A DNA stretch of 36,981 bases from a virus, in IMG/VR virus record IMGVR_UViG_3300032242_003122, positions 1 to 36,981 of that record. One strand, written 5' to 3'. The notes beneath the pieces were generated by a model. The model saw only the letters and a list, made by a program, of their open reading frames with translations. It was not told the DNA's origin and did no database searches. This document shows positions 1-36,981 of the stretch, piece by piece. Position 1 is the first letter of the stretch; the number at the start of each line of letters is the position of its first letter. The translations under genes were made by a program, and so were the position numbers.

Positions 1-842
1 ACATAAACCCACATGTTGTTTTCAGATGGACTAAAATATCCAAAACTATGTAGTTTTTTTGCAGCATTAGTATCAAAAGATAATGTTATTCTATCTGGAA
101 GATCTGATAATTGAAGAGCATTTCCAGCAAAATTAACAAAATGTTTAACAATATCAAGTTGTTTATGATCGGTTGGTTCTTCCTCATGTTCACTAGCATC
201 ATACAACTTCTTAAGATATCCTAAATTTCTTAATTCTTTAAATGCCAAATTCTCTTTTGAATACTCTCCACCACTTTCTAGTCCGTTTTGCCTTAATCTT
301 TTTATTTTATCTTTTAATGTTTGAACTTCTTCTGGCGATGATCCATTAATAGAATCTATCTCATCCATTATTGGTTGAGCTTTCATCATGATTTCTTCAT
401 CATCAATATCAACTTTATTATAAACAGGTTTAATAACCCATTCCCCCCTTAGTAAAGAATAAACACCAGATGATATATGTGGTTCATTTACATCTTGAAC
501 ATAAAGTTCTAACGGCTTTCCATCAAAATTTATTTTATACTCATCACTAAACTCTTTTTTCTTATGTGAAAAGAAGCTTCTCCATGAATCAATATCTGAT
601 AAAGTCTTAAAGTCAATAACTAGATGAATGTCAATATCACTATATTTAGTCCAATTGTAATTTGCTGAAGATCCTGTCAATATAATGTCTACAATAGGAA
701 AGTCTATATTTAAATCCTCATAAAACTTTTCAGCTGTCTTTAAGAACATAACACGAACTTCAGGTGAGATAACATCTCCTCCTGAAAATATTTCCGGATT
801 CAATTCCTCCTTGTTAATATATTCCTCTAACCTATATTTCAT
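1..842 (-). CDS. Partial nucleotidyltransferase-fold protein (3' end outside window)
   Basis: An open frame runs from an ATG at 842-840 to the window edge without a stop (280 codons seen). Residues 56-74 read TGSSANYNWTKYSDIDIHL. This is the Pol-beta-superfamily signature, a G-S turn (57-58) followed by a D-x-D pair (D69, D71) that would bind metal and nucleotide. A helical, charged region follows (about 150-215). Proteins with this signature occur in many marine T4-like phages; the substrate is unknown, and it could transfer a nucleotide to RNA, protein or a small molecule. Its ATG shares one base with the TAA of the preceding gene (TAATG), so the two are probably translationally coupled. 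The fold is fairly sure, the function is not. Confidence 0.75.
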   Translation of the reverse strand, partial: MKYRLEEYINKEELNPEIFSGGDVISPEVRVMFLKTAEKFYEDLNIDFPIVDIILTGSSANYNWTKYSDIDIHLVIDFKTLSDIDSWRSFFSHKKKEFSDEYKINFDGKPLELYVQDVNEPHISSGVYSLLRGEWVIKPVYNKVDIDDEEIMMKAQPIMDEIDSINGSSPEEVQTLKDKIKRLRQNGLESGGEYSKENLAFKELRNLGYLKKLYDASEHEEEPTDHKQLDIVKHFVNFAGNALQLSDLPDRITLSFDTNAAKKLHSFGYFSPSENNMWVY

Positions 843-1141
843 TACTTTTTTGCGTAATCGGGATCCATATTAAGAATAAGTTTTTGTACTAAAGCAGCAT
901 ATCTAGGTAGACTTCTAGATTGTTTTGCTTTTTGAAATATTGTTAATTGAGGCAACTCAGCATTTAAAAAATCTATCAATTCTTGATCGACATCAATACT
1001 CTTTTTTAATGAATTATAAGTTGTATTTGTGTCAGATGCCTTAGCTGCTCGTCCACCGTCGTTATTAGCATATGGTATTGGTGCTGCACCTGGTTGAATT
1101 GCTTCTTTTGTTAAGTCTTCTAATATGCTTTGTAGTTTCAT
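842..1141 (-). CDS. Small tagged protein, function unknown (99 aa)
   Basis: The protein starts MKLQSILEDLTKEAI, one of five in this window with the shared N-terminal pattern M-(K/R)-L-x-x-I-L followed by Glu at position 13 or 14. The rest is polar and predicted helical toward the C-terminus; I do not recognise a family. An ATATTTATA element and a terminator-like hairpin lie just upstream, so this gene probably begins its own transcript, followed by the nucleotidyltransferase. The tag resembles a T4 capsid-targeting propeptide, with possible cleavage after E13, but here P3 is Thr (T-K-E) instead of Leu or Ile, the weakest match of the five. Confidence 0.75.
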   Translation of the reverse strand: MKLQSILEDLTKEAIQPGAAPIPYANNDGGRAAKASDTNTTYNSLKKSIDVDQELIDFLNAELPQLTIFQKAKQSRSLPRYAALVQKLILNMDPDYAKK

Positions 1142-1149
1142 TGGATTCT

Positions 1150-1183
1150 AAAAAAAATAGTGATACTCTTATAAATATCACTA
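1150..1183 (-). terminator. Candidate intrinsic terminator after the nuclease gene
   Basis: Read on the - strand, TAGTGATA (1183-1176) pairs perfectly with TATCACTA (1165-1158) across a 10-base loop and is followed by eight T (1157-1150). It lies 29 bases past the stop of the nuclease gene. The stem is AT-rich and therefore weak. The loop and the first stem arm also contain the proposed late-promoter element. Confidence 0.5.
1170..1178 (-). promoter_or_regulatory. Proposed late-promoter element ATATTTATA
   Basis: ATATTTATA on the - strand, 28 bases before the ATG at 1141. It is one of eight such elements placed before the first gene of - strand units. It sits inside the hairpin of the upstream terminator candidate. 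Confidence 0.4.
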
Positions 1184-1211
1184 GATTCTTTTTAGTTTAT
1201 ATTTTAAAAAA

Positions 1212-2006
1212 TTACCAGCTTTTTTTTACACTATTTGGTATAATTAAATCATTGGGCTCATCTTCTTGATGTTCTAGTTTGAACACATCATATATCTTAA
1301 GAAAGCTCTGGTAGTCTTCTTCTGGTGTATGTGGTGAAACTTTAAGTTGCCATCCTTTTCCTTGAATACTCTTGCCCTTCTTATCTTCTCCTCTTGTAGA
1401 TGCTTTTAACCAAATAACTGCAGTTTCCTCAACAGGAGCTTCTGGAAATAACCTGTTCCATGCTCTTACGTATGCACCAAGTTGCCAAAAGTAAGATGCA
1501 TGTAAATGGTTTGATGTTTTAATATCCCATATTTTTCTTTTCTTCTGGTGTATTACAGTTAAGTCCATAGTTCCTGCATAGATGTCCTCATCGTTATACA
1601 AATAAAACTCACTTGCTACCAATTCTGGCTTTTCTCTCTCCCAGAACTCAGCAAACTTTAAAATCATTTGCCAAACATGCTGTGGATATTTTGGATAACC
1701 ATTGGAATCAATCCAAATAAGCTCTTCACCTTCTAGGTACTTTTCAATACTTTCGTGGACAATAGTTCCTTCCATACCTGCCCGATCTCTGATCAAGTCA
1801 GCATTCATTCCGGTTTCCTTCAACCAATCTTCAAACCATTTTCCTTTAGGTGCACTACCAAGTATGGTTGTAACTGATGGATAATACACTCCCGTTTCAG
1901 GATGCTTGTAGTATCGCATATCATTAACGTGTACTCTCGATAATTCTGGAAAGAATTGTGCCCTCTTAGCTAAGATAGGATCCTTTATTGCTGTTACTGT
2001 AGACAT
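1212..2006 (-). CDS. PD-(D/E)XK nuclease, RecB/Cas4-type exonuclease domain
   Basis: 264 aa. The conserved residues of the RecB/Cas4-like family appear in order: H84 in GTIVHESIEKYL, E133 in VASEFYLY, D148 in YAGTMDL, the D161-x-K163 pair in IWDIKTS, and Q175 with Y179 in FWQLGAY. Together these form the single-metal-site nuclease fold that acts on DNA ends. It lies two bases downstream of the primase gene, so a role in phage DNA replication, recombination or degradation of host DNA is likely. There is no helicase domain, so it acts alone or with a partner. The first residues (1-45) contain YYPSVTTIL, a typical family opening. The fold is confident, the exact pathway is inference. Confidence 0.87.
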   Translation of the reverse strand: MSTVTAIKDPILAKRAQFFPELSRVHVNDMRYYKHPETGVYYPSVTTILGSAPKGKWFEDWLKETGMNADLIRDRAGMEGTIVHESIEKYLEGEELIWIDSNGYPKYPQHVWQMILKFAEFWEREKPELVASEFYLYNDEDIYAGTMDLTVIHQKKRKIWDIKTSNHLHASYFWQLGAYVRAWNRLFPEAPVEETAVIWLKASTRGEDKKGKSIQGKGWQLKVSPHTPEEDYQSFLKIYDVFKLEHQEDEPNDLIIPNSVKKSW

Positions 2007-2007
2007 A

Positions 2008-2943
2008 TTATGATAATTTTATTTTTATTAATTCTGAGAAATCCAATGGTTTTGTATTTTCTAATATTTTTAGTGATGCCTCAAACCCAATCTCGCTAAA
2101 GTCCTTTCCAAAAGACATATCAACAAAATATACTTCTTTGCCCATGTTCATAAGAGTTGTACAATGCTGTACCGCTTCTTTCTTTGCATCATTATCTAGT
2201 GCTATATAAATCTTTTCTACGTCACCTGTTGATAATTTCTTCATTAGTTCTTCAGAAATTGTTTTTCCAAACAAAGGAATCACATTTCTTCTAACCGTAA
2301 TAGCATCAAACACCCCTTCTACTAATATAATAGGAGCTGACCAGTTTATTTGGTACTCCATGCCAATTATATTCCTTGAAACAGGTGGTTTATCGTATTT
2401 TCTTGTAAATTCTACAAAAGTTCTAGCTTCAAAATAGTTTAATTCACCAATTCCATTGTAAGAAGGTATAATAATTCTATTTGCATACTTTCCACTAGGA
2501 CAAAAACCAATATTATAGCTAATAATATGGCTATAATTGATGCCTCTTCCCTCTAAAAATTGATTTGCTTGTCTTGCTTGGGCTCCTAAATGAATATCTT
2601 TTGTTTCAAAATTGGCTAATGATATAAATTCTTCAGGCAAAACTACCTTTTTGATGTTTGTTTCTAATACTTGTCCTGGTTTTTCAGGTAAAATATACTT
2701 TAATTCAGGATATACAAACTCATTTACCTTTATTTTTTTTAATAATTGCCTTATATTACTGCCTCTAAAACCATCTTTTTTGCCGCATACCCAACATTGC
2801 CATTTTTGATTGACAATATTTATCTCTAATTTTCTCTTAGTATGTTTGCAATTAGGGCAATAAAATGAATGATTATTACTGCTAGTTCGTTTTCCAACAC
2901 CTAAAATTGACTCCAAAAAGTAAACTATTGCATCTGTATCCAT
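2008..2943 (-). CDS. DNA primase (zinc ribbon plus Toprim)
   Basis: 311 aa. The N-terminus has a zinc-ribbon with C29-x2-C32 and C50-x2-C53, the latter in WQCWVCGKKDGFRG, as used by DnaG-like primases to read template. The C-terminal half has the Toprim motifs LVEGVFDA (E209, D213) and IALDNDA (D250, D252), the metal-binding centre that makes RNA primers. It is about the length of T4 gp61 and has no fused helicase. The gene follows a Bacteroides-type promoter candidate at 2961-2992 and is followed closely by the nuclease gene, consistent with a small replication unit. GRGINYSHIISYNIGF is a typical linker between the zinc and catalytic parts. Confidence 0.9.
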   Translation of the reverse strand: MDTDAIVYFLESILGVGKRTSSNNHSFYCPNCKHTKRKLEINIVNQKWQCWVCGKKDGFRGSNIRQLLKKIKVNEFVYPELKYILPEKPGQVLETNIKKVVLPEEFISLANFETKDIHLGAQARQANQFLEGRGINYSHIISYNIGFCPSGKYANRIIIPSYNGIGELNYFEARTFVEFTRKYDKPPVSRNIIGMEYQINWSAPIILVEGVFDAITVRRNVIPLFGKTISEELMKKLSTGDVEKIYIALDNDAKKEAVQHCTTLMNMGKEVYFVDMSFGKDFSEIGFEASLKILENTKPLDFSELIKIKLS

Positions 2944-2960
2944 TTAAAACCTTTATTCAA

Positions 2961-2992
2961 CAAAACTACTTAATATTGCTACAAATTACAAT
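2961..2992 (-). promoter_or_regulatory. Candidate Bacteroides-type promoter for the primase unit
   Basis: On the - strand, ATTG (2992-2989), 20 bases, then TAGTTTTG (2968-2961), against the known Bacteroides consensus TTTG-(19-21)-TAnnTTTG. The -7 box matches fully and the -33 box 3 of 4. The -7 box is 17 bases before the primase ATG. Confidence 0.4.
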
Positions 2993-3068
2993 AATTTGCA
3001 AAAATTCCAATGACAATAAACCAAACTGCCGCAACTATTATTGTTATTATTCTTTGTTTTCTAGACAT
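2979..3068 (-). CDS. Micro membrane peptide (29 aa)
   Basis: A short frame encodes MSRKQRIITIIVAAVWFIVI followed by GIFANYCNL. It is a basic N-terminus, one hydrophobic helix of about 18 residues, then a short polar tail, the usual make-up of a phage single-pass membrane peptide. It overlaps the 3' end of the GIY-YIG gene by 22 bases. The ATG is preceded by an A-rich stretch like other starts here. It is short enough to be chance, but the clean topology argues for a real product. Function unknown. Confidence 0.4.
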   Translation of the reverse strand: MSRKQRIITIIVAAVWFIVIGIFANYCNL

Positions 3069-3502
3069 GATTTTATTTTTTGAACATCTTTTCTAAAATA
3101 AGTACCTCCAATATTTTTATTGTACCACTTATCTGAATCCTCAAGAACTTCATTGATAAACATAAACTTTTCTTCGTAATAACTTAATTCTTTTTTACTT
3201 GTACAAAGTCTTAAAATTGTTCTTTTAAAATTATTTTTTCCTAAAGTTTCTACGTCTTGTTTTAGTTCATCATCTGATCCCCAATACCTTTGCCAATCAG
3301 ACTCCCGTACTACCGTTTCTTTTGTCTTCTTACGGCCTTTCTTCCCCTCTTGGGCAGCCATAGCCCTAACACCTAATTTCTTCGTTCTAGTGGAGATTAA
3401 TGACTTCTTACCTATATACTTCTTACCGGTTTGTATATTTTCAATTTGATACACAAAACCTATGTGTTCTTCTAAATTAATTTGATCCTCGTTTATCCAC
3501 AT
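3047..3502 (-). CDS. GIY-YIG endonuclease-like protein
   Basis: 151 aa. The N-terminus has the two halves of the GIY-YIG motif, GFVYQI (15-20) and KKYIGKKSL (27-35), as in the T4 Seg and I-TevI catalytic domains. After this come a basic, disordered stretch (RTKKLGVRAMAAQEGKKGRK) and WQRYWGSDDEL, then a conserved YYEEKFMFINEVLE helix, in which a Glu usually binds the metal. This layout is common in stand-alone phage homing-type nucleases and uncharacterised phage endonucleases. It sits between the primase and the tail genes without disrupting a gene. Its target cannot be told from the sequence. Confidence 0.75.
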   Translation of the reverse strand: MWINEDQINLEEHIGFVYQIENIQTGKKYIGKKSLISTRTKKLGVRAMAAQEGKKGRKKTKETVVRESDWQRYWGSDDELKQDVETLGKNNFKRTILRLCTSKKELSYYEEKFMFINEVLEDSDKWYNKNIGGTYFRKDVQKIKSCLENKE

Positions 3503-3503
3503 G

Positions 3504-4205
3504 TTATGTTGGTTCTCCTAATGTAATTCCAATACTACTTATTCCACTTGATAATCTTCCGTATCCACTAATACTCATAAATCCATAATTAGATGTTTGA
3601 TATTCACCGGTATTACTTGATATAGCAGTATAAGCGGTTGTACCATCTATTTTATAAATGCTTTGTAAGTATATTGTATAAGGTCCTGCATAAGGAGTTA
3701 TTGAAAATGAATTTGAACCAATTGACAAATCAGAAGTATTTTTTGATAATATTTTTACATTATATGTATTCCAAACTTCAATCGTACCTCCAGACTGTAT
3801 TTGAGGATATTTAGTTATATTTACAACAGTAGTATATACAGGCGATGGTGTTGGTGTTTTAGTTGGTGTTAAAGTAATTGTAGGAGTAACTGTTATTGTT
3901 GGTGTAGGTGATTGACTAATAGATATAGATCCAGATGATGGTGTCAATGAAGGTGTTATAGTAGGTGTTGCCGAAGGACTCGCAACTATACAATTTGGTA
4001 TAGCAACTGTTTCCTGAATTACCTTATTCATATCATAAGGATCCATTGAATACAAAGTATAATTACCTGATGGTAAATTACTTGATAATGTTATTGACTG
4101 AGCACCACTTGATATAATGTTATCATATACAATTGTTCCGTCAGGCCCCAATAAAATATAGTGAACTAGTGAAGAAGAATGAGTATAATTAACTGATAAT
4201 ATCAT
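3504..4205 (-). CDS. Tail-fibre-associated protein with Thr/Pro linker (233 aa)
   Basis: Residues 1-80 look like a beta-sandwich (LVHYILLGPDGTIVYDNII, LPSGNYTLYSMDP). A Thr/Pro/Ser linker follows at about 82-122 (PTITVTPTITLTPTKTPTP), then a Gly/Ser/Tyr-rich beta domain to the end. No known domain is recognised. The linker is the same kind as in the 747 and 1130 residue proteins upstream, so the three probably belong to the same surface structure, with the linker spacing a binding domain from an anchoring one. It is the last gene of the tail block and abuts the next gene by one base. Confidence 0.65.
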   Translation of the reverse strand: MILSVNYTHSSSLVHYILLGPDGTIVYDNIISSGAQSITLSSNLPSGNYTLYSMDPYDMNKVIQETVAIPNCIVASPSATPTITPSLTPSSGSISISQSPTPTITVTPTITLTPTKTPTPSPVYTTVVNITKYPQIQSGGTIEVWNTYNVKILSKNTSDLSIGSNSFSITPYAGPYTIYLQSIYKIDGTTAYTAISSNTGEYQTSNYGFMSISGYGRLSSGISSIGITLGEPT

Positions 4206-4206
4206 A

Positions 4207-4719
4207 TTAACAAGTTGCTGTTGAATTTGAAACTTTTACTGGTACTGTATATGGATCTACTAATGCATTTTCTACTTTAGGACATAGCATTGCTTGTCTT
4301 AATATATCATCCAATCTTTCTTGTAAATCACTATAACCAACTCCTCTAAATCCTCCATTGGTAGTTGTTAATTTTGGATTTCCATTTCCATCCAAATCTA
4401 AGTAATTTTTTTTAGAAATATGACTTGTATCAAATTTTAACACAAAATTCATATCTGTTTTTTTTGACATAGGAACTGGCTTTCCAAATTTACCTATTGC
4501 TAATAAATTACCATCATCATCATAAAGACCTAGTCCAGTTGAATATGGAGTAAACTCAGATCCTGTTGCAAAATCAACTAGTGAACTGCTATGATTTACC
4601 TTGTCAGTTAATAAACTTGGATTATATGACATGTTAAATTCATCCTCATGTACTGTACATTGTACAGAAGTTTCTTGAATAGTATGCTCATTTTTAAAAC
4701 TTACAGTGTATGGTATCAT
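4207..4719 (-). CDS. Tail structural protein with the NPS...GL-x2-DDG-x-LLA module (170 aa)
   Basis: About residues 20-100 carry a module that also ends the 339 aa protein at 10403-11422: an acidic residue, a short step to NPSLL, then a gap and GLGLYDDDGNLLAIGKFGKP. Similar modules are known to me from tail proteins of marine T4-like phages, where the function is uncharacterised. The C-terminal part (about 105-170) is unrelated and rich in polar residues. A proposed late element lies only 4 bases before the ATG, which leaves almost no leader; the message may be leaderless or the true start may be further in. Confidence 0.7.
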   Translation of the reverse strand: MIPYTVSFKNEHTIQETSVQCTVHEDEFNMSYNPSLLTDKVNHSSSLVDFATGSEFTPYSTGLGLYDDDGNLLAIGKFGKPVPMSKKTDMNFVLKFDTSHISKKNYLDLDGNGNPKLTTTNGGFRGVGYSDLQERLDDILRQAMLCPKVENALVDPYTVPVKVSNSTATC

Positions 4720-4723
4720 ATTC

Positions 4724-4732
4724 TATAAATAT
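4724..4732 (-). promoter_or_regulatory. Proposed late-promoter element ATATTTATA
   Basis: ATATTTATA on the - strand, 4 bases before the ATG at 4719. This gap is much shorter than the usual 18-28, so either the transcript is nearly leaderless or this copy is chance. Confidence 0.25.
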
Positions 4733-4745
4733 TAGTTTTATTAAA

Positions 4746-6989
4746 TTAACACATATTGTATGTATCACTAGCTCCTCCGTTTCCAGATGTTACATTTACT
4801 GTTCCACTTATCGCACAGATAGTTCCTATAGTTCCGCTATATCCACTGTAATCAGTAAAGGAGAATGATTGCCCATTTCCAAATTTGTCTGTATATGTTC
4901 CACTCACAGTGTCAAATCCATTATAATTAAATATGTTAAAAGTAGTTGCTGCAACATAACCACAGGAAGGTGAATTAGGTACTGCATTTCGTAATCTAGT
5001 AGTATTGTATGTTGATGAACATGGATTATTATCAGTTTGAACATCATATTTAGTATATCCAACACATTGCGTTCCAGTATTAGTCCAGTTTGCTGCTGTA
5101 TTACATGCTGTTCCTGATGGCTGAGAAGTTCCAACATCAACTCCATTTACACGATAGTGATTATATGTTGATGAACATGTATTAGTATCTTTAAATACAG
5201 TATAACTAACACAACTAGAACATGTAGAATATCCTTGATCAGTCCAGTTTGCTGCTGTTGACTGACCACAACATCCACCACAAGCAGTTGTATTAGATCC
5301 TATTAATGCATTTCTAGTTGTATTATAAGTTGATGAACAAGTATTATTATCAATTTGTGGTTGATATTGGTTACATCCTGTACAGTATGAAGCTCCGTTA
5401 GATACCCAGTTAGCTGAAGAATTTACACTATTTGAAGGATTAGATCCGTATGAAACTCCATTAGAGAAATATTGATTATCAACAAAACAAGGATTAGTAT
5501 TTTGATAAACTGCATAAGAGTTGTAACCTCCACCATAACATACATACATAGTCCCTACATTATTAGTATAACTAGGACTAGTATTACAATAGTTTCCACC
5601 AGGTGTACTACTTGTTTGTCCACAATCATTAGTAGTATTTAAATAACTTACACATGCACTACAAAAACCTCCACCAGATACGGTATAATTGTTTGCATTA
5701 CGCAATATAAATGTTTGATTACTAGTAGTTACCAATGTAAGTATATCACCTGAGTTATACGTACTACCGTTTAATGTTACATTACAAGCAGGAGGATTAT
5801 TATAAGTTACTGCAATTGTTGTTCCTTTTTCATAAGATCTATAACCTGATTTAAAACTAGCATCTGAAACTCCATTAATAACAATTAAATAGCTATTAGT
5901 ATCTAAACCATTCAATGGATTTAAATAAACAGTGGCATATTGTTTAGATGGGGTAGGAGTTATAGTTGGGGTAGGAGTTGGTGTAGAAGTAGGTGATGGA
6001 CTAGGAACTATACCAAAATAAACCTTGATAGTTTCAAATTCATTTACTTGAATACCACCACTACTCATAGAAAATGGTGGAAGTGTATAAGAAGTATAAC
6101 TAGATCCTAGTGTTATAGTAGTTGTTGGATTAACATCATACGGCACATATCTTTCAATTTTACTAATATAATATCCAGCATTAGCATTTATTGTACTTTG
6201 TTGTAAGTTATAAGTATTCTGTCCGGCTAATATTAAACTATAATTAGTTGTAATTACTTGATTACCTCCCGTAGCATTTAATGTCAATGAACCATTAGCA
6301 GTTACCATTTGGAAGAAGTACTTATACATTTGTGTACTTGGAGTAGGTGTAACTGTTGGTGTTTTACTTGGTGTTACCGTTGGTGTAACTGTTATAGTTG
6401 GAGTAATACTAATAGTAGGGGTTACAGTAATAGTAGGTGTTGGGGTAGGAGAAAGACTTGGTGCTTCAGGACAAATTAATTCTACTACTTGAACAGCATA
6501 TGTATAATATACTTGATCAAATACTCCAACATAATAATAGTAACTATTAGGTAAACTTGATCGATAGCTACTATTATTAAAATTACTAGGATTTAAAGGT
6601 GCTATACTTGGATCAGTTAATCCAATATGATATTTATAATTTCCAGAACCTCCAGTTGCAGATATACCAATATAACCCGTTCCATTATAATTAACACAAC
6701 CAACGGTTGGGGTATTTAGTGTCGGGGTTGGATTATTTAATGAAAACGTATTAATAACTGCATTTGAAGATGCATTTTGATTAAATACTTTAATAGTATT
6801 AGCTTCTAGTGGTACACTTACAGATACCCCAAAATCATATGCTAATGTTTTATATGAAAGATTTTGTGCAGTATTAGCATTTTTTTTCATAGTTGCATAA
6901 CCAGATCCACCCAATGCATCTGAGTATAAAATACTATATGGTCCAGCATTGGATCCAGAAACTATTAGTACGTCATATGATTTAGGCAT
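4746..6989 (-). CDS. Large tail fibre/adhesin with Thr/Pro linkers and Cys-rich repeats (747 aa)
   Basis: Residues 1-185 are Ser/Asn/Tyr-rich beta-type sequence. Thr/Pro linkers follow at about 187-212 and 333-350. A Cys-rich part (about 435-690) contains at least three copies of a unit of about 55 residues built around ANWT...C...Y...D-x-N-x-CSSTYN-x2-R. The final 60 residues are Gly/Ser/Thr-rich. The unit is not one I can name. The many cysteines could bind each other or a metal outside the cell, as expected of a receptor-binding or surface-attachment part of a fibre. It sits between the giant Thr/Pro protein and the small tail module genes. Host recognition is an inference from composition and position. 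Confidence 0.7.
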   Translation of the reverse strand: MPKSYDVLIVSGSNAGPYSILYSDALGGSGYATMKKNANTAQNLSYKTLAYDFGVSVSVPLEANTIKVFNQNASSNAVINTFSLNNPTPTLNTPTVGCVNYNGTGYIGISATGGSGNYKYHIGLTDPSIAPLNPSNFNNSSYRSSLPNSYYYYVGVFDQVYYTYAVQVVELICPEAPSLSPTPTPTITVTPTISITPTITVTPTVTPSKTPTVTPTPSTQMYKYFFQMVTANGSLTLNATGGNQVITTNYSLILAGQNTYNLQQSTINANAGYYISKIERYVPYDVNPTTTITLGSSYTSYTLPPFSMSSGGIQVNEFETIKVYFGIVPSPSPTSTPTPTPTITPTPSKQYATVYLNPLNGLDTNSYLIVINGVSDASFKSGYRSYEKGTTIAVTYNNPPACNVTLNGSTYNSGDILTLVTTSNQTFILRNANNYTVSGGGFCSACVSYLNTTNDCGQTSSTPGGNYCNTSPSYTNNVGTMYVCYGGGYNSYAVYQNTNPCFVDNQYFSNGVSYGSNPSNSVNSSANWVSNGASYCTGCNQYQPQIDNNTCSSTYNTTRNALIGSNTTACGGCCGQSTAANWTDQGYSTCSSCVSYTVFKDTNTCSSTYNHYRVNGVDVGTSQPSGTACNTAANWTNTGTQCVGYTKYDVQTDNNPCSSTYNTTRLRNAVPNSPSCGYVAATTFNIFNYNGFDTVSGTYTDKFGNGQSFSFTDYSGYSGTIGTICAISGTVNVTSGNGGASDTYNMC
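4960..5660 (-). repeat. Coding repeats of the Cys-rich adhesin unit
   Basis: The phrase encoding CSSTYN occurs at about 5010, 5170 and 5325, each preceded by D-N/T-N-x-C and an ANWT-like phrase. An older, degenerate copy lies near 5480. The repeats differ by many synonymous and non-synonymous changes, so they are not recent copies. Confidence 0.55.
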
Positions 6990-7000
6990 TTTATTTTAAT

Positions 7001-10000
7001 TTATAATGGGCATGTCACTCCCGTACTTGATACTGTAACCGTTTGCCACGTGTTTGGTTCAATAGTAAGTAAACCACCTGTTAAACTCTGAACTCTACCC
7101 GATATAGATCTGCCATTTGTAACATCATTAAATGTATAACAGTTACCTGCTACTATTGATCCTCCACTACTGCTACTAATTTTTATATTAAATACTGTGT
7201 TATAATCAGCATAGAAATTTCTAAACATTGTATATGTAGTATATGCACCAGTATCTGACTTATATAAACTAGATATAACTCCACTTCCTCCTGTAACTAC
7301 ATATACATATGAATTTGCAAATAAATATAATCCATTTGCTACACGAGTTGTTCTACCAGAATCAGAATATAATATTGATCCAACCGCTAAAGGTGCTCCC
7401 GTACTTCTATTTGTTGTAGCTATTGTATAGAAAACTTGTACCTGTGGGTTGGTACTATCTGTTGGATTTCCTCCCGGAGCTGCAAAAATAGCAATACTAT
7501 TAGTATTATCTCCAACCGTTCTTCTATTAAAAATAATACCTTTATTAAAAATTTCTCCATTACAATCAGTCCACCCTATTATATAAGTTCCGCTTGATAG
7601 TCCTCCACTATTTATATCTAAATAACTAACAGAATTTTCGCCTCTATATTCACCGGCCTGTGATGCAATAGTTTGACCAATTATATTAACAACCGATATA
7701 TTATAGGCTGGCCCATTTACAAATCTTAATAAATCTGATAATCCATCATAATTTCCTTCTATTGGAGCAGTGGTAACAAGTTGTGGACTAGTACAGCAAA
7801 TAGGAAATACATTTCTTTCTCCTATATAAGTATCACACCCTACTGGAGGGGCAATAAGTCTTGTTGTAGGTGTTCCACTTCCATATACCGTACTTGGACT
7901 TGGAGTAATAGTAATACTTGGAGTAATAGTAATACTTGGAGTAACAGTTATTGTTGGGGTAATGCTTGGTGTTACTGTTATAGTAGGGGTAACACTAATA
8001 GTTGGTGTTACCGTAATAGTAGGGGTAACACTTGGGGTTACAGTTATACTTGGAGTTACACTTACACTTGGAGTTACACTTATTGTAGGTGTTAGGGTTA
8101 TAGTTGGAGTAACCGTTATACTAGGAGTAAGACTAATAGTAGGTGTTACAGTTACACTTGGAGTTACACTAATAGTAGGTGTTGGTGTTAAACTAGGAGT
8201 AAGACTAATAGTAGGTGTTACAGTTACACTTGGAGTTACAGTTATTGTTGGGGTAACGCTAATACTTGGTGTTACGGTAATCGTAGGAGTAACGCTAATA
8301 CTAGGAGTTACGGTAATAGTAGGAGTAACACTTGGAGTTACAGTAATACTAGGAGTAACACTAATCGTAGGAGTTACAGTAACGCTTGGAGTAACACTTA
8401 TAGTAGGGGTTAAACTAGGTGTTACAGATATACTTGGAGTAATACTAATACTAGGAGTAACCGTTATAGTAGGGGTAATACTTGGAGTAATACTAATAGT
8501 AGGTGTTAAAGTAATAGTAGGAGTAACACTTATAGTAGGTGTAACTGTTGGAGTAACACTAATAGTAGGAGTAACTGTTATTGTTGGTGTAGGTGACGGT
8601 GTAACAGCAGGAGTTCTACTAGGAGTAGCGGTAACAGTAATAGTAGGAGTAATACTTGGTGTTACACTTATACTTGGTGTTATACTAGGAGTTACGGTAA
8701 TACTTGGAGTAACACTTATAGTTGGTGTAACACTAGGAGTAATACTTATAGTTGGTGTTATACTTGTAGTAATAGTTGGAGTAACACTTGGAGTTACAGT
8801 TATTGTTGGCGTAACAGTCGGTGTTACACTCGGAGTTAAACTAATAGTTGGGGTAATACTTGGAGTAGGAGTTGCCGTAGAAGTAACCGTTGGAGTAACA
8901 CTAATAGTAGGAGTAACTGTTATTGTTGGAGTAATACTTGGAGTAACAGTAACACTAGGGGTTATACTAATAGTTGGAGTTACAGTAACACTTGGAGTAA
9001 CACTAATAGTAGGGGTTAAACTAGGTATTGGGGTACCACTCGGAGTAATACTAATAGTAGGTGTTACCGTAGGAGTAATACTTGGAGTAACAGTAATAGT
9101 AGGAGTTACGGTAATAGTAGGAGTAATACTTGGAGTTACAGTAATAGTAGGAGTTATACTAGGTGTAAGACTTGGTGTAACTGTTGGTGTTTTACTTGGT
9201 GTTCTAGTAGGTGTTAATGTTGGTGTTGATGTTATGGTTGTTGTAATAGTAGGCGTTACACTTGGAGTAACAGTAATAGTAGGAGTAACACTTGGTGTAA
9301 CACTTGGAGTTACAGTTATTGTTGGCGTAATACTAATAGTTGTAGTAATACTAGGTGTAATACTTGGAGTTGGTGTTAGCGAAGGTGCTACCAACAACGT
9401 AAGATCATCGCATTTTCTACAAATATCTATTTTAACATATCTATAATCACTATATAAACCAGTTGTAGTTTTTACTCTATAAAGAGCCTCATAAGCGGCA
9501 ATCTGAGTATTAGTTATTCGGATAACAGTTGCAGAAGGAGTTTGCCATATAAATCCAGCTGAAGGCTGTACTATCTCATAAGAAGCTATTGAAATAGCTG
9601 GGTGAATAGTTGCTAAATTAATATCATAGTATCCACCATTACTAATAATATCCTGATCATAAAGTTTATAATATAACTGCTTAATACCGGGAACTTCTGG
9701 GAAAATATATGTGTATTCACCTGTTATTATTGTATATAAACCATTTATTGTAGTAACAAATCCTGGGCCTAAATCAGCAACCCATGAAGGAAGCTGAGAT
9801 GTTAAATAAGTTCTTACTAAAGGTACTTTACCATTTATGCTTGTAATTCCTTCTTCATAGAAAAAATTTCCGATATGAACACTTCCTGATGAGATATCAT
9901 AAAGATTGCCATTACCATCATCTATAATATAAAATAAAGAAGAAGAAATAACATATGAACCTGGTTTAACTCTATTTCCAAATAAAGCTTTTGGAATCCC

Positions 10001-10393
10001 AACAACTCTAACTTTATCTAGTGATTGAGTTGGATAATTTTCAATTAGTCCTTCATAAGTTTTTTGAGAATACCCAAAAGCATTTCTTAATCCTGTTTGA
10101 TTATCAAAATATGTGGATAAATTAAATGAACCAGATGAAACATTAGATCCACTATAATTAGCTTGATAGTATAATTGATTTATTGAATCGTATAGTATCT
10201 TATTAAAAGATCCATTACTAGTATCCGAACTATATGGATCAAAAAAACCTGGTATATTTTGTGCCGTATAAAACTTTATATCTGTACTGTTGTTAAAGTC
10301 ATCCGCATTAGAAACAGTATATGAATACTGTTTATTTAATGTGATAGGCGATAATACAACATCCCCGGATGAAAGTTTCTTAAGTACATACAT
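7001..10393 (-). CDS. Giant tail-fibre protein with a Thr/Pro tract of about 500 residues (1130 aa)
   Basis: The N-terminal part (1-330) resembles the 339 aa protein just upstream: a Y/F-x-KI-x-Y-x-SI-x2-L-x-Y phrase (FNKILYDSINQLYY) and a later IDDGNGNLYDISSGSVHIGN stretch, seen in phage tail proteins. Residues about 337-835 are almost only T, P, S, I and V in TPSITP and TPTITV units. The last 290 residues form a beta-rich C-terminal domain. The tract is probably extended and, being full of hydroxyl residues, could carry sugars (inference). The layout of an anchoring domain, long stalk and distal domain fits a fibre. It follows the 339 aa gene by nine bases. Confidence 0.78.
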   Translation of the reverse strand: MYVLKKLSSGDVVLSPITLNKQYSYTVSNADDFNNSTDIKFYTAQNIPGFFDPYSSDTSNGSFNKILYDSINQLYYQANYSGSNVSSGSFNLSTYFDNQTGLRNAFGYSQKTYEGLIENYPTQSLDKVRVVGIPKALFGNRVKPGSYVISSSLFYIIDDGNGNLYDISSGSVHIGNFFYEEGITSINGKVPLVRTYLTSQLPSWVADLGPGFVTTINGLYTIITGEYTYIFPEVPGIKQLYYKLYDQDIISNGGYYDINLATIHPAISIASYEIVQPSAGFIWQTPSATVIRITNTQIAAYEALYRVKTTTGLYSDYRYVKIDICRKCDDLTLLVAPSLTPTPSITPSITTTISITPTITVTPSVTPSVTPTITVTPSVTPTITTTITSTPTLTPTRTPSKTPTVTPSLTPSITPTITVTPSITPTITVTPTITVTPSITPTVTPTISITPSGTPIPSLTPTISVTPSVTVTPTISITPSVTVTPSITPTITVTPTISVTPTVTSTATPTPSITPTISLTPSVTPTVTPTITVTPSVTPTITTSITPTISITPSVTPTISVTPSITVTPSITPSISVTPSITPTITVTATPSRTPAVTPSPTPTITVTPTISVTPTVTPTISVTPTITLTPTISITPSITPTITVTPSISITPSISVTPSLTPTISVTPSVTVTPTISVTPSITVTPSVTPTITVTPSISVTPTITVTPSISVTPTITVTPSVTVTPTISLTPSLTPTPTISVTPSVTVTPTISLTPSITVTPTITLTPTISVTPSVSVTPSITVTPSVTPTITVTPTISVTPTITVTPSITPTITVTPSITITPSITITPSPSTVYGSGTPTTRLIAPPVGCDTYIGERNVFPICCTSPQLVTTAPIEGNYDGLSDLLRFVNGPAYNISVVNIIGQTIASQAGEYRGENSVSYLDINSGGLSSGTYIIGWTDCNGEIFNKGIIFNRRTVGDNTNSIAIFAAPGGNPTDSTNPQVQVFYTIATTNRSTGAPLAVGSILYSDSGRTTRVANGLYLFANSYVYVVTGGSGVISSLYKSDTGAYTTYTMFRNFYADYNTVFNIKISSSSGGSIVAGNCYTFNDVTNGRSISGRVQSLTGGLLTIEPNTWQTVTVSSTGVTCPL
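7891..9384 (-). repeat. Tandem coding repeat, about 1.5 kb, encoding TPSITP/TPTITV units
   Basis: The + strand shows phrases like GGAGTAACACTTATAGTA repeating with an 18-base period (sometimes 12). Third positions vary freely (GGA, GGT, GGG; ACA, ACT), while the coded amino acids stay within T, P, S, I and V. This suggests old expansion and selection for the protein composition, not a fresh slippage array. Confidence 0.85.
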
Positions 10394-10402
10394 ATACTAA
10401 GA

Positions 10403-11422
10403 CTAGTAGTCTAATTTGACTTGAATTAATGCTTCTTTAGTAAAATCCTTTACTATTGGTTTTGATACTTTTGCAACAGCTAATAAATCACCATCATCAT
10501 TAAGTAATCCTACAGTTGTAATGTATGTTTGAGGATTACTTATTAAATCTGGATAAATAAAGCTACCAGTGCTGTCTATAATACTAGGATTTGTTGTATA
10601 ATTTAAATCTCCATTTTTAACTCGGACATAAACAAATTTTGAATGTATTGTCTCCTGACTTCTAGCTGAAAGAGATGTAAAAAAAGAAACTAAACGACCT
10701 GCATTATTTACATTTCCAGTTTGCGGTGAAATTCCTAAACCTTTATTAGCAGTACTTAATGACATTGCGTCTCCATTAATAATAACCATTCCTAAATCAG
10801 GAAATACATATCCGTAACTTCCACTAATAGTGTTTGAAATTGCTTGTCCTGATCCTAAACTTCCGTTACTACCAGAAACTAAATCAAAATAACGTCTTGA
10901 ATTTATAAATTTATTTGTATTTAAATCTTTACTATTATCAGTTAAAACCATAGTAGTACCACCATTAGCTATTGATAAATTAAAAGATGATGGTAATAAA
11001 GTTTCTTTATATTGTCTTCTTGCAAAAGAAAGAACATAAATATTAGAAGCTAAAGGTATACCTGAAAAACTAACATTGGTACTCTCATCACCATAAATTA
11101 AATTTCTAATACTATTGTAAACAATTTTACTATATCCGACACCTTGTGGTGTATTTAATTTTGAATAGGATCCACTAATGTTTCCATATTGCATTGAAAA
11201 TTGATTGTATCCAACATAGATATCATTTGGATGAGCATATACTGAAGTATTTTTTTCATCTTCAATAGTATGGGTAGCAGAGAAAACATTTCCTGCTGAT
11301 CCTGATGCATAAAACTTTACAATAGTTCCTGCATCAGCACTTCCTGTTGTAAATAATGGTCTTGTAACCGTTTCAGAAGCTACTACCGAATCATCTGTTG
11401 CTAATTTAATATATGATGTCAT
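10403..11422 (-). CDS. Tail structural protein (339 aa)
   Basis: The N-terminal and middle part has HPNDIYVGYNQFSMQYG and VGYSKIVYNSIRNLIYG, the latter phrase shared with the start of the giant fibre protein downstream. The last 75 residues repeat the module found in the 170 aa protein: NYTTNPSIID, then TTVGLLNDDGDLLAVAKVSKP. It is therefore a hybrid of both neighbours, which suggests these genes arose by duplication and reshuffling. Similar proteins occur in marine T4-like phage tails with no known role; an adaptor between baseplate and fibre is plausible. The stop of the next upstream gene lies 3 bases before its ATG. Confidence 0.75.
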   Translation of the reverse strand: MTSYIKLATDDSVVASETVTRPLFTTGSADAGTIVKFYASGSAGNVFSATHTIEDEKNTSVYAHPNDIYVGYNQFSMQYGNISGSYSKLNTPQGVGYSKIVYNSIRNLIYGDESTNVSFSGIPLASNIYVLSFARRQYKETLLPSSFNLSIANGGTTMVLTDNSKDLNTNKFINSRRYFDLVSGSNGSLGSGQAISNTISGSYGYVFPDLGMVIINGDAMSLSTANKGLGISPQTGNVNNAGRLVSFFTSLSARSQETIHSKFVYVRVKNGDLNYTTNPSIIDSTGSFIYPDLISNPQTYITTVGLLNDDGDLLAVAKVSKPIVKDFTKEALIQVKLDY

Positions 11423-11425
11423 GTT

Positions 11426-12049
11426 TTATGATTTGCTTATTGTTAATACGGCATTATATCTAGCACCAGAATCTTTACCCATTACCTCCATGGTAGTACT
11501 TACAGTAGTTGCAGTACCAAATAATGCTGTTGAATCAGTTGCTTTAATTGTAAATTTAGTTCCACTAATACTTGTAGAAATTCTAGTTCCAATAGTTGCA
11601 TTAGGAGTTTGTGAAGAATTCGCCATATCACTAACAACAGAGAATAATCTTGAATCACCTATTGTGATAACATATCCACTTTCTATATTATTTGTAAAGT
11701 TTAATGTAGAAGGTTGAATTGTTTTAGATTCACTTAATTTAAATGTATATGTCGAGTTAATATTAGATATAACTGGTAATTTTGTAGTAGTTGATCTACT
11801 AGCAGTAAACAATTTATATCTCATTAATTGAGAATCATCTGGGAATGCTTCAATAACAGGTGTTAATTCTATTGATTCACCATAAAAAGCTGAGCCAGAT
11901 GGATGATTTGGATTATATAAAGTATAATCAATTTCATCATCAGATAATGCAAATTGAGTTATGTTAAAGTTACCTTGTGCCAACATTTGCCTTCCTTTTT
12001 TAGTTAAGATGGCATCAACTGTAACATAGGTTGAATTAAGAATGCCCAT
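11426..12049 (-). CDS. Conserved phage tail structural protein, VTVDAILTKKGR family (207 aa)
   Basis: The opening YVTVDAILTKKGRQMLAQG, followed by FNITQFALSDDEIDYTLYNP, is a strongly conserved signature I know from many marine T4-like phage tail clusters, where the protein is unnamed. The remainder is a beta-rich, Ser/Thr-rich domain. It begins a transcript: a proposed late element lies 18 bases before the ATG and there is a 43-base gap to the gene above. Length is close to that of other members. It probably forms part of the tail or baseplate surface, but no specific function is established from the sequence. Confidence 0.8.
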   Translation of the reverse strand: MGILNSTYVTVDAILTKKGRQMLAQGNFNITQFALSDDEIDYTLYNPNHPSGSAFYGESIELTPVIEAFPDDSQLMRYKLFTASRSTTTKLPVISNINSTYTFKLSESKTIQPSTLNFTNNIESGYVITIGDSRLFSVVSDMANSSQTPNATIGTRISTSISGTKFTIKATDSTALFGTATTVSTTMEVMGKDSGARYNAVLTISKS

Positions 12050-12067
12050 AATATTATTTTATTTATT

Positions 12068-12076
12068 TATAAATAT
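12068..12076 (-). promoter_or_regulatory. Proposed late-promoter element ATATTTATA
   Basis: ATATTTATA on the - strand, 18 bases before the ATG at 12049, in a 43-base intergenic gap. The overlapping TATAAATA in the same place also matches the T4 late-promoter consensus read on the - strand. Confidence 0.45.
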
Positions 12077-12092
12077 AGTTTTTTTAAAAAAT

Positions 12093-14591
12093 TTATTGAT
12101 TAGTTACAAGATTAGTCTTGTTCTTGATTGTAGAAACTACTGCATCCAAATTTGATTGTATTGTTGGATTTAAATTTTTTGGTACTATAAACCCAGCATT
12201 ATTAGTAGCTGTTCCAAACTCATTATCGGTAAATGTATAATTTAATATAACCGAAGTTTCGTCTAAAAATCTTGATAAAAAACAAACTTGATATTTAAAA
12301 TTTTTATTTTTTAATTCTGCAGTAAGATCTGATGGTATAGGATCTATATTAATAGACCATATTCCTTTATTTGGTGAATAATTTAAATCCTTAATACGTA
12401 TTAATTTTTTTTGAATTCCGTTTGTTACTGATGATGTATAAATAAAAAGAACAAAACTATTTCGATTAATAATAAAATCTTCCGAAATCGCACCAAATGT
12501 AGACCACGCTAAACTATTATTATTAGGTGGATTTGAATATGGAATATATCTAGTACTTCCATAAACAAAACTAAGACCATTTGAAAAAGATATGGTCGGA
12601 TTATTTGCATATGTATTATCTATAGTTATGCCGATAGAATTTACTACTGAAGATCCTTTAATAGAAAATTCACCAGATTTTATTGTTTCATTAACTAAAT
12701 TTCCAGATGTTACTGTTCTTACTAATTCAAACTCTAATGATTCATTTACATTTAGAATCGTATTATAATTAACAACCATAGGAATACTAATTTGTAAATT
12801 TGCATCAGTATCATCTAATCCACTAACAGTATTATCAGGAATATACGTATTTTCTTTCCCCCCACCTTGAATATAACTAGGAGGTTGAGGATTTCTAAAA
12901 AAAGAAACGTACAATGGAACTGTAGGATTTGAAGTATTATATATTGATTGTTTTCTGATCTCTACATATGATCTGTCTGATCCATTTTCCCAAGTAAAAA
13001 ATTTAGATTCAGTAACTATTTTAAATGAGTCAGAAACTCCATTATTCTGTAAAGTAGTTATTAAGCTGGTACCGCTTCTTGATGTATTGCTAGTTTCTCC
13101 TCTATCTATTATGTTATAAACATTTATTTTTGTGTAAAATTTTGTATCTATAACACTATAACTACCTTGATTATAAGTTGCGAATGCATCATAATTAAAT
13201 TGAATAAAACTATTTAATCTACCAAGAAGCTCGGGTTCAGGTAAACCGAAATTATAAAAATTAACTTCAGCTTTATTTTGGGCTGTTGCTGGAAATGATT
13301 GATCTAGAGATCCATTTTTAATTATATTTATAGCATAAGAAATACTTCCACCTGAAGTAAATACTGGCTCTATGTTAAACTTTGAATATACTAAATAAGA
13401 TGTAGTAAAAGGTGCTATAAATTTATTTTTAATTGAATTTGTATAAGAGCCATTGGTGTATTTTCCATTTGCATTGGTCTCTCCTGCTTGATTATGATAA
13501 TCAAAAACACCATATATTGGAGTAGGACCTCCATTATTTATATCAGTTTGATAATCTGGGTATGTTGTACCATAAGCTGTTTTACCAGATGCTATATTAA
13601 TAATAACATTTCCACCTGCAGCACTTGTATCATTTGGATTATATCCATTTAAATACTCAAAATTCAAGTTTGTATCAGCACTATCAAAATAAAATACAGG
13701 ACGATATGAATATCCTGTTTCGTAAATATATCTTTTATCATTCTTATTTTGAGAATTTCTAAAAAATCCAATAGTTAAATTATCATTTGGTCTAAAAATT
13801 TTTTGAAGATCACCTAAATTTTTATTAGAACTATTTAATACAGTTAAATTTCCATCTTTATCACTTAAATATTTAAGTTCTAAGACTGTTTTATTTGGAA
13901 GAAAAACATCTTTTTTGAAGTTATTAAATACGCCAACTTTATTTGTTACAGTACTAACAGAACCAGAAACGGAATAAGATAACAAATAATTAGCATCTTT
14001 ATTTTTAGTTCCATCATATCTTGGACCTGTATATGAACTCATGTTTAAATATGAATCTTGAAATTTAAATGATCCTGTTATAAATGAGTTAATTCCACGA
14101 ACAAAAACATTATTAGATGTTATTGGACTCAAATATTCTACTTTACTATAAATTGAAGATATCCTTTCATTATAAACATTATTTAAAAGAGCTTTATATT
14201 TTGAGTGATTAAATGCGTAAGTGTCATCTGAAGTAAATGATCTATTTGCTGCATATATATTTTCATTTAAAGTCTGAAAACTTTTATAATAGCTTATAGA
14301 ATATCCATTTATTTTGCCTGTAAAATAAGGCATTTTATCAGATTGTAATTGAGAATAGTATTTAGCTTCATTGTGACCAACTCTTGGCTTTACTAAAATT
14401 CTTTTAGGTGCAAAATGAGTAAATTTTACCCCAGATTTAATTTCAGATCCTTTACCACGTTCTAATATAGAAGGTTCAATAATAACCCCGACAGTTGTTG
14501 TAGATCTAGCAGGAGAAGAATCACTAGCAACCTTAAATATAGTATTATCAAGGAACTCACTGAGCCTTATAAAATCTTTAAAATCTATCAT
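12093..14591 (-). CDS. Large tail/baseplate protein, unrecognised (832 aa)
   Basis: Rich in N, S, T, Y and beta-type sequence throughout, without a membrane segment. Residues about 110-160 (YYKSFQTLNENIYAANRSF, HSKYKALLNNVY) resemble phrases found in phage tail surface proteins, including the YNSI... phrase of its downstream neighbours, but weakly. Near residue 380-560 are long beta-sandwich-like stretches with NIIDRGE and FVEIRK-like phrases. Its ATG overlaps the stop of the 921 aa gene by 4 bases (ATGA), so the two are coupled and probably made in similar amounts. By its place after gp6 it may occupy the role of the outer wedge proteins of T4 (gp7, gp8, gp10), but no similarity shows this. 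Confidence 0.7.
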   Translation of the reverse strand: MIDFKDFIRLSEFLDNTIFKVASDSSPARSTTTVGVIIEPSILERGKGSEIKSGVKFTHFAPKRILVKPRVGHNEAKYYSQLQSDKMPYFTGKINGYSISYYKSFQTLNENIYAANRSFTSDDTYAFNHSKYKALLNNVYNERISSIYSKVEYLSPITSNNVFVRGINSFITGSFKFQDSYLNMSSYTGPRYDGTKNKDANYLLSYSVSGSVSTVTNKVGVFNNFKKDVFLPNKTVLELKYLSDKDGNLTVLNSSNKNLGDLQKIFRPNDNLTIGFFRNSQNKNDKRYIYETGYSYRPVFYFDSADTNLNFEYLNGYNPNDTSAAGGNVIINIASGKTAYGTTYPDYQTDINNGGPTPIYGVFDYHNQAGETNANGKYTNGSYTNSIKNKFIAPFTTSYLVYSKFNIEPVFTSGGSISYAINIIKNGSLDQSFPATAQNKAEVNFYNFGLPEPELLGRLNSFIQFNYDAFATYNQGSYSVIDTKFYTKINVYNIIDRGETSNTSRSGTSLITTLQNNGVSDSFKIVTESKFFTWENGSDRSYVEIRKQSIYNTSNPTVPLYVSFFRNPQPPSYIQGGGKENTYIPDNTVSGLDDTDANLQISIPMVVNYNTILNVNESLEFELVRTVTSGNLVNETIKSGEFSIKGSSVVNSIGITIDNTYANNPTISFSNGLSFVYGSTRYIPYSNPPNNNSLAWSTFGAISEDFIINRNSFVLFIYTSSVTNGIQKKLIRIKDLNYSPNKGIWSINIDPIPSDLTAELKNKNFKYQVCFLSRFLDETSVILNYTFTDNEFGTATNNAGFIVPKNLNPTIQSNLDAVVSTIKNKTNLVTNQ

Positions 14592-17353
14592 TTGTTGTAC
14601 TTGCTAAAATATTCAATCTTTAATTGATCTAAACCAGAATAACTTCCCGATTTATTAGGATCGCCTAAGTATTTAGAAATATCAAAATTACCATAGGTTG
14701 ATGCTATATCTCTGTTTATTGCTTTTGCAGTTGAATTGGCAATACTTAGTGAAGCCAAAGATGGTTCTAATACCAAACTTTTTGCTAGTTTATTACTAAA
14801 TACAAGAACTTTATCGGTTATAGTATTTTTATTTATGTATATTTTGTTACTAACCGTTGTTCCAATTCCCGTATAAGGTGCACTATAATAAAAAGTTTCT
14901 ACAGATCCTGAAAACATTGGGTAAACTTGGGGGCCACTAGTATCATAATACGTAATATTTCCATAAGTTGAATTTGGTGCATTACTTGCTTTATAAAATG
15001 TATCTGTTAATGAAGAAGTACTAATGTTTAAATCTGTTCCTATCGGAAATCTAACATTTAAACTGGCAGTTGTACCATATACAGACTCCTGAACTGATCT
15101 AGGATTTAATACAAAAGCATTAAAATCTGATTCTAATTTTGCATAATTCCAAATTCTTACATCAGAAATTGATCCTTTTAACCTTTCTCCAAATTTTGTA
15201 GTAGTATAAATATCTGTAAAATTTGCCCTATATGAAGCTGAAATATTATTATCTATTACATAAGATGCACTTCCACTAAAAGCTATCTGGCCATTTATTT
15301 GATTTTTAACAAATAACTTGTAAGTATCTATATTGGCCGATTGAGATTGTTGCATCATTAATGACCACCAACTTCCAGTATATGCAAATATTGGTAAATT
15401 TGATATTGAAGCACTAACTATTCCATTACTACCACTAAGTTTCATTACTATGTTAGCATTAGAGCCAGTTTCATAATTTGCATGAATTAACACTTCAACT
15501 GGGTATGTTCTATAAATTTGACTTTGTACTGCAAATAAACTTTTAGTAGCTGCTGTTTCTATTGATCCAGATAACATAAACCTAAACTCGGCAGCTCTAT
15601 TTGGCTTTGTTGTATAATACCAATCATATTGAAAGTATGAACTTCCGGTCATAATATTTCTATAATTGAATGTATTAGCTTTATAGGTATACATATCATT
15701 TTCATCACGGTATGATCTACCATGTTCTAATGGGGCAACTATAGTATCGGGAATTCCTAAGGTCAATAAAAGTAATCTAAGACCTTCATATGTTCCTTTT
15801 GTCTTTGAAAGAAGTGCTAAATTATGATGAAGTCTTTTATATATCTCACTTATATATGCACTTTGCGAATCTTGAGTATCTGTTTTTAACAAATATTCTT
15901 GAATACTTTTACCAGAATTAGAATTTCTTACATCAATTCCATGTGATTTTAATAATTCATACATAATCTCATTAGACAACTTATTGTCATGTTTTGTATT
16001 ATGTACTTCGGTCATGTTATTTATGATAATCCAAATGTTATCATAATGATGCCCAATCATATCTACAAACTTTTGTAAGTTTGCATTATTATCATTATTT
16101 CTAATAAATTCTGGTATTGTATACCAAAGATAATTATTATTCCAAGAATCAAATAAACTGCCAGTAGCAAGCATATTTTGGTACCAGGTATTAGTTGTAT
16201 TGTTAGATCCAATTAAGCTTGTAGAAGCCAAAGTATAAGGCCTTGTAGAGTTTGTTTTAGGCCAAGAACTTGATCCTGATTGAAAATACAAATATTGCTC
16301 ATAGTGATCAAAATTATTTACACTTGAACTTATCTGCATATCAACGGAAGCAGTACTTATATTGTTTGAACCATTACTTGCTTTTAAAACAATATACCCT
16401 TCTAAATTACTTAATTTTTGTTTAAATACTTGAAGTCTTCTGCTTGCTGATCCATAATGCATAAAATTTGCAAAACTATCTCTTTGAGTAATTGAATAAT
16501 CAATATTAAGCTTTATATTATTATTTGAAATAAGATTATTTATTTCTTGTAATGAAGTAGCATTAATAAGACTTGTTAAGTTATACTGAGATGTATTTTG
16601 CCCTGTTACTTGGTAACCACTATTTATTGGTACATTAAAGTTTGTTCCTATCAATTCTAAACCTGGACTGTTTGTTATTACAGTATTTAGGTTTACAGTA
16701 AAAGAATTAGCTAGTGAAAGCTCTTCAAATAAACTAATTACAGATTTATTTTCTACTTCTAATCCTAATGGTTTATATAACTTAATACCTACCTCTACTT
16801 GATTTGTAGTGGTATTTATTCTTGGTTTTAAATTATTTGCAAGATAAAAAGTTGATCCATCTATTTCTACAACAAAATCTTTTATGTCTTGATTACTATC
16901 TAATCTTGTTTTAAAACTAGTAGCATCATCTAATAACATAAGATCCTCCATCACTTTTACAATGACGATTTCATCTCTTTTTGAGAATATTTCTTTTATA
17001 TAAAATTGAGGAGTATTATTATTAAGAATTGGTCTTAATACCGAATATTTTAATATGTAATTGCCTTCTTTAAATCCAAACTGCTTTAAGTCTTCTACAG
17101 GATCAACTGAAATCTCAGAAAATGAACCATCTTCATTTAAATCTGAAAATACAGTTTGAGAATAATTTTGATAGTTTTGTATATTGGCAAGTTCCATTCC
17201 ATTAATATCCTGGATGGATAATAAAATAGAATCTGTATTTGGATTGTAGGATCTTTTTGAAAGAACTTCTGTTAATAGATTATTATCTTTGGCATCGTAT
17301 GGAGATACCATTGACTTATTTGAAACATTACCTATTACATTAATAATTGCCAT
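14588..17353 (-). CDS. Large tail/baseplate protein with a LamG/concanavalin-like domain (921 aa)
   Basis: The N-terminal 180 residues (NVIGNVSNKSMVSPYDAKDN, LKQFGFKEGNYILKYSVLRP) are beta-rich. Around 430-560 is a helical part with FVDMIGHHYDNIWI, SAYISEIYKRLHHNLALLSK and TKGTYEGLRLLLLTLGIPDT, which resembles the wedge-to-fibre connector proteins of contractile phages (P2 gpI class; inference). About residues 640-740 form a LamG-like lectin sandwich ending in the typical LKGSISDVRIWNYAK. A sugar-binding surface would suit a tail. The gene is just downstream of a 109 aa gene and coupled to the 832 aa gene. The domain calls are good, the role is inferred. Confidence 0.78.
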   Translation of the reverse strand: MAIINVIGNVSNKSMVSPYDAKDNNLLTEVLSKRSYNPNTDSILLSIQDINGMELANIQNYQNYSQTVFSDLNEDGSFSEISVDPVEDLKQFGFKEGNYILKYSVLRPILNNNTPQFYIKEIFSKRDEIVIVKVMEDLMLLDDATSFKTRLDSNQDIKDFVVEIDGSTFYLANNLKPRINTTTNQVEVGIKLYKPLGLEVENKSVISLFEELSLANSFTVNLNTVITNSPGLELIGTNFNVPINSGYQVTGQNTSQYNLTSLINATSLQEINNLISNNNIKLNIDYSITQRDSFANFMHYGSASRRLQVFKQKLSNLEGYIVLKASNGSNNISTASVDMQISSSVNNFDHYEQYLYFQSGSSSWPKTNSTRPYTLASTSLIGSNNTTNTWYQNMLATGSLFDSWNNNYLWYTIPEFIRNNDNNANLQKFVDMIGHHYDNIWIIINNMTEVHNTKHDNKLSNEIMYELLKSHGIDVRNSNSGKSIQEYLLKTDTQDSQSAYISEIYKRLHHNLALLSKTKGTYEGLRLLLLTLGIPDTIVAPLEHGRSYRDENDMYTYKANTFNYRNIMTGSSYFQYDWYYTTKPNRAAEFRFMLSGSIETAATKSLFAVQSQIYRTYPVEVLIHANYETGSNANIVMKLSGSNGIVSASISNLPIFAYTGSWWSLMMQQSQSANIDTYKLFVKNQINGQIAFSGSASYVIDNNISASYRANFTDIYTTTKFGERLKGSISDVRIWNYAKLESDFNAFVLNPRSVQESVYGTTASLNVRFPIGTDLNISTSSLTDTFYKASNAPNSTYGNITYYDTSGPQVYPMFSGSVETFYYSAPYTGIGTTVSNKIYINKNTITDKVLVFSNKLAKSLVLEPSLASLSIANSTAKAINRDIASTYGNFDISKYLGDPNKSGSYSGLDQLKIEYFSKYNK

Positions 17354-17356
17354 TTA

Positions 17357-17686
17357 CTACATATTGATTGATGAAGCGGTTGCAGCATCTAATATTTGCT
17401 GTCTTAACGATGTAACCTCATCAATTAGAGCTTGTATGCTATTACTTGATACATTTACTCCTAGATATTTTGCACTTTTGTCTAATAAAACACGATGACT
17501 ATTTGAATCTCCTTCTTTAGGTATATCATAAAAAAGTTCATCATACATAACAAAAAATTCCTCCACCGTAGGTCTCATTTGTGCTGTTATATTGTTTACT
17601 GCATCAAACTCTTTAAATTCTCTATCAATTACGCTTGAGTACGATTTATCAATATAAACATCTTTTAGCAATTCTATTTTTTCCAT
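17357..17686 (-). CDS. Small tail-cluster protein, function unknown (109 aa)
   Basis: Acidic and largely helical: LLKDVYIDKSYSSVIDREFK, TVEEFFVMYDELFYDIPKEG, then IQALIDEVTSLRQQILDA, a short coiled-coil at the C-terminus. Its ATG shares a base with the stop of the DNRLRE-like gene (TAATG type), and its own stop is 3 bases from the next ATG, so it belongs to the same baseplate transcript. It may be a small wedge subunit or an assembly partner. No family recognised. Confidence 0.65.
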   Translation of the reverse strand: MEKIELLKDVYIDKSYSSVIDREFKEFDAVNNITAQMRPTVEEFFVMYDELFYDIPKEGDSNSHRVLLDKSAKYLGVNVSSNSIQALIDEVTSLRQQILDAATASSINM

Positions 17687-18768
17687 TAAGATCTGACTTT
17701 AAAATAGCTTTTATTATCAATTAAAACAGTACCCCCATTAATGGTTGATTTAATTATTAATTTATAGTATCTTTCTGGTTGTAGACCATTCATGTATAAA
17801 TCTACATAATTTCCCGTTGAATCACAAGATATTTTATTAAGAGTTTCAAAATTAATAACATACTCATCAGTTTTAACATCTTTTAATGCCCATTGTGATC
17901 CCTGTGGTAATGCTTTATTTGTAGAATAAAAAGATGATGTCATAAAAACTCTTTTTGGATATTGATCTCTACAAAATAATCGCATTCTTGCTACTTCCTC
18001 TTGATCATAAGATTCTTTTAAGTTTGAAATACTAAATAATATATTTGATGAACTAATAGTAGAAAGAGAACCAGTTGTATATGAAGAATCATCCCAAACA
18101 AATTCAATATGAGGCGGATAAACTGTATGAGTATCTTTTGAAAAAAACTTAATTGAAGTATTAGATCCAGTAGTAAACTCTAAAGAAGATGTAAATTTTA
18201 ATAATATTCCGTTATTGGGAACTGATCCTGAATAATGCGACACTGTAATATCACTTACATCCATCTTAATATCTTTACTATCATTATATGCAAATGATTG
18301 GCTACCTATTAAAGTTGTGTACCAACTACAACCACCAATATTTGTTTTATAACTCATGGTTGTGTATGTTCGAAGAGTATCTGCAGGATTTCTCCAAACT
18401 GCTCCAGTTTGTTTATTTGTCCAAGTTACATTATCAGTTAAATAAGGAGAATATAAATATTTTCCAATACCCATATCCCAAGATTGTGATACTGCAAAAG
18501 AATTTACTGTATATTGGAATGGAAGTTCTCTTGTTTCTGTATTATATAATTTAAGATATACTTTATAATCAACACCTTTAATTTTATTTGCAAAAATATC
18601 AGTAATTTGATCTTGAGGAAATTGTAATAAAATTCTTGAAACTTCATTATAAGTATAACTTCCAGCTACATTTCTTATTTCTAATATCTCATCAAGCCCA
18701 GTGTTTATATTAGGGGTATCCGAATATATTGTTGCATCTGCCGTAGGAAATAATTTATATGAAGCCAT
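17686..18768 (-). CDS. Tail protein with a DNRLRE-like beta-sandwich (360 aa)
   Basis: The first 200 residues read like a DNRLRE/carbohydrate-binding sandwich: FPTADATIYSDTPNINTG, EILEI, then SRILLQF and, further on, VTWTNKQTGAVWRNPA. This class is usual in surface and phage tail proteins. The C-terminal 130 residues (ILFSISNLKESYDQEEVARM, RDQYPKR) form a second beta domain with YPKRVFMTSSFYSTNKALPQ and a closing YYKLIIKSTINGGT strand. It follows the gp6-like gene with a 42-base gap holding a proposed late element, so transcription probably restarts here. Likely a baseplate or fibre-attachment subunit. Confidence 0.75.
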   Translation of the reverse strand: MASYKLFPTADATIYSDTPNINTGLDEILEIRNVAGSYTYNEVSRILLQFPQDQITDIFANKIKGVDYKVYLKLYNTETRELPFQYTVNSFAVSQSWDMGIGKYLYSPYLTDNVTWTNKQTGAVWRNPADTLRTYTTMSYKTNIGGCSWYTTLIGSQSFAYNDSKDIKMDVSDITVSHYSGSVPNNGILLKFTSSLEFTTGSNTSIKFFSKDTHTVYPPHIEFVWDDSSYTTGSLSTISSSNILFSISNLKESYDQEEVARMRLFCRDQYPKRVFMTSSFYSTNKALPQGSQWALKDVKTDEYVINFETLNKISCDSTGNYVDLYMNGLQPERYYKLIIKSTINGGTVLIDNKSYFKVRS

Positions 18769-18789
18769 TTTAATAATTGTCTATTATAT

Positions 18790-18798
18790 TATAAATAT
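18790..18798 (-). promoter_or_regulatory. Proposed late-promoter element ATATTTATA
   Basis: ATATTTATA on the - strand, 21 bases before the ATG at 18768, in the gap after the gp6-like gene. Confidence 0.42.
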
Positions 18799-18810
18799 TT
18801 AATACTAATA

Positions 18811-20583
18811 TTATTTGGAAACTGATCTTCCTTTAATATCATTATCTAAAAATCTAACCTCAAAACAACTAGGGTCTTTTGGAGGATAAATGATATTATT
18901 TTTAGTTGCAGACTTAACATCGTAGGCATAAGGTGAATAATCACCACCACTTATGTTTACAACTTCTACATTTGTTACTACCTGAACTCCTTTTATTTTA
19001 CTTATAGTATTATAAATATCAGACATAACAATTGGTTGATTTATTTGCCAATTATCAATAGAAAAGAATGATTTAAGTTCTATAATAGAATTCATGATAA
19101 CCTCAGATGCATTAAAACTTGGGTAAACAACTATATCAAAATTAATACCTACATTTACATAATAGGCATTATTTATTGTTAAAGTATCGTTTACAGCCCT
19201 GTAGTAACTTAAATATTCTTTTAAATTTTCTTTAATAACTAAAGAAGGTACTGCTAACTTTTTACTACTATCATATGCAAGAGTATATAAGTTTAATAAA
19301 AGCGGATCCTTATCATCTTTTTCTATATAAACTTTAGCAATAGCACCAAAGTTTGATGGCATCATCATTGATCTAGAAATGTAATCACGTTTAGTTACCG
19401 TTCTTTCTTGTTCAGAAAATGAATTAATAATATTAAGTCTAAGTTCATCTTTAGTATCCCCATCACGACCTCCAACACTTGGTTGATCGTTTGTTATTGT
19501 TACTGTTGACGTTCGGTCAGTTTCTGTTGTATATTTTCTTTTTACATCAGATAAGTTAAATCCTGTTATTGTATCACTGGGAAGATTAGATTGTATTCCT
19601 CCACCCACAAGATACCTTACAGTTAGTGTTGTATTTCCAGGAGCTATACCATAACTCTTACTTGATAAATAATCAAATCTATTATATGAATCAAATATTT
19701 TGGAAATTCCTGAAACAGTACCTAATGAAGCCAAATCTGAATTTGGAAGTAATTCTTCTGTCTCTTTATAATTTGTTCCGGCTCCAAATTCCAACAAAAG
19801 TTGATTATAATCAGAAAACCTAGATGTAAATCTTCTAGGAACTCTAACGTACTTAAGCAAATAGTTAGCACCGTCTGTTGCACTATATTTTGGATTACTT
19901 AAATTATTATTTTGAAAACCTTGTATAATTGTATCTTGTGCCAAATACGGAACTTCATACCAAAGATTTCCTAAAGAATCAGTAACATCTAAAATTCCAA
20001 TAATACTTTCATCACTAATTTTTACTTGAGAATATTTTTGTGGAGACCCAAAGTTAAAAGAAGTAGTTTTTATTTGGGCAGATATGGCATTTACATATTT
20101 AGTTAAAGTATAACCACTACCATTCTTTACAATAGTTGTTCCACTACTTATACTAAAATCAACTTCATCCATTGTTATAAATGATTGTTGAGTATTAGAT
20201 TTAAGAATAGTATTTTTAGGTAAAACAATAGCTTCTAATAAATTTGGTGCTGAATTTAATGTTCCTACATACTGAGAAACGGTAATTTGAGCAACAGATG
20301 CATATGTTACTTTTGGACGATATCCTTTTTCATAAGCTAAAGCAAATAAAGATTCTCTTGTTCTAGCATATTGTACAAAGTTTTCTAAAATCTGATTATT
20401 AATATAGAATGAAAGAACGTCTCCAATATATGATGCTTGTTCAATAAAAATATTTCCAACAGAATTTGCTGTAAAATCACCATAAGTATCTGGAAAGTAA
20501 GTCTTTGTGTACTCGGTTAATGAAGACTTAAAATCTGTAAAGTTCTTCCCTATATATGAAATATTTTTTGTTTCGTTCTTCAT
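18811..20583 (-). CDS. Baseplate wedge protein, T4 gp6-like
   Basis: 590 aa, near the 660 of T4 gp6. The opening is characteristic: FTDFKSSLTEYTKTYFPDTY, then ANSVGNIFIEQASYIGDVLS and FYINNQILENFVQYARTRES, followed by LAYEKGYRPK, as in gp6/baseplate-J-like wedge subunits. Later parts (VGGRDGDTKDELRLNIINSF, RTVTKRDYISRSMMMPSNFG) are the conserved core that forms the wedge ring. In T4 this protein dimerises into the inner baseplate ring and couples to sheath contraction. It follows the gp25-like gene by two bases, the same order as in T4-related phages. Confidence 0.9.
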   Translation of the reverse strand: MKNETKNISYIGKNFTDFKSSLTEYTKTYFPDTYGDFTANSVGNIFIEQASYIGDVLSFYINNQILENFVQYARTRESLFALAYEKGYRPKVTYASVAQITVSQYVGTLNSAPNLLEAIVLPKNTILKSNTQQSFITMDEVDFSISSGTTIVKNGSGYTLTKYVNAISAQIKTTSFNFGSPQKYSQVKISDESIIGILDVTDSLGNLWYEVPYLAQDTIIQGFQNNNLSNPKYSATDGANYLLKYVRVPRRFTSRFSDYNQLLLEFGAGTNYKETEELLPNSDLASLGTVSGISKIFDSYNRFDYLSSKSYGIAPGNTTLTVRYLVGGGIQSNLPSDTITGFNLSDVKRKYTTETDRTSTVTITNDQPSVGGRDGDTKDELRLNIINSFSEQERTVTKRDYISRSMMMPSNFGAIAKVYIEKDDKDPLLLNLYTLAYDSSKKLAVPSLVIKENLKEYLSYYRAVNDTLTINNAYYVNVGINFDIVVYPSFNASEVIMNSIIELKSFFSIDNWQINQPIVMSDIYNTISKIKGVQVVTNVEVVNISGGDYSPYAYDVKSATKNNIIYPPKDPSCFEVRFLDNDIKGRSVSK

Positions 20584-20585
20584 TT

Positions 20586-20987
20586 TTATTGTATACCTAA
20601 AGTAATTGTATCTACTGTATTGGATACCTGATATGTCATATTAAATAACAAGGTATTTTCGTAGTTATCATCCATCATCAAACTAAATTCTAAAATATTT
20701 ATTTGAGGAAAGTTTGCTTGTATTTTAGACTTAATTTCACCCTCCCTATCAGAAATTGTATTATTTGATTCAAATATTAGATTTCTTAATCCAAGACCAT
20801 AGCCAGGATTTAACATTCTTTCTCCTTGACCTGTTAAGGTATAGTTTATAATATTAGCTTTTATTTGTTCTTTGGTAGAATACACAGGATTAAATACATT
20901 TCCTGCATTAAATAACAAACTCATCCCAACAATTTTGTTAGGATTGAGATCATCTATGTTAATATTTCTACCAATTATATATGCCAT
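20586..20987 (-). CDS. Baseplate wedge protein, T4 gp25-like
   Basis: 133 aa, the usual length. It shows the family pattern: YSTKEQIKANIINYTLTGQG directly followed by ERMLNPGYGLGLRNLIFE, then ISDREGEIKSKIQANFP and a closing beta pair (LLFNMTYQV, DTITLGIQ). gp25 is a lysozyme-fold-like sheath-initiating wedge subunit and has no enzyme activity in T4. It begins one base from the stop of the 103 aa gene and precedes gp6, matching the synteny of contractile phages. Confidence 0.92.
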   Translation of the reverse strand: MAYIIGRNINIDDLNPNKIVGMSLLFNAGNVFNPVYSTKEQIKANIINYTLTGQGERMLNPGYGLGLRNLIFESNNTISDREGEIKSKIQANFPQINILEFSLMMDDNYENTLLFNMTYQVSNTVDTITLGIQ

Positions 20988-21298
20988 TATTGATTTCTAA
21001 AGTTTGCTAAATCGGCAGGATTTACAGTTTTTGCAAATTCATCTAAGATAGATAATGCTGGATTTTTCCCTGGTTGAGGTACAAATTTTTGTACTGGTGT
21101 GCTATCAATAAGGCCCATTTTACTTGCCATTTGTGCTCTCATATCTTTTTGAGATATATTTGGATTCCTATTTACATCTGCTGAAGTAAAATTAAGTGTT
21201 TGTATAGACTCATTAATACGTTGATTCTCAAGAAGTACTTCTCTAAATCCTTCTTTAACTGCCTCTTTGATTATTCTTTTTAAAGCTTTTGCATCCAT
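20987..21298 (-). CDS. Small protein between spike region and gp25, unknown (103 aa)
   Basis: The N-terminal 35 residues form a strongly amphipathic helix (KALKRIIKEAVKEGFREVLL). The rest is polar and probably extended, with VNRNPNISQKDMRAQM and LSILDEFAKTVNPADLANF. It lies between the hydrophobic 370 aa gene and gp25 and shares a base with the gp25 start. The helix contains IIKEA, like the cleavage context in the tagged proteins, but the M-K-L-x-x-I-L pattern is absent, so I do not count it among them. A proposed late element is 3 bases upstream, overlapping the stop region of the gene above. Confidence 0.6.
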   Translation of the reverse strand: MDAKALKRIIKEAVKEGFREVLLENQRINESIQTLNFTSADVNRNPNISQKDMRAQMASKMGLIDSTPVQKFVPQPGKNPALSILDEFAKTVNPADLANFRNQ

Positions 21299-21301
21299 AA
21301 T

Positions 21302-21310
21302 TATAAATAT
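21302..21310 (-). promoter_or_regulatory. Proposed late-promoter element ATATTTATA
   Basis: ATATTTATA on the - strand, 3 bases before the ATG at 21298 and next to the stop of the gene above. The - strand here also holds TATAAATA (21315-21308), matching the T4 consensus, so the true element may be the overlapping one, with a gap of 9. Confidence 0.3.
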
Positions 21311-22423
21311 TTATATTTTAAAATTGTTACCGTCTATTTTAAGTTTTAATTCTTCTATCAAAACATTTGGGTCAGATGTATAAGACAACTTACTTGTATA
21401 AGCTTCAACATTATCAGTATCTAATGCCAAGGCAAAATGTCTTTTATGTCCACTTATCTCAAATTTAGGATCTAAATCCTCTTTAATAAAGAATCTATAA
21501 CCTTTATAATCAGCCCCTTGAAGATATCCCAAAGGAATTCCATTCATTTGATTTGCTTCAATAGCTCTTGAAATATTTTCAGGATTTTCTATTACATCAT
21601 CAATAGAGTTTAATCTAGCTTTTAAAGCCTTTATTTTTGCTAATATTGCTTCAAGTATTGGTAAAATAATACCAATCATTAGTAATAATTTAGAACTAAT
21701 CTCTAATATTTTATCAATAACATCTTTAATAGTTATTCTTGTATTTACTGCCGTTGTTATAGCACCGGGTATAATTGGACTAGGTGTAGCAGCTGTTACT
21801 AATGCACTAAGGGCTGTATACAAAACTTCTAATCCTAATAATATTAATGTTATAACTTCAACATAAGATGCTATAGTATCCATTAACTTTATAATAAGTT
21901 CTAGATCTGATTCCATTTTAGTCAATCTATTTCTTGAAGCAAATATCCTAGCTCTTAATGGAATAATATCATCTTTGGACTTAGCATCATCTATGGCTTT
22001 AATTAAGTCCTCATAAGTTCTAAATGCACCACCAAAGTTAGTAACAAGTTCAGATATTTTTGGATATAATAAAGCACTCATGATGCCTATTATCATGCCT
22101 TTATTTGCTTTAAAAAACTTTCCTGCGGCTTTAAGCTTATCAGAAAAATTCATTTCTTTTAATTCAGCATATTTCTTTTTTAAATCAGCAATTTTCTTTT
22201 TTGTTTTGCCCTTTTCCTTTTTCTTTTTACTGAATAATGGATCATTTTCAAAGAACGTTTTACCTGCAATAAGAACAGATGTTGCTACAGCTACATAAGC
22301 AGTTGCTTTAGCAATATCACCCGTAGCTACACTAGCTACCTTCTGTAAGTCCGGTTCAGGAACCGAATTCATATTTGGCTGAACGTTATTCAGACTATCT
22401 GTTTCTGTTCCCATTTTACTCAA
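21311..22423 (-). CDS. Hydrophobic baseplate-cluster protein (370 aa)
   Basis: Residues 30-60 include a helix (ATAYVAVATSVLIAGKTFF), a lysine-rich segment (KKKKEKGKTKKKIADLKKKY) follows, then several long hydrophobic helices: GMIIGIMSALLYPKISELV (about 110-130), VEVITLILLGLEVLYTALSA (about 190-210) and LLLMIGIILPILEAILAKIK (about 250-270). The C-terminal 70 residues are soluble (GYRFFIKEDLDPKF, KRHFALALDT, LIEELKLKIDG), a tail resembling conserved baseplate-associated proteins of marine phages. It lies between spike and gp25. It may be a tape-measure-like or membrane-contacting tail component; both are guesses from composition. It overlaps the spike gene by 8 bases. Confidence 0.65.
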   Translation of the reverse strand: MSKMGTETDSLNNVQPNMNSVPEPDLQKVASVATGDIAKATAYVAVATSVLIAGKTFFENDPLFSKKKKEKGKTKKKIADLKKKYAELKEMNFSDKLKAAGKFFKANKGMIIGIMSALLYPKISELVTNFGGAFRTYEDLIKAIDDAKSKDDIIPLRARIFASRNRLTKMESDLELIIKLMDTIASYVEVITLILLGLEVLYTALSALVTAATPSPIIPGAITTAVNTRITIKDVIDKILEISSKLLLMIGIILPILEAILAKIKALKARLNSIDDVIENPENISRAIEANQMNGIPLGYLQGADYKGYRFFIKEDLDPKFEISGHKRHFALALDTDNVEAYTSKLSYTSDPNVLIEELKLKIDGNNFKI

Positions 22424-23528
22424 TAAATACTTGTTCTGACAAAATTGATGCTATATCTTTATCTAAAATTTCTTTAATATCTTGCTGCAATAAAGAAGCA
22501 GCCACAGTAATATTTACTATTTCAGTTCCTTCTGGGCCATTAAATGATTTTGATAAAGAATCTGTAAAATCACCTATTTTTTCACATAATTTACATAATA
22601 CATAAACTAGATCATTACCTCTAACTGCGGCTTGACTTGGTGCCTGATTATCTTGATTTTTTCCAATAAAAACATTATCTGAGTTTATATGTGTATACAC
22701 ACCTGAGTTAAGTGTTAGTATTTTTTCTCCATATATCTCTGTACTACGTCTAGAATACATGACAATATCATCTGTATGAGATAATATATTTATTCTATCT
22801 GATTCCATTACAATCTGATGTCCTTTGTATTTTCCTATTGCATCTGGTTTTGTATGATATTTTGTAAGGTAGTTGGATCCAGTTGTTGGAAAGTTAAATT
22901 CATGATTAGAAGTCATCCAAATGTTAGAACTTCCAGGTGAAACTGATTCACTTACATGATCTAGGTTTTTAGTATCATATTGACCATTATTAATGATAGT
23001 TCCTAAATCAGAAAATCTAATTGAGTTTCCAAACCTACCCTCCAAAGAAATATCTCCTTTTTTTAATCTTAAAGGTCTAACATAATTCTTAATATCTGCT
23101 ATGCCTGTTGTGGAGTTATGCTGCGTATCATTCCATGTATTTATTGGGCCCTTATAGTAAACAAGTGCATCCGAAAATCCATTATTAGATCCAACATTTT
23201 CAATTTGAACTAATTCTCCAGGTTGTGGATAATGTCTAAAATTAGAAGAATATGGCTTGGCAGGTTTAGCAATTTGAGTAAAATCATTAAAACTTAAAGA
23301 AGATACTTGAGTTGATGAGTTAGCAGGTAAATAATATATGTTTCCTATACCTGCTTGAGCTCCATTTACCTTGTAAATATGTTTTGCAGTCTCTTTATTA
23401 TCTACACCTAGAACATCCCCATCACCAAGAATAACAGCTATAACTTTTCCAATTTGTGGTTTATTATAGCTGGTAGGGTGTTGGGTAGATATTTGACTTA
23501 TGTTAGATGCTAAAGTAGGCTCATTCAT
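22416..23528 (-). CDS. Baseplate central spike, T4 gp5/gpV-like
   Basis: 370 aa. The N-terminal third has an OB-fold-like region (GKVIAVILGDGDVLGVDN, then YPQPGELVQIENVG), as at the start of gp5-like spikes. Residues 230-300 contain the spike shaft: QIVMESDRINILSHTDDIVM, EIYGEKILTLNSGVYTHINS and NVFIGKN, short strands typical of the intertwined beta-helix that pierces the outer membrane. The C-terminus is helical (DLVYVLCKLCEKIGDFTDSL). There is no lysozyme domain, unlike T4 gp5. It follows the 124 aa gene with 8 bases overlap, upstream of gp25, as in contractile tails. Confidence 0.8.
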   Translation of the reverse strand: MNEPTLASNISQISTQHPTSYNKPQIGKVIAVILGDGDVLGVDNKETAKHIYKVNGAQAGIGNIYYLPANSSTQVSSLSFNDFTQIAKPAKPYSSNFRHYPQPGELVQIENVGSNNGFSDALVYYKGPINTWNDTQHNSTTGIADIKNYVRPLRLKKGDISLEGRFGNSIRFSDLGTIINNGQYDTKNLDHVSESVSPGSSNIWMTSNHEFNFPTTGSNYLTKYHTKPDAIGKYKGHQIVMESDRINILSHTDDIVMYSRRSTEIYGEKILTLNSGVYTHINSDNVFIGKNQDNQAPSQAAVRGNDLVYVLCKLCEKIGDFTDSLSKSFNGPEGTEIVNITVAASLLQQDIKEILDKDIASILSEQVFIE

Positions 23529-23895
23529 TAGGCAATTGGTGCTTATCTACTGGTTTTGAAACCTCTTTATTAATTGAATTAACTTGCTTTAGAATAAGAT
23601 CTCTTTCTTCATCGGTCATAGAAAAATCATCTGAATTTGAAGAATCTGGTGCCATAGATCTTTGAACTAAGGTAGCTAACTTGATTAGGTTATCATCGTT
23701 CTTTAATGAACTGTTTAAGTAATTTGCAATTAAAGGAACTACCATTATAGCAGAATTTACCGTATCTCCGATCAGTGGTTTAAGTTGATCTATTAGAGAA
23801 CTAATCTGTTTATCTTTATCTTTTGACTTTTTATGAATTTCTTTTAATAAGTCCTCATAAGTCGTATTTCCGTATACTATCTTTTCAGAGCTCAT
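23521..23895 (-). CDS. Small conserved tail-cluster protein (124 aa)
   Basis: Helical and charged, with EDLLKEIHKKSKDKDKQISS, a hydrophobic middle (SAIMVVPLIANYLNSSLK) and NDDNLIKLATLVQRS. I have seen this pattern (LLKEIHKKSKKKDKQI-type) in T4-like marine phages next to gp5-like genes, without known function. It lies between the sigma factor and the spike and overlaps both by a few bases, so it is likely co-expressed with the spike and may chaperone or cap it (inference). Confidence 0.7.
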   Translation of the reverse strand: MSSEKIVYGNTTYEDLLKEIHKKSKDKDKQISSLIDQLKPLIGDTVNSAIMVVPLIANYLNSSLKNDDNLIKLATLVQRSMAPDSSNSDDFSMTDEERDLILKQVNSINKEVSKPVDKHQLPNE

Positions 23896-24634
23896 ATATT
23901 TTATTTTTATCTAAAAATCCATCTTGGAGATATTGATTATAAATTACTACATAAAGCAACTTTAGTTTTTTAATAGCTCTTGTTACCTGAGTAGTATTAC
24001 AATCAGTGATTTCCTTGATATATAGATAAATAGCTTTCTTATTAAAAATTTCTATATTTTCTCTTTTTCGGAATAGTTCTAAGACAGCAAAACAAACTTT
24101 AATATCATTGGTTTTCTTAAAGTAGTAAGTATAGTTATCTTCTACATAAGTTATAAACATATCAATAAAAGATGTACCATCTATGTAGTCAGATATGTCA
24201 GGTCTATTAAGTAAATCTTCTAGAATTATCTTGTCATTATCAACTTCAGAAAGATTGGTATTTTTTTTAATGCTAGAGTAATTTTTCTTATTTTCTATAA
24301 TAAGGTATCTCTTTGCAATAGTTCCAAAATAGCTATAAGCCTTTCCATTCTCCTGATTATACTTTGGTAACTTTTGGAGTAAAAAAGAAATAACCTCATA
24401 CTTAAGGTCAGACAGCTTGTCTACACTTGAATAGGAGGATAGCTTAAATGAATGGATAATGTTTTCTACTAACTTGTAAAATGGACGATGAATATAGTTG
24501 TTGTATATTCTTTCTCGTTCGTATAAAGATTCTGTCTTTAGATAAAGGACAATGGCATCTTCAGTTTCTTGAGTAAAATAGGGCTCTGACTTTTTTCTTT
24601 TTTCTTTTTTTTCTAATAATTTTTCATCAATCAT
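23885..24634 (-). CDS. Late-transcription sigma factor, T4 gp55-like
   Basis: 249 aa (T4 gp55 is 185). The central part matches sigma region 2 as trimmed in gp55: RIYNNYIHRPFYKLVENIIH (43-62) then KLSDLKYEVISFLLQKLPKY (73-92) and AYSYFGTIAKRYLIIENKKN (99-118), where the phrase YSYFGTIAK stands in for the DNA-melting, -10-reading helix. A C-terminal helix-rich part (about 150-249), with IYLYIKEITDCNTTQVTRAI, could be a helix-turn-helix. In T4 this factor directs host RNA polymerase to late promoters together with a clamp. In this window it is the natural reader of the ATATTTATA elements, which is inference. Its ATG overlaps the previous gene by 8 bases. Confidence 0.82.
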   Translation of the reverse strand: MIDEKLLEKKEKRKKSEPYFTQETEDAIVLYLKTESLYERERIYNNYIHRPFYKLVENIIHSFKLSSYSSVDKLSDLKYEVISFLLQKLPKYNQENGKAYSYFGTIAKRYLIIENKKNYSSIKKNTNLSEVDNDKIILEDLLNRPDISDYIDGTSFIDMFITYVEDNYTYYFKKTNDIKVCFAVLELFRKRENIEIFNKKAIYLYIKEITDCNTTQVTRAIKKLKLLYVVIYNQYLQDGFLDKNKIYEL

Positions 24635-24908
24635 AATTTGGATTTCTGGTTACGTGATCGAAGGTCTTCTGTAATTCCTTCACATACTGATAAAACCATT
24701 CAACGTTTTCATCATAACCAATCATTCCATCTTTTTTCACCTCTTCCAACTTCTCGTCTGCTTTTTTAACTAAATCTGAAACTATATTATTGTATTTGTC
24801 ATTATTATCAATAATAAACTCTAATCTTTCTTGTTTAGAAAAAAGATTAAATATTATGTATCCTAATACAATATTAATAAAAATGCTTGTGTACAAAACA
24901 ATAATCAT
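24627..24908 (-). CDS. Small membrane-anchored coiled-coil protein (93 aa)
   Basis: One N-terminal hydrophobic helix (residues 2-22, IIVLYTSIFINIVLGYIIFN) is followed by a charged helical part (LEFIIDNNDKYNNIVSDLVK, ADEKLEEVKKDG) and a polar tail. There is no signal cleavage site. Such a layout occurs in inner-membrane spanins and in phage membrane proteins of unknown role. It lies upstream of the sigma gene and overlaps it by 8 bases. No family recognised. Confidence 0.65.
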   Translation of the reverse strand: MIIVLYTSIFINIVLGYIIFNLFSKQERLEFIIDNNDKYNNIVSDLVKKADEKLEEVKKDGMIGYDENVEWFYQYVKELQKTFDHVTRNPNYD

Positions 24909-24919
24909 AATTATATTAA

Positions 24920-25702
24920 TTAAAAAAAGTTATTTAATAAATTTGCTATACTTTCTGAAACAGGAACTTGTACATTGTTTGTAATTTGTGGAGTTATTTT
25001 ATTAATCTCTACTTCTTTAATTTTCTCCTGTTTAGCCTCAACTATCTCAACGTTTTTAAAGAATTGAGTGCTATCTCTTTCAAACTCAATTTGTTTAGCC
25101 ATAACCGATGCATGATGAATTATATGAACTAATGAAGTTCTTGGCCTAGTTTCTGCAAGATATCCTGTAAGATATTTTTCATTAGCTTTTTCGTATAATC
25201 CATCATGCAATTTAATTCCTAGCATTTCATTGAAAGAAATATTAATTCCATTTTCCTGTAATAAAAACAAAGTTCTATCAGGTATCAATGAATAAGGTAT
25301 CTCTGAGTTAAAACTATAAACTTCTCCCCTATTCTTAACATGCCAATCACTTTTGTTTGGAATAAAATATTCCTCATTTGAAGTACCAATTAAACCTAAT
25401 TCATGGTTAAGTGCAACAAAAAACAGCTCTTCTTTGGTATAAGTGGCTGATTTTGCCACTGATGTCCAAGCTGTATGTAATACTTCAACGCACTCAAATA
25501 CTCTTAAAACATGCTCTATGTAACCACCAGCAAAGCAATTTACGTCCGAAGTACGGGAAGAATAAGATGCTAATGCAATCCTATTAGCCCTTTCTTGATA
25601 GAACTCTATCAATTTGTTTTTCCTTTCACCACTAATAGTAAGCTCAATGAGAGAAATGAAGTAGTTCCAGTTTGACCCAATGTTTTCTGCTGATAATTCC
25701 AT
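24920..25702 (-). CDS. HD-superfamily phosphohydrolase-like protein with altered metal site (260 aa)
   Basis: The core follows the HD-domain order: H64 in FAGGYIEHVLRVFE, then H100 in VALNHELGLIG, the tract WHVKNRGEVYSFN (120-132), H166-D167 in LGIKLHDGLYEKA, and HIIHHASVMAKQIEFE (193-208). In typical members the second motif is H-D and the last is A-D. Here they are H-E (100-101) and A-S (198-199). HD enzymes remove phosphates from nucleotides or cut cyclic nucleotides. The loss of these two acids may mean a different metal, or a binding-only protein. C-terminal 50 residues are disordered. It belongs to the transcript that includes sigma. Confidence 0.75.
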   Translation of the reverse strand: MELSAENIGSNWNYFISLIELTISGERKNKLIEFYQERANRIALASYSSRTSDVNCFAGGYIEHVLRVFECVEVLHTAWTSVAKSATYTKEELFFVALNHELGLIGTSNEEYFIPNKSDWHVKNRGEVYSFNSEIPYSLIPDRTLFLLQENGINISFNEMLGIKLHDGLYEKANEKYLTGYLAETRPRTSLVHIIHHASVMAKQIEFERDSTQFFKNVEIVEAKQEKIKEVEINKITPQITNNVQVPVSESIANLLNNFF

Positions 25703-25719
25703 AACCTATATTTTATTTT

Positions 25720-26082
25720 TTAGTATTTATTAATCTCTGAGAACTGCTGTTCAAAATTATCTTCCTGAATAGATATAAAATTCTTAAGATCCAAAGAACG
25801 AGTTTCTAATTCAGCAATAGCATTTTGAATTCCAGTTTCATCTTGTAGTTCAAATCGTTGCCCCACTGATGTCAAAGATTGACGAAGACCAATAACTTTA
25901 TCAAATAGTTGACGATCATTATACTCATTGGATACTTGCTCTAAAGACGTAAGCCTACGTTCTAATGCTTGAAATGCTTCAATGAAGTAATCACCTGCAC
26001 CAAGGTTAAATGATCGCTTTAATGCAGTTGTTTCAGAGTCTATGCTACTTGATAAATTCTGTAATTTTAGTTTGTGATCCAT
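25720..26082 (-). CDS. Helical/coiled-coil protein, unknown (120 aa)
   Basis: Almost entirely helical with heptad-like spacing: LQNLSSSIDSETTALKRSFN, AFQALERRLTSLEQVSNEYN, LFDKVIGLRQSLTSVGQRFE and TGIQNAIAELETRSLDLKNF. It has no cysteine and no membrane segment. It lies between two small genes in the sigma-HD cluster, one base from the next stop. A structural or scaffolding role is possible. No family recognised. Confidence 0.6.
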   Translation of the reverse strand: MDHKLKLQNLSSSIDSETTALKRSFNLGAGDYFIEAFQALERRLTSLEQVSNEYNDRQLFDKVIGLRQSLTSVGQRFELQDETGIQNAIAELETRSLDLKNFISIQEDNFEQQFSEINKY

Positions 26083-26083
26083 C

Positions 26084-26329
26084 TTACTTTTTTTTGTTAT
26101 AATAATATTTTTTCTTTTTTTTTACTGGTTCTTGTGAAATACTTTCACTTGAAACTGATCCAGTATTTTCACTTGAAAGAGAAGATGATATCGCTGAGTT
26201 GTCGACTGTTTCATCCATGTGATCCGGAATAATTGGCATGACCAATGGTTGATCCTTTTTCTTGAAGTAACGATTTGCTAGGATTATTCCCAAACAAACT
26301 AAAGAGAGTACGATAATTGTTGAAATCAT
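26084..26329 (-). CDS. Small single-pass membrane protein with Ser-rich and Lys-rich tail (81 aa)
   Basis: Residues 2-20 are hydrophobic (ISTIIVLSLVCLGIILANRY), followed by a short Lys cluster. After that come proline/acidic and serine-rich parts (SSSLSSENTGSVSSESIS) and a very basic, Tyr-containing end (KKKKKYYYNKKK). The topology suggests an inner membrane anchor with a charged tail. It has no recognised family. It sits in a row of small membrane proteins, which might include lysis functions, but I see no firm mark of holin or spanin. Confidence 0.6.
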   Translation of the reverse strand: MISTIIVLSLVCLGIILANRYFKKKDQPLVMPIIPDHMDETVDNSAISSSLSSENTGSVSSESISQEPVKKKKKYYYNKKK

Positions 26330-26333
26330 AATT

Positions 26334-26498
26334 TTATTGAGTTATTTTATTTAGTTGATACCAGTTAAGAATAAAGAAAAATATATAAAATGCTCTAAGC
26401 CATGAATTCCATTCAAATGGATTTATTTCTGCTGTAACAAAACAAAAGATTGGATATAAAACTAAATTTAGTAATAAAAAAATCTTAGCTTTCTTCAT
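26334..26498 (-). CDS. Small membrane protein (54 aa)
   Basis: An ATG at 26498 opens MKKAKIFLLLNLVLYPIFCF, and after an acidic-aromatic loop (EINPFEWNSWLRA) comes a second hydrophobic part (FYIFFFILNWYQL) ending with KITQ. Two short helices with a positively charged start indicate an inner membrane protein, as in small holins, but this is only topology. The start is preceded by AAATTGAAATAAAA, the usual A-rich leader here. It ends 4 bases before the next gene. Confidence 0.55.
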   Translation of the reverse strand: MKKAKIFLLLNLVLYPIFCFVTAEINPFEWNSWLRAFYIFFFILNWYQLNKITQ

Positions 26499-26568
26499 TT
26501 TTATTTCAATTTAATTAATTCTTTGCTGAATCTATTTAGTATTTTTGCTAAAGATAACCATAAATAAT

Positions 26569-26742
26569 TTAAAAGTCAAGTAAATTATTAAATTTATTTT
26601 TATGTTTATTTTGGTACAAATAGTCCTTCTTACCCTTAGCTGTTCGCTGGGTTGTCATCCTAGAAATGATGTGACAGATTTCCCCTAAAGACATAGGGTT
26701 GATTGGGTATTGATCTAAAGTGAACCTATTTAAATTTTTCAT
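26569..26742 (-). CDS. Small basic protein (57 aa)
   Basis: An ATG at 26742 starts MKNLNRFTLDQYPINPMSLG, followed by EICHIISRMTTQRTAKGKKD and a basic tail (YLYQNKHKNKFNNLLDF). No membrane helix. The run of Lys/Arg at residues 29-50 could bind nucleic acid. The ATG lies 6 bases after the stop of the tagged 135 aa gene, preceded by an A-rich stretch, so it is co-transcribed. No family recognised. Confidence 0.5.
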   Translation of the reverse strand: MKNLNRFTLDQYPINPMSLGEICHIISRMTTQRTAKGKKDYLYQNKHKNKFNNLLDF

Positions 26743-26748
26743 TTTTTT

Positions 26749-27156
26749 CTACAAAACAAACCTAATGGCATTATCTATTGCATCCATTATTGCAGTTATA
26801 TTTCTATTAACTTGTATATTTTTCTCTTTTATGATTTGTTCAGAAGCATCCAAAGGAAGTGATACTTTACCATCTTCAAACTGTAGTTTTTCTATAAACA
26901 AAGGTACAAAATTAAGCACTGCTGCATTAGCTTGTCTTGGATCTAATCCATCCTCATCTACTAAACTTTTAACTAATTCAGTTCCCTCTGGGCCTAATCC
27001 TTTACCTGCTTGAGCAATAAACATAGATTCAATTTCATCTCTGGTGTCATTTCCTTCAGAATCATCATAGTTGTCAGCAGGATTTTCATCGTACTTCTCC
27101 CAATAACTTTCTTCACCTTCTTTTATGATTGAATCCAATATTTTATAAAGTCTCAT
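26749..27156 (-). CDS. Tagged acidic protein (135 aa)
   Basis: An earlier ATG at 27174 exists, but the start at 27156 is chosen. From there the protein opens MRLYKILDSIIKEGEESYWE, aligning with the four other tags (E13 followed by G, a good T4 prohead-protease-like context), and it places the proposed late element 23 bases away, as at other units, instead of 5. After the tag come an acidic segment (ENPADNYDDSEGNDTRDEIE) and helices (FIAQAGKGLGPEGTELVKSL, VNRNITAIMDAIDNAIRFVL). Acidic phage head proteins of this size occur, but no family is recognised. Confidence 0.65.
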   Translation of the reverse strand: MRLYKILDSIIKEGEESYWEKYDENPADNYDDSEGNDTRDEIESMFIAQAGKGLGPEGTELVKSLVDEDGLDPRQANAAVLNFVPLFIEKLQFEDGKVSLPLDASEQIIKEKNIQVNRNITAIMDAIDNAIRFVL

Positions 27157-27179
27157 AGTATTTCTTGATAGCATTTGCT

Positions 27180-27188
27180 AATAAATAT
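27180..27188 (-). promoter_or_regulatory. Proposed late-promoter element (ATATTTATT variant)
   Basis: ATATTTATT on the - strand, 23 bases before the start chosen at 27156. One mismatch from ATATTTATA. Confidence 0.3.
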
Positions 27189-27199
27189 ATATCCTGATA

Positions 27200-27207
27200 C
27201 AAATCTA
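27200..27207 (-). promoter_or_regulatory. Weak Bacteroides-type -7 box
   Basis: TAGATTTG on the - strand matches TAnnTTTG, but no TTTG is found at the expected upstream distance. It overlaps the start of the palindrome AGTAAATTTACT (27207-27218), a possible operator. Confidence 0.2.
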
Positions 27208-27278
27208 GTAAATTTACTTTTTAATTACTATAAAATATTTTTTATGTTTTACTTGTTTATTAAAGTTTTTTTATTATC

Positions 27279-27290
27279 GTGCGTACGCAC
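27279..27290. repeat. Perfect 12-base GC-rich palindrome
   Basis: GTGCGTACGCAC equals its own reverse complement. It is GC-rich in a stretch that is otherwise almost pure AT, so it stands out as a probable protein-binding or modification site. Confidence 0.5.
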
Positions 27291-27417
27291 TCGCCCATGT
27301 ATATGAGGTATATGTCTTGTATATCTACTGGATATCTATTGTAAATGTGCCTTATATTGCTTTTTTTATAATACTATAGTAAGTACTACTTAAATAAGAA
27401 ATATAACAAAAGATATA

Positions 27418-27441
27418 CTTCCCGTATTACTTCCCGTAATA
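27418..27441 (+). repeat. Two tandem 12-base iteron-like units (left pair)
   Basis: CTTCCCGTATTA (27418-27429) then CTTCCCGTAATA (27430-27441), differing at one base. The same unit recurs inverted in the right pair at 27657-27680. Confidence 0.65.
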
Positions 27442-27656
27442 CTATAAGTAATACTTTAAGTGTAATTAAATTACTCTGTAGTATTACTATAGTAAACTGG
27501 TAGTATAATAATAATTTATTGTAGTTTATAATATATTCAGCTATAAAATACTATAGTCACATGTCAAGAGATGTAAGTAAATATACGGTAGATAGGTAGT
27601 ATTAACTCAGTATTTCTACAGTATTTCTAGTAGGATAATAGCTATTATACTTGTAG

Positions 27657-27680
27657 TATTTCGGGTAGTAATTCGGGAAG
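27657..27680 (-). repeat. Two tandem 12-base iteron-like units (right pair, inverted)
   Basis: On the + strand, TATTTCGGGTAG (27657-27668) then TAATTCGGGAAG (27669-27680). Read on the - strand these are CTTCCCGAATTA and CTACCCGAAATA, inverted copies of the left pair. With flanking TAGTATT the two pairs form an imperfect inverted repeat of about 30 bases spaced by about 210. Confidence 0.65.
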
Positions 27681-27971
27681 TAATACTATTTTTATATTTC
27701 TAATTATTTTAGTTTTCAGTAATAATAAAAATTATTGTTTTTAGGTAGTAATACTACTGATTTACTATAGTATCATAGTGGTTATACTGTAGTGTTATAG
27801 TAATATTTGAGATATTTGATTTAAGACATTATTTTTAGTAAAAATATACAGATATACTACAAGTAATACTATAGTGTCTTAGAATCAAGATATGATACCT
27901 TAAAAAGGATTTGTAGTTAAAACTTATGAGATACTTGTAGTGTTATATAAAGATATATATGGTAGATAGGA

Positions 27972-29558
27972 TTAAATTATTCTATAATTAGCCCCCTCTG
28001 GTATCTTTAAAGTACTTTTAATTTCTTCTGGTGCTATAACTAAAACGTTATCATAGGTTCCAATTTTTTTAGGAAGTTCTTTAAGATTTTCACCTCCTCT
28101 TAATGATAAAACTCGAACTTCACCAAGCTTACTTGCAAATTCATTAAGAGATTCTCCTGTAAAATTAAGACTCAATCTGTTTGGATCTAATTCGCTTATA
28201 TCTAAATTATCTAGACTTTCTTGGTCAATTTTGTATATGTAGATATTTTCAACATTACCTGTTATTTTCTTAATACTTATCTTAGGTCCATCATTAACTC
28301 CATGTATATCCAACTCTTCGGTAGTTACATTCTCTATTAATTCCAATTTACCACATTTGGTTACTGAAATTTCTTTACATTTAAGATTAGAAATCTTGGT
28401 AAGATTATCTAGTTCTCTTGCAGTAAATTTATCGGAGGTTTCTATGTTGGAAATTTCTGAAAGATTACTTAAATTAATAACTTGTATTTCCGAATTTGTG
28501 ATTATGTTTTTTACTATCTTAACATCTCTTGGATTTATATTTTGGTCATCTAGTGAATAGAACCATATGCGAGTCATTTTTCCACCTTCATCTTTTTCGT
28601 ATTCTAATTTATCAAATGTTTCTTGACTTATAAGTTCTACTTTTCTTCTCACCCTTATCTCATCATCTCCACCATCATTATACAGCTTTCTGTTACGCTT
28701 ATATCTACCTTCTTTATCTGGTTGGGCATCTCTGAACATATCTTGTACAGTTTCAACAAATCCTGGGGCAGTACCGTATTCTCTTTCTTCAACGACATAA
28801 ATGTAGTCCTTGTAGTTTGTTGTGCTAATGAATGGTTTTATTAAAACCCTAGCTATTGGACGTTGGATATTAGTATCATCTTCATTTATTAGATATGCGA
28901 TAAGTGTACCCTCCTTAATATCACAATGGACAAATTTCTGACCATTTCCTGATGTCAATGACATGCAACTAGTCCAGCTACGACCTGAAGTCATACCAGC
29001 AATATCATAATTTGCCTTGGAGATAACAATATATCTTTTCTTGTTTTTTCCACTTATTGCAGTCTTTCTTGCTTCATCTTCTTGAAATGCTCTCTTTGCA
29101 TAATCAAACCTTTGAGCAATCCTCAATGATTCCTCACCACCCCTTTTTTTAAGTTTATCTGATACCATGTTAAGCATCTTACCAATACCGACTTTCTGTC
29201 CTCTTGAATCAGTTGCTAAACCATCTAGGTAATCTTTTCCATTGTTTATTTGAAATGTTTTACCAAATAATTCCTTGATTAGATCTTGATTGTTGTAAAG
29301 AGTTAGCTCTAAACCATCAAAGGTTTCAGATTTAAAATCTTCTGGCTTTGCAGTACCCTCTTTCTCGTAGTTAAAATATATTCTTTCTCCACGCTTAGAC
29401 TCTTTACCGGTATATGTGCTTTGTTGCTTTAGCTTAGCCATTAGATCATTGATAACCTTTTCGGTTTCAGGTCTTCTGATATGTTCAGCATAATCTTTGG
29501 CTATAGTTAACTCTAAGGCTTCGTATACGTTAGACTCTAAGATTGAAAATAATTTCAT
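27972..29558 (-). CDS. Tagged protein with SGRSWTSCM motif and leucine-rich tail (528 aa)
   Basis: An in-frame ATG 20 codons upstream (29618) is rejected, because the stretch between contains the proposed divergent promoters. From 29558 it reads MKLFSILESNVYEALELTIA, with the tag ending at E13 before A. Residues about 60-200 contain YFNYEKEGTAKPEDF, KNKKRYIVISKANYDIAG and TSGRSWTSCMSL. Then come GTLIAYLINEDD and RPIARVLIKPF, a pattern I know from uncharacterised marine phage proteins. From about 350 it has leucine-rich-repeat-like strands (VINLSNLSEISNIETSDK, LDNLTKISNLKCKEISVTKC). The conserved Cys within WTSCM suggests an active site, but none is known. It may be delivered with the DNA (see tag). 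Confidence 0.72.
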   Translation of the reverse strand: MKLFSILESNVYEALELTIAKDYAEHIRRPETEKVINDLMAKLKQQSTYTGKESKRGERIYFNYEKEGTAKPEDFKSETFDGLELTLYNNQDLIKELFGKTFQINNGKDYLDGLATDSRGQKVGIGKMLNMVSDKLKKRGGEESLRIAQRFDYAKRAFQEDEARKTAISGKNKKRYIVISKANYDIAGMTSGRSWTSCMSLTSGNGQKFVHCDIKEGTLIAYLINEDDTNIQRPIARVLIKPFISTTNYKDYIYVVEEREYGTAPGFVETVQDMFRDAQPDKEGRYKRNRKLYNDGGDDEIRVRRKVELISQETFDKLEYEKDEGGKMTRIWFYSLDDQNINPRDVKIVKNIITNSEIQVINLSNLSEISNIETSDKFTARELDNLTKISNLKCKEISVTKCGKLELIENVTTEELDIHGVNDGPKISIKKITGNVENIYIYKIDQESLDNLDISELDPNRLSLNFTGESLNEFASKLGEVRVLSLRGGENLKELPKKIGTYDNVLVIAPEEIKSTLKIPEGANYRII

Positions 29559-29567
29559 AAAAAAATA

Positions 29568-29599
29568 TTTGCTTTTAATAATAAATATAAATATGTTTG
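29568..29599 (+). promoter_or_regulatory. Bacteroides-type promoter for the + genes at 29628
   Basis: TTTG (29568-29571), a 20-base spacer, then TATGTTTG (29592-29599): a full match to the known TTTG-(19-21)-TAnnTTTG consensus. The leader to the ATG at 29628 would be about 22 bases. It overlaps the proposed late element of the divergent gene. Confidence 0.6.
29586..29594 (-). promoter_or_regulatory. Proposed late-promoter element ATATTTATA
   Basis: ATATTTATA on the - strand, 27 bases before the ATG at 29558. It overlaps the -7 box of the + promoter by three bases. Confidence 0.45.
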
Positions 29600-29627
29600 T
29601 AAAATAAACATAAAACATTAAAATACT

Positions 29628-29888
29628 ATGTCAGATGAACAAGGTTACGAGGCAGAAATTTCTCCTGAAGAAGAAGCAGCCAATTACGCAGAACAAACGC
29701 AAGAAGAAGCAGAAGCTAGAGCCCAAATGCAAGCTACTATTCAAGAACAAGCTGACCAAGATTATCACCAGTCTCAAATGGATGAGCAAGCTCAAAAAGA
29801 ATATGATCAACAAACTTATGATCTTATTGAACAACTTAGAGAAGTTTATCGGAAACAAAGGATAGAAGAAAAAAAGCAACGATCATGA
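29628..29888 (+). CDS. Acidic glutamine-rich helical protein (86 aa)
   Basis: Nearly one long helix rich in E, Q, A: ISPEEEAANYAEQTQEEAEA, RAQMQATIQEQADQ, TYDLIEQLREVYRKQRIEEK, turning basic at its end. Such acidic-to-basic coiled coils occur among phage DNA mimics and host-protein binders, but no family can be named. It is first in a + strand unit behind a Bacteroides-type promoter, hence probably an early gene. Its stop overlaps the next ATG by 4 bases (ATGA). Two antisense/alternative frames over the same bases are shadows. Confidence 0.6.
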   Translation: MSDEQGYEAEISPEEEAANYAEQTQEEAEARAQMQATIQEQADQDYHQSQMDEQAQKEYDQQTYDLIEQLREVYRKQRIEEKKQRS

Positions 29889-30172
29889 AATTAACTAAAG
29901 TAAATAATAGATTCATCAATAAGATAAAGAGATATCTTGATGAAGTTAAGGTTTCTTACATGGAACTAGGAGAAACTAGAAATTTGGTGATGTTACGAGC
30001 AAATAGCAGATACCATTATCTACTTGTTCATTTTGATGATATGAAAAATAACGAAATGAATAAATTTAGATATTTTGACGTGAAGATTGTTTATCCAATG
30101 AATCCAGATCACGTAATTGAGTCAATTAAAAGATATATAAATGAAGACTATCCTGGAGAGGCTTGTTGCTAA
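29885..30172 (+). CDS. Small early protein, unknown (95 aa)
   Basis: A mixed alpha/beta pattern: KVNNRFINKIKRYLDEVKVS, then strands NLVMLRANSRYHYLLVHFDD and NKFRYFDVKIVY, and a helix HVIESIKRYINEDY. The alternation suggests a compact single domain. It is coupled by an ATGA overlap to the previous gene and overlaps the next by 32 bases. No family recognised. Confidence 0.6.
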   Translation: MKLTKVNNRFINKIKRYLDEVKVSYMELGETRNLVMLRANSRYHYLLVHFDDMKNNEMNKFRYFDVKIVYPMNPDHVIESIKRYINEDYPGEACC

Positions 30173-30323
30173 TATAGATCAGTCTATTGAAGAAAACTAT
30201 GTTGATAAGAAATCAGGTGATATAATAAAGTGGTACATCAATACCTACTACATTTATCAGGAGAATGAATTTATAAAGTCAATTAGAGAAGAAGAACGAG
30301 CTTTTATACATCTAGACACTTAA
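30141..30323 (+). CDS. Small early protein, unknown (60 aa)
   Basis: Reads MKTILERLVANIDQSIEENY, then DIIKWYINTYYIYQENEFIK. The first third overlaps the C-terminal coding of the preceding gene by 32 bases, and the last 20 bases overlap the 3' end of the convergent kinase-like gene. The length and composition are typical of phage early genes. With this much overlap it could be chance, but the start position and helical sequence favour a real gene. Confidence 0.45.
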   Translation: MKTILERLVANIDQSIEENYVDKKSGDIIKWYINTYYIYQENEFIKSIREEERAFIHLDT

Positions 30324-30852
30324 CTACTTTATTTTGGCCATACCCAAACTGTTTTGGATGAAAGTCAATTTTAGTATGCCAAGGAAGTAATTTATCAACT
30401 GCAGTAACGTTATCAACTAGTTTAATAAACAAATCTGATATATCAGGATTGACTTCATTAATTTTATCTATTATCTCGTCATACCTAACTTCATTGTATC
30501 TTGATACTTTTATTGCCCCATACACCCCACCATTAAATCCTGCCTTAGTTAGAGCTAATCCAAGTTTTAGATAATCCTCTAAGAAGTTTCTTGTATCAAG
30601 CTTTTCAAGTATAACATAAGCATCTTTTGGATTTTCTTTGGTTAATCCCTCTCTGTAAACGATTGGAAATAGATCTGGATGTTTCTTAAACATTGGAACC
30701 CATTTAGCTACATACTTAGCCTCACCCACCTTGATAACCTTAGTTGGATCGTTAGATGGATAAACAACATGTTCCATTCCTTGGCCTAGTATTTCCTTGT
30801 CCCTGGTTCGTAGCTCTAAAATAATTTCTTCAAGTATATCTGTTAGTTTCAT
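30304..30852 (-). CDS. Tagged kinase-like protein (182 aa)
   Basis: The start at 30852 is used because it gives the tag MKLTDILEEIILELR and lies 4 bases after the upstream stop. The rest reads as a compact kinase-like fold: a glycine-loop-like ILGQGMEHVVYP, the lysine strand KVIKVGEAKYVAKW, a hinge strand YVILEKLD, and near the end IDFHPKQFGY, which stands where the catalytic loop D-x-H-x4-N lies, then CLDV where the metal-binding D is expected. It is shorter than standard kinases, and the loop's usual N is replaced. I know related proteins in marine phages. Substrate unknown, possibly a host factor if it is injected. Confidence 0.68.
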   Translation of the reverse strand: MKLTDILEEIILELRTRDKEILGQGMEHVVYPSNDPTKVIKVGEAKYVAKWVPMFKKHPDLFPIVYREGLTKENPKDAYVILEKLDTRNFLEDYLKLGLALTKAGFNGGVYGAIKVSRYNEVRYDEIIDKINEVNPDISDLFIKLVDNVTAVDKLLPWHTKIDFHPKQFGYGQNKVVKCLDV

Positions 30853-30856
30853 AATA

Positions 30857-32590
30857 TCACCAAGCCCTGCACGACCAAAAACGAGCAGATGTACGAGGAC
30901 CTGGACTATCACAATGATGTCTGGCCCTAAAAGACTTTCTATGGGAAGGTATATTTTTCTTAATCTTCATATTAGGATCTCCAAAGTTTACTTTAACTAC
31001 CCTTCCTGCTGGATTTTTGACATAGACCGACCTTTTCTTTGGACCATCTGGTGTTAGGAAAGGTTTCCCCAACTGTACCTTACGACCATGATATTCAGCC
31101 TCAGTAATACAATTACAATTAGATTCAGTTATTAGTGTAGCATATTCACGAATAAACTGCTTGAAGTCTTGGAATTCCTGTATCGTCTCAACGTCATACT
31201 CATCGATTTCTTGATCAACAATACCTAGAATAACTTTAGGATTAGTTTTGTTAGCCTTAGCAAACATTAAACGGGTGTTGCCACCTACTAAGTAGTACTT
31301 ATTTGGCTCATACTGAAGTATTAAGGCAGGAGGAGTTTCTTCTGCATCTTCAATGCTTTTCCAGTCCTTACCGTAGTTATTGGCTAGTTTTATAGCTTCT
31401 TCTTTGTCTTTAATATAATATGAGTCAGTATTCTCTAAACGAGACCACATTTTGTCATCTAATGTAATTTCTTTACCATTCAATAAAGAATCACGGATAT
31501 CATCATAAGGTATGTCTAAATCATCTGAAGTACGTTCTATTTCCTCTGATTCAGATTCTATGTAGGATTCACGATCAGACATGTCAGCCCCTTCCTTTAA
31601 ACCAGACTTAAAGCCACATAGTGAAATAAATTCTTTTACATCAAGCTTTATACCTTCAGCCTTTAGCTGTTTGATCTGCTTCTTGGCTAATTCCTTTCTG
31701 TTAGTGATATCCTTAACTCCTCTGACGATCTCAGCGATTCCTTCGATCATATCTCTTTCGTCCTCCGGAGTTATATCATTCTCATTAATTGGAACGCAAT
31801 TAGGAACTTGTTTTCCATTTTTAATTTTACCTCCAACTTGTTTGTAGCCATCCCAGCAATCTTCGCATAATGCGTTCATTTCGCCTTCATTACATTTCTT
31901 CCAGGTTCCACCTTTGGATTTGTAGTTCTTTGCGGCCCAACCATTCGCATAAGCACTTGGATATACGTCAAACTTAGATTTAGCTAATGCTTTTGATGCT
32001 GACCACTTACCGGGATCATTTGGACAGTTTCTTTCTAAAAATAGATTTAGTTTTTCTTCTAGATTCATTTCTTCATTCTTTTTTTTTCCTGCACAATGTG
32101 CTTTTTGAGAAAATCCTTTTGGATGACTGCAGTCTATACTATTTTTGTATTTCTGACTCCAGCTTTCATTCTTTGGTTTTGTAGAAACATTTATGGGTGC
32201 CTTGCCTTGCCCAGCACTATCTTTGCCTCCTCTGTCAGCAGCGTTTTGTGCTTTTCTCTTTCTTTCAGTGGCACTCTCCTTTTCTTTCTTGCTCATGGTA
32301 GCAGCTTTGGCAGCAGGAACACACTTAGCGTATCCTTTCTTTTCACCTGAAGTTCCACAAGGGGGATGCTTGCCATTAACTTTTTTTCCAATGTTTACCC
32401 ACTTTTCTTTAAACCATTTACGAAGGTCTTCATTAACTGGAGTATTATCATGTCCACACTTATGACAAGTATAGGTATCAGTACCACCATCTGCTATATT
32501 CCACTGCCAGCCACACTTATCGCATGTAACTATACCGTCTTTTATACTCTCGTTAAGTATTATGTCAGAAAGTATGTCTGTTAACTTCAT
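30857..32590 (-). CDS. Tagged multidomain protein: zinc ribbon, repeated Cys modules, ParB-like domain, FRARHxC tail (577 aa)
   Basis: After the tag (MKLTDILSDIILNES, candidate cut after E14) come a zinc ribbon (C23-x2-C26, C42-x2-C45), a DUF5872-like stretch (KWVNIGKKVNGKHPPCGTSG to VPAAKAATMSKKEKE), a second related stretch (LNLFLERNCPNDPGKWSASK to KSKGGTWKK), then EDCWDGYKQVGGKIKNGKQV. About 340-460 has a ParB/Srx-like pattern ending YYLVGGNTRLMFAKA. The last 79 residues (499-577) form a conserved phage tail (RVVKVNFGDPNMKIKK, SFRARHHC, ARFWSCRAW). Possible protease cuts LITE-S and CITE-A (after E489 and E497) separate the ParB-like part from the tail. A DNA- or partner-binding role is inferred. 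Confidence 0.72.
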   Translation of the reverse strand: MKLTDILSDIILNESIKDGIVTCDKCGWQWNIADGGTDTYTCHKCGHDNTPVNEDLRKWFKEKWVNIGKKVNGKHPPCGTSGEKKGYAKCVPAAKAATMSKKEKESATERKRKAQNAADRGGKDSAGQGKAPINVSTKPKNESWSQKYKNSIDCSHPKGFSQKAHCAGKKKNEEMNLEEKLNLFLERNCPNDPGKWSASKALAKSKFDVYPSAYANGWAAKNYKSKGGTWKKCNEGEMNALCEDCWDGYKQVGGKIKNGKQVPNCVPINENDITPEDERDMIEGIAEIVRGVKDITNRKELAKKQIKQLKAEGIKLDVKEFISLCGFKSGLKEGADMSDRESYIESESEEIERTSDDLDIPYDDIRDSLLNGKEITLDDKMWSRLENTDSYYIKDKEEAIKLANNYGKDWKSIEDAEETPPALILQYEPNKYYLVGGNTRLMFAKANKTNPKVILGIVDQEIDEYDVETIQEFQDFKQFIREYATLITESNCNCITEAEYHGRKVQLGKPFLTPDGPKKRSVYVKNPAGRVVKVNFGDPNMKIKKNIPSHRKSFRARHHCDSPGPRTSARFWSCRAW

Positions 32591-32607
32591 GAAAAATATT
32601 TTAGTGT

Positions 32608-32641
32608 TTTGTATAAATATATTAAAATAGTATTATATTTG
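32608..32641 (+). promoter_or_regulatory. Bacteroides-type promoter for the + strand gene string
   Basis: TTTG (32608-32611), 22 bases, then TATATTTG (32634-32641), matching TTTG/TAnnTTTG with a spacer one base longer than usual. It precedes the gene at 32662 by 20 bases. Confidence 0.5.
32612..32620 (-). promoter_or_regulatory. Proposed late-promoter element ATATTTATA
   Basis: ATATTTATA on the - strand, 21 bases before the ATG at 32590 and lying inside the spacer of the + strand promoter. Confidence 0.45.
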
Positions 32642-32661
32642 CCGATGTAAAAATAAAAGTT

Positions 32662-32904
32662 ATGAAAAGTATGAAGACAATCATACATGTAAATCAACAC
32701 AAGATTAAAGCAAATGCTAAGAGTGGCACTAAAGATGCCGTTTTAACGTGTAAAAATTACAAGACGAACAATTATGCCAATGAGGTAATTATCTACGGTC
32801 AGGATGGCTTGGAAGCAGCCAGGGTGGTATATAGAGCAGACGATCCTTTGAGTTGTGGTGCAAGAGTCTGGATAGAAACAACTAACAAGATAGAATCGAT
32901 ATGA
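32662..32904 (+). CDS. Conserved small phage protein (80 aa)
   Basis: After three residues (MKS) it reads MKTIIHVNQHKIKANAKSGT, then LTCKNYKTNNYANEVIIYGQ and DDPLSCGARVWIET. The phrases IHVNQHxIKANAK and PLSCGARVWIET recur in many unrelated phages in my memory, always without function. The start may be the second Met at 32671. It is first in the + strand string behind the Bacteroides-type promoter, so it is likely early. It overlaps the next ATG by 4 bases. Confidence 0.72.
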   Translation: MKSMKTIIHVNQHKIKANAKSGTKDAVLTCKNYKTNNYANEVIIYGQDGLEAARVVYRADDPLSCGARVWIETTNKIESI

Positions 32905-33101
32905 AAAACGTAAAGAATAAGGTTTATTTGAAAATACAAGAAAGTAAGCTAACATCATATGATTTTATCTATAAAGCTTCTATAGAAGTTATAAAATACA
33001 ATAATAATGTTTTACAACTATTAGAACCCATACATGATCAGATAAGACATAGGGATGGGGTTTTTAATTGGGTGAACGTATTATTAAAATATAACAAATG
33101 A
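32901..33101 (+). CDS. Small early protein, unknown (66 aa)
   Basis: Reads MKNVKNKVYLKIQESKLTSY, then IKYNNNVLQLLEPIHDQIRH and a short end. Mostly helical and basic. It is coupled on both sides by 4-base ATGA overlaps. No family recognised. Confidence 0.55.
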   Translation: MKNVKNKVYLKIQESKLTSYDFIYKASIEVIKYNNNVLQLLEPIHDQIRHRDGVFNWVNVLLKYNK

Positions 33102-33277
33102 AACAGATATTCCTACAGGATACAATAAACTACATGTTTAGCTTAGATCAAAAAAAAGCACAAGAAATGTTTGAGTCTATGGGAATGGAACCTGAAGTGA
33201 AAACTATACAATCCAAGGAAGGTAGTGAATTAAGATATTACGTTTATAAGATAGAAGATGAAGAAGCTAATCTGTAA
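33098..33277 (+). CDS. Small early protein, unknown (59 aa)
   Basis: A frame starting at the ATG 33098 reads MKQIFLQDTINYMFSLDQKK, AQEMFESMGMEPEVKTIQSK, EGSELRYYVYKIEDEEANL. It overlaps the previous gene by 4 bases (ATGA) and the next by 20, the same packing as its neighbours, and the codons are clean. A helix then a strand pair. No family recognised. Confidence 0.6.
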   Translation: MKQIFLQDTINYMFSLDQKKAQEMFESMGMEPEVKTIQSKEGSELRYYVYKIEDEEANL

Positions 33278-33449
33278 GATCCTTGGTCATAAGTACCAAT
33301 ACAACTTTGCTTGGATGCCTAACAAAGCTCACTGCACAAGATGTGGTAAGAAGTGGAAAACTGAAATAAATCCATTCTATGGTGGAAATCCTATAGAGGA
33401 TGATATGCATATTTGGGTAGAAGATAAACAAAAAGATAATGAAAAATAA
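33258..33449 (+). CDS. Small zinc-finger-like protein (63 aa)
   Basis: Reads MKKLICKILGHKYQYNFAWM, then PNKAHCTRCGKKWKTE. The C-x2-C pair together with the earlier Cys and His (C6, H11) could bind one zinc. I know similar short proteins (GHKxxYNFxWxPNKxxCxRCGxxW) from phages and bacteria, with unknown role. It overlaps the previous gene's end by 20 bases and the next ATG by 11. The C-terminus is DKQKDNEK, recurring in relatives of this gene string. Confidence 0.62.
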   Translation: MKKLICKILGHKYQYNFAWMPNKAHCTRCGKKWKTEINPFYGGNPIEDDMHIWVEDKQKDNEK

Positions 33450-33681
33450 AACAGCAATGATGCAAATGCTTGAGTTCATCAATGATCTTGGCAATAATTA
33501 CGAAAGTAAGATGCATGCAGTCCTATGCCAGGAGAAAGCTATAGAGCTACTAGAGGAAGAGAAAGAGCAGATGATAGATTTTGCCGACAGATATGGTTTT
33601 GATGTTTGTCATTATGATTATGATAGAGCAGACGAATACTACAAACGAACTTATGGAAAAGAAGATAATAAAGAAAATTGA
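33439..33681 (+). CDS. Small phage protein, A-x2-L...Y-Y-x2-TYG family, copy 1 (80 aa)
   Basis: It has MQMLEFINDLGNNYESKMHA, QEKAIELLEEEKEQMIDFAD, and the ending ADEYYKRTYGKEDN. The same plan appears in the last gene of the window (36737): a helix, EKAIE/EQAKQME, then QMID/QIID and YYKxTYGK. The two are probably duplicates, and the similarity extends into the leader (TAAACAAAAAGATAATG). Related short proteins are frequent in Flavobacteria and their phages. Function unknown. Confidence 0.6.
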   Translation: MKNKTAMMQMLEFINDLGNNYESKMHAVLCQEKAIELLEEEKEQMIDFADRYGFDVCHYDYDRADEYYKRTYGKEDNKEN

Positions 33682-33934
33682 AAATGATGATTCAATTGCT
33701 GAAATAAATAGACGTAATTGGGGCCATTCAGAAATATTGGGCGGTAGACGAGATGAAAGAAGTGGTATGAGTTTTTGGGACTATATAATTACTTTTGAAG
33801 ATGATACTGTTTATAAAATGACTAGGACAAGACCTATTGAATCGGAAAGTAATGGATTTAACGTGGGTGATACTGTTACTTTTATCATAAAAGAAGATAG
33901 AATACAAAAAGTTAAACCTGTTACAAATAAGTGA
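33653..33934 (+). CDS. Small early protein, unknown (93 aa)
   Basis: The ATG at 33653 is used instead of the one at 33581, whose first 24 residues would lie fully inside the preceding gene. It reads MEKKIIKKIENDDSIAEINR, then SFWDYIITFEDDTVYKMTRT and GDTVTFIIKEDRIQKVKPV, a mostly beta, compact sequence with an acidic helix first. It overlaps the previous gene by 29 bases and the next by 4. No family recognised. Confidence 0.6.
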   Translation: MEKKIIKKIENDDSIAEINRRNWGHSEILGGRRDERSGMSFWDYIITFEDDTVYKMTRTRPIESESNGFNVGDTVTFIIKEDRIQKVKPVTNK

Positions 33935-34413
33935 AGCAATCAGAAAAGATCAATACAATGGAAAGTAATCAAAATGTATACATTCATCCAAGAGAAAAAC
34001 TAAAGGACTATTGTGAGTATGTGGGAACATATAAGCCAAATTGGGGTAATAAAAATAATCGTAATCGTGCTTGGTGCATTAATAAAAGTTTTTCCTATAA
34101 ATTACAAGATGACAATATTCCCTATATATGGAAAAAAGGATATTGTATTATAGGAGAAAAAATTAAAGTTAATGCTATAAATTTAACTATAGAAATTATC
34201 CCAAATCGTCTTACATTTGATGATTTTAATTCAAAACGTGCCTTGTTTGAGAGAGTTAAATATTTGTATGAATATTTGTGTAAATCAAATAATGAAGATA
34301 TTGAATCAGAACAACAAAAATATGATAAGCTTTGGAATGATATCTATGAAGAAATCACTTTTACCTTAGGTGGGGAAGTTAAAAAAGCATGGAAAAGAAA
34401 AAAACGGAACTAA
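33931..34413 (+). CDS. Small early protein, unknown (160 aa)
   Basis: The GTG at 33931 overlaps the preceding TGA (GTGA) and is chosen, but an ATG at 33958 (MESNQNVYIHPREK) is nearly as good. The rest is charged alpha/beta: KLKDYCEYVGTYKPNWGNKN, KGYCIIGEKIKVNAINLTIE and a helix EQQKYDKLWNDIYEEITFTL. No family recognised. It ends at the TAA that overlaps the start of the HNH gene. Confidence 0.58.
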   Translation: MKQSEKINTMESNQNVYIHPREKLKDYCEYVGTYKPNWGNKNNRNRAWCINKSFSYKLQDDNIPYIWKKGYCIIGEKIKVNAINLTIEIIPNRLTFDDFNSKRALFERVKYLYEYLCKSNNEDIESEQQKYDKLWNDIYEEITFTLGGEVKKAWKRKKRN

Positions 34414-35066
34414 TGGATAATGTAGAATGGCATACATTTTTTTATAATGGGCTGGAAACTAATATAGAAGCCACTAGATGTGGCAGGGTTAGAAGAGTTC
34501 CTAAGCATTGGATGAAAATTTACAAGCCAACCAAAGAAGTTTATTTTTCTACAGAATTAAAAAAAATATATTTTAAAGTTAGTTTTCGGTACAAATCGGA
34601 TAATTTAATTTCTACTCATGGATATATGGAAGTTCATAATATAGTTGCATCTATATTCTTAAATCATATAGTTGGTAATTATCGTACAAATGGCATTGTC
34701 GTTGATCATATTGATTCTAATCCACGAAACAATCATATTGATAATTTAAGACTTGTTACCCAAAGAGAAAATTTATCAAAAGAAAGGACAATTAAATCTG
34801 GCCTTCCTGTTGGTGTTACATACCATAAAAAGCATAAAAAATATCGTGCAAAAATGGTAGTAAAAGGAAAAACTAAATGGTTCGGCCATTATGATAATAT
34901 TGGTGAGGCATCAGAGGTTTATCAAGATGCATTAAAGGCATTAAATGAATTTTTAGAAAATACAGATAATAAGGGTAATACTGATGAATGGCATGTTTCT
35001 TATAGAGCAAAAATGAAAGGTAAACCATCTAAGATCGGAGAACAACTAGCAATACAGTTTAACTAA
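34413..35066 (+). CDS. HNH homing-type endonuclease with AP2-like domain (217 aa)
   Basis: Start at 34413 (TAATG overlap) chosen over the ATG at 34389. The N-terminus (WHTFFYNGLETNIEATRCGR) resembles NUMOD4-type DNA-binding starts. Residues about 70-130 hold the HNH nuclease signature: VHNIVASIFL, then VVDHIDSNPRNNHIDNLRLV. AP2-like strands follow (GLPVGVTYHKKHKKYRAKMV, WFGHYDNIGEASEVYQDALK). This is a stand-alone homing endonuclease, common in T4-like phages. It cuts a specific DNA site and spreads itself by repair. No interrupted gene or intron is evident around it. Confidence 0.85.
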   Translation: MDNVEWHTFFYNGLETNIEATRCGRVRRVPKHWMKIYKPTKEVYFSTELKKIYFKVSFRYKSDNLISTHGYMEVHNIVASIFLNHIVGNYRTNGIVVDHIDSNPRNNHIDNLRLVTQRENLSKERTIKSGLPVGVTYHKKHKKYRAKMVVKGKTKWFGHYDNIGEASEVYQDALKALNEFLENTDNKGNTDEWHVSYRAKMKGKPSKIGEQLAIQFN

Positions 35067-35082
35067 ATAATAAAAATTAATA

Positions 35083-35436
35083 ATGAAAAAATTTATATTC
35101 GTAACCATTGCTTTTGCATTACTAACACAGATCACCCATGCATCGGAAGTATTCTACTCGATAAGCATGAAGACAACACTAGACTATATAATATCTTGGA
35201 TATTTGCCATATCACTTGAATGTAGCATATTGATCTTTACAATCATTGGTAGAAGAAATACTGCCATATTCTTTGCTGTTGTATCATGGACAATAAACTT
35301 ATTGTACTATTGGTTTGACTTTGGGTTCAATCAAAAGTTTGTAGCTATGAATGTCATATCGCTAATCATTCCTATAACGATCTTCTTTTACTCTGAGTTG
35401 ATTCAAACAGACAAACGTAAAAATCTTTTAAAGTAA
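35083..35436 (+). CDS. Multi-pass membrane protein (117 aa)
   Basis: A positively charged start then a hydrophobic segment with an Ala-rich end (FIFVTIAFALLTQITHASEV), which may be a signal peptide. Hydrophobic helices follow at about 32-55 (TLDYIISWIFAISLECSILI), 60-80 (AIFFAVVSWTINLLYYWFDF) and 85-105 (FVAMNVISLIIPITIFFYSE), and a basic end. Probably an inner membrane protein with three or four helices. No family recognised. It is followed directly by another membrane gene, and they are likely co-expressed. Confidence 0.65.
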   Translation: MKKFIFVTIAFALLTQITHASEVFYSISMKTTLDYIISWIFAISLECSILIFTIIGRRNTAIFFAVVSWTINLLYYWFDFGFNQKFVAMNVISLIIPITIFFYSELIQTDKRKNLLK

Positions 35437-35437
35437 T

Positions 35438-35674
35438 ATGGAAGTAGTAGGATACCTTGCAATGGGTTTAAGTGTATTATCCTTTGCATTTAAGAAACAA
35501 AAATCAATTAGACTAGTAAATCTAACAGCTTGTAGTGTTTGGATAGTGTATGGGTTTATTATTGAAAACGAACCCACCATCATTGTAAATATAATGGTAT
35601 GTCTAGTTCATCTATATTGGTTTATTAATAGAGCAAAAAGAAAAGCTAACATAAGTAGAAAACAAATAATTTAA
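35438..35674 (+). CDS. YgjV/SemiSWEET-like small membrane protein (78 aa)
   Basis: Three hydrophobic helices: EVVGYLAMGLSVLSFAFK (2-19), LVNLTACSVWIVYGFIIENE (27-46), TIIVNIMVCLVHLYWFINRA (49-68), with polar loops. This plan (GYxAMxLxxxSF, then the LVNLxxxxxWxxYGFII loop) resembles the YgjV family and half-transporters of the PQ-loop class. Such half-transporters carry sugars or small solutes, but a viral one is unusual and no transport can be concluded. It starts 2 bases after the previous stop. Confidence 0.6.
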   Translation: MEVVGYLAMGLSVLSFAFKKQKSIRLVNLTACSVWIVYGFIIENEPTIIVNIMVCLVHLYWFINRAKRKANISRKQII

Positions 35675-35678
35675 AATA

Positions 35679-36317
35679 ATGGCATATCTTAATCATAACA
35701 TACCTACTATCAGGTGCATGATCCGCAATCAGTTTCTTTTCAATCATACTGAGGGAGAATACGAGTATACTAACTGCGATGTACATACTGTAGCATCAAT
35801 GGAAGGTATGACTCCGGTATTTGAAGCATTCCTTGAGAATGGCGTAAACTGGACAAGAAGACCTCTACATGCTTTCTGCTGGAAGAAGGATGCTCCTGTT
35901 CACCCGTTAACCGATCACATATACTGGGATTGCTTTTCTAACTACTGTGATGTACAGATAAGGAATCGTTTGAGTGGACTACGAGCAGAACTGATCACAC
36001 CATCTGGTGCCAATAGAGAAGGGATCTATATGTTCACAATTGACTGGGGTTTTGAGAATAAGGCAGGTATGCTGGACGTATCCTTCTCGGAAACATTTGA
36101 GCATAAGTGTGCCCATCTGTTTAAGATGGATGATGGTAACTTCTTTGCATATCCTAACAACCGTATAGTTTGGAAGGATAAAGCCTGGACATCTAACAGG
36201 ATCACTAAGAACCCTGGATACATTATAGATCATAACATCTATTCTGTAGAGGGAGAAGGTAAGTACGAGAGTAATAATAACTACTTCACAGAGTTTACTA
36301 AACAACAAGACAAATGA
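35679..36317 (+). CDS. Conserved phage protein, MAYLNHNIPxxRC family (212 aa)
   Basis: The opening MAYLNHNIPTIRCMIRNQFL is followed by HTEGEYEYTNCDVHTVASME, RRPLHAFCWKKDAPVHPL, then YWDCFSNYCDVQ, then EGIYMFTIDWGF, and later EHKCAHLFKMDDGNFFAYPN with NNRIVW. I know this set of phrases from phages of diverse marine bacteria, always hypothetical. The base composition is visibly less AT-rich than its neighbours, so it may have arrived separately. The repeated His/Cys could form a metal site. Its stop overlaps the next ATG, and its C-terminus is encoded by the repeat TAAACAACAAGACA. Confidence 0.75.
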   Translation: MAYLNHNIPTIRCMIRNQFLFNHTEGEYEYTNCDVHTVASMEGMTPVFEAFLENGVNWTRRPLHAFCWKKDAPVHPLTDHIYWDCFSNYCDVQIRNRLSGLRAELITPSGANREGIYMFTIDWGFENKAGMLDVSFSETFEHKCAHLFKMDDGNFFAYPNNRIVWKDKAWTSNRITKNPGYIIDHNIYSVEGEGKYESNNNYFTEFTKQQDK

Positions 36318-36523
36318 CTGATGTAATATATTTTCAACCATCTGATATTAATCCTAAGTATTGTGAAGCAGGAATACTAGGAATTAATGATGAGGATCAC
36401 ATTTGGTATTTAGATGAGCCTTGTAAGGTATTACTAAAAGAGGTTAAAGTCATACCTAAAGAAAATGTAGTTTATAATAAGAAAAAAAGATTGTACGAAG
36501 TTAAACAACAAGACAATGACTGA
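36314..36523 (+). CDS. Small early protein, unknown (69 aa)
   Basis: Reads MTDVIYFQPSDINPKYCEAG, then EDHIWYLDEPCKVLLKEVKV and KRLYEVKQQDND. Its last residues are encoded by the repeat at 36502. It follows the 212 aa gene with a 4-base overlap and overlaps the next start by 8. No family recognised. Confidence 0.6.
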   Translation: MTDVIYFQPSDINPKYCEAGILGINDEDHIWYLDEPCKVLLKEVKVIPKENVVYNKKKRLYEVKQQDND

Positions 36524-36695
36524 AGATGAATTACATGGTGATATAGAATTGGCAATTATACGTTGGGTTATTGATAATACAAGAACAGCAGGTTCTTTAA
36601 CTAGAGAGATTATGTTAATGATTAAACAACATGAAATGGAAAAGGTTGTATTTGGGGAACTGGTAGAAAGAATTAAAAACGATATAGACTCTTAA
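36516..36695 (+). CDS. Small early protein, unknown (59 aa)
   Basis: A frame from the ATG at 36516, right after the leader repeat: MTEDELHGDIELAIIRWVID, NTRTAGSLTREIMLMIKQHE, MEKVVFGELVERIKNDIDS. All helical and amphipathic, mixed charge. It overlaps the preceding gene by 8 bases. The start shares ACTGA with copy 1. No family recognised. Confidence 0.6.
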   Translation: MTEDELHGDIELAIIRWVIDNTRTAGSLTREIMLMIKQHEMEKVVFGELVERIKNDIDS

Positions 36696-36736
36696 ATAGT
36701 AAATGAACTTGTAAAAAATAATTAAACAACAAGACA

Positions 36737-36955
36737 ATGGAAAATAAACAAACAGCCGTAGAATGGCTCGTAGAACAATTAGAAACAATAATATTTTATA
36801 CTGACGAAGCCAAAGAAAACACTATTGAACAAGCTAAACAAATGGAGAAAGAGCAGATAATTGATTCATTTGACGAAGGTTTTAAATACGATATACATAA
36901 TGGTGGAGGGCAACAATACTACAAATATACTTATGGTAAAAATTTGCCCGGGTAA
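36737..36955 (+). CDS. Small phage protein, A-x2-L...Y-Y-x2-TYG family, copy 2 (72 aa)
   Basis: Reads MENKQTAVEWLVEQLETIIF, then TIEQAKQMEKEQIIDSFDEG and QQYYKYTYGKNLPG. It has the same plan and leader as the gene at 33439 (helix, AKQMEKEQIID, YYxxTYGK). Members of this group are frequent in Flavobacteria and their phages. It follows the third copy of the leader repeat in a 41-base gap. No function known. No gene is visible in the last 26 bases of the window. Confidence 0.62.
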   Translation: MENKQTAVEWLVEQLETIIFYTDEAKENTIEQAKQMEKEQIIDSFDEGFKYDIHNGGGQQYYKYTYGKNLPG

Positions 36956-36981
36956 TTTTTTAGGATCCTGGAGAAAAACTG

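Follow-up and report, generated by a model that had tools for sequence, protein, structure and literature searches.

The DNA analyzed here (the window) is a 37-kb genome fragment (36,981 nt) from a T4-like relative of Flavobacterium phage immuto, and it raises the question why five of its proteins with dissimilar bodies begin with the same short leader. According to the original prediction, the proteins starting at 1141, 27156, 29558, 30852 and 32590 begin with M-(K/R)-L-x-x-I-L, carry Glu at position 13 or 14 followed by A, G, S or L, and are otherwise unrelated. All five N-termini were found to read so (Table 1), with Glu at position 13 in four tags and at position 14 in one, and past residue 15 no significant mutual similarity was observed (lowest pairwise BLAST E-value among the five, 0.067). 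Codon usage differs among the five tags, and recent copying of a single leader is therefore unlikely. Every window tag contains at least one (L/I)xE within 14 residues, located at position 13 or 14 in the 27156, 30852 and 32590 tags and only at position 8 in those of 1141 and 29558; the residue-13 site of the 1141 tag reads T-K-E. In three of the five tags I-L-E at residue 8 would offer an alternative cleavage site. The Glu position typical of relatives is found in just one window tag, with the other four depending on Glu 8, 13 or 14, and the strict gp24-like pattern is matched by no window tag except that of 30852.

Table 1. Coordinates of the tagged proteins and associated features in the window; the slash in a tag or motif stands after the Glu at which cleavage is considered.
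Feature	Position	Strand	Remarks
Tagged protein 1, 99 aa	842..1141	(-)	Tag MKLQSILEDLTKE/A at 1103-1141; directly after exonuclease
Exonuclease and primase	1212..2943	(-)	In relatives, anchors at which the head block opens
Tagged protein 2, 135 aa	26749..27156	(-)	Tag MRLYKILDSIIKE/G at 27118-27156; alternative ORF start 27174
Tagged protein 3, 528 aa, WTSCM body	27972..29558	(-)	Tag MKLFSILESNVYE/A at 29520-29558; alternative ORF start 29618
Tagged protein 4, 182 aa, kinase-like	30304..30852	(-)	Tag MKLTDILEEIILE/L at 30814-30852; alternative ORF start 30912 (GTG)
Tagged protein 5, 577 aa, multi-module	30857..32590	(-)	Tag MKLTDILSDIILNE/S at 32549-32590
Two (L/I)-x-E sites, ITE/S (residue 489) and ITE/A (residue 497)	31100..31124	(-)	Just N-terminal to protein 5's C-terminal module; may be cut internally

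For the genes of proteins 2, 3 and 4 the longest open reading frame begins upstream and the tag starts at an ATG within it; the list of 48 window genes compiled for the present analysis uses the tag starts of these three ambiguous genes. The start at 30852 is supported by a homologue in contig L258 starting with MIKLTDILQEL and by its position 4 bases past the previous stop, and the start at 1141 by a homologue in L010, which also reads MKLQSIL and whose gene also follows the exonuclease. No homologue covering the start was found for 27156 and 29558.

The tag pattern occurs in 5 of the 48 window genes, while five relatives with 1118 genes in total have only 2 matches (binomial p = 3e-8). Shuffling within proteins yielded a mean of 0.0035 matches and permutation of columns a mean of 0.129, with five matches reached in 0 of 20000 runs by either procedure. 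The original prediction had suggested searching for further M-K-L-x-x-I-L starts; the exact form M(K/R)LxxIL turned out to be a dialect of the window and rare in relatives, in which the forms MIKLxx(I/L)LxE, MKKSxLxxIIKE and FDLKKFLVEN are found. In a wider gene set with automatic start calls, which overlooked some window tags, 13 of 4165 starts matched, belonging to six body clusters, compared to 0 of 18221 internal Met. Of 6798 starts, 71 carried the strict tag (a number that recounts the window's own pieces, L001-L005), and 60 of these were distinct, compared to 1 of 26582 internal Met. Altogether, 70 distinct proteins begin with strict tag forms. They fall into 27 body clusters, 15 of which consist of a single protein, and at least one of them, L387_4136, is membrane-protein-like and probably a false match. 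Glu stands two residues past a core defined without regard to Glu in 102 of 161 distinct starts and is the most constant residue after this core. Among the 80 loci of a third scan, 60 of which were left out of one count and are included here, immuto-type genes were present in 25, and there the strict tag was carried by 8 of 303 genes; in the 55 loci without such genes it was carried by 1 of 1262, the single exception being located in the 9-kb locus L188. These counts point to a restriction of the tag to T4-like phages.

In relatives, the exonuclease and primase genes open a block running to the terminase, portal, protease and capsid genes. This head block, defined from immuto as reaching from primase/exonuclease to the prohead protease and the major capsid protein, was compared in immuto and four near-complete relatives. 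An early (L/I)xE was present in 88 of 176 block genes, in 125 of 852 genes elsewhere and after 410 of 3422 internal Met; when immuto was left out, the numbers were 68 of 145 in the block and 100 of 672 elsewhere. The tag is thus concentrated in the head block of relatives, and the assumption that every protein of this block is tagged fails, since early (L/I)xE is missing in about half of the block genes. In immuto, which is cultured on Flavobacterium sp. LMO8, tagged genes start at 102294, 103366, 103806, 109856, 111184, 112261, 113188, 117631 and 118632. Pfam domains in tagged proteins start shortly past the tag, namely at residue 11 for zeta toxin, residue 24 for NT5C and residues 12 and 15 for DUF5872, and the tagged bodies resemble enzymes (zeta toxin, nucleotidase, kinase-like). 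Searches of the nucleotidase and zeta-like proteins against PDB sequences gave no match. In the window itself, four of the five tags are located at least 25 kb from the exonuclease end, beyond the tail genes. The prohead protease, for which a search had likewise been suggested, is absent from the 37-kb window, as is the major capsid gene; a T4-type prohead protease was found in 8 of the 9 long relatives searched, and the cleavage pattern that the original prediction had asked for was accordingly considered in relatives only.

The T4 leader termed capsid targeting sequence (CTS) is reported to guide packaging and to be cleaved off by the prohead protease (PMC9026906; PMC5694885), and further aspects of CTS biology are covered in PMC12373910 and PMC3012670. 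Similar to the internal proteins and Alt of T4, the proteins described here have a short N-terminal leader common to unrelated bodies, and the ipII and ipIII leaders also end in (L/I)-x-E (MKTYQEFIAE). Mutants of the T4 ip genes lose plating in a strain-dependent manner. Applied to T4, the rule of an early (L/I)xE flagged 7 of 9 core and protease-substrate proteins as compared to 2 of 13 others inspected. In contrast to T4, the letters of the tag are M(K/R)LxxIL or MIKLxx(I/L)LxE, and the tags of relatives, known here from sequence data, precede many more bodies, including predicted enzymes. The T4 gp24 propeptide (MAKINELLRE/S), counted among the propeptides of 10-20 residues (PMC5694885), is laid out like MIKLTDILQE and MIKLSELLSE, although gp24 is a shell component and not cargo. 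The 1141, 29558 and 30852 tags share an ungapped plan with N-termini of immuto-type major capsid proteins (MELNQLFE, MEINQLLE, MNVQSLLE), and among 1118 genes this plan had six carriers, four of which are capsid proteins according to BLAST. Unlike the tags, these capsid proteins have a conserved stretch that continues to (I/L)(V/L)(S/A/D)E near residue 59; the capsid proteins of L173, L185, L187 and Mel-JY01 are without the Glu-8 pattern. Head and ejected proteins of the giant phages SPN3US and phiKZ are also reported to lose N-terminal propeptides after Glu (PMC10052503; PMC5694885). However, most of these propeptides exceed 100 residues and their motifs are A-x-E or S-x-E, whereas the window tags are 13-14 residues long and have I, V, L or T as the third residue ahead of the expected cut, and a protease motif of the phiKZ type was rejected on length and residue. 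Literature matches listed on the subject included work on T4, SPN3US and P1. The literature searched, comprising four papers that name immuto and PMC7077304, which does not mention it, yielded no virion data; no Flavobacterium myovirus proteome was among the best 10 of 38 literature matches, and a search for capsid targeting in Bacteroidetes gave, among the matches listed, only a prophage-encoded Bacteroides toxin.

By analogy with T4, we consider it probable that the tag is a T4-type capsid-targeting propeptide on cargo which is packed, trimmed and probably injected. The tag would form a short helix docking its protein onto the scaffold core during head assembly, the T4-type prohead protease of the phage would cut after (L/I/V)-x-E at the tag end, and the trimmed body would remain in the head with the DNA and enter the cell at infection. 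The cargo would then consist of the kinase-like protein, the multi-module zinc/DUF5872/ParB-like protein, the WTSCM protein and two small bodies, all presumably acting as effectors. The capsid-targeting role originally predicted is well supported by comparison, namely by the related tags that are common in relatives and concentrated in their head and packaging block, the (L/I)-x-E ending, the position before complete domains and the likeness to gp24 and capsid proteins. The occurrence of the five proteins in virions, their cleavage at residue 13 or 14 (T-K-E in the 1141 tag) and their injection are predictions.

Rather unlikely is a role of the tag as a helix by which assembly factors that are not injected dock onto the scaffold core or onto a different assembly partner, with the Glu being part of the docking surface and no cut being required. 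The location of tags in the head block would be in line with this, as would the report that the T4 residues needed for targeting (4 and 7) can be separated in part from those needed for processing (8 and 10) (PMC9026906); however, the bodies look more enzyme-like than assembly-factor-like, and Glu is the most constant residue past the core. Less probable still is that the function of the tag during infection is to bring proteins to a chaperonin or a different phage partner, without any role in packaging. According to the title of one study cited in PMC10052503, the N-terminus of the T4 head protein directs proteins to GroEL, immuto encodes both GroEL and GroES, and the N-termini of the relatives' capsid proteins resemble the tag, yet the (L/I)-x-E ending and the place before complete small domains would be left unexplained. 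That the likeness is due to chance or an ordinary start feature of AT-rich genomes is extremely unlikely, since, although about 15% of genes outside the block have an early (L/I)xE, the shuffles, column permutations, internal-Met and rest-of-genome controls speak against chance, composition and a helical start common in unrelated proteins, the last being the case that the original prediction had named as refuting it.

With respect to the putative cargo, a PHROGs search of the five proteins gave no named internal protein, and an NCBIfam search gave a chance-level match for one only. The kinase-like protein 4 matches Pfam Kinase-PolyVal only weakly and below cut-off (E 0.0032), and a five-row alignment of proteins of its type shows no variation at L-G-x-G, at two Lys and at the last Asp. 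Its AlphaFold model (pLDDT 40) was too poor for a fold search, and no match was obtained against PDB sequences. In peptide-pattern searches of viral contigs it found no relatives as a single query, and a two-sequence query found only two loci, both with a gene pair of the 32590-30852 type. The gene pair of the window occurs in the head block of L451, and a homologue of protein 4 with 49% identity and the tag MIKLTDILQE sits in the head block of another contig. Protein 5 is composed of a zinc ribbon, DUF5872 (Pfam, E 1.9e-6), other small modules, a ParB-like stretch and a C-terminal module; it matches several uncharacterized PHROGs families, and its modules are found separately in other phages. 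Its homologues in protease-bearing T4-like phages (L173, L174, L185, L187) are without tag and zinc ribbon. Protein 5 contains six (LIVMF)xE(AGSN) sites compared to 2.4 in shuffles (p = 0.03). Proteins related to the WTSCM body of protein 3 occur in jumbo phages of Dickeya, Erwinia and Pseudomonas, and the four of these proteins that were inspected all start without the tag; a peptide-pattern search of viral contigs found no relatives of this body. The body of protein 1 matched no family above chance level (Pfam, PHROGs, NCBIfam), and the sole homologue found for protein 2 is partial (L329).

A wider reading, which we regard as possible but doubtful, is that delivery in the immuto lineage is open, with a lineage-wide label, similar to the N-terminus of the capsid protein, on any acquired effector and with cargo of the 32590 type being diced at internal (L/I)-x-E inside the prohead into separate injected effectors. 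The effectors named in this reading are zeta-toxin-like kinases, small protein-kinase-like proteins, nucleotidases, HAD phosphatases and perhaps ADP-ribosyltransferases. Normally, the proteins that a phage brings into the cell together with its DNA have to be worked out phage by phage. If the label is what it appears to be, it would be possible to list from sequence what a large group of uncultured phages injects, and predicted enzymes would make up a greater share of this list than of T4's internal proteins. Because the tagged Ip1-3 of T4 are reported to inhibit different GmrSD restriction enzymes (PMC12373910), the label might also serve as a search key for anti-defence proteins, and it may provide a packaging tag for phages of Bacteroidota.

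The starts of the five window proteins proposed to carry a common N-terminal tag, M(K/R)LxxIL with Glu at residue 13 or 14, were all confirmed as read, and the claim that their bodies are unrelated was upheld by the lack of significant similarity among the five (best pair E = 0.067). Five such starts in 48 window genes are far above chance. Glu two residues past the core, which is usual in relatives, was present among the window tags only in the 30852 protein (proteins are named by their starts). In the x-x-E triplet that ends at Glu 13/14, a candidate cut site, the first residue is, in order of the starts, T, I, V, I and L; (L/I)xE at this site fits 27156, 30852 and 32590, and 29558 with V, and is found at residue 8 (I-L-E) in 1141 and 29558. 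The ungapped plan M-x-hydrophobic-x-x-hydrophobic-hydrophobic-E is followed by 1141, 29558 and 30852. Within the baseplate block, another protein begins with MDAKALKRIIKEAVKEGF, and its first 22 residues showed 59% agreement with the start of the immuto gene at 81525; it may carry another tag type, resembling the IIKEA starts of immuto.

Positions and N-terminal starts of tagged proteins and other features
Feature	Location	Start
Window, small	1141	
Window, small	27156	
Window, WTSCM	29558	
Window, kinase-like	30852	
Window, multi-module	32590	
Window, baseplate block	20987-21298 (-)	MDAKALKRIIKEAVKEGF
Window, repeat protein	7001-10393 (-)	
Window, antisense ORF	7962-9446 (+)	
Window, similar to immuto gene 112575	35679-36317 (+)	
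Immuto tag	GIY-YIG to capsid genes	MKKSELVKLIKE
Immuto tag	GIY-YIG to capsid genes	MKKSQLREIIRKE
Immuto tag, small kinase-like protein	GIY-YIG to capsid genes	MISIYNILKE
Immuto tag, three proteins	GIY-YIG to capsid genes	F(D/N)L(K/R)(K/S)FL(V/T)EN
Immuto tag, nucleotidase	GIY-YIG to capsid genes	MKKVMGNLADLLLE
Immuto, second leader	L006:1803-2318	
Immuto, second leader	L008:3806-4354	
Immuto, second leader	L008:17631-18632	
Immuto, second leader	L008:18632-18931	
G044, adjoining capsid genes	L413:17830-19527; G044 99601-101304	
G045, two enzyme types	L437:4561-5892 (-)	
Tagged protein	L416:4738-5773	LYHYT/LYHFT
Tagged protein	L190:2239-2769	LYHYT/LYHFT

When the tag core was searched without any Glu requirement, 161 of 5550 distinct starts fitted, and the second residue past the core was Glu in 102 of these, the first being variable; this is the T4 rule (L/I)-x-E. 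Among 22 T4 proteins read, this rule flagged ipII, ipIII, gp67, gp68, gp21, gp22 and gp24, missed ipI and gp23, and also flagged gp2 and lysozyme e. The start of T4 gp24, MAKINELLRES, has the same plan as the tags MIKLTDILQE and MIKLSELLSE. Across 1118 genes from five relatives, six follow the ungapped plan; BLAST identifies four as capsid proteins, one of them encoded by a second capsid gene of G044, a near-complete relative of immuto. It was present on most N-termini in 61 capsid alignments, those of L173, L185 and L187 lacking it, and capsid conservation stopped at (I/L)(V/L)(S/A/D)E, around residue 59. The two adjoining major capsid genes of G044 are 59% and 55% identical to that of immuto; one of the two might encode a vertex protein, as gp24 is in T4.

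Immuto carries tags of its own in the stretch from GIY-YIG to the capsid genes. A second leader, F(D/N)L(K/R)(K/S)FL(V/T)EN(K/R)LT, is common to four immuto proteins, one distant from the head block. The block was defined in immuto and then tested in four more long records (G042 to G045), whose gene order is likewise GIY-YIG, primase, exonuclease, terminase, portal, protease and major capsid protein. An early motif, (L/I)xE within residues 4-16, was found in 20/31 block genes versus 25/180 elsewhere in immuto, 18/30 versus 24/174 in G042, 16/43 versus 30/176 in G043, 20/35 versus 28/171 in G044 and 14/37 versus 18/151 in G045; after internal Met, used as control, it was found in 410/3422. The eight MIKL starts of G044 comprised four within the block and four outside.

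The tags are add-ons to bodies: 70 distinct proteins with strict tags fell into 27 body clusters. A zeta toxin domain starts at residue 11, behind MINLTDLILE (E 1.4e-10), and DUF5872 at residues 12 and 15 behind MKLIDILKQMLLE and MKLTHILRQLLEE, with both matches scoring above cut-off; in a third protein it starts at 18, with a score below cut-off. In the immuto nucleotidase, NT5C starts at 24 (4.7e-5, slightly below cut-off), and 20 distinct nucleotidases carry several kinds of leader ahead of the conserved Y-C-D-M-D-G. Behind MIKLIDLLNE, a match to ADP-ribosyltransferase starts at 17; it is weak (0.0011) and does not reach cut-off. No tag precedes the WTSCM bodies read from phages of Dickeya, Erwinia and Pseudomonas and from LR756504. 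One tagged G045 protein combines two enzyme types: it begins like a P-loop or zeta protein and matches NT5C weakly towards its end. One of the two LYHYT/LYHFT proteins gave an ADP-ribosyltransferase match below cut-off; the packaged Alt of T4 is also an ADP-ribosyltransferase.

In L451 and L452, contigs with genes named from sequence likeness, the order begins with GIY-YIG, primase and exonuclease, followed by other genes, three of which begin MIKLFDIL or MIKLINIL. Next comes a multi-module protein beginning MDQNKIKSIIESVIME, which has zinc-ribbon-like, ParB-like and C-terminal modules in common with 32590, directly followed by a kinase-like protein starting MIKLTDILQE. Terminase lies farther along in L451, and L258, from the same record, continues to portal, protease and capsid genes; for that record a protease match was confirmed. 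The same adjoining pair, 32590 then 30852, is found in the window on the far side, beyond the tail genes. In other phages, the 32590 modules occur singly or differently ordered. The protein contains six (LIVMF)xE(AGSN) sites versus 2.4 expected (p = 0.03), two directly preceding its last module; the protein might be cut into pieces. Neither tag nor zinc ribbon is present in its homologues from four further T4-like records that have a protease; either these homologues are not cargo in those phages or they travel by a different route.

The window's 36,981 bases are the whole IMG/VR record, probably a fragment. The baseplate wedge protein encoded there shares 41.6% identity with its counterpart in Flavobacterium phage immuto, which has been cultured, measures 160 kb and carries gp20-, gp21- and gp23-like genes. 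GIY-YIG, primase, exonuclease and a series of baseplate genes occur in both. The nearest contigs (L010, L329, L330 and L331) are 92-98% identical in single proteins, and L010 extends leftwards of the exonuclease to terminase and portal. Amid tail-fibre-like genes, a predicted 1130-aa protein contains a long series of T-P-S-V/I-T type repeats; the long ORF antisense to it is probably a repeat by-product. The window gene with about 30% identity to immuto gene 112575, an untagged gene within the immuto cargo block, differs from it in place and strand.

Of 4096 genes in T4-like loci and the window together, 59 were tagged, as against none of 559 in stretches of 20 long records where a search gave no protease. 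A third scan took in 80 loci: among the 303 genes of the 25 that carry immuto-type genes, 8 were tagged, compared with 1 (in L188, 9 kb) among the 1262 genes of the 55 that do not. For the remaining five tagged loci, a protease was present in L192, and the search found none in the short fragments L189, L190 and L196 or in L170.

According to PMC9026906, the capsid targeting sequence of T4 internal proteins comprises 10-19 residues, ten being sufficient for IPIII, with targeting depending on residues 4 and 7 and processing on 8 and 10. PMC5694885 places the Alt cleavage site at ITE-6, and PMC12373910 describes the leader as the sole common part of T4 Ip1-3, which block different GmrSD enzymes. 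The shared tag is real, and more general than first described. As far as features testable in sequence can indicate, two of which were found, it resembles the T4 targeting sequence in its working; by analogy, the tag would dock a protein to the core, and the protein would be cleaved, packaged and injected.

Follow-up and report, generated by a model that had tools for sequence, protein, structure and literature searches.

The closest described counterparts of the protein analyzed here are the T4 proteins IPI, IPII, IPIII and Alt, which are cut by gp21 and whose N-terminal tag ends in a hydrophobic-x-E motif. The gp21-type site is L/I-x-E (PMC9026906), and the known cuts by S77 (gp21-type) proteases remove N-terminal propeptides, trim the C-terminal ends of the protease and of Alt, or break up the scaffold (PMC9026906, PMC10052503). 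Head proteins of phiKZ and SPN3US are cut by a Glu-directed prohead protease at several sites per protein, and these sites remove N-terminal propeptides. The polyvalent proteins of phages and plasmids are multi-domain chains for which processing into parts has been proposed, by their own metallopeptidase domain (Iyer et al. 2017; PMC5512222). A further point of comparison is the cyanophage family T4-GC119 (PHROG 727/9737), encoded near gp16 and gp17, for which no description of processing was found in the literature searched. The known position of the capsid-targeting segment (CTS) is N-terminal. Many eukaryotic viruses use polyproteins to obtain several proteins from one gene; for T4-type phages we did not find an S77-cut cargo polyprotein with an internal tag, or an internal CTS, described in the literature searched, a search that left much subscription literature outside its scope.

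The DNA under study (the window, 36,981 nucleotides, from IMG/VR virus record IMGVR_UViG_3300032242_003122) encodes a modular protein of 577 amino acids on its minus strand, with the ATG at 32590 and the stop at 30857. The original prediction had placed this open reading frame at 30857–32590 and had raised the possibility of a polyprotein cut during head maturation; the frame is real, and is here assigned to the minus strand. From the ORF call, the family matches and the homologues, and with a probability of roughly 70%, we read its product as a fused precursor of internal-head cargo that would contain an internal CTS and be cut by the prohead protease, the cleavage being an inference from sequence. 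As in the T4 proteins, its N-terminal tag ends in hydrophobic-x-E, and its homologues occur in phages that have an S77 protease and the Gp23 shell protein; free-standing homologues of its C-terminal tail domain start like IPI (MKTFKEF) or like IPIII (MKTY). Unlike the T4 internal proteins, it has several modules per chain, a second, internal CTS-like segment and border sites between modules, and no sequence similarity to their mature parts was found. Its sites separate modules that also exist as genes, whereas those of the phiKZ and SPN3US proteins remove propeptides, and it differs from the polyvalent proteins in that no metallopeptidase domain was found and a DdrB-type ParB domain is unconfirmed. 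With the T4-GC119 family it has in common the DUF5872, SIDC, PSAY and CWxGY modules as well as module borders that carry xE/[GAS] (in motifs, a slash marks a junction or proposed cut), but the T4-GC119 members examined mostly end in an AAWTRK...RAWNC module and lack its tail.

The chain opens with a capsid-targeting-like tag (residues 1–14, MKLTDILSDIILNE/S, 32549–32590; this and all following window coordinates are on the minus strand unless noted), paralleled by the start of homologue L002 (MTKLKDILKE) and by the near-identical tag of the next gene, MKLTDILEEIILE. That gene (188 residues, 30304–30870) overlaps the end of the 577-residue gene and has a weak Kinase-PolyVal match below the Pfam cut-off. 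The tag is followed by a zinc ribbon (residues 20–48, CDKCGWQW...CHKCG, 32447–32533; DUF5817, below cut-off) and by a DUF5872 module (residues 50–138, 32177–32443; PF19197), the family scoring above the Pfam cut-off in two stretches of the protein. A WSxKYKxSIDC module (residues 143–171, 32078–32164) and the PSAY module, a second DUF5872-like part with the tag-like start MNLEEKLNLFLE (residues 172–233, 31892–32077), are defined by alignment and by their separate-gene counterparts. The CWDGYKQVG module (residues 244–267, 31790–31861), with LCE just before it, rests on alignment and a site scan. Then come a predicted helical segment that ends at LKE/G (residues 272–332, the E at 333, 31595–31777; low-confidence model and site scan), a YLVGGNTRL segment (residues 334–463, 31202–31591) and the putative internal CTS (residues 474–489, DFKQFIREYATLITE/S, 31124–31171), which was identified by alignment and a tag profile and is helical in the low-confidence model. 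In the alignment the spacer SNCNCITE (residues 490–497, 31100–31123) lies between two conserved cut sites. The C-terminal tail domain (residues 498–577, AEYHGRKV...FRARHHC...FWSCRAW, 30860–31099) is delimited by its junctions, a fold model and a match to PHROG 7595 that runs to the last position of the profile (7–96 of 96). Residues 43–307 match PHROG 727 (E=3.7e-15), with tblastn matches as well.

The tag, zinc ribbon, DUF5872-like parts, CWDGYKQVG part and tail of the original prediction were thus recovered, but its ParB-like part (about 334–463) was not: GGNTRL is present, and nothing significant was found in Pfam, PHROGs, NCBIfam or a PDB sequence search. One pattern scan of viral contigs returned no relatives of this segment. 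No metallopeptidase (MPTase) or other PolyVal effector domain scored above cut-off in the protein with Pfam or NCBIfam. The full-length AlphaFold model was poor (pLDDT 40) and therefore unusable. Direct identity with a head maturation protease, raised by a weak match of residues 461–524 to PHROG 7478, was rejected, as the profile was empty in 40 related records and in controls.

Modules of the protein occur elsewhere, in the T4-like contigs L158, L151 and L188, as separate adjacent genes that open with CTS-like tags. In record L158, consecutive overlapping genes between terminase-like genes encode the tail (start MKTFREF...LQE/AEYQG), the PSAY module (MKTYKEIKEA...), DUF5872 (MTYDEFREDLRKWF) and, in addition, another protein with a tag (MRSFKEYILED). 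The same order is found in L151, where CWxGY is joined to PSAY and DUF5872 has a CTS-like-tagged gene of its own, and in L188 a tail gene is followed by a separate gene for the SIDC module (MKTNEILGE/KWSAKYKRSIDC). Fused versions vary: in L232, an S77-positive record, the modules are reordered, with the zinc ribbon between CWxGY and the tail, and in L002 the stretch from PSAY to the internal tag is occupied by another module, flanked by VNE/A and LGE/N.

The closest homologues adjoin the large terminase gene, lying between terminase and portal in L002 and L101–L107, and in several records genes for S77, a scaffold-like protein and Gp23 come after them; six records that carry close homologues contain an S77 gene. 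No S77 or MCP gene was identified in the 37-kb window, itself a genome fragment. By its baseplate wedge protein, the nearest cultured relative is Flavobacterium phage immuto (42%), in which terminase, Gp20, S77 and Gp23 stand in the same order. Cyanophage relatives also lie near terminase genes, and one of them, SSCSM1_29 of Synechococcus phage S-SCSM1, which consists of such modules but lacks the tail, carries the annotation 'virion protein'; the study of that genome identified virion proteins by mass spectrometry (PMC9602691). In a related record, a 946-residue ORF (L104:2636–5476, minus) fuses a scaffold-like (gp22-type) N-terminus in frame to a Gp23 major capsid protein and is rich in hydrophobic-x-E sites. 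Within the window, similar tags (MKLQSILEDL, MRLYKILDSII, MKLFSILES, MKLTDILEEII) start the genes at 842–1141, 26749–27174, 27972–29618 and 30304–30870, and the stretch from 26.7 to 32.6 kb resembles a gene island for tagged cargo. Elsewhere in the window, a 1130-residue protein (7001–10393) has a long TPTITVTPS-type repeat, and a 494-residue open frame runs through this repeat on the opposite strand (7962–9446, plus).

Separate genes bear directly on the alternative that survives best, although we still hold it to be unlikely: S77 cutting would leave one retained product and no multi-part polyprotein, either because residues 1–497 are a very long propeptide, of the kind seen in phiKZ-like phages, and the tail is kept, or because the tail is itself a C-terminal propeptide, like that of T4 Alt, and the N-terminal part is kept. 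Precedents exist, since most mapped cuts in SPN3US remove N-terminal propeptides, some of 111–254 residues and cut several times (PMC10052503), and T4 Alt is processed at its N- as well as its C-terminal end (PMC9026906); in free-standing tail genes, moreover, only the CTS precedes the tail. However, the upstream modules look like cargo, because they occur as separate tagged genes and because a tail-less modular relative carries a virion-protein annotation.

The cut sites put forward originally, ILNE/S (E14), LITE/S (E489) and CITE/A (E497), are found at these residues, and a lack of conservation among homologues, which would have refuted them, was not seen in an alignment of 13 homologues. 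E489, C492, C494, E497 and A498 are invariant in all 13, in a linker (468–497) that is otherwise variable except for Y483 and for F476 and F479 of the CTS-like segment, both invariant as well; A498-E499-Y500 follows. At both linker sites P3 is hydrophobic (I or L at 487; I, L, V or M at 495), P2 varies (T, S or A at 488; T, L or Y at 496) and P1' is S or A. Judged from the alignment, this is the pattern of variation expected of a gp21-type site. Several of the 13 sequences are near-identical, so the number of independent lineages is smaller. E489 is restricted to close homologues, and L232 and L312 have one site (INE/A). Further hydrophobic-x-E sites, unnoticed in the original prediction, lie at module borders (54, VNE/D; 243, LCE/D; 270, INE/N; 333, LKE/G); P1' at the first three is D or N, unlike the T4 sites.

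Residues 474–497 resemble the N-terminal CTS and cut site of free-standing tail genes, which in T4-like phages start MKKFKQYIDEG...LTE/AEYQG or MKTFKEFTEPCCDDCYDHELQE/AEYQG. The T4 tags taken from AF158101 are MKTYQEFIAE/A in IPIII and MKTFKEFTSTTTPVSTITE/A in IPI, with cut positions set by the L/I-x-E rule and by propeptide lengths of 10–19 residues (PMC9026906). A CTS profile made from 22 non-redundant tags and scanned over the 577-residue protein has its maximum at residues 475–482 (DFKQFIRE; score 13.1, next 8.8). As high a score was reached by 14 of 387,035 background 8-mers, and the peak has P = 0.015 against whole-protein shuffles. In close relatives the corresponding segments get only modest profile scores, and those of L003 and L006 poor ones. 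As homologues L003–L019 start at MNEDL or MKEDL without an N-terminal tag, the internal segment would have to serve alone in them. CTS-like segments also stand right before the tail inside other long ORFs (L122, L127, L301, L312, L337), with about 850 residues upstream in L122 and L127; these two have the junction EWGIFPSQITE/AEHQG in common with the free-standing gene in L129.

A second alternative is that gene fusion left the sites behind as relics in a protein that is no longer packaged, or in which they are buried, and that works uncut. Gene fusion would account for the presence of the sites, and close homologues without the N-terminal tag fit such a history. Relics should decay, however, and E489 and E497 are invariant in an otherwise variable linker, with hydrophobic-x-E before the tail kept behind several different upstream sequences; we consider this explanation improbable.

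The 80-residue tail domain is found C-terminal to many unrelated upstream sequences, and its junctions were compared between records with and without a gene for an S77 protease (PF03420). In 11 of 11 distinct junctions from S77-positive records, an E with a hydrophobic P3 immediately precedes the tail, versus hydrophobic-x-E in 1 of 16 junctions from S77-negative records that are large or complete (the exception being L174, VHE/A; Fisher P = 9e-7). The Fisher test ignores shared ancestry, and it overstates significance because homologous sequences are not independent. The S77-positive set comprises cultured phages of Pelagibacter, Methylophilales and Flavobacterium, Phage C48C1 and environmental phages. 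Where S77 is absent, the position just before the tail mostly holds A, S, G or Met and not E. Met directly precedes the tail in phages of the CRP-902 and Kolga type (M/ATYKGKSV, M/AKYQGRTV). Judging by their sequences, some free-standing tails begin exactly where the proposed cut would leave the tail. An additional sample from genome contigs again falls into these two classes, with hydrophobic-x-E in 19 of 45 distinct junctions and the rest including M/A.YxGK, and the contig scan gave more tail-after-Met cases, several of them from Pelagibacter-lineage contigs.

The fold model of the tail (pLDDT 82) has no convincing match in the PDB, and its good BFVD matches are homologues. When long tail proteins, the majority of them from the non-S77 group, were scanned against Pfam, only DUF5824 exceeded the cut-off, in two. 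A DUF2213 protease, sought in other records, was found only in Vibrio phage 1.052.A; there the DUF2213 protein (L193:3962–5347), encoded between genes for head morphogenesis and the capsid, contains the tail domain close to its N-terminus. The BFVD matches of the tail include a protein named XkdF. Because of this match and the DUF2213 context, the tail domain of non-T4 phages may be tied to another head protease. In Melnitz (L190:3342–5294) a CTS-like start is followed by a GRxNPPTxGH nucleotidyltransferase-like motif and, at the C-terminus, by the tail domain; HTVC008M (L084:3133–4923) has such a start and motif.

In the wider family, border sites were counted in 49 non-redundant multi-module proteins, with the motif required within 14 residues before a module start. 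[LIVMF]xE[AGS] occurs at 43 of 149 borders, compared with 11.4±3.2 at random places and 10.7±2.9 in local shuffles. D, K, shifted and polar-P3 control motifs were not enriched at borders over local shuffles; the reversed motif was also raised somewhat (24 versus about 10). The motif density is 6.3 per 1000 residues in family proteins versus 4.5 in other proteins of the same loci, among which scaffold-like (gp22) proteins, expected gp21 substrates, rank among the highest. By eye and without a statistic, the second C-terminal module of cyanophage homologues reads xxE/[GVSA]AAW if fused and MAKTPAW if free, the fused copies having E at P1 in most and a hydrophobic P3 in many, not all. In a 596-residue tail protein of L312 and in L118:197–1921 (plus), parts are separated by repeated linkers like ESVNE/[AST], which suggests that other module families share the border-site pattern. 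The protein is Glu-rich, with 17 [LIVMFC]xE places, and the modelled first strand of the tail includes E497, but the view that the motifs arose by chance and that E497 is a structural residue of the tail can hardly be upheld against the mostly A, S, G or Met found there without S77 and the unenriched control motifs.

Under the fused-precursor reading, which we prefer, formerly separate cargo genes of a T4-type prohead core would have been joined head-to-tail into one precursor. The N-terminal CTS and the second one at 474–489 would bring it into the prohead core, where the S77 protease would cut after hydrophobic-x-E at 14 and at 489 and/or 497; the weaker border sites at 54, 243, 270 and 333 may be cut too. 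Cutting would remove the tag and free the 80-residue domain from A498 as a separate head protein, and the other modules would stay in the head or exit as fragments. Entry by way of the tags, cleavage by S77, the retention of pieces, their ejection into the host and what the modules do are all inferred. Conserved sites, the S77 link, separate tagged genes and the head-gene context lend support to the polyprotein of the original prediction; release of the tail is the better-supported part, the split into several retained products is weaker, and cleavage is not demonstrated.

The chances seem to us evenly balanced that T4-like phages of marine and freshwater bacteria make true cargo polyproteins, with S77 sites, and sometimes internal capsid-targeting segments, between small domains, so that one gene would supply several proteins first to the head and later to the host, with recombination at the tag and cut cassettes exchanging the domains. 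A role in head packaging and processing is suggested for the uncharacterized DUF5872 and PHROGs 727, 7595, 9737 and 23735, and hydrophobic-x-E at module borders offers a simple search handle for head cargo in uncultured phages. The internal CTS-like segments, if real, would mean that targeting need not be N-terminal. If the broader proposal is true, the role of the prohead protease would go beyond tag removal, with several injected proteins obtained per gene.
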